The notes beneath the pieces are model-generated. The model worked only from the letters and a program-made list of their open reading frames with translations. It did no database searches and was not told the origin of the DNA. Of a stretch of DNA of 64,000 nucleotides, positions 1 to 64,000 are shown in pieces. Within the stretch, counting starts at the first letter, position 1; each line of letters starts with the position of its first letter. This stretch comes from Nocardia sputorum (GTDB taxonomy: Bacteria; Actinomycetota; Actinomycetes; Mycobacteriales; Mycobacteriaceae), in the NCBI RefSeq assembly GCF_027924405.1, contig NZ_AP026978.1, positions 5,828,001-5,892,000 of the forward strand, given 5' to 3'. The position numbers and the translations under genes were made by a program.

Positions 1-1452
1 CTCGGCCGCCGCCGCGTAGACCGCCTCCACCTGCAGATAGGACGGCGCGTCCGTAATGGGTTGCAGCAGTTCGGGTTTGTCCGTGGCGAAGGCCATGACG
101 TCGGCGATGAGCGAACCGTACCGATCGAGCAGATGCTTGACCCGGTAGGGATGCACCCCGTAGGTCTCGGCCAGCTGCACCGTCTGGTTGACCAGCGCGA
201 AGTAGCCGTCGGCGCCCAGCAGCGGCACCTTCGCCGTGATCGATGGCGAAACCCGGGCCGGAATATCCTGCGCCGCTTCGTCCACCGCGTCCATGGCCAT
301 CACCCGATAGGTGGTGTATTTGCCGCCCGCGATGCCGACAAGGCCCGGTGCGACCCGGGCGACCGCATGTTCGCGTGACAGTTTGGAGGTCTCGTCGCTC
401 TCCCCCGCCAGCAGCGGGCGCAAGCCCGCGTACACGCCGTCGATGTCTCCCGGCGTGAGCGGCGTGACCAGTACCTCGTTCACCCGTTCCAGCAGGTAGT
501 CGATATCCGCCTTGGTCGCGGCCGGATGTGCGAGGTCGAGATTCCACTCGGTGTCGGTCGTGCCGATGATCCAATGCGCACCCCACGGGATGACGAACAG
601 CACCGAGGTCGCGGTGCGCAGGATGATCGCGGTGTCGCTGACGATCCGATCGCGCGGCACCACGATATGCACCCCTTTGGAGGCCCGCACGTGGAACCGG
701 CCGCGCTGATGCGACAGGGCCTGCACTTCGTCGGTCCACACGCCGGTCGCGTTGATCACCACATGGCCGCGGACCTCGCCGTTGCGCCCGTCCTCGGTGT
801 CGCGCACCTTCACACCGATCACCCGGTCGGCCTCCCGCACGAACCCGACGACCTGGGTGGACGTGCGGATGACCGCGCCGTAGTGCGCGGCCGTGCGCGC
901 CACCGTCATGGTGTGACGCGCGTCGTCGACGACCGTGTCGTAGTAGCTGACCCCGCCGATCAGCGAGTCGCGCCGCAACCCCGGCGCCAGCCGCAACGCG
1001 CCCGCGCGACTCAGATGCCGTTGCCCGGGAACGCTTTTGGATCCACCCATGGTGTCGTAAAGCACGAGCCCGGCGGCCACGTACGGACGCTCCCACACGC
1101 GATTGGTCAGCGGGTACAGAAACCGCAGCGGCTTGACCAGGTGCGGCGCCAGGGTGGACAGCGTGAGCTCGCGTTCCCGCAGCGCCTCGCGCACCAGCCC
1201 GAACTCCAACTGTTCGAGGTACCGCAGCCCGCCGTGGAACATCTTCGACGACCGGCTGGAAGTCCCGGACGCGAAATCCCGGGCCTCGACCAAGGCCACC
1301 TGCAAACCCCTGGTCGCGGCGTCCAGCGCGATGCCGGCCCCGACCACGCCACCGCCCACGACGACCACATCGAAATGATCCTTGCCGAAGCGCTCCCAGG
1401 CCGCCCTGCGCTGCTCCGGGCCGAGGAACTGCGTATCCGGTTTATTGGCCAT
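1..1452 (-). CDS. glpD: Glycerol-3-phosphate dehydrogenase (GlpD), C-terminus beyond window edge
   Basis: FAD-dependent membrane-associated enzyme that oxidises glycerol-3-phosphate to dihydroxyacetone phosphate and passes electrons to quinone. The leftward frame opens with ATG at 1452 after a strong GGAGGA ribosome site. It shows the family's N-terminal dinucleotide fold near residues 29-45 (VVVVGGGVVGAGIALDAA), then GTSSRSSKMFHGGLRYLE, typical of GlpD. 484 codons are visible and the frame is still open at base 1, so only the C-terminus is missing. It is divergent from glpK, the kinase that makes its substrate, across a 529-base gap. It corresponds by position to Rv3302c (glpD2). Confidence 0.95.
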   Translation of the reverse strand, partial: MANKPDTQFLGPEQRRAAWERFGKDHFDVVVVGGGVVGAGIALDAATRGLQVALVEARDFASGTSSRSSKMFHGGLRYLEQLEFGLVREALRERELTLSTLAPHLVKPLRFLYPLTNRVWERPYVAAGLVLYDTMGGSKSVPGQRHLSRAGALRLAPGLRRDSLIGGVSYYDTVVDDARHTMTVARTAAHYGAVIRTSTQVVGFVREADRVIGVKVRDTEDGRNGEVRGHVVINATGVWTDEVQALSHQRGRFHVRASKGVHIVVPRDRIVSDTAIILRTATSVLFVIPWGAHWIIGTTDTEWNLDLAHPAATKADIDYLLERVNEVLVTPLTPGDIDGVYAGLRPLLAGESDETSKLSREHAVARVAPGLVGIAGGKYTTYRVMAMDAVDEAAQDIPARVSPSITAKVPLLGADGYFALVNQTVQLAETYGVHPYRVKHLLDRYGSLIADVMAFATDKPELLQPITDAPSYLQVEAVYAAAAE

Positions 1453-1678
1453 GCTCGACTCCTCCAGCCGACGCGGATGTGTGCGATCGAGCGTTCAGGT
1501 CCAGGCTAGGCGAACCGCCGCGGATCGACCGCCCGCGCCCCAGTCCGTGTCGCCCTTGCCTACTCGTCGGTAACAAGACCACCCTATCCGAGCGGCGAGT
1601 CATCGCGCACAGCCCAGTGAGGCACCCGACACCCGGTCGCACCCTGCCGGACGCGGCCACCGGAGGTCATCCGGCCAT

Positions 1679-1975
1679 ACTTCAACCCCCGGTTTCGAGT
1701 GCACGGAGACCGTGTATTGCCCGTTCGGGTCCCGGCTCGGTTCGCGCGGCCGCCTCGGACGCGACGAAGGAGCAAGCAGCGGACGCCGCAGAGGAGTCCC
1801 GAAACGGCGCGCCGGGGGCCGCAGCACTCCGCCCCGACGCACCCAGCGCACCACAACCCCCGGTTTCGAGCGAAGCGAGACCGAGCATTGCCCGTTCGCG
1901 GCCCAGCGCCGCAGGCGCTGGCAAGACCAACACAGCCGCGAACACGCCGCGACGAAGTCGCGGCCAAAATACACT
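1679..1975 (-). repeat. Dispersed intergenic repeat, copy A
   Basis: Fills most of the glpD-glpK gap. Read leftward it shares long blocks with 12,280-12,480: the TGCTCGGTCTCGCTTCGCTC block, the GCTTGCTCCTTCGTCGC block, and the CCAGCGCC/GGCGCTGG palindrome near 1902-1921. The segment CCCCCGGTTTCGAG occurs twice inside it (about 1685 and 1857), so the copy is internally duplicated. No supported gene lies in this gap; frames crossing it are low-complexity arginine/proline translations. Confidence 0.7.
1970..1975 (+). promoter_or_regulatory. Candidate -10 box of a leaderless glpK transcript
   Basis: TACACT fits the actinobacterial TANNNT -10 and ends six bases before the glpK ATG. No purine-rich ribosome site is present between them, so transcription would start at or next to the start codon. 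Confidence 0.5.
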
Positions 1976-1981
1976 GCACGG

Positions 1982-3481
1982 ATGCGTCGTTATGTGGCCG
2001 CCATCGACCAGGGCACGACCTCGAGTCGGTGCATCGTCTTCGACCGGCAGGGACGCGTCGTCGGCGTCGCCCAGCGCGAGCACGAGCAGATCTTCCCGCA
2101 ACCGGGTTGGGTGGAGCACGATGCCGAAACCATTTGGCGCGATACCGCATTCGTGCTCGGTGAGGTGCTGGAGCGCAGCGGTCTCGGCGCTGACGACATC
2201 GCCGCGGTGGGCGTCACGAATCAGCGGGAGACGACCGTGGTGTGGGATCGCGCGACCGGCCGCCCGGTGTACAACGCGATCGTCTGGCAGGACACCCGCA
2301 CCGACCGGCTGTGCGCCGAACTGGGCGGCGGCGCCGGTCCGGCCCGCTACCAGGACCGCACCGGCCTCCCGCTGTCCACCTATTTCGCCGGCCCGAAGCT
2401 GCGCTGGATCCTGGACAACGTGCCCGGCGTGCGGGAGCGCGCTGAGGCGGGCGAGCTGTGCTTCGGCACCGTCGACAGCTGGGTGCTGTGGAATCTGACC
2501 GGCGAGCACATCACCGACGTCACCAACGCCTCCCGCACCATGCTGCTGGATCTGCGCTCGCTGCAGTGGGATTCGGAGATCTGCGCGGAGTTCGGCGTGC
2601 CGGAGTCGATGCTGCCGCAGGTACGCAGTTCCTCGGAGGTCTACGCGCCGATCGCGTCCGGGCCGCTGGCGGGGGTGCCGGTCGCGGGCATCCTGGGCGA
2701 CCAGCAGGCCGCCACCTTCGGCCAGGCGTGCCTGTCGCCCGGCGAGGCCAAGAATACCTACGGCACCGGCAATTTCATGCTGCTGAACACCGGAACCACG
2801 CCGGTGTTCAGCAAGCACGGCCTGCTCACCACGGTGTGTTATCGCCTAGGCGACGCGGACGCGGTGTACGCCCTGGAGGGCTCCATCGCGGTCACCGGCT
2901 CGCTGGTGCAGTGGTTCCGCGACAACCTCGGCATCATCTCCGCCGCCGACGAGATCGAGCCGCTGGCCCGCAGCGTCGACGACAACGGCGGCGCTTACAT
3001 CGTGCCGGCTTTCTCCGGGTTGTTCGCGCCCCGCTGGCGTCCCGACGCACGCGGCGTGATCGCCGGGCTGACCCGCTTCGTCACCAAGGCCCATCTGGCG
3101 CGGGCGGTGCTGGAGTCGACCGCTTTCCAGACCCGCGAGGTGGTCGACGCGATGCGCGCGGACGCCGAGTCGCAGCGGCTCGGCCTGGAGCTGACCACGC
3201 TGAAGGTGGACGGCGGCATGGTCGGCAACGACCTGCTCATGCAGTTCCAATCCGACATCCTCGATGTGCCCGTGGTGCGCCCGGTGGTCAACGAGACCAC
3301 CGCCCTCGGCGCGGCGTACGCGGCCGGGCTCGCCGTCGGATACTGGTCGGGCACCGACGACATCCGGGACAACTGGGCCGCCGACAAGACCTGGCACCCG
3401 ACCATGTCGGCCGCCGACCGGGACGAACGCTTCGCCGCGTGGAACAAGGCGGTCGAACGCACCTACGGCTGGGTCGACTGA
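1982..3481 (+). CDS. glpK: Glycerol kinase
   Basis: Phosphorylates glycerol to glycerol-3-phosphate with ATP in the cytoplasm, feeding GlpD encoded divergently next to it. The 499-residue product has normal family length. It begins with the FGGY-kinase phosphate loop DQGTTSSR near residue 9, carries [10 protein letters not shown] near residue 240 and TYGTGNF just after, and has the C-terminal ATP-site segment [21 protein letters not shown] at 1982 was chosen because homology starts there; the frame stays open upstream through repeat sequence. A TANNNT box directly before the ATG suggests leaderless expression. Confidence 0.97.
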
Positions 3482-3497
3482 CGCGCCCGCGTGGGGC

Positions 3498-3581
3498 GAT
3501 GCCGTGCGCCCGCGGGGGCCGATGTCATGCACCCGCGGGACCGATGTCGTGCACCCGCGGGGCTGATGTCGTGCACCTCGG
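3498..3581. repeat. 22-bp tandem repeat, about 3.8 units
   Basis: Four successive units start with GATG at 3498, 3521, 3543 and 3565, each following GATGTCRTGCACCCGCGGG with a variable tail. The last unit is truncated. They lie in the convergent gap between glpK and the aminotransferase; each unit contains a short CCCGCGGG palindrome. Confidence 0.8.
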
Positions 3582-3668
3582 TTGTCGCCGTCGACCGTGG
3601 CGCGGCCGAATCGACCGGAACAGTGACCCTACCGGCAGTGGCGCGCGCCGAGGCGACCGCGCGCGACA

Positions 3669-4847
3669 TCATTCGCCTATCGCATGCGCCAGGCGGGAGA
3701 CCGCCTCCCGGAGGGTCGCCTCCTCGGAGGTGGTGAAGCACAGCCGCATCGAGTTCCGATGGGCTCCGGAGACCGCGAACGCGTCGCCGGGGACGTAGGC
3801 GACGCCGAGATCGATCGCGTGGGGCAACAGGTCCACGGTGTCGGTCCCGTCGGTGAAGTCGACCCACACGAACATGCCGCCGGCCGCGTCGGTACTCACC
3901 AGCCGGTCACCGAAACGCGCGCGCAGCTCGTCCACCAGCACACGCGCTCGCGCACCGTAGACGCGCCGGATCTCCTCCACTTGCGCACCCAGCCAATCCG
4001 GGTCGGCGAGCAGATCGGCGGCGATCTGCTGGGTCAGCGCCGAACCGCACAGGTCCGCGCCTTGCTTCAGCAGCTCCACGCCCCGGCACACCGCGTCGGG
4101 CGCGGTCATCCAGCCCACCCGCAAGGTCGGTGCCAGGATCTTCGACACGCTCGACAGCCGGATGACGTTGGCCGAATACGTCGCGATGGGCTCCGGCGAC
4201 GGCCGCTCGAACCACAGCTCACCGTAGGGATCGTCCTCGATCACCCAGAATCCGTACCGATCGGCGAGTCCGGCGAGTTCCCGACGTCGCCGCGGGCTCA
4301 TGGTGACACCGCGCGGATTGTGGAAATTGCTCACCGTATGCACCAGCGCGGGCCGCTCGCCCCGAGCGAGCAGCTCGGCCAAGGCGTCGACTCGCATGCC
4401 GTCGGCGTCCAACGGCACCGTCACGATGCGCGATCCGGCGGCCCGGAACACCTGCAAGGCGCCGACGTAGGCCGGATCCTCGACCACGACCAGCGCACCC
4501 GGATCCACCAGCACCTCGGCGAGCAGCGACAACGCCTGCTGCGACCCGTGGGTGACGAACACCTCCTCGAGCGGCACCGGCCGCCCCAGCCGCACGGTCT
4601 CCCGTGCCGCGAGCACGTCACGCAACGGGCCCCAGCCCGCCGATTCGGTGTATTGCAGACGCGCGCGGTCCGCGAGCGCTGCCTCCGCCGCCTGCGCGAT
4701 CCGGTCCCGCGGCATCAACTGCTCGTCCGGCAAGCCGCCCGCCAGGCTGATCACGTCGTCGCGCGCCGCCACCTTCAGCAAGTCCCGGATCGCCGAACTC
4801 GTCAGGCCGTCGAGACGCCGGGCCAGCGGTGGAGTGATCGCCGACAT
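3669..4847 (-). CDS. PLP-dependent aminotransferase, class I/II (2-aminoadipate transaminase-like)
   Basis: Cytoplasmic fold-type I aminotransferase of 392 residues, related to LysN / MocR-type aminotransferase domains but without an N-terminal GntR DNA-binding domain. It shows the N-terminal ISLAGGLPDEQLMP segment, the cofactor-binding EDDPYGELWF motif (Asp contacts the pyridine nitrogen) and the Schiff-base lysine in RLSSVSKILAP near residue 230. The start at 4847 follows GGGAGGT five bases upstream. The amino-acid substrate cannot be read from sequence. It converges on glpK across a short repeat-bearing gap and has an AT-rich inverted repeat upstream. Confidence 0.9.
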   Translation of the reverse strand: MSAITPPLARRLDGLTSSAIRDLLKVAARDDVISLAGGLPDEQLMPRDRIAQAAEAALADRARLQYTESAGWGPLRDVLAARETVRLGRPVPLEEVFVTHGSQQALSLLAEVLVDPGALVVVEDPAYVGALQVFRAAGSRIVTVPLDADGMRVDALAELLARGERPALVHTVSNFHNPRGVTMSPRRRRELAGLADRYGFWVIEDDPYGELWFERPSPEPIATYSANVIRLSSVSKILAPTLRVGWMTAPDAVCRGVELLKQGADLCGSALTQQIAADLLADPDWLGAQVEEIRRVYGARARVLVDELRARFGDRLVSTDAAGGMFVWVDFTDGTDTVDLLPHAIDLGVAYVPGDAFAVSGAHRNSMRLCFTTSEEATLREAVSRLAHAIGE

Positions 4848-4921
4848 GAAACCTCCCGAAAGGACGCCACGGTACGCGAGTCCTCACTGTTTCACATCGG
4901 CTACCAGAATATGAAATTCCA

Positions 4922-4938
4922 TTCTCAATATGTGAGAA
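4922..4938. promoter_or_regulatory. AT-rich inverted repeat upstream of the aminotransferase, possible operator
   Basis: TTCTCA-ATATG-TGAGAA is a perfect six-base inverted repeat about 75 bases before the aminotransferase start, inside an island of AT-rich sequence (4905-4942) in otherwise GC-rich DNA. The size and symmetry fit a dimeric repressor site. The regulator is unknown. Confidence 0.35.
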
Positions 4939-5052
4939 ATTGGCCGCGGGCGGAGATCTCCTCCTCGCGGATTGTCACCGGCGAGGGCGATCCACCGAGT
5001 CGGCCGGGTGGGCCCGTTGCCGATGACGTCATCACGGGTGGTCGGAGCAGAC

Positions 5053-6054
5053 TCAATCGATCAGGTAGATGAGCGTCCGTCCGTCCAGGTTCACGGTCGT
5101 GATCACCGGGAAGTACTGAGCCTCGGTGCCGTCGGGACGGCGCTCGGTGATCTCGACGTTGAAGCGATCGGAGGAGATCTCCGCGATCCGCAGGCAATAT
5201 CCGGTGCCCTGCGGGATGTGCTGGTCGATGGTCTTCTGCAGGTCCGCGGGCGGCTCGACGTTCGCGCCCGGCGCCACGAATGTGTGCGCGCGGGCTGCGC
5301 TGCGCTCGGAATAGTACGCATGCTCGAAGCCCAGAATCGCCCGGATCCCACTGCTCGTATCACCAGGACCGTTGCCGAAGGTGACCTTGCCCTCGGTGCG
5401 GGTGGGGCAGTCCATCGCCACGGCACTGCTGGTGTCCGAAGCAGCCGGGCCGTCATCACTGCCGCTGGACACCACGATGGTCACGGTCAGCGCGACCAGC
5501 GCCACCACTGCCGCGAGGGTCCCCAGCACGACCCAGCGCCGCGAGGAACCGCGCCGCGCGGGCGCGGGCGTCTCGGGAATGCGCAGCGCAAGCCGCATGG
5601 CGATCGGGTCCTCGGCCCAGGACAGGCCGGATTCGGAGGGCGGCGGAGGCTTCGGAACGCCACCTTCCTGCGTCGGCCGGTTCCACCAGGAGTCCTTTTC
5701 GCCGTCCGTGGACGTCGGGCCCGCGGCCTCCCCGGCAGGCGGCCCGGGTTGGGCAGGCGCGGGCGGTGCGGACGGCCGTTCTGCGTATACCGTCGAGTCC
5801 GGCGCGCGAAACTGCGCGGGCGGTACCGGAGGCGTCTCCGGCTCGCCCGCCGGGCGCCAAGTGAGTTCGGAGTGGTCGCTCGACTGCTGCGGCACCTGCC
5901 AGCCCGGGCCCACGTCCGGGCCCATCGGCGGACCGAATTCCGTGACAGGCGGCCCGAATTCGGAAATCGGCGGACCGAACTCCCCCACTGGCGGACCGAA
6001 CGCCGAACCGGACTGATCGGATTCGTTCTCCCTCGCAGAACCCTCGGAAGTCAC
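5053..6054 (-). CDS. Proline-rich single-pass membrane protein, unknown function
   Basis: I do not recognise a named family. The 333-residue product has a cytoplasmic N-terminal half with four tandem FGPP units (about residues 18-45) and further proline-rich sequence. A single hydrophobic helix follows near residues 180-203 (WVVLGTLAAVVALVALTV), then an outside domain of about 130 residues with two cysteines (AMDCPTR, TGYCLR). The topology resembles mycobacterial proline-rich anchored proteins. GTG at 6054 was chosen because AAAGGA precedes it; the frame runs on upstream across a hairpin. It lies 71 bases downstream of the secreted proline-rich gene. Confidence 0.8.
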   Translation of the reverse strand: MTSEGSARENESDQSGSAFGPPVGEFGPPISEFGPPVTEFGPPMGPDVGPGWQVPQQSSDHSELTWRPAGEPETPPVPPAQFRAPDSTVYAERPSAPPAPAQPGPPAGEAAGPTSTDGEKDSWWNRPTQEGGVPKPPPPSESGLSWAEDPIAMRLALRIPETPAPARRGSSRRWVVLGTLAAVVALVALTVTIVVSSGSDDGPAASDTSSAVAMDCPTRTEGKVTFGNGPGDTSSGIRAILGFEHAYYSERSAARAHTFVAPGANVEPPADLQKTIDQHIPQGTGYCLRIAEISSDRFNVEITERRPDGTEAQYFPVITTVNLDGRTLIYLID

Positions 6055-6080
6055 ACCCAATCCTTTCCCAGGACACACAA

Positions 6081-6108
6081 GTGGGGCGGCCGCGAACGAC
6101 CGCCCCAC
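6081..6108 (-). terminator. GC-rich hairpin between the two proline-rich genes
   Basis: GTGGGGCGG pairs perfectly with CCGCCCCAC across a ten-base loop. On the leftward transcript it is followed by TTGTGTGT rather than a pure U-run. It could terminate or attenuate transcription between the secreted and membrane proline-rich genes. Confidence 0.55.
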
Positions 6109-6125
6109 CCGTCGAACAGCACGTG

Positions 6126-7169
6126 TCAGTACTGGAGTGAACCACCCCACTGGGTGGTGACACCACCCACGTCGACGGTCTGCGGAGCGAAATCGCCCGG
6201 CTGAAGCGGAAGCTTAACCTGTGCGGCGGCCTCCAGGGCGGCCGCGCCGCCCGGCTGCTCGCGGATCCAGTCCTCGACCGCGGCCTTGGCCTGGTTCAGC
6301 TGGGTGGTGTCGAACACGGCGGTGGTGTTGTTCGAGGCCAAGCCCTCGCCGCCGGTGTAGGTGGTCAGCTTGACGGTGTTCTTGTCGACGAACTCCACCG
6401 AGACGCCCGCTTCACCCGCGCCGGTCGGCGTGCGGTAGCCGATGGTGCCGACGTAACCGGCCTCGTTGCTGAAGTGGTGGGTGTTGGCCACGTGGCCCGG
6501 CAGGATGGTGCCGCCGTCGATGTTCGCGCCGATCTCCGCGTGCGGGCCGGTCATCTCGACGACGGGCGCGGCCGGGGCCGCCTCCATGCGCGGCGCTTGC
6601 CAGCGCGGCTGCGCTTGCGGCTGCACCAGCGTGGAGCTCTCCGGCTGGCGGGCCTGGGCGTTGTCGTTCTCCGTGCCCAGCTGCGGAGTGGTCTGCTGGC
6701 CGGGCTGCGGCGCGGCCTGCTGACCCGGCTGCGGCGCGGCCTGGTCCGGCACGACCGCGGGCTGCGGGTCGCTCGGCTTCTGCTGGCCGGGAACCGGCAG
6801 CGGCGCGACGCGCGGCGGGGTCACGCCCGGCTGGGTCGGCTTCGCCAGCTTCGGATCCTTCTGGTCCGGCGCGGCGTGGTCCGACTCGGGGGTGGTGACG
6901 CCGGGCTGGCTCGGTGTGGGCTTGCTCTCCGGCTTCTGCGGATCCTGCTTGGACTCCGGCTTGTTCGGCTCCGGTTGCGTGGTCTCCGGGGTGCTCGGCG
7001 ACTCGTTCACGCCCGGCTGCGCCGGAGCAGGCGTCGGCGGAGTGGTCGGATCGTTGGGAGCCGCCCCCGCCGGCGCAGCGAAGAGAGTGGCCACTGCAGC
7101 CGCTGTGGCCAGAGGCAACGAGGTGCTCGCCATCGCTCGCTGCGCCCGACTCGGCTTACGATGTTTCAC
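6126..7169 (-). CDS. Secreted proline/glutamine-rich protein, unknown function
   Basis: A 347-residue product with a classical signal peptide: a basic start, a hydrophobic stretch LPLATAAAVATLFAAP, and a likely cut after AGA near residue 36. A long Pro/Gln/Lys-rich region (about residues 38-200) follows with repeated PGVTTP / AQPGVN and QPGQQAAPQ-type units. A compact C-terminal domain of about 140 residues (EMTGPHAEIGANIDGG through the end) is probably the functional part. GTG at 7169 was chosen from GAAGGG upstream and the signal peptide. No enzymatic motif was recognised; a cell-wall-spanning role is an inference. Confidence 0.8.
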   Translation of the reverse strand: MKHRKPSRAQRAMASTSLPLATAAAVATLFAAPAGAAPNDPTTPPTPAPAQPGVNESPSTPETTQPEPNKPESKQDPQKPESKPTPSQPGVTTPESDHAAPDQKDPKLAKPTQPGVTPPRVAPLPVPGQQKPSDPQPAVVPDQAAPQPGQQAAPQPGQQTTPQLGTENDNAQARQPESSTLVQPQAQPRWQAPRMEAAPAAPVVEMTGPHAEIGANIDGGTILPGHVANTHHFSNEAGYVGTIGYRTPTGAGEAGVSVEFVDKNTVKLTTYTGGEGLASNNTTAVFDTTQLNQAKAAVEDWIREQPGGAAALEAAAQVKLPLQPGDFAPQTVDVGGVTTQWGGSLQY

Positions 7170-7475
7170 TTTTCGCAATTCCCTTCCCGGGTGCGACCGG
7201 AACGGCCGCATGCAGTTGTCCCTGGGTGAGACGCCTGATCGTCGAACGACCCAAGCCGTTCGTTCGTGCCGATTTGGAAAGGACCCATCCCCCCACACCG
7301 AACTCCGCGACCGTCCTTCGATCGCATCTCTGCCGAGAGTGAACCACATGTGCGCACGATGGGCAACGCGGTGAATAGCCAAGGGTGGCAAGAGCGCCCG
7401 CCTCCCCTGCGCGCCCCGTGCTCACCGGGCGTGATGTCCTGAATCGGACACGGCACGGCAGACGCCGAACCGAGG

Positions 7476-8879
7476 TCAGTCCAAATCGTCGTGCCGCATC
7501 AGCAAACGCGCCGCCTCGGTCACCGAACCGGTGAGCGACGGGTACACCGAGAAGGTCTGGGCCAGGTCGTTGACCGTCAGATTGTTCTGCACCGCAAGCG
7601 CGATCGGCAGGATCAGCTCCGAGGCGATCGGCGCGACGACGACGCCGCCGATCACCACACCGGTCGCGGGACGGCAGAAGATCTTGACGAAACCGCGTCG
7701 CAGCCCGGACATCTTGGCGCGCGGGTTCGTGTTCAGCGGCAGCATCACCGTGCGCGCGGGGACCTCGCCGTTGTCGATGGCCGTCTGACTGACGCCGACG
7801 GTCGCGATCTCCGGCCGGGTGAACACCGCGGAGGCGACGGTCTTCAGGCGGATCGGGCTGACGCCCTCCCCGAGCGCGTGGTACATGGCGATGCGTCCCT
7901 GCATCGCGGCCACCGAGGCCAGCGGCAGCAGCCCGGTGCAGTCCCCCGCGGCGTAGATGCCGGGCACCGACGTGCGCGACACCCGGTCCACCCGGAGGTA
8001 ACCACCGCGATCGAGTTCGATGCCGACCCGCTCCAGCCCGAGGTTCGCGGTGTTGGGCGTCGAGCCGACCGTCATCAGCGCGTGTGAGCCGGACACGGTA
8101 CGCCCGTCGGACAGCTTGACCACGATGCCGTCGGCGGTGCGCTCCACGGCGTCGGCGCGCGCGTGCTTGACCAGCTCCACCCCACGTTCGGCGAGCGCGT
8201 CCTCCAGCACGAGCGCCGCGTCGGCGTCCTCGCCCGGCAGCACGCGGTCGCGGCTGGAGACCAGCTTCACCCGCACGCCCATCTCGGTGTAGGCCGAGAC
8301 GAACTCCGCGCCCGTCACACCGGAACCGACGACGACCAGGGTCTCCGGCAGTTCCTCCAAGTCATAGAGCTGACGCCAGTTGAGGATGCGCTCGCCGTCC
8401 GGCTCCGCGCCAGGCAGCACGCGCGGGCTCGCGCCGGTGGCGATCAGCACGACCTCGGCCTCGATGGTCTGCTGCGCGCCGTCGGCCAGCTTGGCCAGCA
8501 CCCGGTGCGCGGCCAGGCCGCTGCCGCGGTCGATCAGCTCGCCGTATCCGGCGAGCACGGTCACCCCGACGGTCTGCAGCTTCGAGCGGATGTCGGAGGA
8601 CTGTGCCAGCGCCAGCGCCTTGACACGCGCGTTCACCTCCGGCAGCTGCACCTGCGCCTGATTCGGGTCGAGGGTGATCCCCAGATCGCGAGCGCGGCGC
8701 AGGTCGGTGCGCACGCCGGTCGAGGCGATGAAGGTCTTCGAGGGGACGCAGTCCCACAGCACGCACGCCCCGCCGATCCCGTCGGAGTCGATCAGCGTCA
8801 CCGACGCGCCGTGCTGGGCCGCCACCAGGGCCGCCTCATAGCCGGCCGGTCCGCCACCGATGATCGCGATGCGGGTCAT
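7476..8879 (-). CDS. lpdA: FAD-dependent NAD(P)H-quinone reductase, LpdA type
   Basis: Flavoprotein disulfide reductase family, 467 residues. It has the N-terminal GGGPAGYEAAL FAD fold, a CVLWDC redox-cysteine segment followed by VPSK, the second nucleotide fold GSGVTGAEFVSAYTE, and YAAGDCTGLLPLA. The C-terminal segment where lipoamide dehydrogenases carry the general-acid histidine (HPT) reads VYPSLTGSVTEA, so that histidine is absent. This agrees with the quinone-reductase role reported for M. tuberculosis Rv3303c rather than lipoamide dehydrogenase. ATG at 8879 follows GGAGGT. It is divergent from the cyclotransferase-like gene. Confidence 0.92.
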   Translation of the reverse strand: MTRIAIIGGGPAGYEAALVAAQHGASVTLIDSDGIGGACVLWDCVPSKTFIASTGVRTDLRRARDLGITLDPNQAQVQLPEVNARVKALALAQSSDIRSKLQTVGVTVLAGYGELIDRGSGLAAHRVLAKLADGAQQTIEAEVVLIATGASPRVLPGAEPDGERILNWRQLYDLEELPETLVVVGSGVTGAEFVSAYTEMGVRVKLVSSRDRVLPGEDADAALVLEDALAERGVELVKHARADAVERTADGIVVKLSDGRTVSGSHALMTVGSTPNTANLGLERVGIELDRGGYLRVDRVSRTSVPGIYAAGDCTGLLPLASVAAMQGRIAMYHALGEGVSPIRLKTVASAVFTRPEIATVGVSQTAIDNGEVPARTVMLPLNTNPRAKMSGLRRGFVKIFCRPATGVVIGGVVVAPIASELILPIALAVQNNLTVNDLAQTFSVYPSLTGSVTEAARLLMRHDDLD

Positions 8880-9040
8880 TGATACCTCCGCTCGTGCTTC
8901 GCGCCGGGATCTCCGGCACGGGTCAACGTTATCCGGCAACCACCTCGCACCATCGACCGCGTTACCGGTGCGCAACGGTTCCCCGCCGCGCGCCGCGCCG
9001 CAGGTGTGGCAATCGAACGCGGTTCGCGAAGGTTATTGGC

Positions 9041-9046
9041 TACCCT
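9041..9046 (+). promoter_or_regulatory. Candidate -10 box of a leaderless transcript
   Basis: TACCCT lies six bases before the GTG at 9053 and no ribosome site intervenes. Confidence 0.45.
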
Positions 9047-9052
9047 TTGCTG

Positions 9053-9526
9053 GTGCCGATCTATGCCGCCTATGGGTCCAACATGGACTCGACGCAGATG
9101 CTCGAGCGCTGTCCGCACTCCCCCATGTCCGGGACGGGCTGGTTGGAGGGCTGGCGGCTCACCTTCGCCGGTGACGATATCGGCTGGGAAGGGCCTCTCG
9201 CGACGGTCGTCGAGGATCCCGGTTCCCGGGTGTTCGTCGTGCTCTACGACGTGTCCCCGGAGGACGAGCAGCGGCTGGACCGCTGGGAGGGCTCGGACTT
9301 CGGTATCCACAAGAAGATCCGCCTGCGGGTGACCCGCAACGCCGACGGCGGCGACCCCACGCTGGCCTGGCTCTACGTGCTGGACGCCTACGAGGGCGGC
9401 CTACCCTCGGCCCGCTACCTCGGCGTGATCGCCGACGCCGCCGAGAAGGCAGGCGCGCCAGAGGATTACGTGCACGCCCTACGCACCCGCAACAGCCGCA
9501 ACGTCGGCCCGGGCAATTTCGGCTGA
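9053..9526 (+). CDS. Gamma-glutamylcyclotransferase-like protein
   Basis: A 157-residue small cytoplasmic protein of the gamma-glutamylcyclotransferase (AIG2/GGCT) fold. It starts VPIYAAYGSNMD, the family's substrate-binding YGSN loop. It also shows FVVLYDVSPEDEQRLDRWEG, which matches the family's conserved helix after the beta-barrel strands. Members cleave gamma-glutamyl amines or peptides, but this branch (Rv3304 by position) has no assigned substrate. GTG at 9053 is chosen because the protein begins at the conserved strand and a -10-like hexamer sits just upstream. Confidence 0.82.
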   Translation: MPIYAAYGSNMDSTQMLERCPHSPMSGTGWLEGWRLTFAGDDIGWEGPLATVVEDPGSRVFVVLYDVSPEDEQRLDRWEGSDFGIHKKIRLRVTRNADGGDPTLAWLYVLDAYEGGLPSARYLGVIADAAEKAGAPEDYVHALRTRNSRNVGPGNFG

Positions 9527-9599
9527 CCACGCGTCACACCGCGACGCCGGCGGCATGCCGTACCTTCCAGGTCGGCCGAGCCGTCGGCGCACTCCCGGC

Positions 9600-9750
9600 C
9601 TCGTCGAGCGCGAGGCCATCGAGCACCGTTCGCGGCCCGGTTCGCGTCCGAGCGGGCGAAGCGCATGCGCCGCAGAGGCGCGTCTCGCCCACTCGGACGC
9701 GAGCCACAAAGGGGCCGCGAACACCCAGCGCCGCAGGCGCTGGAAATCAG
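9600..9750 (-). repeat. Dispersed intergenic repeat, copy B
   Basis: Read leftward: CCAGCGCCTGCGGCGCTGG palindrome, GTGTTCGCGGCCC, TGTGGCTCGCG, a variable centre, and CGCGAACCGGGCCGCGAAC. The outer arms (GTTCGCGGCC and GGCCGCGAAC) are inverted repeats. It matches copy C at 12,280-12,480 block for block and separates the cyclotransferase gene from the amidohydrolase pair. Confidence 0.75.
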
Positions 9751-11015
9751 ACAGAGCCAGGGTCGAGCACGAGATTGCTCAGCACCCGGACGCCGACCGC
9801 GAGCGCCCGCTCATCGATGTCGAAGGTCGGCTGGTGCAGATCCAGCTGCTCCCCCGTACCGGACCAGACGCCCAGGCGCGCCATCGCGCCCGGCACCTCC
9901 TCCAAGTACCAGGAGAAGTCCTCGCCGCCACCGGACTGCGGGGTGTCGGCCAGCGCGTCCGGACCGAGCGCGCGGATCGCGTCCTCGAAGATGCGGGTGG
10001 AGTGCTCGTCGTTGACCACCGGCGGCACGCCGCGACGGTAGTTCAACTGGTAGCGCACGCCCGTCGGGGCGAGCAGGCCGTCGACGATCTCCCGCACCAT
10101 CGGCTCCAGCAACGACCACGTCGCGTGATCTCCGGTGCGGATGGTGCCGGTGAGCATCCCGGTTTGCGGAATGGCGTTCGGCGCCTTCCCCGCGCTCACC
10201 GCGCCCCACACCATCACGGTGCTGGTACGCGGGTCGATGCGGCGGCTGAGCAGGCCAGGCAACCCGGTGATGACCGAGCCGATCGCGTAGACCAGGTCAC
10301 TGGTCAGGTGCGGACGCGAGGTGTGACCGCCCGGCGAGTCGAGCACCAGCTCGATCGTGTCGGCGGCGGAGGTGATCGCACCCACCCGGATGCCGACCCG
10401 GCCGACCTCGAGGCGCGGGTCGCAGTGCAGCGCGAAGATCCGCTCCACACCCGTCATTGCACCGGCGGCGACCACGTCGATCGCGCCGCCCGGCATGATC
10501 TCCTCGGCGGGCTGGAAGACCAGCCGCACGCCGACCGGCAACTCCGGCACCTCCGCCAAGGCCAGCGCCGTACCGAGCAGGATGGTGGTGTGCGCGTCGT
10601 GGCCGCACGCGTGCGACACGCCCGGCACCGTCGAGGCGAAGGGCAGTCCGGTGAACTCCTGCAGGGGCAACGCGTCCATGTCGGCGCGCAGGCCGATGCG
10701 CGGGCCGTCCGGTCCGAGGTCACAGATCAAGCCGGTGCCGCCGGGAAGTACCTGCGGCGTCAGTCCCGCCTTGGTCAGCCACGCCGAGACGAACTCGGTG
10801 GTGCCGAACTCGGTCCGGGACAGCTCCGGATTGGCGTGGATATGCCTGCGCCACTGGACGAGATCGACCGTGTGATCGGCCAGCCAGGACTCCACCGCTG
10901 CTCGCCCGGACCCCCGGGTTTCCGACGCTGCGGAGCTGCCGGGGCCCTCCATGGCCACACGGATGCCCAGTGCCGGGCCCGTCGCCGGCGCCGCCGAACG
11001 GCCGGTTGTGCTCAC
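9747..11015 (-). CDS. M20-family amidohydrolase (AmiA-like)
   Basis: Zinc-dependent aminoacylase/amidohydrolase of the M20D family, 422 residues. It shows HIHANPELSRTEF near residue 58, metal-site motifs ADMDALPLQE and HACGHDAHT, VFQPAEE with the catalytic glutamates, and a C-terminal SGGGEDFSWYLEEVPGA segment. Its GTG start overlaps the stop of the upstream M20 gene by four bases (GTGA), so the two are translationally coupled. By position it matches M. tuberculosis Rv3305c (amiA1). The natural substrate is not known; N-acyl or indole-acetyl amino acids are family precedents. Confidence 0.9.
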   Translation of the reverse strand: MSTTGRSAAPATGPALGIRVAMEGPGSSAASETRGSGRAAVESWLADHTVDLVQWRRHIHANPELSRTEFGTTEFVSAWLTKAGLTPQVLPGGTGLICDLGPDGPRIGLRADMDALPLQEFTGLPFASTVPGVSHACGHDAHTTILLGTALALAEVPELPVGVRLVFQPAEEIMPGGAIDVVAAGAMTGVERIFALHCDPRLEVGRVGIRVGAITSAADTIELVLDSPGGHTSRPHLTSDLVYAIGSVITGLPGLLSRRIDPRTSTVMVWGAVSAGKAPNAIPQTGMLTGTIRTGDHATWSLLEPMVREIVDGLLAPTGVRYQLNYRRGVPPVVNDEHSTRIFEDAIRALGPDALADTPQSGGGEDFSWYLEEVPGAMARLGVWSGTGEQLDLHQPTFDIDERALAVGVRVLSNLVLDPGSV

Positions 11016-12253
11016 CGAATGTCCTCCTGTCGTTGAACTAGCCGTTGCAACAACCTGTCTCTATGGATGTCATCGCGGGCGACGGCGATTGCGGTACGCG
11101 CGAGCGCGAGCGCACCGTCGAGGACCGCACGATCCGCCGAGGCGTTGACGCTGGCCGCGGCGAAGCCTGGCTGATGTGTCACCGCACCACCGGCATCGAT
11201 GCCGATGACCGGGTGAATGCCCGGAATGACGTTGGTGACGTTCCCCATGTCGGTGCTGCCCAGCGGCCGCTGCGCCTCGAACTCCGGAGCGAGCGGCACG
11301 CGTCCCGATCCGGTGAGCTGCTCGCGATAGACGAGCAGTAACTCCGGATCCGGTGTCAGCTCGGTATACGTCGGCGCGAGCGTCCGGATTTCGTGGGTGC
11401 AGCCGGTCGCGAGGGCGCCCGCCTCGAAGCAAGCCGACGCTCGTCGCATCAGATCGTCGAGGGATGCGGAGTCGACTGCGCGTAGGTAATACAGCAGTTC
11501 CGCACGTCCGGGCACGATGTTGGGAGCTACGCCACCGTCGCCGACTATACCGTGCAGTTGCTGGCCGGGCAGGAGATGTTGCCGCAGCAACCCCAGGGCG
11601 ACCTGCGCGACGGTGACCGCGTCGCCCGCGTTGCGGCCCTGCTCGGGGGCCGCGCTGGCATGCGCCTCACGCCCGTGGAAGACCACCGATACGTCGGCCA
11701 GCGCCAGCGAACGGGCGCCGACGATGTCGAGCGGGCCGGGGTGCACCATCATCGCCATCGCGACGTCGTCGAACACCCCGTGCTCCAGCATGAGCACCTT
11801 GCCGCCGCCGCTCTCCTCGGCGGGCGTGCCGAACACCAGCACGGTGAGATCCAGCGCGTCGGCGACCTCGGCGAGTCCGAGCGCCGCGCCCACCGAGGCC
11901 GCGGCGATGACGTTGTGCCCGCACGCGTGCCCGATCTCGGGCAGCGCGTCGTACTCGGCGCAGAGACCGACGGTCAGCGCCCCGCTGCCGTAGCGCGCGC
12001 GGAACGCCGTGGGCAGTTCCGCGACCCCGGTCTCGATCTCGAAGCCGCGCTCGGCGAGCGGCGCGATGGTCTTCGCGACGCTGCGGGTCTCCTCGAACGC
12101 CAGCTCCGGCTCGGCGTGGATCGCGTGTGAAAGCCCGATCAGCTCGGCCGACGCCGCGCGGATCGCGGCGTCACTGCGAGCGGCAGCGTCGACCTCACAT
12201 ACGGCGTTGCCGTCGTGTTGCGCTTCCTGGCGCCCGCTGCGCGGTGGTGGCAT
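11012..12253 (-). CDS. M20-family amidohydrolase (AmiB / aminobenzoyl-glutamate hydrolase-like)
   Basis: A 413-residue M20 peptidase-family enzyme and first gene of a two-gene leftward operon. It shows HAEPELAFEE near residue 45, the metal site AEYDALPEIGHACGHN, FGTPAEESGGGK, dimerisation-domain HGREAHASAAPEQGRNA, and the C-terminal GSTDMGNVTNVIPGIHP. This pattern fits p-aminobenzoyl-glutamate utilisation protein B and AmiB1 (Rv3306c by position). ATG at 12253 is the longest start; a later start near residue 19 cannot be excluded because no clear ribosome site is visible. Confidence 0.9.
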   Translation of the reverse strand: MPPPRSGRQEAQHDGNAVCEVDAAARSDAAIRAASAELIGLSHAIHAEPELAFEETRSVAKTIAPLAERGFEIETGVAELPTAFRARYGSGALTVGLCAEYDALPEIGHACGHNVIAAASVGAALGLAEVADALDLTVLVFGTPAEESGGGKVLMLEHGVFDDVAMAMMVHPGPLDIVGARSLALADVSVVFHGREAHASAAPEQGRNAGDAVTVAQVALGLLRQHLLPGQQLHGIVGDGGVAPNIVPGRAELLYYLRAVDSASLDDLMRRASACFEAGALATGCTHEIRTLAPTYTELTPDPELLLVYREQLTGSGRVPLAPEFEAQRPLGSTDMGNVTNVIPGIHPVIGIDAGGAVTHQPGFAAASVNASADRAVLDGALALARTAIAVARDDIHRDRLLQRLVQRQEDIR

Positions 12254-12279
12254 GCAACACAGTCTCGCACTGTATTGGA

Positions 12280-12480
12280 TTTCCAGCGCCTTCGGCGCTG
12301 GGTGTTCGCGGCCCTCTTGTGGCTCGCGTTTGCGCGGCCGCCGCTTGCTCCTTCGTCGCCTACGCGGCGGCCACGCAAACGCGAGCCGGGCCGCGAACGG
12401 CGCATGCTCGGTCTCGCTTCGCTCGAAAGACGTGGTTGCGGTGCGCTGGGCGCGTCACGGGCCGAGCGTCACGCCCGTGG
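12280..12480 (+). repeat. Dispersed intergenic repeat, copy C (most complete)
   Basis: Starts with CCAGCGCCTTCGGCGCTGG, then GTGTTCGCGGCCC, TGTGGCTCGCG, a GCGGCCGCC/GGCGGCC centre with GCTTGCTCCTTCGTCGC, GGGCCGCGAAC and GCTCGGTCTCGCTTCGCTC. Nested inverted arms would fold the whole unit. It occupies the 470-base gap (12,254-12,723) between the amidohydrolase operon and the enoyl-CoA isomerase gene; nothing else recognisable lies there. Confidence 0.75.
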
Positions 12481-12723
12481 CACGCCGTCTCGGAAGACTT
12501 CAGCGGGTGGGGCAGCTGCCATATCCGTAAGCGTCGGCCGCCCGCGATGTAGGCCCGATTCGGGATGGCGGGTCGCCAGCGGCTTTCGCGTGTTCGTCGT
12601 GTGCCCTCGATGCGAGTGGGATGCACTCCTCGCTGCATCGTGGACCCGGGGCGGGGCGGGGTGACGCGGCGGCTCCTCGCCGACGTAGCGGCGCGGTGCG
12701 CGAGCGGGGTGGGCCGTTGGCGG

Positions 12724-13428
12724 TCAGCTCGTGGCGAAGGCCAGGTTTTCCGGGGTGGTCGGGACGGCGAGGCCGGCCAGCGCCTTCGCGTGGAGGGCGC
12801 GCTTGATCACCGGGAGGTTGGGCTTGCGGTTGCTCGCCAGTGCGGCTGCCCGCTCGACGGCGGTCGCGAGCAACTCGGCGGCGTCCGCCTTCGCGTCCAC
12901 GATGCCGACGGCGATCGCCTCGTCGGCCGGGTAGCGGTGGCCGGTGGTCATCGCCTGCACGCAGACCTGGTTGGTCAGCCGCTCGGTGAGCAAGGCGTTC
13001 ATCCCGATGGTGAACGGCATGCCCAAGTGCACCTCGGGCAGGCAGTAGAAGCCGCGGTCGGCGCGCATCACCCGGAAGTCGTGCGAGGTGGCCAGCATGG
13101 CGCCCGCTCCGAAGGCATGGCCGTTGATCGCCGCGACGGTCGGCAGCGGGAAGGCGAGCAGGCGGGTGTAGAGCGAGTGCACGCGGTCGAGGTAGCCGTG
13201 CATCTTGTCCAGATTTCCGAACAGCCAGTCGGTGTCCAGGCCGTTGCTGAAGAACTTCCCCGTGGCGGTCGTCACCAGCGCCGCGGGGCCCTCGGAGCTC
13301 TCGACCTCGTCCAGCAGCCCGTGGAACGCGTCGATCCAGTCCGGGTGGAAGCGATTCTCGCTGTCCGTCTGTCCCTCACCGCCGAGGTAGACGACGAACA
13401 CTTCCCCTTGGCGTTCCAGATACGGCAT
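12724..13428 (-). CDS. Enoyl-CoA hydratase/isomerase family protein
   Basis: Crotonase-fold enzyme of 234 residues, shorter than typical hydratases (about 260) and closest in pattern to delta3,delta2-enoyl-CoA isomerases. The oxyanion-hole segments are visible: SNGLDTDWLFGN near residue 62 and NGHAFGAGAMLATSHDFRVM near residue 105, followed by LPEVHLGMPFT with the position of the catalytic acid. It likely works in fatty-acid beta-oxidation. It has a TANNNT hexamer seven bases before its ATG and no ribosome site. Confidence 0.88.
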   Translation of the reverse strand: MPYLERQGEVFVVYLGGEGQTDSENRFHPDWIDAFHGLLDEVESSEGPAALVTTATGKFFSNGLDTDWLFGNLDKMHGYLDRVHSLYTRLLAFPLPTVAAINGHAFGAGAMLATSHDFRVMRADRGFYCLPEVHLGMPFTIGMNALLTERLTNQVCVQAMTTGHRYPADEAIAVGIVDAKADAAELLATAVERAAALASNRKPNLPVIKRALHAKALAGLAVPTTPENLAFATS

Positions 13429-13435
13429 GCGGTGC

Positions 13436-13441
13436 AGCGTA
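13436..13441 (-). promoter_or_regulatory. Candidate -10 box of a leaderless transcript
   Basis: On the minus strand TACGCT is followed by seven bases and then the ATG at 13428, without a ribosome site. Confidence 0.4.
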
Positions 13442-13584
13442 ACGGGCCGCGGCCGATCCCCTACTCACGGGTAGCACTCTCGTGACGACACCCTCCCACC
13501 GGCCACAATCGCCCTACCACGGGAAGGGAGACCAGGAGCGCGAGACTCCCGTGCAAACGACCCGGGTCGAAGCCGGCGCGAACA

Positions 13585-13653
13585 GAATCCACCGTTCGCC
13601 GCCGTCCAAACCACGAGAGGGCCGCGAACACCCAGCGCCGAAGGCGCTGGAGA
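13585..13653 (-). repeat. Dispersed intergenic repeat, copy D (truncated)
   Basis: Read leftward it begins CCAGCGCCTTCGGCGCTGG then GTGTTCGCGGCCCTCTCGTGG, like copies B and C, and then ends early. Its palindrome abuts the purine nucleoside phosphorylase start, and the only GGAG before that gene lies on the edge of the repeat. Confidence 0.65.
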
Positions 13654-13662
13654 TCCACTATC

Positions 13663-14451
13663 GTGACGATCATGCTTGCCGAACAGGCCGCCGAGGCGAT
13701 CGCCGAACGTACGGGAGTGTCACGCCATCGGGTCGCGGTGGTGCTGGGGTCCGGCTGGCAGGACGCGGCCGCGGAGATCGGGGCGCCGCGGGCGTCGGTG
13801 CCGATGCCGGAGCTGCCCGGGTTCGGGACGCCGACCGCGCAGGGCCATGTCGGCGTGATCCATTCGGTCCAGGTCGACGACAATCCCGTGCTGCTGCTGA
13901 TGGGCCGCCAGCATCTGTACGAGGGGTACCAGCCCGCCGATGTGGTGCATCCGGTGTCGGCGGCCGTGGCGGCGGGCGCGGAGATCGTGGTGCTGACCAA
14001 CGCCGCGGGCGGTATCCGATCCGGCCTCCGGGTGGGTGAGCCGGTGCTGATCAGCGATCACCTCAACTTGACCGGTCGCACGCCGCTGGCCGGCGCGACC
14101 TTCGTCGACCTGGTGGACGCCTGGGATCCCGACCTGCGCGCGCTGGCCAGGGAGATCGACCCGAGCCTGACCGAGGGCGTCTACGCGGGGCTCACCGGGC
14201 CGCAGTACGAGACGCCCGCCGAGATCCGGATGCTGCGCACGATCGGCGCGGATCTGGTCGGCATGTCCACCGTGCTGGAAGCCATCGCCTGCCGTGCGCT
14301 CGGTGCGCGACTGCTGGGCATTTCGCTGGTCACCAATCTGGCCGCGGGGGTCACCGGCGCGCATCTGTCCCATGCGGAAGTGCTCGCCGAAGGGCACGCC
14401 GCCGCTCCCCGGCTCGGCAAACTGCTGCGCGGCGTCCTGGAACGGGTGTAG
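13663..14451 (+). CDS. deoD: Purine nucleoside phosphorylase (trimeric PNP)
   Basis: Phosphorolysis of purine (deoxy)nucleosides in salvage. The 262-residue length and motifs fit the trimeric PNP family: VVLGSGWQD near residue 26 (phosphate loop), [23 protein letters not shown], the base-site segment [12 protein letters not shown] and [11 protein letters not shown], and [12 protein letters not shown] at 13663 has GGAG 11 bases upstream; ATG at 13672 is the alternative. The stop is followed directly by the pmmB ATG, so the two form an operon. Matches Rv3307 by position. Confidence 0.93.
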
Positions 14452-15948
14452 ATGCTGCGTTTCGGCACGGCCGGCCTGCGGGGGCCGCTGCGCGACGGTC
14501 CGGACGGCATGAACGTCACCACGGTGAGCCGGGCGACGGCCGGGATCGTGGCGTGGCTGCGCGATCGTTGTCTCGGCGGCGGCGCGGTGGTCGTCGGACG
14601 CGACGCCAGGCACGGTTCCGCCGAGTTCGCCACGGCGACGGCGGAGATCTTCGCGGCGGCGGGCTTCCGGGTCACGCTGCTGCCACGTCCGCTGCCCACG
14701 CCGGTGGTCGCGTACGCGGTGCGTGAGCTGGGCGCGGTCGCGGGTGTGCAGATCACCGCCTCGCACAATCCGGCCGCCGACAACGGCTACAAGGTCTATC
14801 TCGACGGCGGGTCGCAGTTGATCGCCCCGGCCGACTTCGAGATCGAGCGCTGTATCGAGGCGGTCGCCGAGCCGATCGACCGCGTGCCGGTCACCCCCGC
14901 CGATGACGACGTGGTGCGGCGCTACCTACGCCGGGTCGCCGGAATACCGACTCGCATCGGCGGATCGGGCGAACGCGCCGGTATCCGGATCGCACTCACG
15001 CCGCTGCACGGCGTCGGCGGTGAACTCGCCGTCGAAGCACTGCGCGCGGCGGGCTTTCCCGACGTCCATGTGGTCGACGAGCAGTTCGAACCGGACCCCG
15101 ACTTCCCCACCGTCGCGTTCCCGAACCCGGAGGAACCCGGTGCGGCCGACCTGCTGCTCGCGACGGCGGCCCGGGTCGGCGCCGACGTGGCGATCGCACT
15201 GGATCCGGATGCCGACCGGTGCGCGGTGGGCGTCCGAGGGCCGGACGGTGCCTGGCGGATGCTGCGCGGCGACGAGACCGGCGTGCTCCTTGGCGACTGC
15301 GTGCTGCGCACCGCCCCGGACGACGCGCTGGTGGCGACGACCATCGTGTCGTCGCGGCTGCTGTCGAAGCTGGCGCCCGCGCGCGGCGGCCGCTACGCGG
15401 AAACGCTCACGGGCTTCAAGTGGCTGGCCCGCGCGGGCGACGGTTTGGTCTACGCCTACGAGGAGGCGATCGGCCACTGCGTCGACCCCGCGGCGGTCCG
15501 GGACAAGGACGGCATCTCCGCCGCCGTGCTGGTGGCCGACCTGGTAGCCCGGCTGAAAGCCGCGGGCCGCGATCTGAACGACGAACTCGACGGCTACGCG
15601 GTCGAATTCGGCTTGCACGCGGGCGACCAGGTGTCGCTGCGGCTCGCCTCGGCGGCCGACGCGGCCGCGGTGGTCGAGCGGTTGCGCGCGGACCCGCCGC
15701 ACGAGATCGCCGGCGAGCCGGTCGAATACACCGATCAACTCCGGGTGCGCGGCCGGATGCGCACCGACGCGCTGATCTTCGAGGGCGTTTCGTCTCGCGT
15801 GGTGATCCGCCCGTCCGGGACGGAGCCGAAGCTCAAGTGTTATCTGGAGGTGGTCGAGCCGGTCGGCTCGCGGGCCGGCCTTCCGGCCGCGCGAGCCGCC
15901 GCACACGAACGCCTCTCGGCGCTGCGCGATTACTGCCACAAGTTCTGA
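14452..15948 (+). CDS. pmmB: Phosphomannomutase / phosphopentomutase-type phosphohexomutase
   Basis: Alpha-D-phosphohexomutase of 498 residues. The catalytic phosphoserine loop ITASHNPAADNGYK is near residue 102, the magnesium loop DPDADRCAVG near residue 250, the sugar-binding loop EEAIGH near residue 338, and the phosphate-binding RPSGTEPKLK near residue 450. Coupling to PNP with no spacer suggests that it may isomerise the sugar phosphate released by phosphorolysis, beyond the mannose role implied by the name. Matches Rv3308 by position. Confidence 0.92.
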   Translation: MLRFGTAGLRGPLRDGPDGMNVTTVSRATAGIVAWLRDRCLGGGAVVVGRDARHGSAEFATATAEIFAAAGFRVTLLPRPLPTPVVAYAVRELGAVAGVQITASHNPAADNGYKVYLDGGSQLIAPADFEIERCIEAVAEPIDRVPVTPADDDVVRRYLRRVAGIPTRIGGSGERAGIRIALTPLHGVGGELAVEALRAAGFPDVHVVDEQFEPDPDFPTVAFPNPEEPGAADLLLATAARVGADVAIALDPDADRCAVGVRGPDGAWRMLRGDETGVLLGDCVLRTAPDDALVATTIVSSRLLSKLAPARGGRYAETLTGFKWLARAGDGLVYAYEEAIGHCVDPAAVRDKDGISAAVLVADLVARLKAAGRDLNDELDGYAVEFGLHAGDQVSLRLASAADAAAVVERLRADPPHEIAGEPVEYTDQLRVRGRMRTDALIFEGVSSRVVIRPSGTEPKLKCYLEVVEPVGSRAGLPAARAAAHERLSALRDYCHKF

Positions 15949-15966
15949 CCCGGCTACGCGAAAGAT

Positions 15967-16590
15967 TCAGCGCGGGCCGAACTGCCGGTCGCCCGCGTCG
16001 CCGAGGCCGGGAACGATGTAGGCGTTCTCGTTCAGGCCCGTGTCGACGACGGCGGTGACCAGCCGCACGGGCAGACCGGAGTCCGCCAGTGTCGCAATAC
16101 CTTCCGGTGCCGCGACGACGCACACCGCGGTGATGTCGGTGGCTCCGCGCGCCGCGAGCAGCTGCAGGGTGTGCCGCATCGAGCCGCCCGTGGCCAGCAT
16201 CGGGTCGAGCACGAAGACCGGCAGCCCGGCGAGATCGGCGGGCAGCGATTCCATGTAGGGCACCGGAAGGTGGGTGTCCTCGTCCCGGGCGAGACCGACG
16301 AACCCGATTCTGGCGTCCGGGATCAGCTCGGCAGCCGCGTCGATCATGCCGAGTCCGGCGCGCAGTACGGGGACCAGCAAAGGCGGCCGGGCCAGCCGGA
16401 TGCCCTCGGTGGGTGCGACCGGCGTGACGATCTCGAAACGCTCCACCTCCGCGTCGCGCAGCGCCTCGTAGATCAGGATCCCGGTCAGATCACGCAGTGC
16501 GGCACGGAAAGCCGGATTCGGCGTTCGCTCGTCCCGCATCGTGGTGAGCAGGGCGGCGACGAGTGGATGGTCCACGGTGTGGGTGCGCAT
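15967..16590 (-). CDS. upp: Uracil phosphoribosyltransferase
   Basis: Salvages uracil to UMP using PRPP. The 207-residue product shows the PRPP-binding signature [14 protein letters not shown] near residue 125, an RAGLGMID segment near residue 78, and the uracil-binding C-terminal [11 protein letters not shown]. Normal family length. It converges with pmmB with 18 bases between the stops. The ATG has TATCGT six bases upstream and no ribosome site. Confidence 0.95.
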
Positions 16591-16596
16591 GAGGGA

Positions 16597-16602
16597 ACGA
16601 TA
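16597..16602 (-). promoter_or_regulatory. Candidate -10 box of a leaderless upp transcript
   Basis: Minus-strand TATCGT, six bases, then the ATG of upp at 16590. Confidence 0.45.
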
Positions 16603-16698
16603 AGGTCGGTCGCGGGTGCGCCGCCGGACGCCACCGGACTTTTTTCCGAAGCGGCGGAACCGAAACGGAACAGCGCGCGTCGAACCAAGTGGATGACG

Positions 16699-16704
16699 TA
16701 CTCT
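16699..16704 (+). promoter_or_regulatory. Candidate -10 box of the type VII-associated cassette
   Basis: TACTCT fits TANNNT. It lies about 30 bases before the ATG at 16735 and upstream of a GGGGGA ribosome site, so this transcript would carry a short leader. Confidence 0.35.
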
Positions 16705-16734
16705 GCCTGGGAACAACAGATGGGGGAAGCTCTG

Positions 16735-17055
16735 ATGCGAAAGATGTCGGCGGACACCGAAGGCATTGCGGCCTACGGCGCGACCGCCCACGTCATGGCG
16801 GGTGAGATGGCGGCGGCCGGGGCGAGCGCCGCGGCGGCGGAGCCCGCGTTGCTCGGCCCGATCATGGGGTTGATCGGTGGCGACTTCATGGCCGCCTATG
16901 CCGCGGCGCACGCCGGTCACGTTGCCGCGATCGGCCAGCTGTCGGCGGTGCTGACCAGCATGGGCGGCGCGGCCACCGGTGCGGCGGCCGTCCTCACCGA
17001 GACCGACGCCACCCACGCGAGCGCGCTGCGGAACGCCGCCGGCGAACTGGAGTGA
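16735..17055 (+). CDS. Type VII secretion target, EspC-like (DUF2580)
   Basis: A 106-residue alanine/glycine-rich helical protein ([20 protein letters not shown] at the start) with the size and helix pattern of EspC-type ESX-secreted proteins. ATG at 16735 has GGGGGA eight bases upstream and is preferred over an in-frame ATG 14 codons earlier. It is first of a tightly spaced four-gene operon; the next gene starts four bases after its stop. No ESX core gene is in the window, so the secretion assignment rests on family and context. Confidence 0.7.
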
Positions 17056-17059
17056 GCTC

Positions 17060-18178
17060 GTGATCGATGTCAACGCGCTGGCCCAACCGATCCTGGATCT
17101 GCTCGCCAGCTTCGGCAGCGGTGTGCTGCCCGCGGGCGGTCCCACCGACGCGCTGCGCAGCACTTCGTCCGTGGTGGACCAGATCCACCAGATGGGCCGC
17201 GACAGCATCAACGCGATGAACACGGCATGGGACGGCCGCGCGGCCGACGCGGCCACCGCCAAGGCGCTGCGCGTGCAGACCTCCGCGGCCACCATTTCCG
17301 ATCGCGGCAACGAGATGGCGACGGTCGTCAACCAAGCCGCGGGCGAGGTCGAGACGGGACAGAAGGATCTCACCGACATCGCGCAGTCCTTCATGAACAC
17401 CGCGGCGAGCATGGGTCCGGTCCTGGCGACGCCGGAAGGTCTGACGGTGCTCGTCGGCTCCGCGATCGACCATCTCAACCAAGCGCTCACCGTCGTCGGC
17501 CGCGTCCAGAACGAATTGCAGACGCACACCGCGTCCATGAACGACCTGACCCCGCCGCCGACCACTCCCTCGCTCGCCGGCGTGCCCGCCGCGGGCGTGC
17601 AGCAGGCGGCGTCCGCCGCGTCCGGCGTGCTCAACGGTGCGGGCTCGTTGCTGAGCACCGTGATGGCCACGCCGCTGCAGTCGACGTCCTCGCGGTCCTC
17701 GCGCAGTTCCAGTGGCACGCCCGGCACGACGGGTACGCCCAAACCGGACACCGGTTCGTCGGGAGCGCCCGACGACGGCAAGGGCGTGAAGATCACGCTG
17801 CCCGACGGCAGCGTCGTGGAGGCGCCCAACGAGCAGGCGGCCACGGCGGTCCGGTCGGCGATCGGGGCCGTCGGCACGCCTTACGTCTGGGGCGGCAACA
17901 GCCCGGGCTCGGGATTGGATTGCAGCGGGCTCACCAAGTACGCCTACGGCGAGGCGGGCGTCGACCTGCCCCGGCTCGCGTGCGACCAGGGCAACGGGGC
18001 CACACCGGTGTCGGCCGGTGACCTGATGCCAGGCGACCTGGCGATCTGGGACGGCCACGTGGCCATGGTGATCGGCAACGGACAGTTGGTCGAGGCGGGT
18101 GACCCGGTCCAGATCAGCTCGATTCGAACGGAGAACTCAGGCATGGACTTCTACGGTTTCTACAGGCCAACGGCATGA
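17060..18178 (+). CDS. NlpC/P60-family cell-wall endopeptidase, WXG/ESX-like N-terminus
   Basis: A 372-residue protein. The helical N-terminus (residues 1-160, with [11 protein letters not shown] resembling a WXG turn) looks like type VII secretion partners. A Ser/Thr/Pro/Gly linker at about 200-250 follows, then a C-terminal NlpC/P60 domain. There the catalytic cysteine is in [12 protein letters not shown] near residue 293, the histidine in [10 protein letters not shown] near residue 333, and the leading [12 protein letters not shown] is typical. Such domains cut D-Glu-mDAP peptide bonds in peptidoglycan. GTG at 17060 follows GGAG; its stop overlaps the next start by four bases. Confidence 0.85.
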
Positions 18179-18516
18179 CCCGACCCCAAGTCCCCAACGT
18201 CACGGTGGCCGCCAGCAGCAACCGCTCGGGCACCATCTCGGTGCGCGCGACCGATCAGGGTATGCCGGTGGAGATCAAGTTCGAGCGCAGCGAATACCGC
18301 TACGGCGCACAGTCGCTCGCGAAGGAGATCCTGCGGCTGACCCAGCGGTCCGCGATCGCGGCGCGGGCGCGACGGCGTGAGCTGCTCGCCGAGGCGGGCA
18401 TGCCCTCGGACATCCTCGACCGGCTCGGCCTGCCCACCCGCCAGCAGGCGGTGGACGAGCTCGACCGGATCGATGACGCGGACACGGGACCGACGAGCTG
18501 GATGAGGCCGGTATGA
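18175..18516 (+). CDS. Small conserved protein of type VII-associated cassette, unknown function
   Basis: 113 residues, not recognised. The N-terminal half is beta-rich (VTVAASSNRSGTISVRA) and the C-terminal half is charged and helical. It overlaps the NlpC/P60 gene before it and the YbaB-like gene after it by four bases each (ATGA), so it is made together with them. The context suggests a chaperone or adaptor role, which is an inference. Confidence 0.75.
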   Translation: MTRPQVPNVTVAASSNRSGTISVRATDQGMPVEIKFERSEYRYGAQSLAKEILRLTQRSAIAARARRRELLAEAGMPSDILDRLGLPTRQQAVDELDRIDDADTGPTSWMRPV

Positions 18517-18860
18517 GTGCGGAAATGGACGCCCTGGTCGCGTCGGCCACCCAGAAACTGGAGGCGCTGGAAGCCGCGCTGTACGGGCTGAAGCAGGTGC
18601 GCGGACGGTGGACCTCCGAGGACGGCGCGGTGAGCGTCGAGGTGAACAGTGACGGCGCTCTGGTCGGCCTGACCTTGGCGGAATCGGTCACGTCGCTGCC
18701 GCCGGCCGAGGTCGGACAGCTGATCGTCTGGGCGTGCAGGCAGGCCGCGGAGGACGCCGGCGCGCAGCGATCCAAGGTCGTTGCGACACTGAACGAGTCG
18801 TTCGTCCCGGCCGGGCAGCCGCCCGCGGGCACGAATGGGGGCGGGCCGGATAGTGCCTGA
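18513..18860 (+). CDS. YbaB/EbfC-family protein (EspL-like)
   Basis: 115 residues with the YbaB/EbfC layout: an N-terminal helix, a short sheet (GAVSVEVNSDGALVGLTL) and C-terminal helices. YbaB proteins bind DNA as nucleoid proteins, but in ESX loci the EspL branch acts with secreted substrates. Its position as the last gene of the cassette supports the EspL-like reading. A similar protein is encoded at 33,065-33,499 before the giant gene. Confidence 0.8.
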   Translation: MSAEMDALVASATQKLEALEAALYGLKQVRGRWTSEDGAVSVEVNSDGALVGLTLAESVTSLPPAEVGQLIVWACRQAAEDAGAQRSKVVATLNESFVPAGQPPAGTNGGGPDSA

Positions 18861-18873
18861 CGCGGAAGGTCGA

Positions 18874-18879
18874 TAGGCT
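18874..18879 (+). promoter_or_regulatory. Candidate -10 box of a leaderless transcript
   Basis: TAGGCT lies seven bases before the ATG at 18887, without a ribosome site. Confidence 0.4.
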
Positions 18880-18886
18880 TCCGCAC

Positions 18887-20155
18887 ATGGCTTCTGGAGA
18901 CATCGTCCCGATCGAGCTCGGCCTGACCGACGGCGATCTCGTCACCCTGTGGGCACCGCGCTGGCGAGACGGTGACGACGAGTGGGAGGCGTTCCTCGGT
19001 CACGAGGACGCCCTCTACGGTTTCGAGTCCGTGGCGGAGCTGGCCGCGTTCATCCGCACCAACGCCGACAACGACCTCGTGGACCATCCGGCGTGGAAGG
19101 TCGTCGCCGGTCTCTCCGCGGTCGAACTGGAGCCGGAGGAGAACTTCACCTTCGACTTGGTCGCGGTGCCGGAGCTGGCGGCGGGCGATCCCGACGTCGA
19201 CACCATCGCCGAGCTGGAGGACACGCTCGGCATGGTGCGCAACATCGGCGAGGTGTGCGAACTAGAGACCGTCACCAAGTTCTTCGGTTCCCATCCGGTG
19301 CTCGGCGCGCTGCCGGGCGGCGTCAGCGCGTTCGTGGGGCGCGACGGCGAGGAGTTGTGGGACCAGATCGGCGCGGCCATCGCCAAAGGCTGGGACGACG
19401 TGCTGGACGCCATCGACTCCGTCGTGCAGACGCCCGAGGTCGACGCCGAGGCGGTCGCGGTCGCCGAGGCCGAGTTGCTGGCGGCCGAGGAGAACGTGGT
19501 CGACGCCGACGACGCGGCCGACAGCGACGAGGACGAGGAGTTCGAGCCCGTCGACCTGGACGACGATGAGGAAGACGAGGAAGACGACGTCGAGGAAGAC
19601 GAGGACGAGTCGTTCTGGCACGAGGTCGGCATCGACCCGGTCAAGATCGTCACGTCCGAGGGCAGCGTCTTCACGCTGCGCTGTTACCTCGACGACGAGC
19701 CGATCTTCCTCGGCTCCAAAGGCTCGATCACGGTGTTCTCCTCCGAGCGCGCGCTGGCCCGCTACCTCGCCGACGATCACGAGCACGACTTGGCCCGGGT
19801 GAGCACTTTCGCCGACGTGCAGACCGCGGCGGTGGACGGCTCGCTGGAGGTCGAGGTCACCGACGAGAACGTCTACGTGCTGCCCGGTCTGGCCGAGGAC
19901 TTGGCCGAGGGCCCGGAAGCAGTCGACATCGAGCAACTCGACTTGGCGGTCGAGTTGTTCACCGACGCCGCCGACTACGCCGACGACGCCACGGTGGAGC
20001 AAGCTTTGGCGCAATCCACCCCGCTGGGCTGGTACGTCTCCTACCTGCTGAATCCCGACCCCACCCGGTTGGCGCCGAACCCGCCGTTCACCGCCGAGGC
20101 GCAGGCCTGGCGCGAACTGGAACGCAACTTGGAGTCCCGGCTCGACAAGCAGTAA
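18887..20155 (+). CDS. Conserved acidic protein, Rv3311 homologue
   Basis: 422 residues, unknown function, conserved in mycolate actinobacteria and matching Rv3311 in length and position. Two similar halves seem present: LTDGDLVTLWAPRWRDGDDEWEAF... near the start and VFTLRCYLDDEPIFLGSKGS near residue 255, both followed by a helix with FESVAELAAFI or FSSERALARYL. They are separated by a very acidic linker (about residues 205-245, almost all Asp/Glu). No catalytic motif is visible. The stop directly abuts the stop of the convergent gene. Confidence 0.85.
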   Translation: MASGDIVPIELGLTDGDLVTLWAPRWRDGDDEWEAFLGHEDALYGFESVAELAAFIRTNADNDLVDHPAWKVVAGLSAVELEPEENFTFDLVAVPELAAGDPDVDTIAELEDTLGMVRNIGEVCELETVTKFFGSHPVLGALPGGVSAFVGRDGEELWDQIGAAIAKGWDDVLDAIDSVVQTPEVDAEAVAVAEAELLAAEENVVDADDAADSDEDEEFEPVDLDDDEEDEEDDVEEDEDESFWHEVGIDPVKIVTSEGSVFTLRCYLDDEPIFLGSKGSITVFSSERALARYLADDHEHDLARVSTFADVQTAAVDGSLEVEVTDENVYVLPGLAEDLAEGPEAVDIEQLDLAVELFTDAADYADDATVEQALAQSTPLGWYVSYLLNPDPTRLAPNPPFTAEAQAWRELERNLESRLDKQ

Positions 20156-20812
20156 CTAGCTCAGCCGGATCCAGACCTGCTCGGCCTGCCCGAGCAGGCG
20201 TTCGTAGGCGCCGTAGACCGCGGTCGAGGCCCAGCATTTGCGGCCCTGCTCGCCGTGGAACTCGCCCACGACGACGCAGCGCTCCTCGATCTCGGGGATG
20301 CCGTGCACGGTGGCGGTCATCGAGCCGAGCAGTGCGGGACGCTCGAGCATGCCGGGGAGCGACCAGCCGCCGGGGCAGTCCATCGCGGCCCAGAGCAGCG
20401 GCGGCCCCAGCGGCACGGTGTCGTCGGGCACCCACGGCGCGGCCACTCGGCGCTCGTCGACCCGGCCGGGTTCGATGCGCAGCCCGTCCGCCCGGCCGCT
20501 GCCGCAGACGAAGCAGGACGCGAACATCTCGATGCTCGTGTAGCTGCGCGTCGCCTGGACCGCGTCGTCGAACGCGACAGGATGCGGTGCGTCGCGTTCG
20601 AGTTCACCGCTCTTGGACTCGGCGATCAGCCTGTCCCCGTCGTAGAGCCGTTCATCCCGCACGGCGAGCGGCGTCTCCAGCGGCGGTGGACTGCGCAGGA
20701 TCACGGTGACGGTCTGCTCGTCGCGCTGGTCGGCGAGCAGACCGGCCACGTAACCGCCGTTGCCGGAGTCGGGCGGACCGTTGAAACGGCGGGGGATGCG
20801 CAAAGTCGCCAT
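20156..20812 (-). CDS. Hotdog-fold thioesterase-like protein
   Basis: 218 residues. RIPRRFNGPPDSGNGGYVAGLLA at the start and LLWAAMDCPGGWSLPGM near residue 140 resemble two-repeat hotdog acyl-CoA thioesterase proteins. A CFVCG pair near residue 97 might bind a metal or be structural. ATG at 20812 is preferred because homology-like sequence begins there; longer frames upstream are unsupported. It converges with the Rv3311 homologue with no spacer. Function is unproven. Confidence 0.72.
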   Translation of the reverse strand: MATLRIPRRFNGPPDSGNGGYVAGLLADQRDEQTVTVILRSPPPLETPLAVRDERLYDGDRLIAESKSGELERDAPHPVAFDDAVQATRSYTSIEMFASCFVCGSGRADGLRIEPGRVDERRVAAPWVPDDTVPLGPPLLWAAMDCPGGWSLPGMLERPALLGSMTATVHGIPEIEERCVVVGEFHGEQGRKCWASTAVYGAYERLLGQAEQVWIRLS

Positions 20813-20918
20813 GATCGCCACGCTAGCGAACCGTTTGCCGACCGGCTGTGGAACCGCACAGCCGACCGCTGCCGTTGCCGCCCGGTGCTTCGCCACCGCC
20901 CACTCTCGAGCGTGACCG

Positions 20919-22016
20919 CTATCCGATGAGCACCGCGTATCCGGGTTTGATGATGTCGTCGATGATCCGCAGCCGCTCCGGGAACGGGATGAACGCCGAC
21001 TTCATGGCGTTGATAGTGAACCGTTCCAGGTCACTCCAGCCGTAGCCGAACGTCTCGACCAGCTTGAGCATCTCCTGACTCATGCTGGTGTCGCTCATCA
21101 GCCGGTTGTCGGTGTTGACCGTGACCCGGAAGCGCAGGCGGGCCAGCAGGTCGAACGGGTGCTTGTCCAGCGAGGGCACGGCGCCGGTCTGCACGTTCGA
21201 CGACGGACACAGCTCCAGCGGGATGCGCATGTCCCGGACATAGTTGGCGACCAGCCCGAGCTCTGCGTCCTCGACCGCGCCGGGCACGCTGATGTCGTCG
21301 GTGATCCGCACGCCGTGGCCGAGCCGGTCGCAGCCGCAGAAGGCGAGCGCCTCGTGAATCGAGGGCAGGCCGAAAGCCTCGCCGGCGTGGATGGTGAAGT
21401 GCGCGCTGTTCGCGCGCATGTATTCGAACGCGTCGAGGTGCCTGCTCGGCGGGTAACCGGCTTCCGCACCCGCGATGTCGAAGCCGCCGACCCCGCGATC
21501 ACGGAAGCGCACCGTCAGTTCCGCGATCTCCCGCGAGCGCGCCGCGTGCCGCATCGCGGTGAGCAGACAGGTCACCACGATCGGGTGCCCCCGCTCCGCG
21601 GCGAGCGCCTCGCCTTCGCGGAATCCGGCCAGCGTGTGCTCGACCACCTCGTCCAGCGTCAGCCCGCGTTCCAAGTGCTGTTCGGGCGCGAAACGCACCT
21701 CCGCGTACACCACGCCGTCGGCGGCCAGATCCTCGGCGCATTCGCGGGCGACCCGGCGCAGGCCCTCGGGTGTCTGCATCACGGCGACGGTGTGGGCGAA
21801 GGTCTCCAGGTACCGCTCCAGCGACCCGCTGTCGGCCGCGTCGCGAAACCAGGCGGCCAGGGACGCCTCGTCGGTGGCGGGTAGGTCGTCGTAGCCGCTG
21901 TGCGCGGCCAGTTCGAGCACCGTAGCGGGCCGCAGACCACCATCGAGGTGGTCGTGCAGCAGCGCTTTCGGCGCTTGGCGGATCGAGGCGAGAGTCAGAG
22001 GCATCGGTCCAGTCAT
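20919..22016 (-). CDS. add: Adenosine deaminase
   Basis: Zinc hydrolase converting adenosine and deoxyadenosine to inosine forms in purine salvage. The 365-residue protein shows the metal site [10 protein letters not shown] near residue 21, HAGEAFG near residue 210, [12 protein letters not shown] near residue 290 and the [11 protein letters not shown]sp pair near residue 315. ATG at 22016 is preceded by TACCGT six bases away and gives the length I recall for Rv3313c. It is adjacent to the pyrimidine salvage genes deoA and cdd on the same strand. Confidence 0.95.
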
Positions 22017-22537
22017 GTATCGACGGTAGCCGCAGCGCGCCGAAACGGCAGCCTGGTCCGGTCGTAACAACCATCTCGTCGCCCGCCGGATGCGGGCCGG
22101 TCCACCACCGGACACCGGCAGGTTGCTGCACCACCAGCGAGCCGCTCCGGCACTCGTGGGACGCGCACGGCTTCGCGACTCGGTCGTCGACCGGAGGCTC
22201 GCCGCCCGCTCGGCTCGCTCAACCACCCGGTGCGACGCGGCGACCGCGGTCGTCCCCGGACATCCCGCGCGGTGCGATGCCTGGACCTGGCGCCGTGATC
22301 ACCGTCCGCCCATCGCGCCGGGCGAGTCGCGGGCCGGGGCGGCGAACCGTAGTCGGAAGGCGTGCGCTGCCTCGATGCCGGGAGACCGGCGCACACGGAC
22401 ACTATCGACGCCATGCCCGGCGACGGCGGCGGACAGCACGACCGAGCAGGCGGCATACGAGCAGGCATTCAGCCGAGAAGGGCGGCGAAGCAGCCACGAT
22501 TCCCGCGACAGCGCTGAACCCTGCGCTCGCGGATCGC
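22017..22537. other. Gene-free gap between add and deoA
   Basis: 521 bases with only low-complexity Arg/Pro frames and no ribosome site or family motif. A leftward frame (22,468-22,013) overlaps the add start but looks like an accidental translation. The add -10 candidate at 22,023-22,028 is the only element I can support. Confidence 0.5.
22023..22028 (-). promoter_or_regulatory. Candidate -10 box of a leaderless add transcript
   Basis: Minus-strand TACCGT, six bases, then ATG at 22016. Confidence 0.45.
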
Positions 22538-23845
22538 TCAGGACACGATGCGGTCGAGAATCAGCGGATCCGGAGCGGGCGCGGCATCGGTTCCGATGGT
22601 GACGGCGTCACGCAAGGCCGCGATGGCTCCGGGGAAGGCCTGGGGGGTGTCGGTGTGCAGGGTGAGCAGCGGCTGCCCCGCTGTCACGGCATCGCCCGGC
22701 TTCGCGTGCATCTCGATGCCCGCGCCGAACTGCACGGGATCGCCCTGACGGGCCCGGCCCGCACCGAGCCGCCACGCGGCGACACCGACACCCAGCGCGT
22801 CGAGCCGGGTCAGCACGCCATCGGCGTCGGCGCGCACGGTCTCGGCGTGTTTCGCGGTGGGCAGGGGCGCGTCCGGGTCGCCGCCTTGGGCGCGGATCAT
22901 CGCGCGCCAGTGGTCCATGGCCCGGCCGTCGGCCAGCGCGTCGGCGGGATCGACGTCGAGCCCGGCCAACGCGACCATTTCCCGGGCCAAGGCGATGGTC
23001 AGCTCCACGACGTCGTCGGGACCGCCGCCCGCGAGCACGTCGACGGATTCCGCGACTTCCAGGGCGTTGCCCGCGGTGCGGCCGAGCGGGGTGTCCATGG
23101 CGGTGAGCAGCGCGACCGTGCGCACTCCCGCGTCGTCGCCGAGTTCGACCATGGCGGTCGCCAGGGCGCGGGCGCCGTCGATGGTCTTCAAGAACGCGCC
23201 GGAGCCCACCTTGACGTCGAGCAACAGCGCGGCGGTGCCCTCGGCGATCTTCTTGCTCATGATCGAGCTGGCGATCAGCGGGATCGACTCGACCGTGCCG
23301 GTGACGTCGCGCAAGGCGTAGAGCCGCCGGTCCGCGGGCGCCAGATCGGCGCCCGCCGCGCAGATCACGGCGCCGATGGCAGGGTCGGTCAGCAGATCCC
23401 GCATCCGGGACGTCGGCACGTCCGCCTGCCAGCCGGGAATGGACTCCAGCTTGTCCAGGGTGCCGCCGGTGTGGCCGAGACCGCGCCCGGACAATTGCGG
23501 TACCGCGGCGCCGCACGCGGCGACCAGCGGGGCCAGCGGGAGCGTGATCTTGTCGCCCACCCCACCGGTCGAGTGCTTGTCCACGGTCGGGCGGGGCAGG
23601 TCGGTGAGGTCCATGCGCCGCCCGGAGGCGATCATCGCCGCGGTCCACCGCGCCGTCTCACGGCGGGTCATCCCGCGCCAGAAGATCGCCATGGCCAGCG
23701 CGGACATCTGCTCGTCGGCCACCGCGCCGCGGGTGAACCCGTCGACCACCCAGTCGATCTGCGCGTCCGACAGTTCCCCGCCGTCGCGCTTGGTGGTGAT
23801 GATCGAAACCGCGTCCAGAGCCGTCACGGTCGCCAAGTCTGGCAC
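22538..23845 (-). CDS. deoA: Thymidine phosphorylase
   Basis: Phosphorolysis of thymidine and deoxyuridine; 435 residues, normal length. The family signature SGRGLGHTGGTLDKLESIPG is near residue 120, with the phosphate-binding DKHSTGGVGDK segment near residue 88 and TKRDGG at the start of the helical domain. GTG at 23845 is the longest start; a second GTG (VTALDAVSI) is possible. It lies 51 bases downstream of cdd on the same strand, matching Rv3314c-Rv3315c. Confidence 0.94.
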   Translation of the reverse strand: MPDLATVTALDAVSIITTKRDGGELSDAQIDWVVDGFTRGAVADEQMSALAMAIFWRGMTRRETARWTAAMIASGRRMDLTDLPRPTVDKHSTGGVGDKITLPLAPLVAACGAAVPQLSGRGLGHTGGTLDKLESIPGWQADVPTSRMRDLLTDPAIGAVICAAGADLAPADRRLYALRDVTGTVESIPLIASSIMSKKIAEGTAALLLDVKVGSGAFLKTIDGARALATAMVELGDDAGVRTVALLTAMDTPLGRTAGNALEVAESVDVLAGGGPDDVVELTIALAREMVALAGLDVDPADALADGRAMDHWRAMIRAQGGDPDAPLPTAKHAETVRADADGVLTRLDALGVGVAAWRLGAGRARQGDPVQFGAGIEMHAKPGDAVTAGQPLLTLHTDTPQAFPGAIAALRDAVTIGTDAAPAPDPLILDRIVS

Positions 23846-23896
23846 GCGCCGCCGCGCACCGGGTTCTCGCCGATGGGACGCAGCTGAAGGGACTCG

Positions 23897-24298
23897 CTAC
23901 ACCTGCCCGGCATCCAGGTCGTCGGGGCCGAACGCGTCCGGCAGCAGCGCGCGCAAGGGCACCGGCCCGGACTTGTGATCGACCAGGAGATCGCCGCCGC
24001 CGTGCTCGTGGAGCAGTTGGCGGCAGCGCCCGCAGGGCATGAGGATCTCCCCGCGCGAATCCGCCACCGACACGGCCACCAGACGACCTCCGCCGCCCGA
24101 AATATAGTTACCGATGAGTACACATTCGGCACACAGGCCCAATCCGTATGAGACATTTTCCACATTGCAACCGCTCACCACGCGGCCATCGGCGCTGAGA
24201 GCGGCGGCGCCGACCGGAAACCGCGAGTACGGCGCATAGGCATTTCGCATAACTCGAAATGCGTTGTCACGCAACAAGTTCCAGTCGATTTCCGGCAC
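23897..24298 (-). CDS. cdd: Cytidine deaminase
   Basis: Tetrameric zinc cytidine deaminase of 133 residues. The zinc site is visible as CNVENVSYG, LCAECVLI (catalytic Glu in CAE) and PCGRCRQLL; YAPYSRFPVGAAAL is the conserved N-terminal motif. GTG at 24298 follows GAGAGG and is preferred to a start 23 codons upstream, because the family begins at this point. First gene of the cdd-deoA pair, divergent from sdhCDAB. Confidence 0.95.
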   Translation of the reverse strand: MPEIDWNLLRDNAFRVMRNAYAPYSRFPVGAAALSADGRVVSGCNVENVSYGLGLCAECVLIGNYISGGGGRLVAVSVADSRGEILMPCGRCRQLLHEHGGGDLLVDHKSGPVPLRALLPDAFGPDDLDAGQV

Positions 24299-24368
24299 AG
24301 GGAACCTCTCTCCCACCGACCCGATCACGGCCGCGCGAGGGCCACGACGGAACCCCGCACCCATCAAG

Positions 24369-24387
24369 AAAGGTAAGCCTAACCCGA
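24369..24387. promoter_or_regulatory. Putative IdeR/DtxR-type iron box
   Basis: AAAGGTAAGCCTAACCCGA matches the palindromic iron-box consensus TTAGGTTAGSCTAACCTAA at 14 of 19 positions. It overlaps a candidate cdd -10 (minus-strand TAGGCT, plus coordinates 24,376-24,381). It lies about 32 bases upstream of the candidate sdhC -35. The site could repress leftward and affect rightward transcription; neither is demonstrated. Confidence 0.4.
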
Positions 24388-24418
24388 TCGACTGTCGCGC
24401 AACGCACGGTACGCCGAA

Positions 24419-24448
24419 TTAGTTCCGCGATTGCTGGAGGATTAGAGT
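24419..24448 (+). promoter_or_regulatory. Candidate sdhCDAB promoter
   Basis: TTAGTT (24,419-24,424) and TAGAGT (24,443-24,448) are 18 bases apart, giving a leader of about 120 bases before the sdhC ATG. Confidence 0.35.
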
Positions 24449-24573
24449 CCAGAACAGATCGGTTCAGGTTCCTGCGACGGGCCGGAGTACAGCCACCTGG
24501 GCATTCGCCCGCCACGCCGTCGGCGTCGGACCTGCGACCGGGTCCATCAACGACGTTGGAGGCACCGCACTCT

Positions 24574-24972
24574 ATGACCACGATTGAAGCTCCGGCCCAG
24601 CCGAAGCGGAAGACGCTGTACCGAGGCGACCCCGGAATGTGGTCGTGGGCGCTGCACCGGATCACCGGCGTCACCATCTTCTTCTTCCTCTTCGTCCACG
24701 TGCTGGACACCGCCCTGGTGCGCGTGAGCCCGGACACCTACAACGAAGCGATCGAGACCTACAAGACGCCCATCGTGGCGTTGATGGAGATGGGCCTGGT
24801 CGTCGTCGTCCTGTTCCACGCGCTCAACGGCGTCCGCGTGATCCTGGTGGACTTCTGGTCCAAGGGCCCGAAGTACCAGCGCCTGATGCTCTGGATCATC
24901 CTCGCGGTCTGGTTCCTGCTGGCCGTTCCGGCGATCGGGCGCCAGTTCTTCTACCTGTTCACGGAGCACTGA
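24574..24972 (+). CDS. sdhC: Succinate dehydrogenase cytochrome b556 subunit
   Basis: 132-residue membrane anchor of complex II that carries electrons from the SdhB iron-sulfur clusters to menaquinone. Three hydrophobic helices are visible. The first contains LHRITGVTIFFFLFVHVLDT, with the RITG quinone-site segment and a His positioned as haem ligand; another follows near residue 75 and one near residue 108. ATG at 24574 follows GGAGG. First gene of sdhCDAB; matches Rv3316. Confidence 0.93.
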   Translation: MTTIEAPAQPKRKTLYRGDPGMWSWALHRITGVTIFFFLFVHVLDTALVRVSPDTYNEAIETYKTPIVALMEMGLVVVVLFHALNGVRVILVDFWSKGPKYQRLMLWIILAVWFLLAVPAIGRQFFYLFTEH

Positions 24973-24974
24973 CA

Positions 24975-25058
24975 ATGAGCGAGCGAAGCGAGCGACCCAT
25001 GAACACAGCCGCCAGTGCGGTCATGCCGGAGCCGAGCGCCAGCGAGGTGCAGGCATGA
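24975..25058 (+). CDS. 27-codon micro-ORF between sdhC and sdhD
   Basis: Starts two bases after the sdhC stop (MSERSERPMNT...) and its TGA overlaps the sdhD ATG (ATGA). It begins with the GAGCGAAGCGAGC repeat that is scattered in many actinobacterial genomes. It may be translated only to couple sdhC to sdhD, or may simply be an inserted repeat that happened to stay in frame. No function is recognised. Confidence 0.4.
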   Translation: MSERSERPMNTAASAVMPEPSASEVQA

Positions 25059-25486
25059 GCGCACCTGTCATCGGAAAGTCGTACGACCGTCCGGCCAGCC
25101 TGGACCTGCCGCGCTCGCCGCGCGCGCGCTCGAACAACAACTTCGAGAAGTACGCCTGGTTGTTCATGCGCTTCTCCGGCCTGCTGCTGATCGTGCTGGT
25201 GCTCGGCCACATGGCGATCATGCTGCTGCTCGACGGCGGCGTGAAGCGGCTCAACTTCGCCTTCGTCGCAGGCCGCTGGTCCAGCCCGTTCTGGCAGTTC
25301 TGGGACCTGACCATGCTGTGGTTGGCGCAGTTGCACGGCGGCAACGGCCTGCGCACGGTCATCGACGACTACTCCCGCAAGGACTCGACCCGCTTCTGGC
25401 TCAAGACCCTGCTGGCCGTCTCGATGATTCTGATCATGGGCGTGGGCACCTACGTCATCTTCACCTTCGACCCCAACATCAGTTAG
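25055..25486 (+). CDS. sdhD: Succinate dehydrogenase membrane anchor subunit
   Basis: 143 residues with three membrane helices: WLFMRFSGLLLIVLVLGHMA near residue 30 (His a likely haem ligand), a second around LTMLWLAQLHGGNGL, and a C-terminal one near LLAVSMILIMGVGTYVIF. Works with SdhC as complex II anchor. The start overlaps the micro-ORF stop by four bases. Confidence 0.93.
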   Translation: MSAPVIGKSYDRPASLDLPRSPRARSNNNFEKYAWLFMRFSGLLLIVLVLGHMAIMLLLDGGVKRLNFAFVAGRWSSPFWQFWDLTMLWLAQLHGGNGLRTVIDDYSRKDSTRFWLKTLLAVSMILIMGVGTYVIFTFDPNIS

Positions 25487-25502
25487 GAACAGGCCCCCTC
25501 GC

Positions 25503-27272
25503 ATGAGTGAATCTCGTCCTGTCCAGGAGCACCGCTACGACGTCGTCATTGTCGGCGCGGGTGGCGCGGGCATGCGCGCCGCGATCGAGGCCGGCCCGCG
25601 TGCTCGGACGGCGGTGCTGACCAAGCTGTACCCGACCCGCAGCCACACCGGCGCGGCCCAGGGCGGCATGTGCGCCGCGCTGGCCAACGTCGAAGAGGAC
25701 AACTGGGAATGGCACACCTTCGACACCGTCAAGGGTGGTGACTACCTGGTCGACCAGGACGCCGCGGAGATCATGGCCAAAGAGGCCATCGACGCCGTGC
25801 TCGACCTGGAGAAGATGGGCCTGCCGTTCAACCGGACCCCCGAAGGCAAGATCGACCAGCGGCGCTTCGGCGGCCACACCCGCGATCACGGCAAGGCCCC
25901 GGTCCGCCGGGCGTGCTACGCCGCCGACCGCACCGGCCACATGATCCTGCAGACGCTGTACCAGAACTGCGTCAAGCACGACGTGGAGTTCTTCAACGAG
26001 TTCTACGTACTGGACCTGGTGCTCAGCGAGACCGATCGCGGCCCGGTCGCGACCGGCGTGGTCGCCTACGAGCTGGCCACCGGCGAACTGCACGTCTTCC
26101 ACGCCAAGTCGATCGTGTTCGCCACCGGCGGCTCGGGTCGGATGTACAAGACCACCTCGAACGCGCACACCCTCACCGGCGACGGCATGGCGATCGTGTT
26201 CCGCAAGGGCCTGCCGCTGGAGGACATGGAGTTCCACCAGTTCCATCCGACGGGCCTGGCCGGGCTCGGCATCCTCATCTCCGAGGCCGTCCGCGGCGAG
26301 GGCGGCATCCTGCGCAACGCCGATGGCGAGCGGTTCATGGAGCGCTACGCTCCCACCATCAAGGACCTCGCGCCGCGCGACATCGTCGCCCGCTCGATGG
26401 TGCTCGAGGTGCTGGAGGGCCGCGGCGCGGGACCGAACAAGGACTACGTCTACATCGACGTGACCCACCTCGGCGAGGACGTGCTCGAGGAGAAGCTGCC
26501 CGACATCACCGAGTTCTCCCGCACCTACCTGGGTGTGGACCCGGTGAAGGAACTGGTGCCGGTGTTCCCGACCTGTCACTACGTGATGGGCGGCATCCCC
26601 ACCCGTATCCGGGGCGAGGTGCTGCGCAACAACAGCGACATCGTCCCCGGTCTGTACGCCGCGGGCGAGTGCGCGTGCGTCTCGGTGCACGGCGCCAACC
26701 GTCTGGGCACCAACTCGCTGCTGGACATCAACGTGTTCGGCCGCCGCGCCGGCATCGCCGCCGCGGAGTACGCGCAGCGCAGCGAGTTCGTCGAGTTGCC
26801 GGAGAACCCGGCGCAGATGGTGCAGGACTGGCTGGCCCAGCTGCTGAGCGAGCACGGCGACGAGCGGGTCGCCGACATCCGCACCGAGTTGCAGCGTTCG
26901 ATGGACAACAACGCTTCGGTGTTCCGCACCGAGGACACGCTCAAGCAGGCGCTCACCGACATCCACGCGCTCAAGGAGCGTTACGCGCGGATCACCGTGC
27001 AGGACAAGGGCAAGCGCTACAACAGCGACCTGCTCGAGGCCGTCGAGCTCGGCTTCCTGCTCGAACTGGCCGAGGTCACCGTGGTCGGCGCGCTCAACCG
27101 CAAGGAGTCGCGCGGCGGCCACGCCCGCGAGGACTACCCGGACCGCGACGACGTGAACTTCATGCGCCACACCATGGCCTACAAGGACGGCTCGGAACTC
27201 CTTTCGGACATCCGCCTCGACTTCAAGCCGGTGGTGCAGACCCGTTACGAGCCGATGGAGCGTAAGTACTGA
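25503..27272 (+). CDS. sdhA: Succinate dehydrogenase flavoprotein subunit
   Basis: 589-residue catalytic subunit oxidising succinate to fumarate. The FAD fold VVIVGAGGAGMRAAIEA is near residue 14; SHTGAAQGG near residue 46 carries the histidine for covalent FAD. The active site shows FHPTGL near residue 243, RGEGG near 265, and the catalytic-arginine region RDIVARSM near 295; HGANRLGTNSLLD follows near 398. Normal length. Its stop overlaps the sdhB start by one base. Confidence 0.97.
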   Translation: MSESRPVQEHRYDVVIVGAGGAGMRAAIEAGPRARTAVLTKLYPTRSHTGAAQGGMCAALANVEEDNWEWHTFDTVKGGDYLVDQDAAEIMAKEAIDAVLDLEKMGLPFNRTPEGKIDQRRFGGHTRDHGKAPVRRACYAADRTGHMILQTLYQNCVKHDVEFFNEFYVLDLVLSETDRGPVATGVVAYELATGELHVFHAKSIVFATGGSGRMYKTTSNAHTLTGDGMAIVFRKGLPLEDMEFHQFHPTGLAGLGILISEAVRGEGGILRNADGERFMERYAPTIKDLAPRDIVARSMVLEVLEGRGAGPNKDYVYIDVTHLGEDVLEEKLPDITEFSRTYLGVDPVKELVPVFPTCHYVMGGIPTRIRGEVLRNNSDIVPGLYAAGECACVSVHGANRLGTNSLLDINVFGRRAGIAAAEYAQRSEFVELPENPAQMVQDWLAQLLSEHGDERVADIRTELQRSMDNNASVFRTEDTLKQALTDIHALKERYARITVQDKGKRYNSDLLEAVELGFLLELAEVTVVGALNRKESRGGHAREDYPDRDDVNFMRHTMAYKDGSELLSDIRLDFKPVVQTRYEPMERKY

Positions 27273-28045
27273 TGACTGCTGTTGCCGAAGCACCCTCTTC
27301 GCAGAAGCCCGCTCCGGTCCCCGAGGGCTCGGTGATGATCACCGTCAAGGTGGCCCGGTTCAACCCGGAGGACGACAAGGGCGCGCACTGGGAGTCGTTC
27401 CAGGTGCCGGTCCTGCCGACCGACCGCTTCCTGAACGTGCTGATCTACATCAAGTCCTACCTGGACGGCACGCTCACCTTCCGCCGGTCCTGCGCGCACG
27501 GCGTGTGCGGTTCGGACGCGATGCGGATCAACGGCGTCAACCGGCTGGCCTGCAAGGTGCTGATGAAGGACATGCTGCCCAAGGGCGGCAAGTCGATCAC
27601 CGTCACCGTCGAGCCGATCCGCGGCCTGCCCGTGGAGAAGGACCTCGTGGTGAACATGGAGCCGTTCTTCGACGCCTTCCGCGCGGTGAAGCCCTACCTG
27701 ATGACCTCGGGTAACGAGCCCACCCGCGAACGCATCCAGAGCCAGGCCGACCGCGCCCGGTTCGACGACACCACCAAGTGCATCCTGTGCGCCTGCTGCA
27801 CCACCTCCTGCCCCGTGTACTGGAGCGACGGCAGCTACTTCGGCCCGGCCGCGATCGTGAACGCCCACCGCTTCATCTTCGACAGCCGCGACGAAGGCGC
27901 CCGCGAGCGCCTCGACATCCTCAACGACGTCGAAGGCGTCTGGCGCTGCCGCACCACCTTCAACTGCACCGACGCCTGCCCCCGCGGCATCGAGGTCACC
28001 AAGGCCATCCAGGAAGTCAAACGAGCGCTCCTGTTCACCCGCTGA
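27272..28045 (+). CDS. sdhB: Succinate dehydrogenase iron-sulfur subunit
   Basis: 257 residues with all cluster cysteines: RRSCAHGVCGSDAM for the [2Fe-2S] centre, and CILCACCTTSCPVYW with CRTTFNCTDACPRGIEV for the [4Fe-4S] and [3Fe-4S] centres. Transfers electrons from SdhA FAD to quinone. Last gene of the operon, with a strong terminator 20 bases after its stop. A degraded copy of its codons for residues 180-226 occurs at 30,911-31,045. Confidence 0.97.
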   Translation: MTAVAEAPSSQKPAPVPEGSVMITVKVARFNPEDDKGAHWESFQVPVLPTDRFLNVLIYIKSYLDGTLTFRRSCAHGVCGSDAMRINGVNRLACKVLMKDMLPKGGKSITVTVEPIRGLPVEKDLVVNMEPFFDAFRAVKPYLMTSGNEPTRERIQSQADRARFDDTTKCILCACCTTSCPVYWSDGSYFGPAAIVNAHRFIFDSRDEGARERLDILNDVEGVWRCRTTFNCTDACPRGIEVTKAIQEVKRALLFTR

Positions 28046-28065
28046 TTCCCGGCTCGGTCGTAAAC

Positions 28066-28106
28066 GAAGGCCGCTTTCACCACCCGGTGAAGGCGGCCTT
28101 CGTGTT
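28066..28106 (+). terminator. Rho-independent terminator after sdhB
   Basis: GAAGGCCGCTTTCAC pairs with GTGAAGGCGGCCTTC (one G-U) around a six-base loop, followed by CGTGTTT. A 15-bp stem right after the operon makes this a confident terminator. Confidence 0.88.
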
Positions 28107-28127
28107 TCCTGGAGCGCACCGCATTCG

Positions 28128-28319
28128 TCACGGCCGCTCGTTCGCAGGAGACTGTCGGCACTCATCTTCTGCTAGCACTCGAAGTGGCGGGCAATCCGCT
28201 GTTGCGTCGCAGTCGTCGACAGCTTCTGAGTCGTCGGCACCGATCGGATGCGGGATTCCATACTCATCGACCGCAGCCCAGGTCCCGTCATCCCAACGCA
28301 GCCAACCGATGCGGGTCAT
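28128..28319 (-). CDS. Small hypothetical protein, third gene of accessory operon
   Basis: 63 residues, starting MTRIGWLRWDDGTWAAVDEYG, with no recognised family. Its ATG overlaps the stop of the gene before it by four bases, which supports it as real. It ends just after the sdhB terminator. Codon use is less GC-rich than in the neighbouring core genes. Confidence 0.6.
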   Translation of the reverse strand: MTRIGWLRWDDGTWAAVDEYGIPHPIGADDSEAVDDCDATADCPPLRVLAEDECRQSPANERP

Positions 28320-28507
28320 GCCAGCGCCTCGTCCGCCAAGCCGCTGCTGTACGCCGCTGCCGCGAGGTATTGCAGGCAGTTCGAGCCGTGCCCCGAATGA
28401 GCATTGAGGACGAACCTAGCCTCATCGAGGGAACGAAAAGCGCCCTCCACGAAACAGTTGCGATGAAAATGGCGCCACTGTTCGGCGTCGGCCAAGGTGA
28501 TGGTCAT
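28316..28507 (-). CDS. Small hypothetical protein, second gene of accessory operon
   Basis: 63 residues (MTITLADAEQWRHFHRNCFV...), not recognised. It overlaps both its neighbours by four bases. The predicted fold is helical with no membrane segment. Confidence 0.6.
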   Translation of the reverse strand: MTITLADAEQWRHFHRNCFVEGAFRSLDEARFVLNAHSGHGSNCLQYLAAAAYSSGLADEALA

Positions 28508-28785
28508 CGGGCGATCCGTTCCGCCCGCAGCGACGGCGTGATGTGTCCGGCGTCAACCAAAGTCCAGTAGGCAAGCCGCTTGATGTCACAGGTTTCGGCC
28601 GGGCAATCGCGATACTGCTGCATGATCCGGTGCGCTTCCGCGACGGAGACACCAGGTAAGACATCCGTGATTCGTTCCGTTGCAGCAGAGGGTTGATCCT
28701 CTCGTTCGAGGTAACGCAAACCCAGGCAAAAGGCAGCGACAGTGGCGAGGATCGTGACGACCAAAATAGGGACAAAAGGGTGCAT
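28504..28785 (-). CDS. Small membrane-anchored hypothetical protein, first gene of accessory operon
   Basis: 93 residues with one N-terminal membrane helix (PILVVTILATVAAFCLGL) and a short soluble tail with two cysteines (CPAETC). ATG at 28785 follows GAGG. It is divergent from the HTH regulator with 189 bases between starts, so the regulator may control it. Function unknown. Confidence 0.6.
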   Translation of the reverse strand: MHPFVPILVVTILATVAAFCLGLRYLEREDQPSAATERITDVLPGVSVAEAHRIMQQYRDCPAETCDIKRLAYWTLVDAGHITPSLRAERIAR

Positions 28786-28974
28786 GACTGACCTCGAGTG
28801 TTGTGGGCGCTGTGGTGCGACGCGGACAAAGCCGAACGCCGCCGGACAGTTCCAGGAGACCGTGCACATCCCGTCATTGGTAAGACGCGCAACTCGGGCG
28901 GGTGTGTGCAAGGGGTGTGTGAACGCGGGCGTGATCATGGCGTCCGTGCTGTTTTCCGTGACACACTCCCGGAC

Positions 28975-30339
28975 ATGGGACGTCAGCCCAAGCAGCCGAA
29001 CAGGCACCTCGCGGAACTGTTGGAGGAAGCCGGTCTGAGTCGAAAAGGTCTCGCACGCCGCGTAGTCGAGCATGGGAGCGCGGTCGGGGTCGCACTTCGC
29101 TACGACCACAGCGCAGTAAGTCGGTGGCTGGCCGGTGAGCAGCCGAAGCCGCCGGGGCCGGAACTGGTGGCCGAAGTACTCACCGAAGTAGTGGGCCGCC
29201 GTGTAATCCCGTCCGACTGTGGAATGTCCGGCGGGGCGAGCACTGCCGACCTCGGATTGGAATTTTCGTTGAGCCTGTCGGAGGCAACAGCTGCCGCGAC
29301 TGCGCTATGGAGGAGTGATGTGGAGCGACGGCGTTTCTTGATAGGAGCGTCCTACGCTGCGGCGGTCTATCCGGCCGCGTCGATGCGATGGCTGACCATG
29401 CCCGCGCCGGAACATCCGATTTCTTGCTCAGGTCTTCGCCGGATCGGCCAGTCCGATATCGACGCGGTGCGAAAGATGAACGCCGCTTTCCGCGACTTGG
29501 ACAATCGTGTCGGTGGCGGCAAGGTTCGCTCGACTATCGTTCAATATCTCCACAGTTCGGTAGCGCCACTACTGCGTGGCAGCTACACCGAGCCGATCGG
29601 ACGTCAGTTGTTCGCTACCACTGCTGAACTCACCAAGCTCGCAGGATGGGCCGCGTATGACTTGGAAGAGCACGGCCTCGCACAGCGCTATCTGATCCAA
29701 GCTTTACGGATGTCCCGCGCCGCAGGAGACGCCGGACTCGGCGCTGAGATCCTCGCCGCGATGAGTCATCAAGCCATCTATGTCGGCCGACCGGGCGACG
29801 CGATCGATCTCGCTCGAGCGGCGCGTATCTCAGCGCGCACCGCTGGACTGGCGGCTCTTGAATCCGAATGCCACGTGATCGAGGCACATGGTCACGCGGC
29901 GCGCGCAGACAGTTCCTCATGCGCCGGTTCCCTCAATGCGGCGGAACGAGCCTTCGCCCGCGCTGAAAGCACCCGCCCTCCCTGGCTGGAGTACTTCGAT
30001 GATGCCTATTTGTCCGCCAAGACCGCACACTGCTTCCGTGACCTCGGCGACACTGCCCGTACGGCCCATTTCGCCGAACGGTCATTGAACATGTCAGACG
30101 GCTACGTCCGAGGGCGCGCGTTCAACCTGTGTCTTCTGGCATCCGCCCATGCCGATGACGACCCGCGAGAAGCAGTACGGATCGGCACCGAGGCCCTCGA
30201 GATCGCCAACGGCCTGGAATCACAGCGGACGCTCGCATACCTGCGAGAACTTCGCCATCGACTCGCTCCGTACGCCACGCTCCCGGAAGTCAGCAAATTC
30301 CGACAGCAGGTGCTCTCGATCGCTAGGCGGGCAGACTGA
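28975..30339 (+). CDS. XRE-type HTH transcriptional regulator with TPR-like C-terminus
   Basis: 454 residues. The N-terminal HTH is near residues 10-60 (LAELLEEAGLSRKGLARRV, YDHSAVSRWLAGE), of the pattern common in actinobacterial regulators. A helical repeat region resembling TPRs runs from about residue 200 (EHGLAQRYLIQALRMSRAAG, LNAAERAFARAES, HFAERSLNMS). ATG at 28975 is chosen from homology; the frame extends upstream to 28,798. It probably controls the divergent three-gene operon. Its end overlaps the convergent NUDIX gene by 17 bases. Confidence 0.82.
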   Translation: MGRQPKQPNRHLAELLEEAGLSRKGLARRVVEHGSAVGVALRYDHSAVSRWLAGEQPKPPGPELVAEVLTEVVGRRVIPSDCGMSGGASTADLGLEFSLSLSEATAAATALWRSDVERRRFLIGASYAAAVYPAASMRWLTMPAPEHPISCSGLRRIGQSDIDAVRKMNAAFRDLDNRVGGGKVRSTIVQYLHSSVAPLLRGSYTEPIGRQLFATTAELTKLAGWAAYDLEEHGLAQRYLIQALRMSRAAGDAGLGAEILAAMSHQAIYVGRPGDAIDLARAARISARTAGLAALESECHVIEAHGHAARADSSSCAGSLNAAERAFARAESTRPPWLEYFDDAYLSAKTAHCFRDLGDTARTAHFAERSLNMSDGYVRGRAFNLCLLASAHADDDPREAVRIGTEALEIANGLESQRTLAYLRELRHRLAPYATLPEVSKFRQQVLSIARRAD

Positions 30340-30859
30340 GCGCCCGGTACACCGCCACTACTGTCGCCGCGCCGACAATCTCGCCGCGATCAATCATCGC
30401 GGCCGCTTCCTCGAGCGGAATCCATCGAATGTCCTCGGCCTCGTTGATATCTGGTTCGGTGTCGGTCAGGTCGGCACCGCGCGCAAGGTAGACCTCCTGC
30501 GGCTGATCCAAGGTGCCAATCGCAGGCTGATAGGTAACCAGCCGTTCCATTGACCGTGGACGCCAACCCGTCTCTTCTTCCACCTCCCGCGCCGCAGCGG
30601 CGGCGACGTCCTCGGCATGATCCACATAGCCGCCCGGTAGTTCCCACACCCAACGGTCGATGATGAAGCGGTGGCGGTACATGAGCAGCGCCTCGCGTCT
30701 TTCGTTGAGCACCAACGTCATCGCGCACCGCGGCATCCGTGCCACATACTGGGTGAACTTCACTCCATCGGGTAGCTCGACGTCGACGGTCGACAACTTG
30801 ATATGGCGATTCTCGTCCACGACGTGCTCACCGTGGATTGTCCACTGCGTCCGGGCCAC
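30323..30859 (-). CDS. NUDIX hydrolase
   Basis: 178 residues. The NUDIX box (G-x5-E-x7-REV-x-EE-x-GW) is complete near residues 88-110: GYVDHAEDVAAAAAREVEEE then TGW. Cleaves a nucleoside diphosphate linked to another group; ADP-ribose-type substrates are likely from the overall pattern but not certain. GTG at 30859 is preferred because TACGGT lies exactly six bases upstream; an ATG nine codons earlier (30886) is the alternative. Part of the accessory module between sdhB and its remnant. Confidence 0.85.
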   Translation of the reverse strand: MARTQWTIHGEHVVDENRHIKLSTVDVELPDGVKFTQYVARMPRCAMTLVLNERREALLMYRHRFIIDRWVWELPGGYVDHAEDVAAAAAREVEEETGWRPRSMERLVTYQPAIGTLDQPQEVYLARGADLTDTEPDINEAEDIRWIPLEEAAAMIDRGEIVGAATVVAVYRALSLPA

Positions 30860-30865
30860 GGTTCG

Positions 30866-30871
30866 ACCGTA
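30866..30871 (-). promoter_or_regulatory. Candidate -10 box of a leaderless NUDIX transcript
   Basis: Minus-strand TACGGT, six bases, then GTG at 30859. Confidence 0.4.
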
Positions 30872-30910
30872 TACACATACGACCATCTACAGGGCAGCAG
30901 CCCCATGCCT

Positions 30911-31045
30911 TGCCCCTGCGTACTGGAGCCTACTTCGACCCGGCCGCGAATATGAACGCCCACCGCTTCATCTTCGACAGCCGCGACAAAGGCGCCCGCG
31001 AACGCCTCGACATCCTCAACGACGTCGAAGGCGTCTGGCGCTGCC
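30911..31045 (+). pseudogene. Broken partial copy of sdhB
   Basis: Matches 27,809-27,950 of sdhB in the same orientation over about 120 aligned bases, with roughly six substitutions and an 8-base gap. One frame still reads NAHRFIFDSRDKGARERLD. The gap is not a multiple of three, there is no start, and the flanking sequence is unrelated, so it cannot be a gene. The surrounding 30,860-31,225 holds no other gene. Confidence 0.88.
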
Positions 31046-31225
31046 CGGGGGCACGAACGTCGGACGAGGCGAGCGGCCGTCACGTTCCCGCCGACGGGAA
31101 CACCGGCGAACCTCGCTTATGCTTCGGCTCGGGTCGGCCTAGCGCGTGGCGGTTCACCGATGCGCGACGGCCCGTGCAGCAGCCGGAGAGGGCCGGGCCG
31201 TCTCGATATCGACCTAGGGGGTTGC

Positions 31226-32911
31226 GTGGCCGAATCGCTGTCGGTCGACCTGGCCCAGCTACGCGAATCGGCGGCGGAGCTGCGGCAGGCGGCCGAAGAC
31301 GCCGAACGGATGGCGAACGAACTGAAGGCGGCACTCGCCGACGAGGGTGAGTTCTGGGGTGACGACGAAGCCGGCGAGACGTTCGCCCACACCTACAAGC
31401 CCGGTGCCGACCGTACGTTGGAGGGGTTCGACGACCTCGTCGCGGACATCCGCGCGATGAGTTCCGCGATGAAGCATGCGGCCGATGCGTTCGAGGACGG
31501 GGACCACTACGGCAGGCAGAACATCCGGAACTCGGCCGACGATGGCATCCCGTACCCGAACGCACCGAGCCAGAACCGGCCGGCAGGACCCATTCCGCAG
31601 GCGCCCAGCGAATCCCTCGGCCACACAGACGATGCCGCACGGGCGCCGGGCACGTCCGATCGCCCGGCGAACCGAGACTCCGCCCGTCCGCAGCCGGGCG
31701 CCCCGAACGACCGCGGCAGCGTCGATACACAGCAACCCCGGACATCGGGCCAGCAACCCCCGATATCCGGCCAGCAGCCCCCATCATCAGGCCAGCAGCC
31801 CGCGGAGTCCGGACAGCAACCTCCGGAATCCGGACAGCAGGACGACTCGACGAGCAATTCCCCAGAAACCGAATCCTCCAGGGAGAAATCCGGTGACCAA
31901 CCCCCGGCAGCCGAGACCGGATCGCCGACGACGCCCCGTAACAGCGTAGAGCGACAGGGAGCGCCGGCGGATACACCGACCAGGCAGCAGGCGGGTCCAC
32001 AGACGATGCCGGGCGGCCGCAACGACTCTGGCAAGCCGTCGGCGAATACGCCGTGGACGCGCAACGGGTCGGGCACCCCTTGGGCAAAGGCGCCGAGCCC
32101 TTCGGGCGCGCCGGCGAACGAAACCCCGCCTCGGGTATCTCCTCCACGCACCCCGGACCGCCCGCCCGCGGGCAAGAAGCCGGAGCGAGCTCGGCCCCCG
32201 CGGAAACGGGCCCCGAAACCTGCGGACGTGCGGACGGGCCGAGCAACCGATGCCGAGGCCATGCGGATCGCGCGGGAGATGGCCGCTCGGCACAACATCG
32301 AAATCGTCGGATTCGACGCGGCGGGGATCGCCGCGGCAACGGTCCAGGACATCGCCGATGCTGTCGACACCGTCCTTCCGCGGATCCCGGTCGTGCGCGG
32401 AATCGAGATCCGGGACGCGCCGGATTCGCTCTCTGCCGTCGAGGATCGCGGCACGGAAAAGCAATCAGGGGAGGTGGCGCCGTGGATCGTGCTGGCTCAG
32501 GCTGCTGTGATCGATCCTCGGAAGTTGGCGGGCGGTTACCGGGCGACGACCCGATCCGGTCCTCCACGGCGTCCGATGTATGCCGCGATCCTGCGGGAAC
32601 TCGGCGCCGCGATCGACCTCACCGGCGGGTTCCGGGCACACAAGGAGGCGCAACGCGCGCTCATCACCGAATACGTGCGGATCAACGACCCCCGAGGCCA
32701 GACGCTGAGCCGGGTGGTCGCCGGCTACAAGCGATGGCGGGCGCAGCTCGGCGACACCTGTTTCGAGCAGGGTCTGTTCGTTCCGGGCAGAGCGCTGGCC
32801 GAGGGATTCGCCGCGGTCGAATCGAGTGAGGACGAGGCCAACGGACCGCAGAAGGTGCTGGGTCGGCTGCTGGTGGTGATGTCGCGTGCGGCGTTGCCGG
32901 ACCGGCAATGA
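31226..32911 (+). CDS. WXG100-type protein with proline-rich linker and degenerate zincin-like domain
   Basis: 561 residues. Residues 1-105 are helical with the WXG-like turn EFWGDDEAGETFAHTYKPGA near residue 40, typical of ESX partners. A linker follows with five GQQP units (TSGQQPPISGQQPPSSGQQ and on, about residues 174-205) and more Pro-rich sequence to about 345. The C-terminal domain starts near residue 350 and follows the third zincin module of the giant gene. Its HExxH position reads RELGA (residues 457-461, bases 32,594-32,608) and the later NPTEALAEA reads VPGRALAEG, so the zinc ligands are lost. GTG at 31226 follows AGGGGG. Confidence 0.85.
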   Translation: MAESLSVDLAQLRESAAELRQAAEDAERMANELKAALADEGEFWGDDEAGETFAHTYKPGADRTLEGFDDLVADIRAMSSAMKHAADAFEDGDHYGRQNIRNSADDGIPYPNAPSQNRPAGPIPQAPSESLGHTDDAARAPGTSDRPANRDSARPQPGAPNDRGSVDTQQPRTSGQQPPISGQQPPSSGQQPAESGQQPPESGQQDDSTSNSPETESSREKSGDQPPAAETGSPTTPRNSVERQGAPADTPTRQQAGPQTMPGGRNDSGKPSANTPWTRNGSGTPWAKAPSPSGAPANETPPRVSPPRTPDRPPAGKKPERARPPRKRAPKPADVRTGRATDAEAMRIAREMAARHNIEIVGFDAAGIAAATVQDIADAVDTVLPRIPVVRGIEIRDAPDSLSAVEDRGTEKQSGEVAPWIVLAQAAVIDPRKLAGGYRATTRSGPPRRPMYAAILRELGAAIDLTGGFRAHKEAQRALITEYVRINDPRGQTLSRVVAGYKRWRAQLGDTCFEQGLFVPGRALAEGFAAVESSEDEANGPQKVLGRLLVVMSRAALPDRQ

Positions 32912-33064
32912 GACCCGTTGCCGCCTGGGCGGACGCCGTCTGGCCCTTCCCCCTTCCCACCAGCGGTGAAAGTTGCCACGCACCTGTCGGTCATCATTAT
33001 GGGCACGTTCGGAGGTCCGCGGTCGTCGCTGCCCGCTGACGATTTCGAGTCGGAAGGTTGTGGC

Positions 33065-33499
33065 ATGGATCGATGGGAGCGCGAAGGCCTACGCTCGGCC
33101 AACAACGGCATGCGCAACCAGCTCGAACATCTCCTCGACTCCTTCGAACGTCAGCAGGGCCGGCTCGCCGATGTGTTCCGAGAATTGGACAATGCCCGCA
33201 CGCAGGCGAGTTCTCCCGACCAATCGGTAGAGGTGACCGTGGACGCCGCGGGCGTGCTGACGGACCTGCGCCTCACGGCCGCGGCAATGCGCCAGACACC
33301 GGAGCAGTTGAGCAGCGCGATCGTGGACGCCACTCGGGCCGCGGCGCACCGGGCGCAGCAGCAGGCCGAGACCCTCGCCGCACCCCTCGACGCCGACTTC
33401 GACGACCTGCCCGACCTGCCCGATATCTCCCCGGGCGCTCCCAGCCTCAACGAGATTCGCGCCTTCTTCCGCGGGGACAACAAAGACTCCCCGAGGTAG
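33065..33499 (+). CDS. YbaB/EbfC-family protein upstream of giant gene
   Basis: 144 residues: a long N-terminal helix (QLEHLLDSFERQQGRLADVF), a short sheet (VEVTVDAAGVLTDLRLT), then helices and an acidic, proline-containing tail. This is the YbaB/EbfC layout, as at 18,513-18,860. Such genes often precede WXG100-like effectors, suggesting a chaperone- or EspL-like role. ATG at 33065 follows GGAAGG. A 163-base gap separates it from the giant gene. Confidence 0.82.
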   Translation: MDRWEREGLRSANNGMRNQLEHLLDSFERQQGRLADVFRELDNARTQASSPDQSVEVTVDAAGVLTDLRLTAAAMRQTPEQLSSAIVDATRAAAHRAQQQAETLAAPLDADFDDLPDLPDISPGAPSLNEIRAFFRGDNKDSPR

Positions 33500-33662
33500 C
33501 ACCGGGGCGCGTAGTGCAGACGATACTGCGTACCTGCCGACGACCGCAGTGGAACTTCCCACCGGCGGAAGGGCATGGGATTCGGGTGCGACCGTGCGAC
33601 GGCGGCAGCAGTAGCGTTCACGGAGCCGCTTGCCGGATACGCATCGACGGACGCGAGCACAC

Positions 33663-34620
33663 ATGACGCTGCGTTTGCCGGACTGGCTCCCCCCGGTCGT
33701 AGTGATGTGTGTCGCCGGGCACTTCCCGCTGGGCGACGAGGACGCGGAACGACGCGCCGCCGATGCCTGGTCGGATCAGGCCGAATGGTGTCGTGGGCAG
33801 GCCGAATATCACGAAGCCAAGGCAAAGCCGCCCGAGGGCCAACACGGCGCCACCGTCACCGCGATCGCTGACAAGCACCGGAGCACGGCCGAACGCTTCC
33901 GACAGCTGGCCACCAATTGCGACAGCCTCGCCAGGCAGCTCTACGAGAGCGCCAACGCCACCGAGCTGCAGAAGATGGTCATCATCAGCATGGCCGTGAT
34001 CCTGGCCATCCAGCTGGCCCGGTGCGCACTGATGTTCGCGGCCGGTGGTCCGATCCAGGCCGCCATAGCGCAGATGGCGACCCGAACCGCGGCGCAGCGC
34101 GCGTGGATGAGATTCGTGGCATTCCTTTCCGGACGCGGTGCGGAACTGGCCGCGGAACGCGGCTCGATGGTGCTGCTGCGCAACGGAATCGTGATGGGGG
34201 TGGCCCTGGGCGGCGGCACCCAAGCCGGCGCCCAGGCGGTTCAGGTCGCCAAGGGCGATCGCGAACAGATGGATTGGACGTCGGTCGGCGTGGCAACGGC
34301 CGCCGGCGCTGCCGGTGGCTTGCTCGGCATGATGTTCGGACTCTGGGCAGGGCCGAAGGTCGCCACCATCGGCGCAAACGCCAACAGCACCGCCGGACGG
34401 GTGGCCCTGCAGCTCGCCGGCACCACCATGGTCGGCGCCGGAGCCGGAGCCGTCGGCGCTCTCGGCGGCACCGCCGTCTCGCTTGCGCTGTCGGACCAGC
34501 CGTTCAGCCGCAAGGCCTTCACCGAGGGCCTGATCCCCGGTATCGGCAGCGGATTCATCGGCGCGGCAGGCTTCGCGGCACAGGGAATGCGCAGCCGGGC
34601 ACCACTTCCCGACACGACCG
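33663..34620 (+). other. Giant protein: WXG100-like N-terminal domain and hydrophobic region
   Basis: MTLRLPDWLPPVVVM, then GHFPLGDEDAERRAADAW, is the start of the WXG100-like domain seen in CpnT-type type VII effectors. Residues 105-320 hold several glycine-rich hydrophobic stretches (MVIISMAVILAIQLARCALM, GVATAAGAAGGLLGMMFGLW, VGAGAGAVGALGGTAVSLAL), which could insert in membranes. Confidence 0.75.
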
Positions 34621-37600
34621 CCGTCCCCGCCGCCGCACCGGATGCCACGGCTGAAGCGTCGCCTGCTTCGCTCGTCGACGCACTGCGCTCGCATGGCATC
34701 GTCACCGCCGACTTCGATCCGAACAACCCCTCCCCCACCCATCAGCAACAACAAATCGACAATCTTGTGGCGCTGCTGAGCCAAGCTGGGGCCACCGCGG
34801 ACGCGCCAGCCCGTCCCACACTCCCATTGAACAATGCCGACTGGCAGCCCGCGAATCTGCCGAATGGGTTGGCCGACAACCTCAACCCGGCCAAGTCCGT
34901 CAAGCCACCCTCCGACGCCGTTGCCACACCCGCGGATCCGACCCCCGCAGGGACAACGCCGAAGGCTGACGGAGGCAATCAACCACCCGATGTGTCGCCG
35001 CCGAAGGAGTTCAAGCCGGCTCCGGAACAGCCGTTCTCCGTGCCGAACAACAGCATGGATTGGGAAGCACCCGCAGGCATGCCCGGCGCCCTGATCGACA
35101 ACGTCAATCCCGTCAAGACGGTCACCTTCCCCGCGGCCGCCATCGCGTCCACTGTCAACCCGGTCGGCGTGCCGAACATCGGGACGGATCCGACGTCGGC
35201 GGAGGCGCCTGGGTCACGGAATGTTCCTGCCGCCCAGTCGGATTCCGAGATCGGTGGCGCCGCAAAGGCTCCTGCCGCACAGGCAGATTCCGAGGTCAAT
35301 GGCACCGCAAAGGTTCCTGCCGAGGGGGAACTGCCTCCAGCACCGCACGACTCGGATAACAGCACCGCCGAGAACGCGGGCGCCGCACGGCAGACCACCG
35401 AACATGATCACCCTGCGGCCGGGCCCGACCACTCGGTGCGGCCACGCCCCATGGATACGGGCGAGGGCAGCGCTCGACCGGCCGATGCCACGCCCGGGTC
35501 GGCTCACGGCAACCGAGTCGGCTCCGAAAGCACCTCGTCGGCACCGCGTTCCACGCCGGAGCACGCCGCGGTGCCGGACAACGCCGCCGCCACGGCCCGA
35601 CCGCACCCCGGCGGCCGGGACACGGCGGGCGAGGGGCCGGCCGGGCGAGGCCGCGCCGTCGCCGATGCCCGCGGCGACGATCCGGCAGCCGGGCGAGGCC
35701 GCGCCATCGCGGAGGCCCGAGGCGACGATCCGGCGGCCGGGCCGTCGTCATCGGTTCGGCAACGAGGTGTCGCAGCGGACGAGGACTCCGGTCCGCGACC
35801 CGTCGCGGCCGATCCGCACGACGCATCGGCGCAACAGAGCCCGACTGCGCCGGCGACCGAGGGTCGGGGGGCACCCCGGGTTGCCGACGGGGCCACCGAT
35901 CCCGAACCGGCCGTGTCCGAGCTGGTACCGACGGTGGCACAAAAGGATTCGGTCGACGGCCTGTCATCGGACCACGACGTGTCCCCGAGTGCGACGATCA
36001 CCATCGACCCGTCGCCCGCTCCACAGCGCGGTGATTCCGGTCCGCGCTCCCCCGGCGGGGACAGGCTCGTGGACGCGGGCGGGCAGCAGCGGCAGACCGC
36101 GCAGCCGTCGGGTGGCCCGGCGCGACCGGCCGCCGGCGGCCAGCCCGGCGCACCCGTTGCCGGTGGTTCGCCCGCTGCAGCCGGAGGCAATCGGCCGCCA
36201 CGTGTGTCGGCCCCGAAGACTGCCGCCGCGGAGCGCCCTCCGGCCGTCGAACCGGTCGAAGGACCGCGCGGGCCGGCCGAGGACGGCCACAACCCCTCCA
36301 GGTCGGCGACCGCCCCCGACAATGACAACCGGAACACACCGCACGGCTCCGCCGAACCGGAGTCGGAGCATGGTCGCACAGCTGACGGCACCACAGGCGA
36401 TGAAACCGCGCGAGCCACGCAACCGGATGAGGTGAAGGCACCGGAGCACGCACGCGCGGCCGACGACAACGTGAATGGGCCACAGGCCAAGGATCATCCC
36501 GATGTAGTCGACGAGGCGGGAACATCGCAACCGAAGCCCGGCGAGTCCGATACCCGCGGAGACGATGTCCCCGGCGGTCGTGCGGGCGACGATGCCGCGG
36601 GTGAGCAGCAAGCGAAGACGAAATCCGATCACCCCGACGACACGGACGCGCGATCGCCCGAGTCCGAGACCTCTCGCACACAGAATGATTCGGATTCGCC
36701 GCCCACCGCTCGCGATGAGGACCCCGCCGCGGACGCGCGTGCGAGGGCGAGAGCCGAAGTAGAGCAGCGTAATGCGGCCGAGCGGCAGCAGAACGAGCTG
36801 GTGCGCGAACACCACCGGCAGCGTGTCGAAGCGGCGGCCGAGCGCGAGCGGGCCGCCCTTGCCGAGCTGCGGCGGCAGGAGAAGGCCGTACGGGTCGCGG
36901 AGGAGCATGAGCGGGCCACCCGCGTCGGCTTCGGCGACAAGATGCGCGATCTGTTCGGGTCGGGCACGGCGGAGGATCGGGTGGCCGTCGAAGCCGCGCG
37001 GGCCGCTCAGGAACAGCTCCGGCAGGCTCAGGCGATGTTGGCCGAGTGCCGGGATGCGTACGAGGCGGCGGTAGCCCAGCATGACGCCGCAGCCCACGCC
37101 AGAGCCCGTGACTTGGTCGAAATCTCGGACAACGCGGGTGTATCGCTGATGAACGACTACAAGGCGGGAAGGCTCATCGATCGCGAGGCCGTGTTCGAGG
37201 TGGTTGCCCAGGATCGGGTACGCGCGGCGCTGGATGCCGGTCGCGCGATCGGGGAGTTGCGAAAGCCGGGCAGTACGGCCGACGGTAGGAGCCCGTTGGA
37301 GAACGCATCACCGGAGGCGTTGGCCGACACGATGGTGCGGGGATCCAGGGAGGAACGCGTCGCGGCGATGACGGAATGGATTCGCCGGGGCGACGACCGG
37401 CATCGGCTGGTGCGTGAGACGCAGGCCGCGGCGTTCCTGCTGCTCGAGCACGGTCCGGTCGATATGAAGACCGGTGAGGGCAAGACCATTGTCATGGTGA
37501 TGAAGAAGGTGTCCGACGCCATCGATCACGGCACCGCACATGCATGGACCAGTAGTGATCTGCTGGCCGGTGAGCTGGCCGCTGAGTTGGACGCATTCGT

Positions 37601-40600
37601 GGTGCGGCCGGAGTCGGATACCGGGGTCGATGTGGTCCGGATGAATCAGGACGGTCCGCTGCCGGATCCGGTACCCGGCCGTAGCCGGATCGTCGTGGGC
37701 ACCAAAGAGGACTACCTGTTCCGCGCGTTGAAGGTCGCGGATTCGATGATGAACGAGCTCGCGGCCAGTGGCATGTCGCACCAGGAGGTGACGGCACTGC
37801 GAGAATTCCTCAACACGAAACCATCGATCGATCTGATCAAGGAGAGGCTGGATACCGCGGCATCCGACCACGGCCTCGACCTCCGGTACGACCCGTTCCC
37901 GGCGGGCAAGCTCACCATCGACGAATTCGACACCATCTTCGACGGCAATTCCGAATGCGTACTTTCCCCCGGGGCGGCGAAGGAGGCCACACCCGAGGTG
38001 GTCGCCGAACTGCAGGGAATCTGGAATCGGCTGACGACCGCAGAGCGCGAACACGGTTTGACGGCAGCGGATTTCAAGCGGCCGGAGAACACCCGAGGGA
38101 TGTGGGCCGCGGAAACGACCCCGGCGGCGGTGGCCAAGCTGGAGAAGGTGGCGGGTGGACCGGTCACCGACTCGGAGCTGAAGCTGTACGCCGATGCCGC
38201 CAACGCCCGCTGGGGGTTGGAGAAGGGCACGCACTACATCACCCGGGCGGACGACGGCGAGGGCGCGAAGATCGGCATCCTCGCTCACGAGACCAACGAC
38301 AAGGCGATGTGGGACAGGACGAAGTCGACCGAGGTGCGCTGGCAGGACGTCGGTCAGTTCGTCGACCTCAAGGAAGGGCTGCCGGTCCGGGCGAATCAGG
38401 AACATTCGCTGCGCATGTCGGATCAGCAGTTGATCGGCAGCAAATTGCTGTTCGATCCGTCTGGTTTGTCCGGGACCATGAAGGGCGTGGAGGGCATCAC
38501 CTACGACCTGTACGGCGTAGGGCCGGTGCCGGAGCTTCCGACTTTCTATACCTCGCAACGGGTCGTGGAACCGCCGAAATTCTACGAGAACACGCATGCG
38601 AAACTCACCCAGCTGGCCCGTGACATCGTGCGGGATGCCCATGTGGTCGACGGGGAGCAAACGGGCCGTGCGCAGTGGGTCGTGTGCATGGACAACGGCG
38701 AGATCCGGGGGGACCCGGATGCCGGGCGGATCGGACTGATCGACCTGCTCCGCACAGCGGCGAAGGAAGAACACGGCGAGGCATTCGAGCTGAAGTTCGA
38801 GGTGGTCGACGCGGAATTCTACGCCGAGCACGGCGGCAGCAATGCCGGCGCGGAGGCCCTGGTCAGGCAGAAGATCGAGGAATTCGGCGACAAGGGCACC
38901 ATCTACATCACCAACAAGGACGGCGGCCGCGGCGCCGACCCGACGCCGTCGCAGGAGGTGATCGATCTCGGCGGTGTCGACGTCAAGGTCAGCGGCGGTC
39001 CGTCGTACTCCGAGCGGGTGAACGACCAGGTCGATGGTCGTGGCGCCCGTGGCGGATCCGGCGACGACCGGGAGCACGGTGGCACCCCGGGTTCGGCGGT
39101 GCACTACGTCTCCCCCGAGGACTTCCTGGGCCGGGTCACCGACCACGGCGTCACGCGGCAGATCGTCCAGTACACGGAAGCCGTCAAGGCCCACCGGGCC
39201 GCCCAGGAACAGCACGAGGCCCTCAACACCGAGGCGACGCGCATCGAACTCAACAGGACCGAAACGGCGCTGCGAAACGCCGAGTCCGACCTGTGGAAGC
39301 ATGCCGTCCCGGCGATGAAGGACGCCGTCGAGCAGAATCAGCTCGCCTCCAAGTACGCGAGCGCCAACCAAGCCAACGCCCCACCCGCGGACGCACATGG
39401 CACCGCGCACCGGCAACCCCAGCAACCCCCTCCCCGATCCGCAGGGACCACGGCTCCGCATGCGACGCCGCACGCGCCTGCCGCCACCCACAACGGCGCC
39501 CCCCTTCCGACCGCCGCCGGCCTCGCCGCCGGGGCGGCATCCAACCTGGATTCCGGTAACCCACCGGTCGCACCCGCCCTGCGTGACGAGCACGGCGACA
39601 GCACCCTCCGCCACCTCCTGCAGGTGCTGGACGCACCTGGCGGACAGGCGGCCGCACCGTTGCTGCCGGTGGCGCAGGCCGTCCGCGACGCGGCATTCGA
39701 TCAGGTCGAGTCGCAAGGGCTCCCCATCGGCGCCGACGTCGCCGACCACGTGCGCGAGACCGCGCGGAATCTGTTGCAGAGGAGCCTGGATCAACTCGAT
39801 CCGGCGCAGCGTCAACTCGTCACCGACGCCGGGACGATGCTGCAACAAGGACGCAGGCTCGACGACGCGCACACCGCAGCCGTCGCCCAGTTGGTCGCGC
39901 AGGTACCGACCGCCCAGCCCGTCCTCGCGGCCGCCGCGGACACCACGGTCCCGTTCGACCAGCTGCCTGCCGGCGACCGCACCGAGATACTGCAGCGCGC
40001 GCAGCAGGGCGACCGGTCCGCAGCGCAGGCCCTGGACCGCCATTTCGGCCCCGCCACCGCCCAGGCCATGTGTGCCGTACTCAGCGGGAATGCGGAGCAC
40101 GGCACCCCACCAACGCGCATCCAGCTCCTGGCGCACGCCGTCGCCCGGGCCACGCTCGGCGCCGCCGAAGCCGATGGCTGGCAAGTCCCCCCGGGCGTCG
40201 ACATCGGCGACTGGCTGCTCGGCCGAGCGCGAAACACGTGGCTCGACAGCCTCAATCACCTGAATCCCGCCGTACGCCGACTCGTCAACGAAGCGCTCGA
40301 TCCCAGATCCCGCAGCGACGACCTCACCGACGCTCAGGTCACCCTGTTCGGTTGGGTCGCGCAGGAGATCGCAATAGGGGCGGCCGATTCGGCGGCCCGG
40401 CAACGGAAACCCTCGGCCGAGAGCCGCGACCGTGCGAACTCCGCGAGGACGGCCGAGGCCGACCGAAAAACCAAGCAGGCCATCGCCCGGCAGCTGTTCG
40501 AGACGTTCGACATCGAGGTGCTCGGCCTGGACAAGCCGGGGATCACCGTGGACACGGCTCTGTCGATCAGGAATGCGATAGTCGACGGTTTCGCGGCGGG

Positions 40601-43600
40601 GCAGGAGATCAAGCTCGACGTCGTACTGGTCGCCCCCATGGTCGGCAATACCGGTGCCTGTATCTGGACTCCCGAAGGCATCGAAAAGGACGCCCCGACC
40701 TTCATGGTCCTGAACGAGAACCTCTTCGGTGACCCGGAGAGATTCCGGAACACCATGCGCAAGGCGGTGCAGGCAGGCCGCCTGATGGCCCCGACCGGCG
40801 ATCCCGCATACGACGCCGTCAGTCACGAGATGGGCCATCTGCAGGATCGAGCCGCGCGGAAGGGGCTCTACGACGAAAAGCCGATTGCCCATCTACGAGA
40901 CGGAGCCGTCCAGGGAAAGGACTACGAAGACTCCAAAGAGGCACGAGCATTCGGATTCCTGTACACCCACTTCGCTGAGTTCAAAAAAGCCGGCATGCTG
41001 CCACCGGACCTCGATTTCGACGATTGGCTGGGCCAGCTCGATTCGTACAGCAGCAGCAGGAAGAAGCTGAAACAGGCAGAGGAATACAACCGAATACTTG
41101 CGGGTGAAGAGTCGCAGGGAACGGAAATAGGCCCTTACGAGCCCAAAATGGGTGACCTCGCGGTATTCAATCCGGCAGAAGCACTGGCCGAGGCGAACAA
41201 TGCGTTCGGCAGAACCGCACCGGCCGATCGCACACACCCCGCGTACGTCCTGCAAGCCCTGCTTCGAGACATTCCGTATTTCCAGGTGTTGCGGGAGGCC
41301 GAACAGCGCAATGCCTTGGCGCAGGCGGACTATCGCGGTCCGGTCCCGGCTGCGTCCGGGTTCGGCACGAGCATCGCCTCGAATGGACCGTCCGCATCCC
41401 TGGCCGCGCGATGGCGCGCCATGTCCCTCACCGCCCGCGCCGACTACGCGGAACAGCAAATCGCGTACTTGAACCCCGACACCGGTTTCGTGCTCGACGA
41501 GTTGGCCCGGCTCCAGGCCCAGTACCGCGCCATGGTCGCATCCACCCGGGATCGCACCGCGCAGACGCCCGGACAGCCCGGGCCCCAAACGGACTCATCA
41601 CGTGCGGTGCCCGGACGATCTGACGGCAGGTCGGCGTTCCCACCGGAGTTCTGGCAGCAGCACAGTGAGTCCCACGCGCGGGCACCTGTCCCGGCCCCGA
41701 TCCACCTCGGCGACCCCGACGACGCGCAGCCGCACCGGACGCAACCCGACCCCGACTCGCCTCGCTCGGTCCAGGCGTCGGGGCGTGCCGCTTTCGACAG
41801 CTTCCGGCGGCAGATCATGGCGATCTACGTCGCCGGTCCGTCGACCGAACGGAGCGACGCGGTAGCCCGCGCCCTGGCCGACGCCGCGCCCGAGGATCTG
41901 CGGCGTGCTCTCCGCGAGGCCGGGCTCGACCCGAACCAGCAGCGGGTACTCCGCCAGTTCTGGCCGGGCCAGTCGGACCGGACGGCCGCAGCGGTGCTAC
42001 CGGCTCCCGGCGAGGACATGGACCCTCTGCTGTGGGCTCCGATTCGCAAATTCGCCTCGGCAGTCGCTCGCGTCCGGGCATCCGGGGAATCTCCCGCACA
42101 GGTGGTTCTGGAACCAGATCGGACCGAATCCGACGCTTCGATCCCCGACAGAGGCGGGCTGACTCCCCGGGAGCTCGAGGTATTGCGCCTGAGTGCGCGC
42201 GGCCTGTCGTACCCCGAAATCGGCCCTCTGATGGGGATCTCGCACAAAACCGTCCAGAGTTACGCCCGGCATGCGTGTGCCAAACTCCGCTGCCCGAGTG
42301 TGATTCCCGCGGTCCTCGCGGCAGATCGGGAGGGATGGCTGGACGAACCATCCGGCCCGCACATCGACGCCGAATTCGCTCCGGACGAGGTCGCCATCCT
42401 CCAGCTGGCGGCGAACGGCCTGGACAATCGCGAAATCGCTACCGAGCTGGCGACGACGCGGTATCGAGTGCGGACGTTCATGGCCGCGCTCCCCGGCCGG
42501 TTGGGTGTCGAGGGCAGGCTGCCCGGTCTGCTGGCGGCACAGCGGCAGGGGGCGTTCCAGCCGGGCGATCCCCACTCCGCGGCAACGCGGAAGCACGTCG
42601 ACCTGTCTCCCCGCGAACGCGAGGTTCTCGACCTGGTTGCGGCCGGTCGCACGGATCAGGCGATCGGTGACCAGCTAGGAGTTACAGCAGCTACAGCGCG
42701 AGGCTATCGGATCCAGCTACAGGCCAAGCTGGGCACCTCGGATCACGAGGAACTAGCGGCCCGGGCGCGCAGCCTGGAGTCGTCGGCCGCGACGGCACGG
42801 ACTGTGCAGCTGACCGAGTCCGAAGCGCTGCTCCTGCACCTGGTCACGAAGGGCGTGCCACACGAGACCCTCGCAGCAGCGCTCGGCTTGCCGAACAGTG
42901 GGTTGGATCCCGTACTGGCACGGCTGGCCGACAAGATCGGCACGCGTGGCACGATTCGGGTGTCGGCGCAGCGGCAGGAACCGTCATCGCAGCGTGAGAG
43001 GCTGGAGGCGCTCGCCGAGTCGCTACCCGGCACGAGCCGGGATCCGGCAGCGGTGTCGTGGGCCACGGTGCGCGCCTTCCGATCCCGGATCGCCACCCAC
43101 CCGTCCGAACTGACCGGGCGTGAACCCGAGGTGCTGCGGCTGGCCGCACAAGGCCTGTCACTCAAAGCGATCGCTCGGACGTTGGGCGGATCGCACGCCA
43201 CCGTGATCAACGAGCTCGACAGCATCGCGGTGAAGCTCGGCACCCCGGATCGGGCCGTGCTCCTGATGGCGGCGCAGCGGGCATGGTCGGCCGACCACCC
43301 GGAACCGATACCCGAACCAACGGCCGACGTCAGCCTGACATCGCAGGAAACCGAGGTCCTGCGCCTGGTGGCCCGGCGGTTCACGAACCCGGCTATCGCG
43401 GCAGAGCTGGGCATCTCGGTGCCGTTGGTGAAGTACATCCGGCGCGGCCTACGTGCAAAACTCGGTATCGACGACACCGCCGGGCTGGTCGCCTGGGCGC
43501 TGCACAGCGGTATCGCCGTCGACGATCCCGCGGACGCCCCGGACCCGGAGTTGCAGGCGCGCGTCACGGACGCGCTGCGGCGGGCAACACCCGGCTCCCA

Positions 43601-46600
43601 CGAGGCCTCGCCCATCCCCGCCGACCTCGACGGATCCGGCGAGACACAATCGGCCAAGCCCGCCGAAGCGGCCTCGGACCCGGCCCAGACCGCGCTTGCC
43701 GAGCACCTCGGGCTGCCACCGGGTGCGGTGACACGGGGAGCTGTGCGCCTGGCCCTCGCCCTCGTCGCGGAACAGACACACGCCATGCCCACCGCCGTGA
43801 CCGGCATCGACGGTCAGGCGATGCGTCGATGGATCCGGTCCCAGCTCGAACTGCATGCGGATCAGGAAGCGGCCACTCACGAGGGGGCGCTCGCCGAGCT
43901 GGAGCGGCGCGACGGCGAAGAATCCGGTCTCCGGGATGCCGCCGACCCTGAGGCTGATCCGCTGGACCAGAACGGTTTCGACAACCGGCGCCGGGCCCTC
44001 GACCAGGAATTGCGGGCACTGCTGGGGTTGCCAGACCTGAGCCCACCCCAGCCGATGACCACCGGCGAGGTGCTGGCCGAGCTGTACTGGATCACGAGCC
44101 TGACGGACTCACCGGAGCTGGAACACCTTGTCGCCGCGAGTGAGACCTTCTTGTGCGCCACTCTCGAACCGCCGGCGGCAGTCCCGCTGGACACGGTCCA
44201 GATCCACACGCTGCGCAACCAGCTGGCGCGGCAGGTGGGCGTCGCCGACGACGAACTGACCCGCACGCACGCCGAGGTGCTGGCCGCCGACGAGACCGTT
44301 GCGCCACAGACCCGCCGTCTGGCGGAGCGCTACCTCACCCTGCTCCCGAGCCGAACCGAGCAGAAACCGAACCGTGCCGATATCGCCCGGCTGGCGGGTG
44401 TAGGAGACTCGTACGTCAGCAGTGTGTTCAACGGACGGTTCGGCGCGAAGAAGCCGTGGCACGGCGAGACTACGCAACGCGTCCTGGCCGCGGCTCACCA
44501 GTTGGGCGTACCGCCGGACCGCGCGGACATCGCGGCCCTCACCGATCCGAACTTCGTGACGCGGCGCGTTCGTCCGGCGCGCTGGATCGGCAACGAGTTC
44601 GTCCCCGCGCATATCAAGCCGCAGCCGCCTCGCGACAAGTTGGCCGAGGCGGCGGGCACGGCCAAGGCCACGGTCCGTGATGCGGTGAAAGGCTCGGGCA
44701 CGCCCGATGACCTGCGGCTGGTGCGCAGTGCGGCCGACGAGATCGGGTTCTGGTATCACCCGGACGGGCCGATGGGGGCAGTCGACGCAAGCACCCTGTC
44801 GGAGGGCGACCGGGCGACGACATCCGGCACCCGCATCGATCCTGTCGCCATCGACCTCGGTGATTCCGACGAGCCGGACACCGCTGTGCAGCGCGCGCGG
44901 CAGGGGGATGCGACGGCGTTCAACGAGCTGCGCGAGCGATACGGCCGGGCCTCACTCCGGGAAGTGCTTGCCCGGCTAGGTGTTCCGGCTTCGCCGGTCG
45001 GCCGCGACTTCCGGCCGCTTCTGCAGGTGGCACAGGAGCTCAACCGCATGGCGTTCGGGATCGCGGAGGCGCACCGATGGCGTGCCGATGCGGGCACGAA
45101 GCCCAGCGAATGGCTGCACAGCATCGTGGGAGGTCTGGTAGACGGCTGGTTCGAGTTGAATGCCACGCAGCGCAAACACGTCACCGAGGCGGTGGACGCA
45201 ATGCGGCGTGGTGCAGCGATCAGCTTGGTGCAAAGAGGTGCGCTCAACAGATTGGTCGACGCCGGCGAGCAGGTTATAACAGACGCCGAAACGCACGCGA
45301 CCGACTCGTCACAGCAGACGGATAGTGGGCTCACCAACCGTCAGTTCACGGTGCTCGAGTTGATAGCCGCGGGTATGACGAGCCCTGAGATCGCGGAGGA
45401 GCTGGGGTTGTCCCCGGGGACCGTGAGCATCTACGCGACCCAGGTTCGCCAGAAGCTCGGTGCCCGTACCCGGGCGGAAGCGGTGTACATCGCACTGAGC
45501 ACAGGCATCCTCCCCGGTAGTCCCCGCGCCGACGGCGAGACACCTGGTCGCGAAGATCTCCGGCTGACCAGTCGCGAAATCCACGTACTCGCGCGGATCG
45601 CGAACGGTGACACCAGCGACGACATCGCTCAAGACCTCGAGATCTCTCCGAAAAGCGTGGACCAGTTGGTGGGTCGAGTCGGCCGGAGACTGGGCGCTCG
45701 CAACCGTCCTGGCATCGTGGCTGCCGCCGTAAGAATCGGCGATCTCCCGCTCGCCGACCCTGCCGACGCCGTCCCGGGCACCGGCCGAATATGGCTGGCA
45801 GATTACGAAACCAACGTGGTCACCCGGATCGCGAACGGTGAGACCAGCAAAGACATCGCGCAGGCGCTGGGCATGTCCTCGCTCACCGTGGACGAGTACC
45901 TGATGCGTGTCTGCCGAAAACTCCGCGTGCACAACCGGGCGGCGATGATAGCCGTCGCCATCCGCACCGGACTCTTGCCGGAGACCACCCGAGCCGCTGT
46001 GGAAGTTCCCGGATGGACTACCGCCGAGATCGATCTGCTCACGCGGATCGCGAACGGCGATACGAACGCCGATATCGCGGACGACCTCCAGATTTCGTCG
46101 AGCGCGGTCGACAAGGCGCTCGCCCTTATTCGCGACAAACTCGGCACCCGCAACCGGCCGCAGACGGTGGCAGTGGCTCTCCGCGCCGGCATTCTGCCCG
46201 GCGCGGACACGGTCGAAGCGGCTCCCGCCCCTCCCGCAAACCCGGCGGAATTGAGGGAACAGTACGGGCTCGACACGTTCGGACACGTGCTATCGCTGCT
46301 CGGGGTATCAGCGAGGGGCGGGCGGCGAAGCGAACGGCTCGCGCGCGCCGTGCGGCTGGCATTGGAGATCAATGACGATGTATTCCGGCTCTCGGACTCG
46401 AGATCGGGCGGCGACATCGCTCAACGCCTGCGCGAATCTGCGCGGGAGCTACTGGAGCAGAAGTGGTTCCACCCTCTCCGCGCGAAGATGCTGGCAGTGC
46501 TGCGCTCCGATGGCATCACCGAATCGGACCCCAGGTACGGTCGTCTCGCCGAATTGACGGTCACCGAACTCCGCAGTTACCTCGACCAGATCGGTGTCAC

Positions 46601-49600
46601 TACGCGCTGGGTGTTTCTCGAGCTGGCGGACGGTCTGCATCACGGCCGGGACATAGGTTCGTTGTCGCGGCAGGAAAAGAACAGTGTGCTGCGGATCGCA
46701 GATATCACGCGTGCGGAGGAAGTCTCGCCACCGCTGCCGGACGCCTCGCCACAGATCGCCTCCGGAGCCTCGCGGACCGGCCGGGAGGAACCCGAAACGT
46801 CGACCGTGGCCGAAACCAACTCCGGTACAGCCCATCCCGGCATCACCGAGCACGAGATCGCCGTGCTCACCCTCGTCGCGAAAGGTCGTTCCCACCGCGA
46901 CATCGCCACCGTGCTGGCACTTTCGGATCGCCAGGTCGGCGCCGCCGTCCGTTCGATCGCGGTGAAGTTGGGAACCCCGCACTGGGCGGAAATGCTGGAG
47001 GTGGCACGGCGCAGAGGGATCGATGTGTACGCCGACAGCCCGGCCACCCCCGGGCGTGACCGGCCCCGCGACGACGGCGCCGCACGATTCGACGCCTACC
47101 GCTCCGCACTGGCACATGCCTTGGCGGCAAGGACCAGGGAGCTGGGATCTGCCGCGGTGCTGGCCGAGGCCACTGCCGATCAGATCGCGCAGGCCAGTCG
47201 CCAGCTATCCTCCGCCGAGCGGCAATTGCTGGCGGAACTCCGCTCGAGACAACCAATTCCGCGGGATCCGTCCGTCCGTCCGGCCGTCGCCGCCGCTCGA
47301 CGTCTGACTTCGATTCTCGTCGTCGAGCAGCACACGTCGGACATCCAACTGGCACGGCTCCTCGCCGAGGCTACCCCCGACCAACTGGAGGAAGCACTCG
47401 GCACGCTCACAGACCGGCAACGGAAGATCATCCGCGCTGTCTTCACGCGCAGGCTGTCGGTCGAAACCATGGTGTCCGGTCTCGGTTATCGGGATGAGGC
47501 GACAGCCAAGTCGTTCGTGATGAACGCACTCCGGCAACTCGGAGAGCACCTGGCCGGAATACCCGTCTCCGCACCGCCGAGTGACGCACACTCGAGTGGC
47601 GCGATGCCATTCGGGCGTGAGCGGCATACGGCTGGACGCAGCGCAGTCGCCCAGGCACCACCCGGCGAAACCGCCTTCGAGCGCGGTCGTCGTGAGGCCG
47701 AGGAGGAACGAAGGGCCGCCGCGTCAGGCATCAGCGAAGTCGAAATCGACCTGCTCAACAAGCTTCTGTCCCGCCTGGATCCACTCGCGCCAACCACCGG
47801 TCGCGCGTCCGGTCCCGACCCTGTCGCGATCGACCTCGGCGACCCCGACGCACTCGACTCGGAATCGGTGGAATCCCGGACAGGCAGGCACGGCAGCACC
47901 GAATTCCCCACGCATCGGTCGAGCCGGGATTCGGCATCACCCCGCGCCGCTCTGACCGACCGCCAGCGGGAGATACTCGTCCTGGTCGCCGCCGGACGAA
48001 CGAACCAAGAAATCGCAACGCTCCTCGGCATCTCGGTGCGGACCGTGGAGAAGCACCTGGACAACCTCCGCACCGTCTACGGGCCAGGATCGCGGTGGCA
48101 CCTGGTCTCGGCCGCCGAACAGGACGGTGCCATTCCTCTCACCGCACGACCCGCGCGAAAGCCGCAATCCACCAGCCAGGATCATCGAGCGTCGGAGCCC
48201 CCGGTGCCCCCGGCCAACGTCAATGCGCCGACGGCCCGCCAGCAACAGATACTCGCACTCGTCGACGCCGGCCTGACGAACCACGAAATCGCCACCGCTC
48301 TCGACATATCGAAGCGGACCGTGGAAAAGCATCTGGACAACCTCCGCAAGCTGTACGGGTCCGGTTCCCGCGCGCGGCTTGCCGCCATCGCCGAAAAGGA
48401 AGGCGCCCTTCCTCGAGCCGGGGATTCCGCAGAGCAGCACAACTGGACCGCCCAGGATCCGGACGAAAAGCCCTCGGAGGAGCCGAGAGCGAAGCCACCC
48501 GCACCGACAGCCCGCCAACTGGACATACTGGCGCTGGTGGCCGCCGGTCGAACGACTCGGGAGATCGCGGCGATCCTCGGCATCACGGGGCAGACCGTGA
48601 AAGCACATCTGGATAATGCCCGCGAGGTGTACGGTCGTGGTTCACGAGCCCAGCTCGCCGTAATTGCCGAAAAGAATGGTGACCTTCCGTGGGTCGCTCT
48701 TTCCAGCAGCGAGCACGAGTTCCTGGAGTGGTATCGAGCACGACGTGCCGACGGATCCGGTCGACCGATCCAAAGTCTCACCGATTACGCCGAGATGAAT
48801 TTCCTCGAGCCGGCACAGCTGCACCGCTGGCTCGAATATGCCGGAATCGACCCGAACGGGCATGACACAGCGCCGGTGGGGACTGTTCCGCAACCCGATG
48901 GGGACACCACGACCTGGCACATCGAGTTACGCCGGTTCCTTGCAACAACACCGGCCCGGATGGACGAGTTGGTCGGCGCCGCCTCCGGCACCTGGGAGGC
49001 GGCAGAACGGGGGGAACGCGACCTCGAAGTCCGGCATGTTCGAGCAGCCCTGCGCCGGATTCCCGGTGCTCGCGCACTGTACCGCGATGTCGCCCGGCTC
49101 TATCCTGCTCTGCTCACCACGGATGGAGCGCCCGCGTATCCCGAGGGGTATGCCCGCATCGGCGACTATGTAGTATTCCGTCGAACATCCCACAATCTGA
49201 GGCGGTCACAGCTTGCCGGCCGATTGATGAAGGGGAAAAACACGGTCTCCCGCTGGGAATCCGGAGAGAGCAGACCAGCAAAAGATGACATAGTTGCACT
49301 ACTCGAGGCCACAGCGACCGAAGAAGATGTGCTGTACGACGAGATCTCGGAGTGCTACCCACATCTACCAAGAGGTACAATTCTTTATCCCAGCCCATTC
49401 GACTCGGAATCTCTCGGCGCGTATTTGCGCCATTTCCGGCACGTGAACAGGCTGTCCTGGTCGGAAGTCGGGAACATATTCGGCATCTCCGCCGGTGCGG
49501 TCCAGAGCCTGGAGACCGGGGTGCGAGATCCACTCGACCTCACCGTGGTGCGGATCTACCGTCGCGCCTTGCATCGCGCCGGCCGCTGGAGTGATGTCGC

Positions 49601-52600
49601 CACCGCATGGGGATTGCACCACCTTCCGGACCTCGACAGTGGATCGGTTCCCCATCCCACCGACTTCGATTCCATACACGATTGGATTCGAAGCGTCCGG
49701 ATCTTCCGAGGAATCCCACCGCTCGAGCTGGCCAGGAGAATTGGAAGATCTGACGCCTGGGTTGGATTCACCGAAGACAACCACAAGCCTGGCGTCGAAG
49801 ATCTCCGGCGAATCCGGGATGCACTCGAAATCCCCAATGACACACTCGTATCAGCACTGATGACCTACTACTCGCGCACGGACGCCGAGGAGCGCGATCC
49901 AGAGGAAGAGCGGCTCTTCTGGGATCTGATTGCAACGCGACCGGGTTCCGCCGAGGAAAAGAGTATTCGAAACAAGATATTCGAACGATACATTCGGCTC
50001 GCGGACGAGGTCGCTGCCCGCCGGTCCATCCCGGCCGAACACCGCAACGAGTACGCCCAACAGGCAGCCGTAGCAATTCTGCTGGCCACCCGGAACTTCG
50101 TCCCACCTGGCAGCTTCTTTCCAGCCGCCTTGATGGCCGCTCATTACTCCGTTATCCGGACGCGCCTGGAGTTGCGCTATCCGGGCATGAAGCCGCAAGC
50201 GCAAAGCATTCTCGCGAAGGTGGACAAATACATTCGCGCGAATCGCGTCGGTACCGCCAATCCCGACATTGCCGAGATCAGCTCGGCACTGAATCTCACC
50301 CGCGAGGAGGTGATCACCGCCCTTCCGCTCCTCCGACAGATATCGAAGGATGCTCCGGTCGAGGGCAGGTCCGGACCGGGCGATATAAATCAGACGGATG
50401 AGCCTCAGTTCACCGATGTGGAATTCGCCGACAAGTTCGACCGAGCATTGTCGGGCATGGAGAATCCCGGCCTGGCCAAACGAATTGTGCACCTGGTCCG
50501 CTCGGCCGATTTGTCGACCGATCAGGCTGCCGCCAAGTTGGGGATAACAACGCAGCTCGTCGATCAATACCTTGCCGAGGCGGAGGAGAGGATCCGAGCG
50601 GCATTCGCCGACGAATTCGGTATGGCTGACGAGCCGGACGGCCCGAGCAGTCCCGAGCCACCGTCGACAGTCGCCGCGACGGCCGCCCCAAGGGCACCGT
50701 CGCCGACGGCGGAAAGCAATCCCTTGGGCCGGGCGAGAGTGTGGAAGTCCGGTCCGACCACCGTGTGGAAGAATTATTCCGCCGCTGCCCTGCCCGAATC
50801 CCGTGCACTGAGCACCACTTCGGATGCGGAACGCGGCGTGAAACAGGCGATTGCCGGAGATCTCTACGCTACCTACGGCATCGAGGTGCTGGGCCTGGAG
50901 AAACTTTCCGTCGATATGGCGATGTCGGTTCGGAAAGCGATATTCGACGAGTTGGAGGAAGCCGACGCCATCTGCCCCGACGCGGTGGTGGTCCTGCCTC
51001 TGGAGAGTGATACGTTCGCTGCCGCTGGGCGGATTTTCGGTGACGAACCAGAGAACTATGTGTTGCTCAACGAAACCTACTTCGGGAATCCGGAATATAT
51101 TCGAGAGCTGTTCGAACGAAATTACCGATCCGGCCGACTCAACGCGCCGACCGGAGACCCGGTCTACGATATCGTCCGGCACGAGCTCGCGCACTTACGG
51201 GCGCCGAAAGACACTCCGCGGGAGGACGGAAACTTCCGGTACGAGCACCTCGCGGAGCGGCGGCAGGCAGGCGCCCTGCCTGGGGATTCCCGCTTCGACC
51301 GGAGGCATGACTACACCGACTGGTTGGACGCGAAGGCATTCGGGTTTCTGTATCAGCATTTCATCGAGTTCCGGAGGGCCGGTGCGCTACCGCCGCTGAC
51401 CCGATTCGACGATTGGTTGGGACAGCTCAATGGCTACAGCCGCGTCGTACAGACGCGGCGCGATGGAGACCGGCTGTTCGCGGCATTCGACCTCTGGTTG
51501 AACGAATTCGAGAGTCGAGCGGCTTTCGATGAATGGCTACGACAGTCCGGACTCTCCCGGAGCGACGATGGCGGGGCTGCCCGCGCGCGGCGACGGACCT
51601 ATCAGCATCCATGGGATGCGGACACCGACGGCACGGGTTGGGTCGATCTGAAATCCGTATACGACACCTGGCTCGGCCAGCTCGACAGCGATACCCGTAG
51701 CCGAATCTTGGCGGGTGAGGACTATGGACAACAACCCACCCAGCTGAACCTGGGCACGGTAGACCTCGGCCTGGGCGGGAACGCGGTTTTCAACCCGACG
51801 GAAGCCCTGGCCGAGGCCAACAACGCATTCGGCAAGAGCGCGCCGAAGGATTTCACACATCCGGTCTACGTATTGCAGGCACTCCTGCGGGGCATCCCGC
51901 TGGCACAGGTCTGGCGGGAGGTGCGGATTCGCACCGACCGGGCGAACGACCGCGAGCCGGTCCCCGCGGCATCCGGCTTCCACCCGAGCACGTCACCGGA
52001 TGGCGTGTTGGCGCGGTTGGCGCGGAAATGGCGCGATATGCGTCCCGATGAGCAAAGGGCCCTCGAAGCCGCGGACACGCTTATGGTGGTTACCGGACGC
52101 GACGGCCGGAAGCTCTGCGCGTTCGATGAGCTGGCCCGGCTCGTGGAACGTCAACACGCCGAAAGGTACGGTGCCACCCCTCGCAGCCATGAAACGGCCG
52201 CTGTCGAGCCGCTGCCGGGATTCGCGGAGTGGGAGCAACCGCCCACCGGCGAGCTGGGGCAATGGACTCACCATATTTCCTTCCTGGCCGGGCAGCGGGC
52301 CGACCTCCTGAAGGACGTCAGACGGCTGCTGGTACAGACCGACGGCCTGGCCGAGCTCCTCGGCCTCGGCGCCTGGGCCGCAACCGGAGCCGGCCAGGCC
52401 TATCTGGACGTGGCCGACTTGTTCACCCGGATTCAAGATGCGCAGTCCCGTCCGGGAATCGACAGCGAAAGGGCGGCCGGGCTGCAGACGCTGCTCGACC
52501 ATCTCGAGGCGGTCGAGCAACGATGCGAGAGTCTCGACACCGATTTGATCCTCGCACGCGCACAAGCGGAGCAGCTGGCGGTCCGCGAGGTCGCGGCCGC

Positions 52601-55600
52601 CCGGGGCGGTCTACAGTTCGGTCCGCGTGGGCGGATCATCGACGGAGTCCGGCTGGAGGTGTTCGAAGCCCCCTACCAACCCGTCTCCTTGAACGAGGAA
52701 TTGGGGGACGAACTGCGGCAGCAGGGAATCCCGATGATCACCCGGCAGGTGCGGGTGGACCCGACCGGCAGGATCCTGGTCGAGGAGCTCCCGGAAGCGG
52801 TACGTGCGGCGACCACGCGGCGCCAGGATCGGCTGTGGCAGCTGAGCACCGCCGAACCGGCCGTGGTGCCGCCGGGGGTGCAGCCCGCTCGGGGTGCGCG
52901 GATCGCCGCCGTACAGGACAAGCTCGCGCGCACGGCCGCGGTCCGGGCGCGAGTGTTCCCCACGCCGGTCGACCCGAACCGGATGACGCCCGCCGACGAA
53001 TCCAGGCAGCGAAAGCTGCTCGCACGCATGGAGATGCTCACCGAGGAGCTGCGAAACCTCCTGGTGCAGGCCACGGCCGACGCGGTGGAGCCAGGCGATC
53101 GAATCCCATCGCCACAGTTGCTCGGTCGGCGCGATGCCGTCGTGGCCGCGCGCGAACGTGCGCGAGCCGCACGAGACCGGTGGCGCGACGAACGCGACCG
53201 GCTGGCCGCTCTGATCGACTCCGCCACCGACGAGTCGAAATCGGGAATCCACGCGGCGCACGTTTCCGCCACGGGCAACACCGCGCGATTCACGCGGGAG
53301 TTCCACCGGCTGAGCGAGGAATCGGCACGGCTCACGCGGCTCGTCTTCGCCGCCGCCGACGCGGATTCACCGACACAGGATGGCCGAGAGTCGGCCCAGG
53401 GCGTGCTGCGCGCCGATGCGAAAGCACAGAGTCTGGTAGACGCCGCGCGGACGCCCGACCTGCTGCGGGTACTTCGTGAACTGCTCTTGGACCGTCTACG
53501 GGAGAAAGCCGGGCAACTGCGGTCAGCCGTGACGCCCACTCCGGAGCTGCGCGAGACAACCACCGAGCTGGTGGAGGCGTTGGAAGATGTCAACGCCCAC
53601 CAAGACGCGCTGTCGCCTGACAGGGACCCGGCACCCGTCGACGCCTCCGATTTCGGAGCGGTTCAGCCCGATCCGCGCAACGGTGCCGCGCCATCTGCCG
53701 CCTCGAGCAGGCTGCACAGAAGCGCTGCGCGCCCGTCCGGCACACCGAGCGAGCCACCGAACAACCCGCAGGCATCTTCGACCGACCGTACAGATGAATC
53801 CGTCTCCGGCGCACGGATGCCGGAGGCCGACGAAAGCGCTGCGGCGGCCACGCATACCCCCGCAGATGTCGTTGCGGCCCTGGAGAACAGCCTGCCTGGC
53901 GCGGTCAAGCAGGTGCTCGACCAGATCGATGTCGAGCTGCGCTCCATGACCGATGTCGAGCGCCGCGACGCCGCAACCCGAGCCGACCTCACCCGTCTTC
54001 CCGGCTGGGTGGTCGACCGCCTCGCCCATGAAGCCAAGGCTCAGGAGCTCGCCCTCGACACAACGAGCCCCGAGCAGCGCGCCGAATGGCAGAGCCGGGC
54101 AGAACGACTCGACCACGAACTCGCTCACATCCTCGGCCTGCCACAGCCGGGTACCGGATGGACCGACCGCATCAGCAGCGACCCGCTGCACCACCTCCGC
54201 GCGCTCACGCGCCGCCCGGACGCTCCCGCCGAACTCCGTCACCTGGTCGACACAGCCACCCGTTGCCTGAATCTGCAGGACATCGCCGCAGCTGTCGAAC
54301 CGCTGCACGGGGCGCTGGCCGACTGGCCCATCGCCGAACACATCGACCGGGCCGCCGCCATCGCCTGGGAACTCGCGTTGCAAGCCCGCGCCGACGGCGG
54401 CGGGACACCCGAAATCTCCGCTGCCATCCACGGACAACCAGGTCGACGCTGGATCGAGATCCACGTCGGCGACGACAGCCGCACCTTGCCGGCGCGCGAG
54501 AGCGATGACCGCTCCGGGTGGCGCGCCGTCGACCTCCTCGACGCACACACCGAAACCTGGGGATGGGTGCTCCCCCGCAACAGCGGAAAACGAGTCTGGT
54601 TCAAGTTTTTCGAAACCGCCGACACCAGCGACCCCTCCCAACCACCCCACGACCTCATCCTCGACCTGCGCATACCGCAGGACTCCTTGCAACAGGGCCC
54701 GGGCCTCGCGCGGCGAGCAGTGCGACAGCGCTTGCGACAGGCCGGCCACCCTGATCCTTACGACCTGACCGTCCTCGTATCCGACCTCGTCCAAAACGTC
54801 TACCGCTACGCCGACCAAGGCGACGCCCGGGTACGCATCCGGCTCGACGGAAACACGATTCGCGTCGGGATCACCGATACCAGCCGTGGCCTGCCCGCAC
54901 GACAAGAGGCAACCACCCAGGGCACCGTCAGCGCCGCCGCTTTCACCGATGACCAAGCCGCCGAATGGGCCGAAACCGGGATCGTCGCCGACACCCACGG
55001 TTTCTTCCTGGGCATGCTCGAAGCGATGGCCTCGGCCTGGGGTGTGATCCTGGAACGCGCCGGCGGCAAAACCATCTGGTTCGAAGTGCCGATGCCGCCA
55101 CCTACGGCGCCCGGCACCAGCACCGATCAACCGCCGAACACACCCGCATCCGATCCGGACACCCCCGAATCGATCGGCATCGACCTAGGCGCCATCGACC
55201 TGACCGGACTCGGCCTTGACCTTTCGACCACCAGTTCGGACCCCGATCCCACCGACGCGAACGGTGGGACGCGGAACCGCTCCACCGCGCCCACGGACAC
55301 CGACGGCCGGCGCCCACCCACGCCCGGCAACCGAATCGACCCTGTCGCACTCGCCCTCGATCCCGACGAACCGGAAACGCCCGATTCGACGGCTTCTACC
55401 CACCAGGCGCCGACCGACCTGAACGAACCCGACCCCGCGCCGCTGCCCACAATCCGGGAGCTGGTCGCGGATCCGGGAAAGCTGAAGACGTTGCGGCAGG
55501 AAGTCGACGCACTGCGGCGGCAACTCCTCGAGCTCAGCAACGGGCGCGCGGATCTGTCGAGCGCAGCAGCGGTGGACAGGTTGCTGGGGGCGCTGCTGCA

Positions 55601-58600
55601 ACTCGAGCGAGAAGGCAAGCTGAACCCTCGCCAGGCCCGCGCACTCCCGCTGGTCGAGGAGTATCGCGAGAAGTCCGGTCTCCTCGACGACGCCGAACAA
55701 GTCCGCGGCCAACACCGGGAACACAAAGCCAATGCCGCTCGAGGGACGGATCAGCCGGAAGGCGCCAGGCCGACCACCGCCCACGGACCCGACCCCGTCG
55801 CTATCGACCTCGACTCTGACGAAAACCCACCCGCGGACCGGCAGCCCGGCAACGCGGAACTCCATGACACCCAACAGCTGGGGACACTGCGTGCCGCGGT
55901 TGCCGCGAGACTCGCGGGCACACCAGAGTTCTCGAACGATCCGGTACTGAATCGAGCGCCCGGTCTGATCGATGAATTGGTGGCCGCGCGGCGCCGGCCG
56001 GATACGCAGGTCCCGGTGGAACGGCTGCGGTTGCTGGAGCAGTTCGCGCACCAGACGTCGGCGTGGTTGGCCCGCGCGGACGAAGCCGCCGACGCAAACG
56101 CCGCCTACGAGCAGGGGCTGCGGGAAGGGACGTCGGCCGTCCTGCGGGCTCGGCAGGACGCCGCGGAGATCCGGCTCGGATCGGCTCTCGCCGCCGTCGC
56201 GGAGGTCTGGGCGCGGACCCGCCCCCGAACAGACACGCCGATCGTGACCCGGCCCGCGGACCACCTCCGGCCAGGAGAGACCGAACGGCTGCGCAAGGTT
56301 TCCGAAACGATCTTCGGGGAGATGGTGGCCGCAGGGGCAGCGGTCGATGAGGTGAGCACCAAGGACGCCCAACAGCTCGCCGAGGACACGCGGCGCTATA
56401 ACACGCTGCGAGATATGTCGCAGTGGCTCGAGGAATTACTGACCTTCGCGGAGCAATGGGATACGGCCCGGATAGGCCGGGAGCGCCTCTCGTTCCTGCT
56501 CGACCACTTCCGCGCGATCTCAGAGCTGTTGGCGGCGACCGAGCTGCGTGACACTGCGGCCGCCGCCTTGGCCGGTGCGACCGATCGAGAACTACGACTC
56601 GCGCAAGCCGCCGAGACCTACGGCATGGCCGACCGCGCGGTCCGCAATATCGCGGAGATGCTGGGCGAACCGCAGCATCTGGCGACGGCCACTCCTCCGG
56701 CGGCGCAACCCGGCGCACCCGTCGTCTGGCCCGGCGCGGACGGACAACCCGACTTCATCGCACAGACCCAGCCCCGGCAGCACGATCTCACCGAGCCCGG
56801 TCCCGACGAGTCGGTGTCGCGCGATCGAACCCCCGGGGACCGCGCAGCGCAGCCCGGATCGGAACACCCACGGGGACACCATGTCGAGGAACGCCGCGGC
56901 TCCGATGAAACCGCACCGCGGCGCTATGTCGAACAGAACCTGACGGTGGAGGATCTGGGTGCGGTTGCGGCAGCGAGCGATCGGGGCCGGCACGCGCACA
57001 ACGAGGACGCCTTCGCCCTGATCCGAGTGAATGTCGGTGGCGAAGAGGCCACCGCACTGATCGTGAACGACGGTCTCTCCCGGCCGAAGGGCGGTCACCG
57101 CGCCTCCGCGGCCGCCAAGGCAGCCGCCCACGATTTCGTGGTGGCGGCACTGCGGGAGGCCGACCGCGACGGCCGGATCGATCCGGTGGCCATAGTCGAG
57201 GGCGCCGTGGCCGCCGCCCAGGAGGCGGTACTCGCCTTGCCCCCGGAGTCTCCCGCAGACAAGCCGCCCGCCACCACGATCGTGGTCGCGTTGCTGGAGT
57301 CGGGACGGCTCACCGTCGACTGGGTGGGCGACAGCCGCGCGTATTGGATTCCGCTGGACGGCGGCCCGGCGATCCAGCTGACCAGGGACGACTCGAAGGT
57401 CCAGGATGTGCTGGACGTCTTCGACGACACCACTCGTGAGGAAGCCGAACACTCGCCGATCGGCGGGCCGGGTCTCACCCACAACCTGGGCCGGTCCCTG
57501 GACGGGCTGAAACCGCGCGAGAAGGCCCGAGACATACGCGGCGACGGTGTCGTCCTGGCGGTGACGGACGGTGTGTGGGAACCGATCAGCCCCGACGACC
57601 CCGAACCAGTCGCGGCCATCGTCCGGCAGTCGCTCGCCGAGGCGCCGGGCGATCTCGGCGCCGTCACGCGCGCACTGGTGCGGGCAGGCATCGAAGCGGG
57701 CACAGCCGACGACGTGACCGCCGCGGCGGGATTCCTGTCGGCCGCGAAGGTCGACACCCCCGCGAGTACCGCGACGGACCACGACGGCCCCGCGACCCCG
57801 GCCGATCGAGGCGCTGACCCCGTCGCGATCGACCTCGGTCCGGACGAAGCCGATCCCACACCGGTCGGGTCGCGACAACCCGAAACCACACCGCCGCGGA
57901 ACTCGCCGGAACACACCGGGACACGGCCGGACCCACAGCACGGCACGGCCGACGAGGCGAACACCGCCGGCAGAGTCGGCACCCCGTGGGACAGCGCACC
58001 GGGGCTGCGGCAGGTTCTCGAGCAGCATGTCGCGAGCGGGCGACCGGAACTCGCGACCGCCCTGCTCCGCGAACGGTTCGAGGCCGAGATACCACGTCTC
58101 ACAGCGGAGTTCGGCCAGCGGACAGCGCACGACATCGCTGACGAGGTGTGCGCTACGGCAATCGCCCGCCTCAGTCGGGCGGATCGCCGGAATATTCAGT
58201 TCTGGTTGAATGACATTGCGCGACAGACTATTTGGCATCATCGCCGTATCGCGGGGCCTTGGCGCAGCATCCGGGAGTTCGTCTCCGAATGCGCACAACT
58301 CGAGCAGACCGATCCCCTGGTCCGGGTGCTGGCCGAAGCCCGAACCACGGATGTGCGGCGTATCCTGGAGGGGTTGCCGAGGCACCGGCGTGACCGCTTG
58401 GTCCGCGCCTTCTGGCCGCCCACGGGTATGGGCACGCCACCCACCGCGCCCGACGGCACCGAATCCGATCGTGATGCGCTCTGGGTCGCAGCCCGCCAAA
58501 TGGCCACAGCGGTGGCGGCCGCGGCGAACTTCCCTGCCCAGTTACCGGTTCGGGCCGCAAGCAGCACACCTCGGATCGCCCGGCCCAGCATCCCCACCGC

Positions 58601-61600
58601 GACGACGTCCTCGCCCTGGCTCACCAGCAGGGAACTCGAGGTGCTCAACCTGATCTACCAGGGTTTGACCCCCGCGGAGATCGGGCGACGGCTGGATGTC
58701 GACACGAAGGCGGTCACGAACTACCAGAGGAACGCGGCCAAGAAGTTCGGTACCACCGGCGCGATCCGGACGGTCCTGGCGGCCAAGCGGCAGGGGTTCG
58801 TCCACGACGGGAATCGACCACCGGCCGGTACCGTCCGCCTGTCCGGCGAGCAACGCCAACTTCTCCAGTTGATGGCCGACGGCCTCACGGATCAGGCCAT
58901 CGCCGAGGTGCTGGGGGTGGCCACGCTCACCGTCAAGCGCCGCCGAGCCCGGATCGGTGCCGTACTCGGCGAGACGAAGCGAACTCCGATGCTGATGAAA
59001 GCCCTGCGGCTGGGAGCCTTCGACGAAGCCGCGAGCGAAGGCACCGCGCCGAGCGCGCCCCGCAGACCGGACACCGTCGCCATTGATCTCGGCGACCTCG
59101 ACGAAGCTGCGCCGGTCACACCCCAACCGTCGCGCGCCGCTGGACCCGCGGAGCAGTCAGCGCAAGGCACCGCGACGCCCGGCGCCACCCCATGGGCTCG
59201 ACCCGGACAGAGCAAGACACCGCCGGGAACCGCAGCGCTCGATGCGAGCGTTTCACGGCCCGGTCCACTGCTGCATCGAGTCGGGTGGACACCTTGGAAG
59301 GCCACAGCGTCCCGTCCCGAGGCCGCGCGGAACGCAGCCAGCACTCGCAAAGAGGTGCTCAGGCGACTCGTGCAAGGCAAGACCTATAAAGAAATCGCGG
59401 CGGAACTCGAAATAACGCCGTGGGCGGTGCAGCGGCAAGCCACGTCGCTCTACGCCGGATTCGGCATCGAGGGGCGCAACGAGCTGGAAGCAGCGATCCG
59501 AGCCCGCCACGCCGGAAACACCGACCCCCGCAATCCGGCCGCGCCGACCGAGACCACCGATCAGACACCGCAGACGGACCCAGCGCGCCGCCCCGGTGGC
59601 ATCGACCCCGTAGCGATCGACCTCGGCGATGACACCGAGTCCGAGCATCCCGCACCCGCGCAGCCGAACACGCACGAAGCCCGGGACGACGCGAACATCC
59701 CCGAGCGGTGGCGCCGGGAACGTGCCTGGGATCAAGAGGTGATCACCGCGGTTCGCGCGGGCGACCTCGGCGCTTACCACCAGCTGTACGAGCGGTACTA
59801 CGGATGGGGTATCGCTACCGCCATGGAGGTTCTCGGCGACCGGTCCGACGCCGAGGACGTCGTGGCCGACTGCTTCGCCGACCTGCTCGTGAGGATCCGC
59901 CGAGGTGAGGGTCCACAGGTCAGTTTCGGCGCCTACCTGCGTACGGCCGTTCGTCACCGGGCGTACACCGCCAGCGCTCGCGCCGGCCGTCAGGTCCCCA
60001 CCGACGATATGGCGAAACTCGATCGAATCCAGCTGGGCGATGACCGAGCACCGGAGATCTCCGAGGACACCCCTATCGGTCTGGCATTCGAATCCATGCC
60101 GGAGGAATTTCGCACCGTGCTCTGGCTCACCGCGGTCGAAGGCTATTCCCCGGAGGAAGTAGCTGACCACTTGGGGTCTGCACGGGGTGAAGTGAAGGAG
60201 CTGATCGCTCGCGCACGTGCCGAACTGGGCCGGAAGTTCGCGGCGGAAATGCCGCAGCACGGCCCGCTGGTCAGGGCATTGGCCGCGCTCGCGGCCGACA
60301 ACGAAGGCCTCACCTCGGTGCTCGCCGAGGGCGGCGAAACGCTTGCGATGGATGACGAACGCCTGGCCCCGGATGTGGCCGTGATTCGAACAGCCCAGCA
60401 TGAGCGGCTCGAACTGCTCGGCAGCGTAGTTCGACGCCTTCGCCCCGGACCGCGGGAATACTTCGTCCGCTGGTTCATCGGGCAGACAGTGGCCGATATC
60501 GCGGCCGCCACGGGGCGCGAGAAGGACCTCATCCGCAAGCGGCTGCACAATGCGGTTCGCACCGTGTCGATGGCGTTGTCCCACGTCGACTCGCCCGCTC
60601 TGCGGCGCTCCGAACCGCATCCCAGCGGACTCACCGATGAGGAGATGTTGCTGCTGGTCGAGGCGGTCTGGGCGCACGACCGAGATCTGCTGGAACCGGC
60701 GACGGCGCTGGTAACCGACGCCGAGCAGGCAGTTTTCCAGCCATATTTCCGGCACGGTCGGACAGTGCCCGAAATCGCGACGGCGCTTGGCTGGCGGCCG
60801 AAGCGAGTTCGCCGCATGCTGCACCGCATCGCACGGCGCATAACCTCTACGCTCTCGCCGGAGTTCGTGGAGCGGTATCTGAGTGGCGGACCGCTCCGGC
60901 GGGCCACCCAGGCCGATGTCGCCCGGGAAACGGGAGTCAGCACGATAACTGTGAAACGAGTTCTCGCTGGGCATCCGGAGGCCGGACCGGAGACGATCGA
61001 GCGAATCCGGGCGGCCGCGCGCCGCCTCGGTGTGCGACGTGGACGGATCGGGATTGTCGCCGATGGCGACGAACAGACGTCGAATTCGCCGGTTCCCTCG
61101 GTACGCACCGATCACGATCGAGTGCCGTACCACCAGCGAGGTAGTGAGCTACAGCTCGTCCGCGCGACGTCGAAGAACGAGTTGCGGCGCCTGATCCCGT
61201 TCCTTTCCGAGGGAGACCAGAACGTCGCAACCCTGCTGCTCCTGGAGGGACTGCCCGTCTCCGTCACGGCGGAACGATTGAATCGCCCGGCAAGCTCGGT
61301 GCAACAACGCCAACATGACATCGCCGTCCTGCTGGCCGCGATGCTGTCGTCGGAGAATTGGGAACTACTGCTGGTCGAGGCGGTCCAAGCGCAGGAGCCG
61401 GTGATATTGGCTGCGTGTTTCCCACGGCTCACCCGTCTCCAGCAGCAGTATGCCGATCAGTATCTGGTACAGGGGCTTTCGACCCATGACATAGCGAGTG
61501 CCCGGGGCATCCAGCAGACGACAGTCAACAAGCTGCTGCGACGAATTGCCCACATACTGGCGGGAGAACTTCCGCCCACATTGGTGCGGCGTTATCTGCG

Positions 61601-64000
61601 GGCGGGCCCACTTCGTCGAGTGACGCTGATGGACATCGCCGTTCGGGCCGGAGTGACGGAGGGGACGGCACGCCGGGTACTCGCCGGCGGACACGCCGAT
61701 CCGAAGACAGAGCGGCAGATTCGGACGGAGGCCGCTCGGCTCGGATGGGCGAGTAGGCGTCCCGGCGTCGTGGTGGACCATCCCGACGAGAAGTCACCGG
61801 TCCCGGCGGTCCACGAGGGCACCGCCGACTACCCGCGTCGCGGCAGGGCGTTTCGGATCATCCGATCAGCACCACCGGAAGTGCTGACGGAATGCATCGG
61901 TCAACTTCCGCCGGGACTGCAAACAGGCGGCGCCCTGTTGTACTCCGACGAGCTGACCATCGAGGAGAAGTCGAAGGCACTGGGTTTGTCCCCGGCGCGG
62001 GTCGCCGCGCTGCGGCAGGCTGCCGCGCCACGGCTGGCGACGTTGCTGTCCGCCGGCGTGTTGCTGACCGACGGCTCGGCGATGTTCCTGATCGAGGCGA
62101 TCGCGGCGCACTACCCGGATGTGCTGAGGCCGTGCTACTCGCAGCTTTCACGCACCGAGTGGGAATACGCCGATCTGTATCTGGTGCAGGGGCTCTCGCA
62201 ACCCGAAGTCGCTCGAGCGACGGGCCGCAGCCAGAGCACCGTCAAAGGCGCGCTGTATCGGATAGCGCACGTGTTGGCCGGGGAACTCCCACCAGAGTTG
62301 CTGTCGCGGGTGCTGAGCCGAGGCCCGCTCCGGCGAGTGACGCTCGATGATGTGGCCACTCGGGCGCAGGTAAGCAAGGCACAGGCAGATCGCGTGCTCA
62401 ACGACCGCGGCGGAGCGAATCCCGAGACGACGAACCGGGTGCAGTCCGCCGCCACCGAACTCGGCTGGACGCAGCAGCGGCGCGGCATCGTGGTCGTGAC
62501 CGAGACGGGTGTCGAGCCGATCGAACCAGCGAGCGTGACGCCGACGGCGCGATCCACTACCTCCGATACGCAGCCGACGTCGACCGGTAACCGCATCGAC
62601 CCCGTCGCCATCGATCTCGGTGATCCGGACGAGACGGCGGGCAAGGAGCCCGCTGAGTGGTCCGCCACACCACAGCACCCGACCCGCAAACACCCGGTGG
62701 AGTTCCTCGGTCGACCCGAGGACGTCGGCGGGGACGCGGTATCGCGGTTGAGCCCGGCGGAGGTCGGTGAATGGCTGCGCGACGAACTGCGCCGACTGAC
62801 GGGCAATCCCTACGTCGAGGTCCAAGAATTCGACCGGCCCGACCTTGATCCGGAGACTATCCGTGAGATCGCCCGCGCTTTGGTCGACATGGCCTCCCAG
62901 CACCCGCAGGTCGAGATCGACCGGATCGACATCGGCTGGCTCTCGTCGAAGACGGGCGCAGCGACTATGTCGAAGACCGATCCCATCACCGGTTCCGTCA
63001 CAACCGAATGGATGACATTCAACGCCGACTTCGCCGCGAATCCGAACAAGCTCCATCGGTGGATTCAGGACCGAATCGCCTCTGGGATGGCGCATCCCAG
63101 CATGGCCGACCGTCCTGTGTATGCGATCGTCGTGCATGAGTACGGCCACATGCTCGACTACGCGGGACGGCGGGAGGCACGATACCGTGCCGAGGAAACG
63201 CTGTTCGATCATTACAAGGCAAATCGCCTGGGCAAGAATACTTACACGGCGTTCACGGCCTGGCTGCACCGTTACCTGACCGTCTACAGCTTCGACAAGA
63301 ACGGCAATTTCAATCCGACCGAGGCGTTGGCCGAGGCCTTCGTCGATGTCGTGCTCAACGGCCGCGACCGTGTCAACGAACCGGTGGGGTTGCTCTACGA
63401 CCTGCTGGTGGACTCCGTCGCTGCACACCGAACAACGGCCGACAGCGGCGAGGTGTACCACTCACCGCCCCCCGAGCCCGAGCAGGAAGTTACGCGGGTC
63501 ATCGGCCAGATGCGCGACCTGGAGAGTGCGCTCGGGCAACTGGCCGACAGCGCTGGAATGATCGACCCGACCGTGCTGCTTCATATCCGTGCGGAATTGA
63601 ACGTCCTCGTGGACGACCGGCTGGCAGCCCGCCCGGATGCCGCGCGCCGGCACGATCAGACAATCGCCACGCTGCGGGATGTGACCTCTCGCTCGGACCT
63701 CGCCGAGAGCGATGTCCGAAGGCTCGCCGAGATCGTCCCGATGAAACGCAGCCGAGTGTCAGGGTTGTGGGCCGGGGCGAATGATCGCTACGTCCAAGCG
63801 CTGCTTGCGGCGGCCCGTTCGCTACTCGCGGATCTCGACGCCGACCGGCCCTCGCGCGTGGCCGTGGACCTGGCTGTCAGCGAATTCTTCCAAGGCCTCC
63901 GTGCCGCGGTCGACGATGTGGCGCGGAAGTTCTACTCCGGCAGTGGCTCCGAGTGGACCGTACAACGCTTGCTCGACAACAGCCGTTCGATGCTGTCCGC
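33663..64000 (+). CDS. Giant multi-domain WXG100-like (CpnT-type) protein, continues past window end
   Basis: One uninterrupted frame from ATG 33663 to the window edge: 10,112 full codons with no stop. I checked the frame at twelve sites from 40.8 to 63.1 kb. Order: CpnT-like N-terminus (residues 1-100), hydrophobic segments (105-320), proline-rich linker, coiled coil (1020-1160), SecA-like ATPase (1240-1815), zincin 1 (2265-2620), LuxR array 1 (2830-3280), LacI-type pair, LuxR arrays 2 and 3 (3885-5010), three XRE folds (5170-5400), zincin 2 (5725-6170), coiled coils, two HATPase folds (6880-7150), PP2C (7760-8035), sigma/LuxR block (8110-8615), ECF-sigma module (8690-8860), three sigma4/LacI modules (8900-9615), zincin 3 (9700-9920). 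The ribosome site is weak. An internal frameshift in the assembly is unlikely, since motifs keep one frame throughout. Confidence 0.93.
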   Translation, partial: MTLRLPDWLPPVVVMCVAGHFPLGDEDAERRAADAWSDQAEWCRGQAEYHEAKAKPPEGQHGATVTAIADKHRSTAERFRQLATNCDSLARQLYESANATELQKMVIISMAVILAIQLARCALMFAAGGPIQAAIAQMATRTAAQRAWMRFVAFLSGRGAELAAERGSMVLLRNGIVMGVALGGGTQAGAQAVQVAKGDREQMDWTSVGVATAAGAAGGLLGMMFGLWAGPKVATIGANANSTAGRVALQLAGTTMVGAGAGAVGALGGTAVSLALSDQPFSRKAFTEGLIPGIGSGFIGAAGFAAQGMRSRAPLPDTTAVPAAAPDATAEASPASLVDALRSHGIVTADFDPNNPSPTHQQQQIDNLVALLSQAGATADAPARPTLPLNNADWQPANLPNGLADNLNPAKSVKPPSDAVATPADPTPAGTTPKADGGNQPPDVSPPKEFKPAPEQPFSVPNNSMDWEAPAGMPGALIDNVNPVKTVTFPAAAIASTVNPVGVPNIGTDPTSAEAPGSRNVPAAQSDSEIGGAAKAPAAQADSEVNGTAKVPAEGELPPAPHDSDNSTAENAGAARQTTEHDHPAAGPDHSVRPRPMDTGEGSARPADATPGSAHGNRVGSESTSSAPRSTPEHAAVPDNAAATARPHPGGRDTAGEGPAGRGRAVADARGDDPAAGRGRAIAEARGDDPAAGPSSSVRQRGVAADEDSGPRPVAADPHDASAQQSPTAPATEGRGAPRVADGATDPEPAVSELVPTVAQKDSVDGLSSDHDVSPSATITIDPSPAPQRGDSGPRSPGGDRLVDAGGQQRQTAQPSGGPARPAAGGQPGAPVAGGSPAAAGGNRPPRVSAPKTAAAERPPAVEPVEGPRGPAEDGHNPSRSATAPDNDNRNTPHGSAEPESEHGRTADGTTGDETARATQPDEVKAPEHARAADDNVNGPQAKDHPDVVDEAGTSQPKPGESDTRGDDVPGGRAGDDAAGEQQAKTKSDHPDDTDARSPESETSRTQNDSDSPPTARDEDPAADARARARAEVEQRNAAERQQNELVREHHRQRVEAAAERERAALAELRRQEKAVRVAEEHERATRVGFGDKMRDLFGSGTAEDRVAVEAARAAQEQLRQAQAMLAECRDAYEAAVAQHDAAAHARARDLVEISDNAGVSLMNDYKAGRLIDREAVFEVVAQDRVRAALDAGRAIGELRKPGSTADGRSPLENASPEALADTMVRGSREERVAAMTEWIRRGDDRHRLVRETQAAAFLLLEHGPVDMKTGEGKTIVMVMKKVSDAIDHGTAHAWTSSDLLAGELAAELDAFVVRPESDTGVDVVRMNQDGPLPDPVPGRSRIVVGTKEDYLFRALKVADSMMNELAASGMSHQEVTALREFLNTKPSIDLIKERLDTAASDHGLDLRYDPFPAGKLTIDEFDTIFDGNSECVLSPGAAKEATPEVVAELQGIWNRLTTAEREHGLTAADFKRPENTRGMWAAETTPAAVAKLEKVAGGPVTDSELKLYADAANARWGLEKGTHYITRADDGEGAKIGILAHETNDKAMWDRTKSTEVRWQDVGQFVDLKEGLPVRANQEHSLRMSDQQLIGSKLLFDPSGLSGTMKGVEGITYDLYGVGPVPELPTFYTSQRVVEPPKFYENTHAKLTQLARDIVRDAHVVDGEQTGRAQWVVCMDNGEIRGDPDAGRIGLIDLLRTAAKEEHGEAFELKFEVVDAEFYAEHGGSNAGAEALVRQKIEEFGDKGTIYITNKDGGRGADPTPSQEVIDLGGVDVKVSGGPSYSERVNDQVDGRGARGGSGDDREHGGTPGSAVHYVSPEDFLGRVTDHGVTRQIVQYTEAVKAHRAAQEQHEALNTEATRIELNRTETALRNAESDLWKHAVPAMKDAVEQNQLASKYASANQANAPPADAHGTAHRQPQQPPPRSAGTTAPHATPHAPAATHNGAPLPTAAGLAAGAASNLDSGNPPVAPALRDEHGDSTLRHLLQVLDAPGGQAAAPLLPVAQAVRDAAFDQVESQGLPIGADVADHVRETARNLLQRSLDQLDPAQRQLVTDAGTMLQQGRRLDDAHTAAVAQLVAQVPTAQPVLAAAADTTVPFDQLPAGDRTEILQRAQQGDRSAAQALDRHFGPATAQAMCAVLSGNAEHGTPPTRIQLLAHAVARATLGAAEADGWQVPPGVDIGDWLLGRARNTWLDSLNHLNPAVRRLVNEALDPRSRSDDLTDAQVTLFGWVAQEIAIGAADSAARQRKPSAESRDRANSARTAEADRKTKQAIARQLFETFDIEVLGLDKPGITVDTALSIRNAIVDGFAAGQEIKLDVVLVAPMVGNTGACIWTPEGIEKDAPTFMVLNENLFGDPERFRNTMRKAVQAGRLMAPTGDPAYDAVSHEMGHLQDRAARKGLYDEKPIAHLRDGAVQGKDYEDSKEARAFGFLYTHFAEFKKAGMLPPDLDFDDWLGQLDSYSSSRKKLKQAEEYNRILAGEESQGTEIGPYEPKMGDLAVFNPAEALAEANNAFGRTAPADRTHPAYVLQALLRDIPYFQVLREAEQRNALAQADYRGPVPAASGFGTSIASNGPSASLAARWRAMSLTARADYAEQQIAYLNPDTGFVLDELARLQAQYRAMVASTRDRTAQTPGQPGPQTDSSRAVPGRSDGRSAFPPEFWQQHSESHARAPVPAPIHLGDPDDAQPHRTQPDPDSPRSVQASGRAAFDSFRRQIMAIYVAGPSTERSDAVARALADAAPEDLRRALREAGLDPNQQRVLRQFWPGQSDRTAAAVLPAPGEDMDPLLWAPIRKFASAVARVRASGESPAQVVLEPDRTESDASIPDRGGLTPRELEVLRLSARGLSYPEIGPLMGISHKTVQSYARHACAKLRCPSVIPAVLAADREGWLDEPSGPHIDAEFAPDEVAILQLAANGLDNREIATELATTRYRVRTFMAALPGRLGVEGRLPGLLAAQRQGAFQPGDPHSAATRKHVDLSPREREVLDLVAAGRTDQAIGDQLGVTAATARGYRIQLQAKLGTSDHEELAARARSLESSAATARTVQLTESEALLLHLVTKGVPHETLAAALGLPNSGLDPVLARLADKIGTRGTIRVSAQRQEPSSQRERLEALAESLPGTSRDPAAVSWATVRAFRSRIATHPSELTGREPEVLRLAAQGLSLKAIARTLGGSHATVINELDSIAVKLGTPDRAVLLMAAQRAWSADHPEPIPEPTADVSLTSQETEVLRLVARRFTNPAIAAELGISVPLVKYIRRGLRAKLGIDDTAGLVAWALHSGIAVDDPADAPDPELQARVTDALRRATPGSHEASPIPADLDGSGETQSAKPAEAASDPAQTALAEHLGLPPGAVTRGAVRLALALVAEQTHAMPTAVTGIDGQAMRRWIRSQLELHADQEAATHEGALAELERRDGEESGLRDAADPEADPLDQNGFDNRRRALDQELRALLGLPDLSPPQPMTTGEVLAELYWITSLTDSPELEHLVAASETFLCATLEPPAAVPLDTVQIHTLRNQLARQVGVADDELTRTHAEVLAADETVAPQTRRLAERYLTLLPSRTEQKPNRADIARLAGVGDSYVSSVFNGRFGAKKPWHGETTQRVLAAAHQLGVPPDRADIAALTDPNFVTRRVRPARWIGNEFVPAHIKPQPPRDKLAEAAGTAKATVRDAVKGSGTPDDLRLVRSAADEIGFWYHPDGPMGAVDASTLSEGDRATTSGTRIDPVAIDLGDSDEPDTAVQRARQGDATAFNELRERYGRASLREVLARLGVPASPVGRDFRPLLQVAQELNRMAFGIAEAHRWRADAGTKPSEWLHSIVGGLVDGWFELNATQRKHVTEAVDAMRRGAAISLVQRGALNRLVDAGEQVITDAETHATDSSQQTDSGLTNRQFTVLELIAAGMTSPEIAEELGLSPGTVSIYATQVRQKLGARTRAEAVYIALSTGILPGSPRADGETPGREDLRLTSREIHVLARIANGDTSDDIAQDLEISPKSVDQLVGRVGRRLGARNRPGIVAAAVRIGDLPLADPADAVPGTGRIWLADYETNVVTRIANGETSKDIAQALGMSSLTVDEYLMRVCRKLRVHNRAAMIAVAIRTGLLPETTRAAVEVPGWTTAEIDLLTRIANGDTNADIADDLQISSSAVDKALALIRDKLGTRNRPQTVAVALRAGILPGADTVEAAPAPPANPAELREQYGLDTFGHVLSLLGVSARGGRRSERLARAVRLALEINDDVFRLSDSRSGGDIAQRLRESARELLEQKWFHPLRAKMLAVLRSDGITESDPRYGRLAELTVTELRSYLDQIGVTTRWVFLELADGLHHGRDIGSLSRQEKNSVLRIADITRAEEVSPPLPDASPQIASGASRTGREEPETSTVAETNSGTAHPGITEHEIAVLTLVAKGRSHRDIATVLALSDRQVGAAVRSIAVKLGTPHWAEMLEVARRRGIDVYADSPATPGRDRPRDDGAARFDAYRSALAHALAARTRELGSAAVLAEATADQIAQASRQLSSAERQLLAELRSRQPIPRDPSVRPAVAAARRLTSILVVEQHTSDIQLARLLAEATPDQLEEALGTLTDRQRKIIRAVFTRRLSVETMVSGLGYRDEATAKSFVMNALRQLGEHLAGIPVSAPPSDAHSSGAMPFGRERHTAGRSAVAQAPPGETAFERGRREAEEERRAAASGISEVEIDLLNKLLSRLDPLAPTTGRASGPDPVAIDLGDPDALDSESVESRTGRHGSTEFPTHRSSRDSASPRAALTDRQREILVLVAAGRTNQEIATLLGISVRTVEKHLDNLRTVYGPGSRWHLVSAAEQDGAIPLTARPARKPQSTSQDHRASEPPVPPANVNAPTARQQQILALVDAGLTNHEIATALDISKRTVEKHLDNLRKLYGSGSRARLAAIAEKEGALPRAGDSAEQHNWTAQDPDEKPSEEPRAKPPAPTARQLDILALVAAGRTTREIAAILGITGQTVKAHLDNAREVYGRGSRAQLAVIAEKNGDLPWVALSSSEHEFLEWYRARRADGSGRPIQSLTDYAEMNFLEPAQLHRWLEYAGIDPNGHDTAPVGTVPQPDGDTTTWHIELRRFLATTPARMDELVGAASGTWEAAERGERDLEVRHVRAALRRIPGARALYRDVARLYPALLTTDGAPAYPEGYARIGDYVVFRRTSHNLRRSQLAGRLMKGKNTVSRWESGESRPAKDDIVALLEATATEEDVLYDEISECYPHLPRGTILYPSPFDSESLGAYLRHFRHVNRLSWSEVGNIFGISAGAVQSLETGVRDPLDLTVVRIYRRALHRAGRWSDVATAWGLHHLPDLDSGSVPHPTDFDSIHDWIRSVRIFRGIPPLELARRIGRSDAWVGFTEDNHKPGVEDLRRIRDALEIPNDTLVSALMTYYSRTDAEERDPEEERLFWDLIATRPGSAEEKSIRNKIFERYIRLADEVAARRSIPAEHRNEYAQQAAVAILLATRNFVPPGSFFPAALMAAHYSVIRTRLELRYPGMKPQAQSILAKVDKYIRANRVGTANPDIAEISSALNLTREEVITALPLLRQISKDAPVEGRSGPGDINQTDEPQFTDVEFADKFDRALSGMENPGLAKRIVHLVRSADLSTDQAAAKLGITTQLVDQYLAEAEERIRAAFADEFGMADEPDGPSSPEPPSTVAATAAPRAPSPTAESNPLGRARVWKSGPTTVWKNYSAAALPESRALSTTSDAERGVKQAIAGDLYATYGIEVLGLEKLSVDMAMSVRKAIFDELEEADAICPDAVVVLPLESDTFAAAGRIFGDEPENYVLLNETYFGNPEYIRELFERNYRSGRLNAPTGDPVYDIVRHELAHLRAPKDTPREDGNFRYEHLAERRQAGALPGDSRFDRRHDYTDWLDAKAFGFLYQHFIEFRRAGALPPLTRFDDWLGQLNGYSRVVQTRRDGDRLFAAFDLWLNEFESRAAFDEWLRQSGLSRSDDGGAARARRRTYQHPWDADTDGTGWVDLKSVYDTWLGQLDSDTRSRILAGEDYGQQPTQLNLGTVDLGLGGNAVFNPTEALAEANNAFGKSAPKDFTHPVYVLQALLRGIPLAQVWREVRIRTDRANDREPVPAASGFHPSTSPDGVLARLARKWRDMRPDEQRALEAADTLMVVTGRDGRKLCAFDELARLVERQHAERYGATPRSHETAAVEPLPGFAEWEQPPTGELGQWTHHISFLAGQRADLLKDVRRLLVQTDGLAELLGLGAWAATGAGQAYLDVADLFTRIQDAQSRPGIDSERAAGLQTLLDHLEAVEQRCESLDTDLILARAQAEQLAVREVAAARGGLQFGPRGRIIDGVRLEVFEAPYQPVSLNEELGDELRQQGIPMITRQVRVDPTGRILVEELPEAVRAATTRRQDRLWQLSTAEPAVVPPGVQPARGARIAAVQDKLARTAAVRARVFPTPVDPNRMTPADESRQRKLLARMEMLTEELRNLLVQATADAVEPGDRIPSPQLLGRRDAVVAARERARAARDRWRDERDRLAALIDSATDESKSGIHAAHVSATGNTARFTREFHRLSEESARLTRLVFAAADADSPTQDGRESAQGVLRADAKAQSLVDAARTPDLLRVLRELLLDRLREKAGQLRSAVTPTPELRETTTELVEALEDVNAHQDALSPDRDPAPVDASDFGAVQPDPRNGAAPSAASSRLHRSAARPSGTPSEPPNNPQASSTDRTDESVSGARMPEADESAAAATHTPADVVAALENSLPGAVKQVLDQIDVELRSMTDVERRDAATRADLTRLPGWVVDRLAHEAKAQELALDTTSPEQRAEWQSRAERLDHELAHILGLPQPGTGWTDRISSDPLHHLRALTRRPDAPAELRHLVDTATRCLNLQDIAAAVEPLHGALADWPIAEHIDRAAAIAWELALQARADGGGTPEISAAIHGQPGRRWIEIHVGDDSRTLPARESDDRSGWRAVDLLDAHTETWGWVLPRNSGKRVWFKFFETADTSDPSQPPHDLILDLRIPQDSLQQGPGLARRAVRQRLRQAGHPDPYDLTVLVSDLVQNVYRYADQGDARVRIRLDGNTIRVGITDTSRGLPARQEATTQGTVSAAAFTDDQAAEWAETGIVADTHGFFLGMLEAMASAWGVILERAGGKTIWFEVPMPPPTAPGTSTDQPPNTPASDPDTPESIGIDLGAIDLTGLGLDLSTTSSDPDPTDANGGTRNRSTAPTDTDGRRPPTPGNRIDPVALALDPDEPETPDSTASTHQAPTDLNEPDPAPLPTIRELVADPGKLKTLRQEVDALRRQLLELSNGRADLSSAAAVDRLLGALLQLEREGKLNPRQARALPLVEEYREKSGLLDDAEQVRGQHREHKANAARGTDQPEGARPTTAHGPDPVAIDLDSDENPPADRQPGNAELHDTQQLGTLRAAVAARLAGTPEFSNDPVLNRAPGLIDELVAARRRPDTQVPVERLRLLEQFAHQTSAWLARADEAADANAAYEQGLREGTSAVLRARQDAAEIRLGSALAAVAEVWARTRPRTDTPIVTRPADHLRPGETERLRKVSETIFGEMVAAGAAVDEVSTKDAQQLAEDTRRYNTLRDMSQWLEELLTFAEQWDTARIGRERLSFLLDHFRAISELLAATELRDTAAAALAGATDRELRLAQAAETYGMADRAVRNIAEMLGEPQHLATATPPAAQPGAPVVWPGADGQPDFIAQTQPRQHDLTEPGPDESVSRDRTPGDRAAQPGSEHPRGHHVEERRGSDETAPRRYVEQNLTVEDLGAVAAASDRGRHAHNEDAFALIRVNVGGEEATALIVNDGLSRPKGGHRASAAAKAAAHDFVVAALREADRDGRIDPVAIVEGAVAAAQEAVLALPPESPADKPPATTIVVALLESGRLTVDWVGDSRAYWIPLDGGPAIQLTRDDSKVQDVLDVFDDTTREEAEHSPIGGPGLTHNLGRSLDGLKPREKARDIRGDGVVLAVTDGVWEPISPDDPEPVAAIVRQSLAEAPGDLGAVTRALVRAGIEAGTADDVTAAAGFLSAAKVDTPASTATDHDGPATPADRGADPVAIDLGPDEADPTPVGSRQPETTPPRNSPEHTGTRPDPQHGTADEANTAGRVGTPWDSAPGLRQVLEQHVASGRPELATALLRERFEAEIPRLTAEFGQRTAHDIADEVCATAIARLSRADRRNIQFWLNDIARQTIWHHRRIAGPWRSIREFVSECAQLEQTDPLVRVLAEARTTDVRRILEGLPRHRRDRLVRAFWPPTGMGTPPTAPDGTESDRDALWVAARQMATAVAAAANFPAQLPVRAASSTPRIARPSIPTATTSSPWLTSRELEVLNLIYQGLTPAEIGRRLDVDTKAVTNYQRNAAKKFGTTGAIRTVLAAKRQGFVHDGNRPPAGTVRLSGEQRQLLQLMADGLTDQAIAEVLGVATLTVKRRRARIGAVLGETKRTPMLMKALRLGAFDEAASEGTAPSAPRRPDTVAIDLGDLDEAAPVTPQPSRAAGPAEQSAQGTATPGATPWARPGQSKTPPGTAALDASVSRPGPLLHRVGWTPWKATASRPEAARNAASTRKEVLRRLVQGKTYKEIAAELEITPWAVQRQATSLYAGFGIEGRNELEAAIRARHAGNTDPRNPAAPTETTDQTPQTDPARRPGGIDPVAIDLGDDTESEHPAPAQPNTHEARDDANIPERWRRERAWDQEVITAVRAGDLGAYHQLYERYYGWGIATAMEVLGDRSDAEDVVADCFADLLVRIRRGEGPQVSFGAYLRTAVRHRAYTASARAGRQVPTDDMAKLDRIQLGDDRAPEISEDTPIGLAFESMPEEFRTVLWLTAVEGYSPEEVADHLGSARGEVKELIARARAELGRKFAAEMPQHGPLVRALAALAADNEGLTSVLAEGGETLAMDDERLAPDVAVIRTAQHERLELLGSVVRRLRPGPREYFVRWFIGQTVADIAAATGREKDLIRKRLHNAVRTVSMALSHVDSPALRRSEPHPSGLTDEEMLLLVEAVWAHDRDLLEPATALVTDAEQAVFQPYFRHGRTVPEIATALGWRPKRVRRMLHRIARRITSTLSPEFVERYLSGGPLRRATQADVARETGVSTITVKRVLAGHPEAGPETIERIRAAARRLGVRRGRIGIVADGDEQTSNSPVPSVRTDHDRVPYHQRGSELQLVRATSKNELRRLIPFLSEGDQNVATLLLLEGLPVSVTAERLNRPASSVQQRQHDIAVLLAAMLSSENWELLLVEAVQAQEPVILAACFPRLTRLQQQYADQYLVQGLSTHDIASARGIQQTTVNKLLRRIAHILAGELPPTLVRRYLRAGPLRRVTLMDIAVRAGVTEGTARRVLAGGHADPKTERQIRTEAARLGWASRRPGVVVDHPDEKSPVPAVHEGTADYPRRGRAFRIIRSAPPEVLTECIGQLPPGLQTGGALLYSDELTIEEKSKALGLSPARVAALRQAAAPRLATLLSAGVLLTDGSAMFLIEAIAAHYPDVLRPCYSQLSRTEWEYADLYLVQGLSQPEVARATGRSQSTVKGALYRIAHVLAGELPPELLSRVLSRGPLRRVTLDDVATRAQVSKAQADRVLNDRGGANPETTNRVQSAATELGWTQQRRGIVVVTETGVEPIEPASVTPTARSTTSDTQPTSTGNRIDPVAIDLGDPDETAGKEPAEWSATPQHPTRKHPVEFLGRPEDVGGDAVSRLSPAEVGEWLRDELRRLTGNPYVEVQEFDRPDLDPETIREIARALVDMASQHPQVEIDRIDIGWLSSKTGAATMSKTDPITGSVTTEWMTFNADFAANPNKLHRWIQDRIASGMAHPSMADRPVYAIVVHEYGHMLDYAGRREARYRAEETLFDHYKANRLGKNTYTAFTAWLHRYLTVYSFDKNGNFNPTEALAEAFVDVVLNGRDRVNEPVGLLYDLLVDSVAAHRTTADSGEVYHSPPPEPEQEVTRVIGQMRDLESALGQLADSAGMIDPTVLLHIRAELNVLVDDRLAARPDAARRHDQTIATLRDVTSRSDLAESDVRRLAEIVPMKRSRVSGLWAGANDRYVQALLAAARSLLADLDADRPSRVAVDLAVSEFFQGLRAAVDDVARKFYSGSGSEWTVQRLLDNSRSMLS
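35643..35738 (+). repeat. 48-bp tandem duplication in the giant gene's linker
   Basis: Two successive 48-base units encode GRGRAVADARGDDPAA and GRGRAIAEARGDDPAA, inside the Ala/Pro/Asp-rich linker between the hydrophobic region and the coiled coil. Confidence 0.85.
37380..39105 (+). other. Giant protein: SecA-like ATPase domain
   Basis: MKTGEGKT at 37,464-37,487 (residues 1268-1275) equals the SecA Walker A sequence and is preceded by the SecA-like LVRETQAAAFLLLEHG. Walker B is IDEFD at 37,917-37,931. SGLSGTMKGVEG (residue 1600) matches the SecA GMTGT motif; ITNKDGGRGADPTP (1749) matches SecA ATNMAGRGTD; VNDQVDGRGARGGSGD matches DNQLRGRSGRQGD. The SecA order is kept, so this is a divergent complete motor rather than a fragment. 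Confidence 0.82.
40455..41530 (+). other. Giant protein: zincin-type metallopeptidase module 1
   Basis: IEVLGLDKPGITVDTALSIR opens the module. HEMGH at 40,824-40,838 (residue 2388) is the metal-binding motif, and NPAEALAEANNAFG downstream offers the third ligand (Glu). This is the zincin pattern of polymorphic-toxin and phage-head-associated peptidases. Confidence 0.75.
42153..43500 (+). other. Giant protein: LuxR-type HTH array 1 (six units)
   Basis: Six GerE-type units in a row. The clearest are GLTPRELEVLRLSARGLSYP, DLSPREREVLDLVAAGRTDQ, ELTGREPEVLRLAAQGLSLK and SLTSQETEVLRLVARRFTNP. Units 2 and 4 (42.37 and 42.8 kb) are more degenerate. No response-receiver domain accompanies them. Confidence 0.85.
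44373..44760 (+). other. Giant protein: pair of LacI-type HTH units
   Basis: ADIARLAGVGDSYVSSVFNG (44.38 kb) followed by TQRVLAAAHQLGV has the LacI HTH plus hinge-helix pattern. A second, weaker unit starts at 44,637 (KLAEAAGTAKATVRDAVKGS, then VRSAADEIGF). Confidence 0.6.
44832..44873 (+). repeat. Inter-module linker motif, first good copy of a series
   Basis: RIDPVAIDLGDSDE. Further copies: 47,811-47,858 (GPDPVAIDLGDPDA), 55,329-55,370 (RIDPVALALDPDE), 55,785-55,823 (GPDPVAIDLDSDE), 57,810-57,848 (GADPVAIDLGPDE), 59,067-59,105 (PDTVAIDLGDLDE), 59,595-59,639 (GIDPVAIDLGDDTE), 62,589-62,633 (RIDPVAIDLGDPDE). Weaker copies lie at about 41,695 and 55,170. Each lies in a low-complexity stretch between folded modules. 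Confidence 0.9.
45318..47040 (+). other. Giant protein: LuxR-type HTH array 2 (five units)
   Basis: Four closely spaced units carry NRQFTVLELIAAGMTSPEIA, SREIHVLARIANGDTSDDIA, NVVTRIANGETSKDIAQALG and IDLLTRIANGDTNADIADDL, three of them sharing RIANG[D/E]T and ending with RxGxLP-type tails. A fifth (EHEIAVLTLVAKGRSHRDIA) follows at 46.85 kb after a non-HTH segment similar to 44.9 kb. Confidence 0.85.
47946..48690 (+). other. Giant protein: LuxR-type HTH array 3 (three units)
   Basis: Three very similar units (LTDRQREILVLVAAGRTNQE, PTARQQQILALVDAGLTNHE, PTARQLDILALVAAGRTTRE), each followed by a recognition helix TVEKHLDNLR or TVKAHLDNAR and an AEKxGxLP-like tail. They are about 270 bases apart, the clearest recent tandem duplication in the gene. 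Confidence 0.88.
49173..49860 (+). other. Giant protein: three XRE-type HTH units
   Basis: LRRSQLAGRLMKGKNTVSRW followed by ESG is a clear XRE fold (49.2 kb). LSWSEVGNIFGISAGAVQSL (49.45 kb) and IPPLELARRIGRSDAWVGFT (49.7 kb) follow at similar spacing, each ending in an RIxRAL or RIRDALEI-type helix. Confidence 0.75.
50835..52175 (+). other. Giant protein: zincin-type metallopeptidase module 2
   Basis: IEVLGLEKLSVDMAMSVRKA opens it; HELAH at 51,180-51,194 (residue 5840); KAFGFLYQHFIEFRRAG and NPTEALAEANNAFGKSAP match module 1 closely (AFGFLYTHFAEFKKAG, NPAEALAEANNAFGRTAP). The two are a duplicated pair about 10 kb apart with ligands intact. Confidence 0.75.
54280..55110 (+). other. Giant protein: tandem histidine-kinase-type ATPase (HATPase) folds
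   Basis: The second fold (from 54.65 kb) is complete: GLARRAVRQRLRQAG, N-box LVSDLVQNVYRYA (residue 7040), G-box VGITDTSRGLP, and a GKTIWFEV end strand, as in RsbW-type anti-sigma kinases. Just before it (54.28-54.62 kb) lies only the C-terminal half of a similar fold (VDLLDAHTETWGWVLP, GKRVWFKF). Confidence 0.7.
56937..57765 (+). other. Giant protein: PP2C-type Ser/Thr phosphatase domain
   Basis: SDRGRHAHNEDAF (Asn-Glu-Asp at residue 7780), VNDGLSRPKGG where PP2Cs have VxDGMGG, WVGDSRAYW, TRDDSK, VLAVTDGVWE and a final ADDVTAAAGFL. All metal-binding aspartates have a visible counterpart, so activity is plausible. Confidence 0.82.
57990..59510 (+). other. Giant protein: sigma-like helical block with three LuxR-type HTH units (array 4)
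   Basis: A helical block (58.0-58.45 kb, containing DVRRILEGLPRHRRDRLVRA and FWPP) precedes LTSRELEVLNLIYQGLTPAE, LSGEQRQLLQLMADGLTDQA and EVLRRLVQGKTYKEIAAELE. The block plus first HTH mirrors 41.76-42.35 kb (DLRRALREAGLDPNQQRVLR, FWPG), an internal duplication 16 kb apart. Confidence 0.75.
59730..60245 (+). other. Giant protein: ECF sigma-factor-like module
   Basis: ITAVRAGDLGAYHQLYERYY and DRSDAEDVVADCFADLLVRI are sigma region 2 patterns; FESMPEEFRTVLWLTAVEGY then SPEEVADHLGSARGEVKELI are region 4. About 170 residues, the size of a complete ECF sigma factor. Confidence 0.8.
60360..62505 (+). other. Giant protein: three tandem sigma4-sigma4-LacI modules
   Basis: Three successive copies of about 210 residues (near 60.4, 61.15 and 61.87 kb). 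Each has two sigma-region-4-like HTHs then a LacI-type HTH introduced by GPLRR: ATQADVARETGVSTITVKRV, VTLMDIAVRAGVTEGTARRV and VTLDDVATRAQVSKAQADRV. Copies 2 and 3 also share YLVQGLS and RIAHxLAGELPPxL. Confidence 0.75.
62760..63420 (+). other. Giant protein: zincin-type metallopeptidase module 3
   Basis: HEYGH at 63,135-63,149 (residue 9825) in VYAIVVHEYGHMLDYAGR, then NPTEALAEAFVDVVLNG. It differs from modules 1 and 2 and is the closest relative in the window of the degenerate domain in the 561-residue upstream protein. Confidence 0.78.

What the first reader, a model, noticed from the sequence alone, without database searches (positions are those of the whole stretch)
33663..64000. A single open reading frame of more than 10,100 codons, still open at the window edge
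The frame from ATG 33663 contains no stop in 30.3 kb. Recognisable motifs at 37.4, 40.8, 42.1, 45.3, 47.9, 51.2, 54.8, 57.0, 58.6, 59.8 and 63.1 kb all fall in it. This would rank among the largest bacterial proteins. Its content (a type VII-like N-terminus, a SecA-type motor, proteases, phosphatase, kinase-type folds and dozens of DNA-binding folds) matches no architecture I know.
Basis: seen in the sequence. Interest (0 to 1): 0.96.

Follow-up and report, generated by a model that had tools for sequence, protein, structure and literature searches.

The report
Giant cassette-built Nocardia effector-like protein
A Nocardia bacterium carries one intact gene for an 11,260-residue protein that looks like an exported multi-tool effector, with a protein-pumping motor near its front and interchangeable parts that related strains swap, often at a short repeated joint.

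Summary
From ATG 33663 the frame has no stop in the window and ends at window coordinate 67445 in the same 7.43-Mb contig: 11,260 codons, 1.22 MDa. It is real coding sequence: codon-position bias holds throughout, pairwise dN/dS is 0.15-0.64 in all 30 segments compared, and four relatives have the open gene at the same place.

Such frames are common in Nocardia: 46 of 10,000 codons or more, in 33 of 150 genomes, among the rows listed, up to 33,513.

Best reading: a type VII-associated, cassette-shuffled polymorphic effector, a new variant of giant actinobacterial multi-toxin proteins noted in 2012. Secretion and the motor's role are inferred.

The parts
33663..64000 (+). Giant reading frame, 11,260 codons; continues past the window to a stop at 67443-67445 (window numbering)
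31160..32911 (+). Upstream partner, 583 aa: WXG100 domain (just under cut-off), Pro-rich middle, C-terminal part resembling the metallopeptidase module but without HExxH
   Evidence: PF06013, 26.0 bits, cut-off 27.3; TIGR03930, 20.7 bits, cut-off 44.85
32918..33499 (+). YbaB/EbfC-family gene between the partner and the giant
   Evidence: (PF02575, 44.5 bits, cut-off 25.5)
28798..30339 (+). NsdA-family regulator upstream of the operon; among the relatives only G106 gave a match, 43 aa long, so probably not part of the system
33684..34100 (+). WXG100_2 domain (PF25547), residues 8-146
33963..34055 (+). Strongest hydrophobic (membrane-like) segment, residues 101-131, start of a Gly/Ala-rich stretch
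34887..36746 (+). Pro/Ala-rich, probably disordered stalk; dN/dS 0.45-0.64, on the whole the least constrained part
36747..39329 (+). SecA module: N-terminal coiled coil, then NBD1-PPXD-NBD2 (from about 37212); motifs MKTGEGKT and IDEFD
40434..41549 (+). Metallopeptidase module 1 (HEMGH at 40824), lethal-factor-like predicted fold
42159..43499 (+). LuxR-type HTH array 1 (6 units)
44379..44507 (+). LacI-type HTH (24.2 bits, below the cut-off of 27)
44838..44858 (+). Joint DPVAIDL no. 1
45330..46178 (+). LuxR-type HTH array 2 (4 units); a further single unit at 46845-47006
47817..47837 (+). Joint no. 2
47952..48668 (+). LuxR-type HTH array 3 (3 similar units)
49182..49328 (+). XRE-type HTH (HTH_31, best stretch)
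50760..52079 (+). Metallopeptidase module 2 (HELAH at 51180)
54753..55097 (+). HATPase_c (GHKL) domain
55338..55358 (+). Joint no. 3 (variant DPVALAL)
55791..55811 (+). Joint no. 4
56976..57626 (+). PP2C phosphatase domain (Stp1-type match, below that family's equivalog cut-off)
57816..57836 (+). Joint no. 5
58620..59003 (+). LuxR-type HTH pair; a further unit at 59352-59495
59604..59624 (+). Joint no. 6 (a degenerate copy, DTVAIDLG, lies at 59070)
59784..60227 (+). Sigma-70 region 2 and region 4
60714..62471 (+). Sigma-r4-like HTH units followed by LacI-like HTHs, repeated
62598..62618 (+). Joint no. 7 (joints 8 and 9 lie at 64431 and 66411, beyond the window)
62700..63599 (+). Metallopeptidase module 3 (HEYGH at 63135)

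Best explanation
The gene encodes a type VII (ESX)-associated giant polymorphic effector. SHOWN: an N-terminal WXG100-like domain with a membrane-like segment, behind a WXG100-type partner gene and a YbaB gene; a SecA-type motor with its peptide clamp; then a string of enzyme and DNA-binding modules separated in many places by a repeated joint (DPVAIDLG). All 30 compared segments have dN/dS below 1. Related strains keep the front end and exchange, drop or reorder joint-bounded cassettes. Because every joint is in the same frame, recombination between two joints keeps the frame open. INFERRED: the WXG100 pair delivers the protein through a type VII machine to or across the cell envelope, as the EsxE/EsxF pair does for CpnT. 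The SecA motor uses ATP to pull or unfold the trailing polypeptide, its own or the target's. The cassettes (peptidases, phosphatase, DNA-binding and sigma-like modules; in relatives glutamine deamidase and Fic) act in the recipient cell, where the HTH/sigma modules would interfere with transcription. I put the effector reading at about 0.57 (lowered from 0.6 on checking, because the upstream trio was not found at G116 and the two G124 loci) and self-powered translocation by the SecA part at about 0.3 within it.
Against: No secretion data. The giant's first 500 residues hold no YxxxD/E signal and no W-x-G in the hairpin. The partner's WXG100 matches are under their cut-offs. In one search the two G124 loci and G116 gave no match to partner or YbaB; one G124 giant has a GntR/aminotransferase gene upstream instead. 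No immunity gene was recognised downstream, though no dedicated search was run. No standalone copy of the peptidase module was listed in 37 Nocardia genomes, unlike classical polymorphic toxins. DNA-binding arrays are unusual cargo. The peptidase fold match is weak: Foldseek found none at E <= 0.001 and Z stays under 8. 78 of 122 break points are not near a joint.
Confidence: 0.57

Rival explanations
1. A membrane-anchored cytoplasmic regulatory megascaffold: the hydrophobic segment anchors it, and the sigma, HATPase, PP2C, LuxR and LacI modules regulate the cell's own transcription and partner switching, with the SecA part remodelling proteins locally.
For: The own copy's recognisable cargo is mostly transcription and partner-switch folds: 21-23 LuxR/sigma-r4-like HTHs, sigma r2/r4, HATPase, PP2C. 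The three units of LuxR array 3 look like intact HTHs by eye. At the two G124 loci neither upstream gene was found.
Against: Lethal-factor-like peptidases and, in relatives, Gln_amidase and Fic matches are effector-type. The cassettes vary freely between close relatives, unlike core regulators. WXG100-type domains point to export.
Confidence: 0.22
2. A cell-surface or wall-spanning giant (adhesin or contact-dependent stalk) in which HTH and coiled-coil modules are mainly spacers and the active parts are few.
For: Repeated small helical modules, Pro-rich stretches, great and variable length.
Against: Apart from the front hydrophobic segments at residues 101-131, only one isolated marginal hydrophobic segment (9459-9477) was found. 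The enzyme modules are under strong constraint: SecA 0.15-0.20, HATPase 0.16-0.25, PP2C 0.18-0.29.
Confidence: 0.12
3. A recombination trap or decaying fusion locus that collects in-frame fragments without function as a whole.
For: Mosaic structure; mean GC3 0.775 against mostly 0.8-0.95 in neighbouring genes; many HTH units have diverged recognition helices (by eye).
Against: Pairwise dN/dS 0.15-0.64 in all 30 segments (point estimates). No stop inside any SecA or peptidase match listed in the genus. Operon and place kept in four close relatives.
Confidence: 0.05
4. Assembly artefact (misjoin or collapsed repeats) producing a false fusion.
For: Repeated joints could mislead short-read assemblers.
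Against: Single-contig own genome; an independent single-contig relative (G122) has the same locus with an open 12,380-codon frame.
Confidence: 0.03

Closest known systems
Giant actinobacterial multi-toxin proteins, e.g. SACTE_5178 of Streptomyces sp. SirexAA-E, 13,652 aa (Zhang et al. 2012, PMC3482391; passages seen)
   Same: Giant actinobacterial chain that combines several effector or toxin domains, including lethal-factor-like metallopeptidases
   Different: SecA motor, HTH/sigma arrays, PP2C and HATPase modules and a fixed exchange joint are not mentioned for it in the passages seen. I did not compare SACTE_5178 directly. A 396-genome phylum sample gave no sequence relative of this peptidase module outside the own genome at E <= 1e-5.
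CpnT / EsxE-EsxF of Mycobacterium tuberculosis (PMC7810871; passages seen)
   Same: Operon logic: WXG100 partner(s) followed by a long protein with an N-terminal envelope domain and C-terminal effector part
   Different: Many modules instead of one toxin; YbaB gene in between; no immunity gene recognised; no sequence comparison with CpnT was made
SecA / SecA2 translocase ATPases
   Same: NBD1-PPXD-NBD2 fold, Walker A GEGKT, DE-D motif
   Different: A module inside a giant chain, about 20% identical; its structural match to most SecA chains stops at or before residue 590-639, so the later C-terminal parts are not in the model; 26.8 bits against the SecA equivalog cut-off of 800
SecA-like domains in predicted effectors of Amoebophilus and in Wolbachia phage WO (PMC3482391, PMC5062602; passages seen)
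   Same: SecA-type domain in a predicted host- or rival-directed protein context
   Different: Different bacteria; no sequence or architecture comparison made
Omnitrophota giant ORFs (PMC10066038; passages seen)
   Same: Giant bacterial frames of unclear role
   Different: Some carry adhesin-like domains; no WXG100 or SecA design is mentioned in the passages seen

Membership tests
Type VII (ESX) substrate / effector | WXG100-family N-terminal domain | tested here: met
   PF25547 42.5 bits, cut-off 27; but no W-x-G motif in the hairpin
Type VII (ESX) substrate / effector | Linked WXG100 partner gene | tested here: inconclusive
   31160-32911, PF06013 26.0 bits against a cut-off of 27.3, TIGR03930 20.7 against 44.85; partner and YbaB homologues upstream in 5 of 7 related genomes searched, not found at G116 or at the two G124 loci
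Type VII (ESX) substrate / effector | YxxxD/E signal after the hairpin | tested here: not met
   none in the first 500 residues of the giant; the partner was not tested
Type VII (ESX) substrate / effector | Type VII machine in the genome | tested here: met
   four EccC-type ATPases over cut-off
Type VII (ESX) substrate / effector | Secretion that depends on the machine | not testable with these tools
   needs an experiment
Polymorphic toxin systems | Conserved trafficking N-terminus with variable C-terminal modules among close relatives | tested here: met
   residues 1-3736 covered 100% in three relatives and 78% in the fourth; downstream cassettes variable
Polymorphic toxin systems | Recognised toxin domain | tested here: inconclusive
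Polymorphic toxin systems | Immunity gene next to the toxin | tested here: inconclusive
   downstream neighbours are MerR/HEAT and radC; no immunity-family search was run
Polymorphic toxin systems | Standalone toxin cassettes elsewhere | tested here: not met
   tested for the peptidase module alone: every listed match in 37 of 148 Nocardia genomes lies in a frame of 3,141 aa or more
SecA translocase (orthologue) | NBD1, PPXD and NBD2 motor | tested here: met
SecA translocase (orthologue) | Score over the SecA equivalog cut-off / full-length SecA | tested here: not met
   26.8 bits against 800 (TIGR00963)
Anthrax-lethal-factor-like metallopeptidases | HExxH and shared fold | tested here: inconclusive
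SACTE_5178-type giant multi-toxin proteins | Sequence relationship to SACTE_5178 | not tested
   the record was not retrieved

The most novel reading that the evidence does not exclude
Nocardia carry a genus-wide class of giant, motor-bearing, type VII-linked effectors (10,000-33,500 residues) that evolve by frame-preserving cassette exchange at a dedicated repeated joint. The built-in SecA motor threads the trailing cassettes across a membrane, a self-powered multi-warhead whose cargo includes arrays of DNA-binding and sigma-like domains aimed at the recipient's transcription.
Probability: 0.25. Interest if true: 0.93.

Novelty: new variant of a known kind. Interest (0 to 1): 0.76.

Why it matters
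If right, a genus with opportunistic pathogens spends up to 100 kb on single exported proteins that are rebuilt like plug-in trains. That makes two open questions testable: how far a type VII machine can move a chain of 1 MDa or more, and whether a SecA motor can work as part of its own cargo. The joint also gives a clean system for studying how very large genes stay in frame while they recombine.

Full report
OBSERVATION. The frame is real and complete. In the window it is open from ATG 33663 to the edge. The own genome is one 7,431,165-base contig with the window at 5828001-5892000. Reading on, the stop is at window coordinates 67443-67445: 11,260 codons, 1,215.7 kDa, pI 5.5. The other five frames hold 68-217 stops, and GC3 exceeds GC2 in all 74 windows. 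Mean GC3 is 0.775; most neighbouring genes have 0.8-0.95. Pairwise dN/dS against up to four relatives is 0.15-0.64 in all 30 segments compared: lowest in the SecA module (0.15-0.20) and among the highest in the Pro/Ala-rich stalk (0.45-0.64); single values of 0.61 (behind peptidase 3) and 0.58 (a LuxR pair) also occur. Not every segment has a counterpart in every relative (gaps are marked in that call), short stretches between segments were not measured, and these are point estimates.

THE ORGANISM. The closest homologues by name are Nocardia: N. abscessus and Nocardia sp. NPDC004260 at 94-95% over the SecA part, and N. araoensis, N. exalbida, N. amamiensis and N. gamkensis at 95-96%.

ARCHITECTURE. 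WXG100_2 (PF25547) at residues 8-146; a hydrophobic segment at 101-131; a Pro/Ala-rich stretch; a coiled coil plus SecA module; metallopeptidase 1; LuxR-type arrays; a LacI-like HTH below its cut-off; XRE HTHs; metallopeptidase 2; HATPase; PP2C; sigma-70 r2/r4 and LacI/sigma-like repeats; metallopeptidase 3; and, outside the window, more sigma-r4 and LuxR folds and a C-terminal domain without a Pfam match. A profile built from the gene's own repeats counts 23 LuxR/sigma-r4-like HTH units at iE <= 0.01, 21 of them at <= 1e-4.

THE LOCUS. In G122, G106, G011 and G002 the gene sits at the same place: pyrimidine phosphorylase, sdhC, sdhA, sdhB, WXG100-type partner, YbaB, giant, then radC and a biopterin hydroxylase. 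In G056 the partner-YbaB-giant trio is kept without those flanks in the stretches fetched. G106 alone also matches the MerR/HEAT gene. Results against: at G116 and at the two G124 loci neither the partner nor the YbaB protein gave a match at 1e-8. G116 does have a YbaB-family gene upstream by Pfam, while one G124 giant has a GntR/aminotransferase gene there. So the full trio is shown for 5 of 7 related genomes. The own genome has three more WXG100_2 giants (4,265, 4,894 and 4,918 aa). One has a homologue of the partner upstream (WXG100 18.2 bits, below cut-off), and two have YbaB-family genes upstream. Four EccC-type ATPases are over cut-off; one at 2.472 Mb is about 14 kb from the SecA-bearing 4,265-aa giant.

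CASSETTE EXCHANGE. The peptide DPVAIDL (with slight variants) recurs 9 times in the own protein and 8, 9, 9 and 11 times in four relatives, 46 in all, but once in G056 and not in G116. The DNA pattern has 9 exact matches in the whole genome, 8 of them in this gene. In the window a looser pattern has 8 matches against 0.12 expected. Cutting the own protein at the joints gives ten pieces. Piece 0 (1-3736) is 100% covered in three relatives and 78% in G106. Pieces 3 and 4 are in all four relatives (88-100%). Piece 6 is in G122 and G106 only, piece 7 in G122 and G011 only, piece 8 in G106 only, and piece 9 in G011 only (elsewhere 0-14%). Piece 1 is in G002 (100%) and G011 (76%). Piece 2 is 98% in G002, 63% in G122 and 20% in G106; piece 5 is 82-100% in three and 16% in G011. 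Order also changes: own 3727-4744 matches G002 6739-7756, while own 4682-7182 matches G002 4261-6764. Of 122 break points (matches of at least 70% identity and 60 aa; ends within 25 aa merged), 44 lie within 40 aa of a joint, against a circular-shift mean of 6.4 (sd 2.8, maximum 21 in 2000 shifts); 38 of 46 joints have a break point that near. The break points are not independent, since one event can be seen in several proteins. The other 78 are elsewhere, for example inside peptidase 1, so the joint is a favoured but not the only exchange site. The own protein ends at a module edge where G011 continues with another joint-like peptide.

DISTRIBUTION. 80 of 150 Nocardia genomes have a match to the SecA query at E <= 0.001. 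Among the rows printed (the list is truncated) I count 46 distinct open frames of 10,000 aa or more in 33 genomes, up to 33,513 aa in a single-contig 6.42-Mb genome, with no stop inside any listed match. I read out six of these relatives myself. In the order sample, 6 of 397 genomes match at E <= 1e-20: four Nocardia, the own included, and two of one genus in another family (frames 9,259 and 16,768 aa). In the phylum sample only the own genome does, 1 of 396. The peptidase alignment matches 37 of 148 Nocardia genomes at E <= 1e-10, in the listed rows always in frames of 3,141 aa or more, and 1 of 396 in the phylum at E <= 1e-5, the own genome. Relatives carry other effector-like cassettes: Gln_amidase, Abhydrolase_8, Bac_transf and APH in G106; a Fic match in G011. 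The database's precomputed domains and names of other Nocardia giants include a YwqJ-type deaminase, GNAT and an M3 peptidase (some family names recalled from the accession numbers).

MECHANISM. The best reading is a type VII-linked, cassette-built effector. The parallel is CpnT, whose export needs its WXG100 partners EsxE and EsxF (PMC7810871, passages). Giant multi-toxin actinobacterial proteins with lethal-factor-like peptidases, up to 13,652 aa, are on record (PMC3482391, passages). The same paper mentions SecA-like domains in Amoebophilus effectors, and phage WO carries SecA domains (PMC5062602, passages). Export, the target cell and the motor's role are inferences. Against the reading stand the missing YxxxD/E and W-x-G in the giant's own front, the sub-cut-off WXG100 partner, the missing trio at G124 and G116, the absence of a recognised immunity gene (not specially searched), the absence of standalone peptidase cassettes, and the odd, transcription-like cargo.

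NOVELTY. I file it as a new variant of a known kind. The giant multi-domain toxin-like chain is known. The SecA motor, the HTH/sigma cargo, the size range to 33,500 codons and the joint-bounded cassette exchange are not described in the passages I saw, and three combined-term searches found no paper; most listed papers were not opened. I did not compare SACTE_5178 itself.

Noticed in passing
G116:C1 about 2509810-2610000 and upstream (L032-L037, L104): A single-contig Nocardia genome holds a 33,513-aa frame (33,395 aa read out) with a SecA module; in the 18,222 aa scanned only MFS_1-like and LacI matches appeared.
   Followed up: partly
alignment A1, Walker A column: Of 16 diverged SecA modules 13 read GEGKE and 2 GQGKE instead of GEGKT at the nucleotide-binding loop, which suggests altered or lost ATP hydrolysis in that branch while the fold is kept.
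   Followed up: no
window 31160-32911: The WXG100-type partner's C-terminal part resembles the metallopeptidase module but lacks the zinc motif, perhaps a pseudo-enzyme that binds or guards the giant.
   Followed up: partly
G216:C4 about 6251068-6252861 and G203:C2 about 69101-70303: Two genomes of another family in the same order carry a related SecA-like module in frames of 16,768 and 9,259 aa.
   Followed up: no
G124:C1 about 1175732 and about 1239457 (L105, L106): G124 holds two SecA-bearing giants (11,890 and 21,183 aa) about 64 kb apart; the larger carries five peptidase-module matches, and no homologue of the WXG100-type partner or YbaB gene was found upstream of either.
   Followed up: partly
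window 28798-30339: NsdA-family regulator with unusually low GC3 (0.66) just upstream of the operon; among the relatives only G106 gave a match, 43 aa long.
   Followed up: no
window 54114: A fourth HExxH (HELAH) lies in the giant outside the three recognised peptidase modules and recurs in G106 and G002.
   Followed up: no
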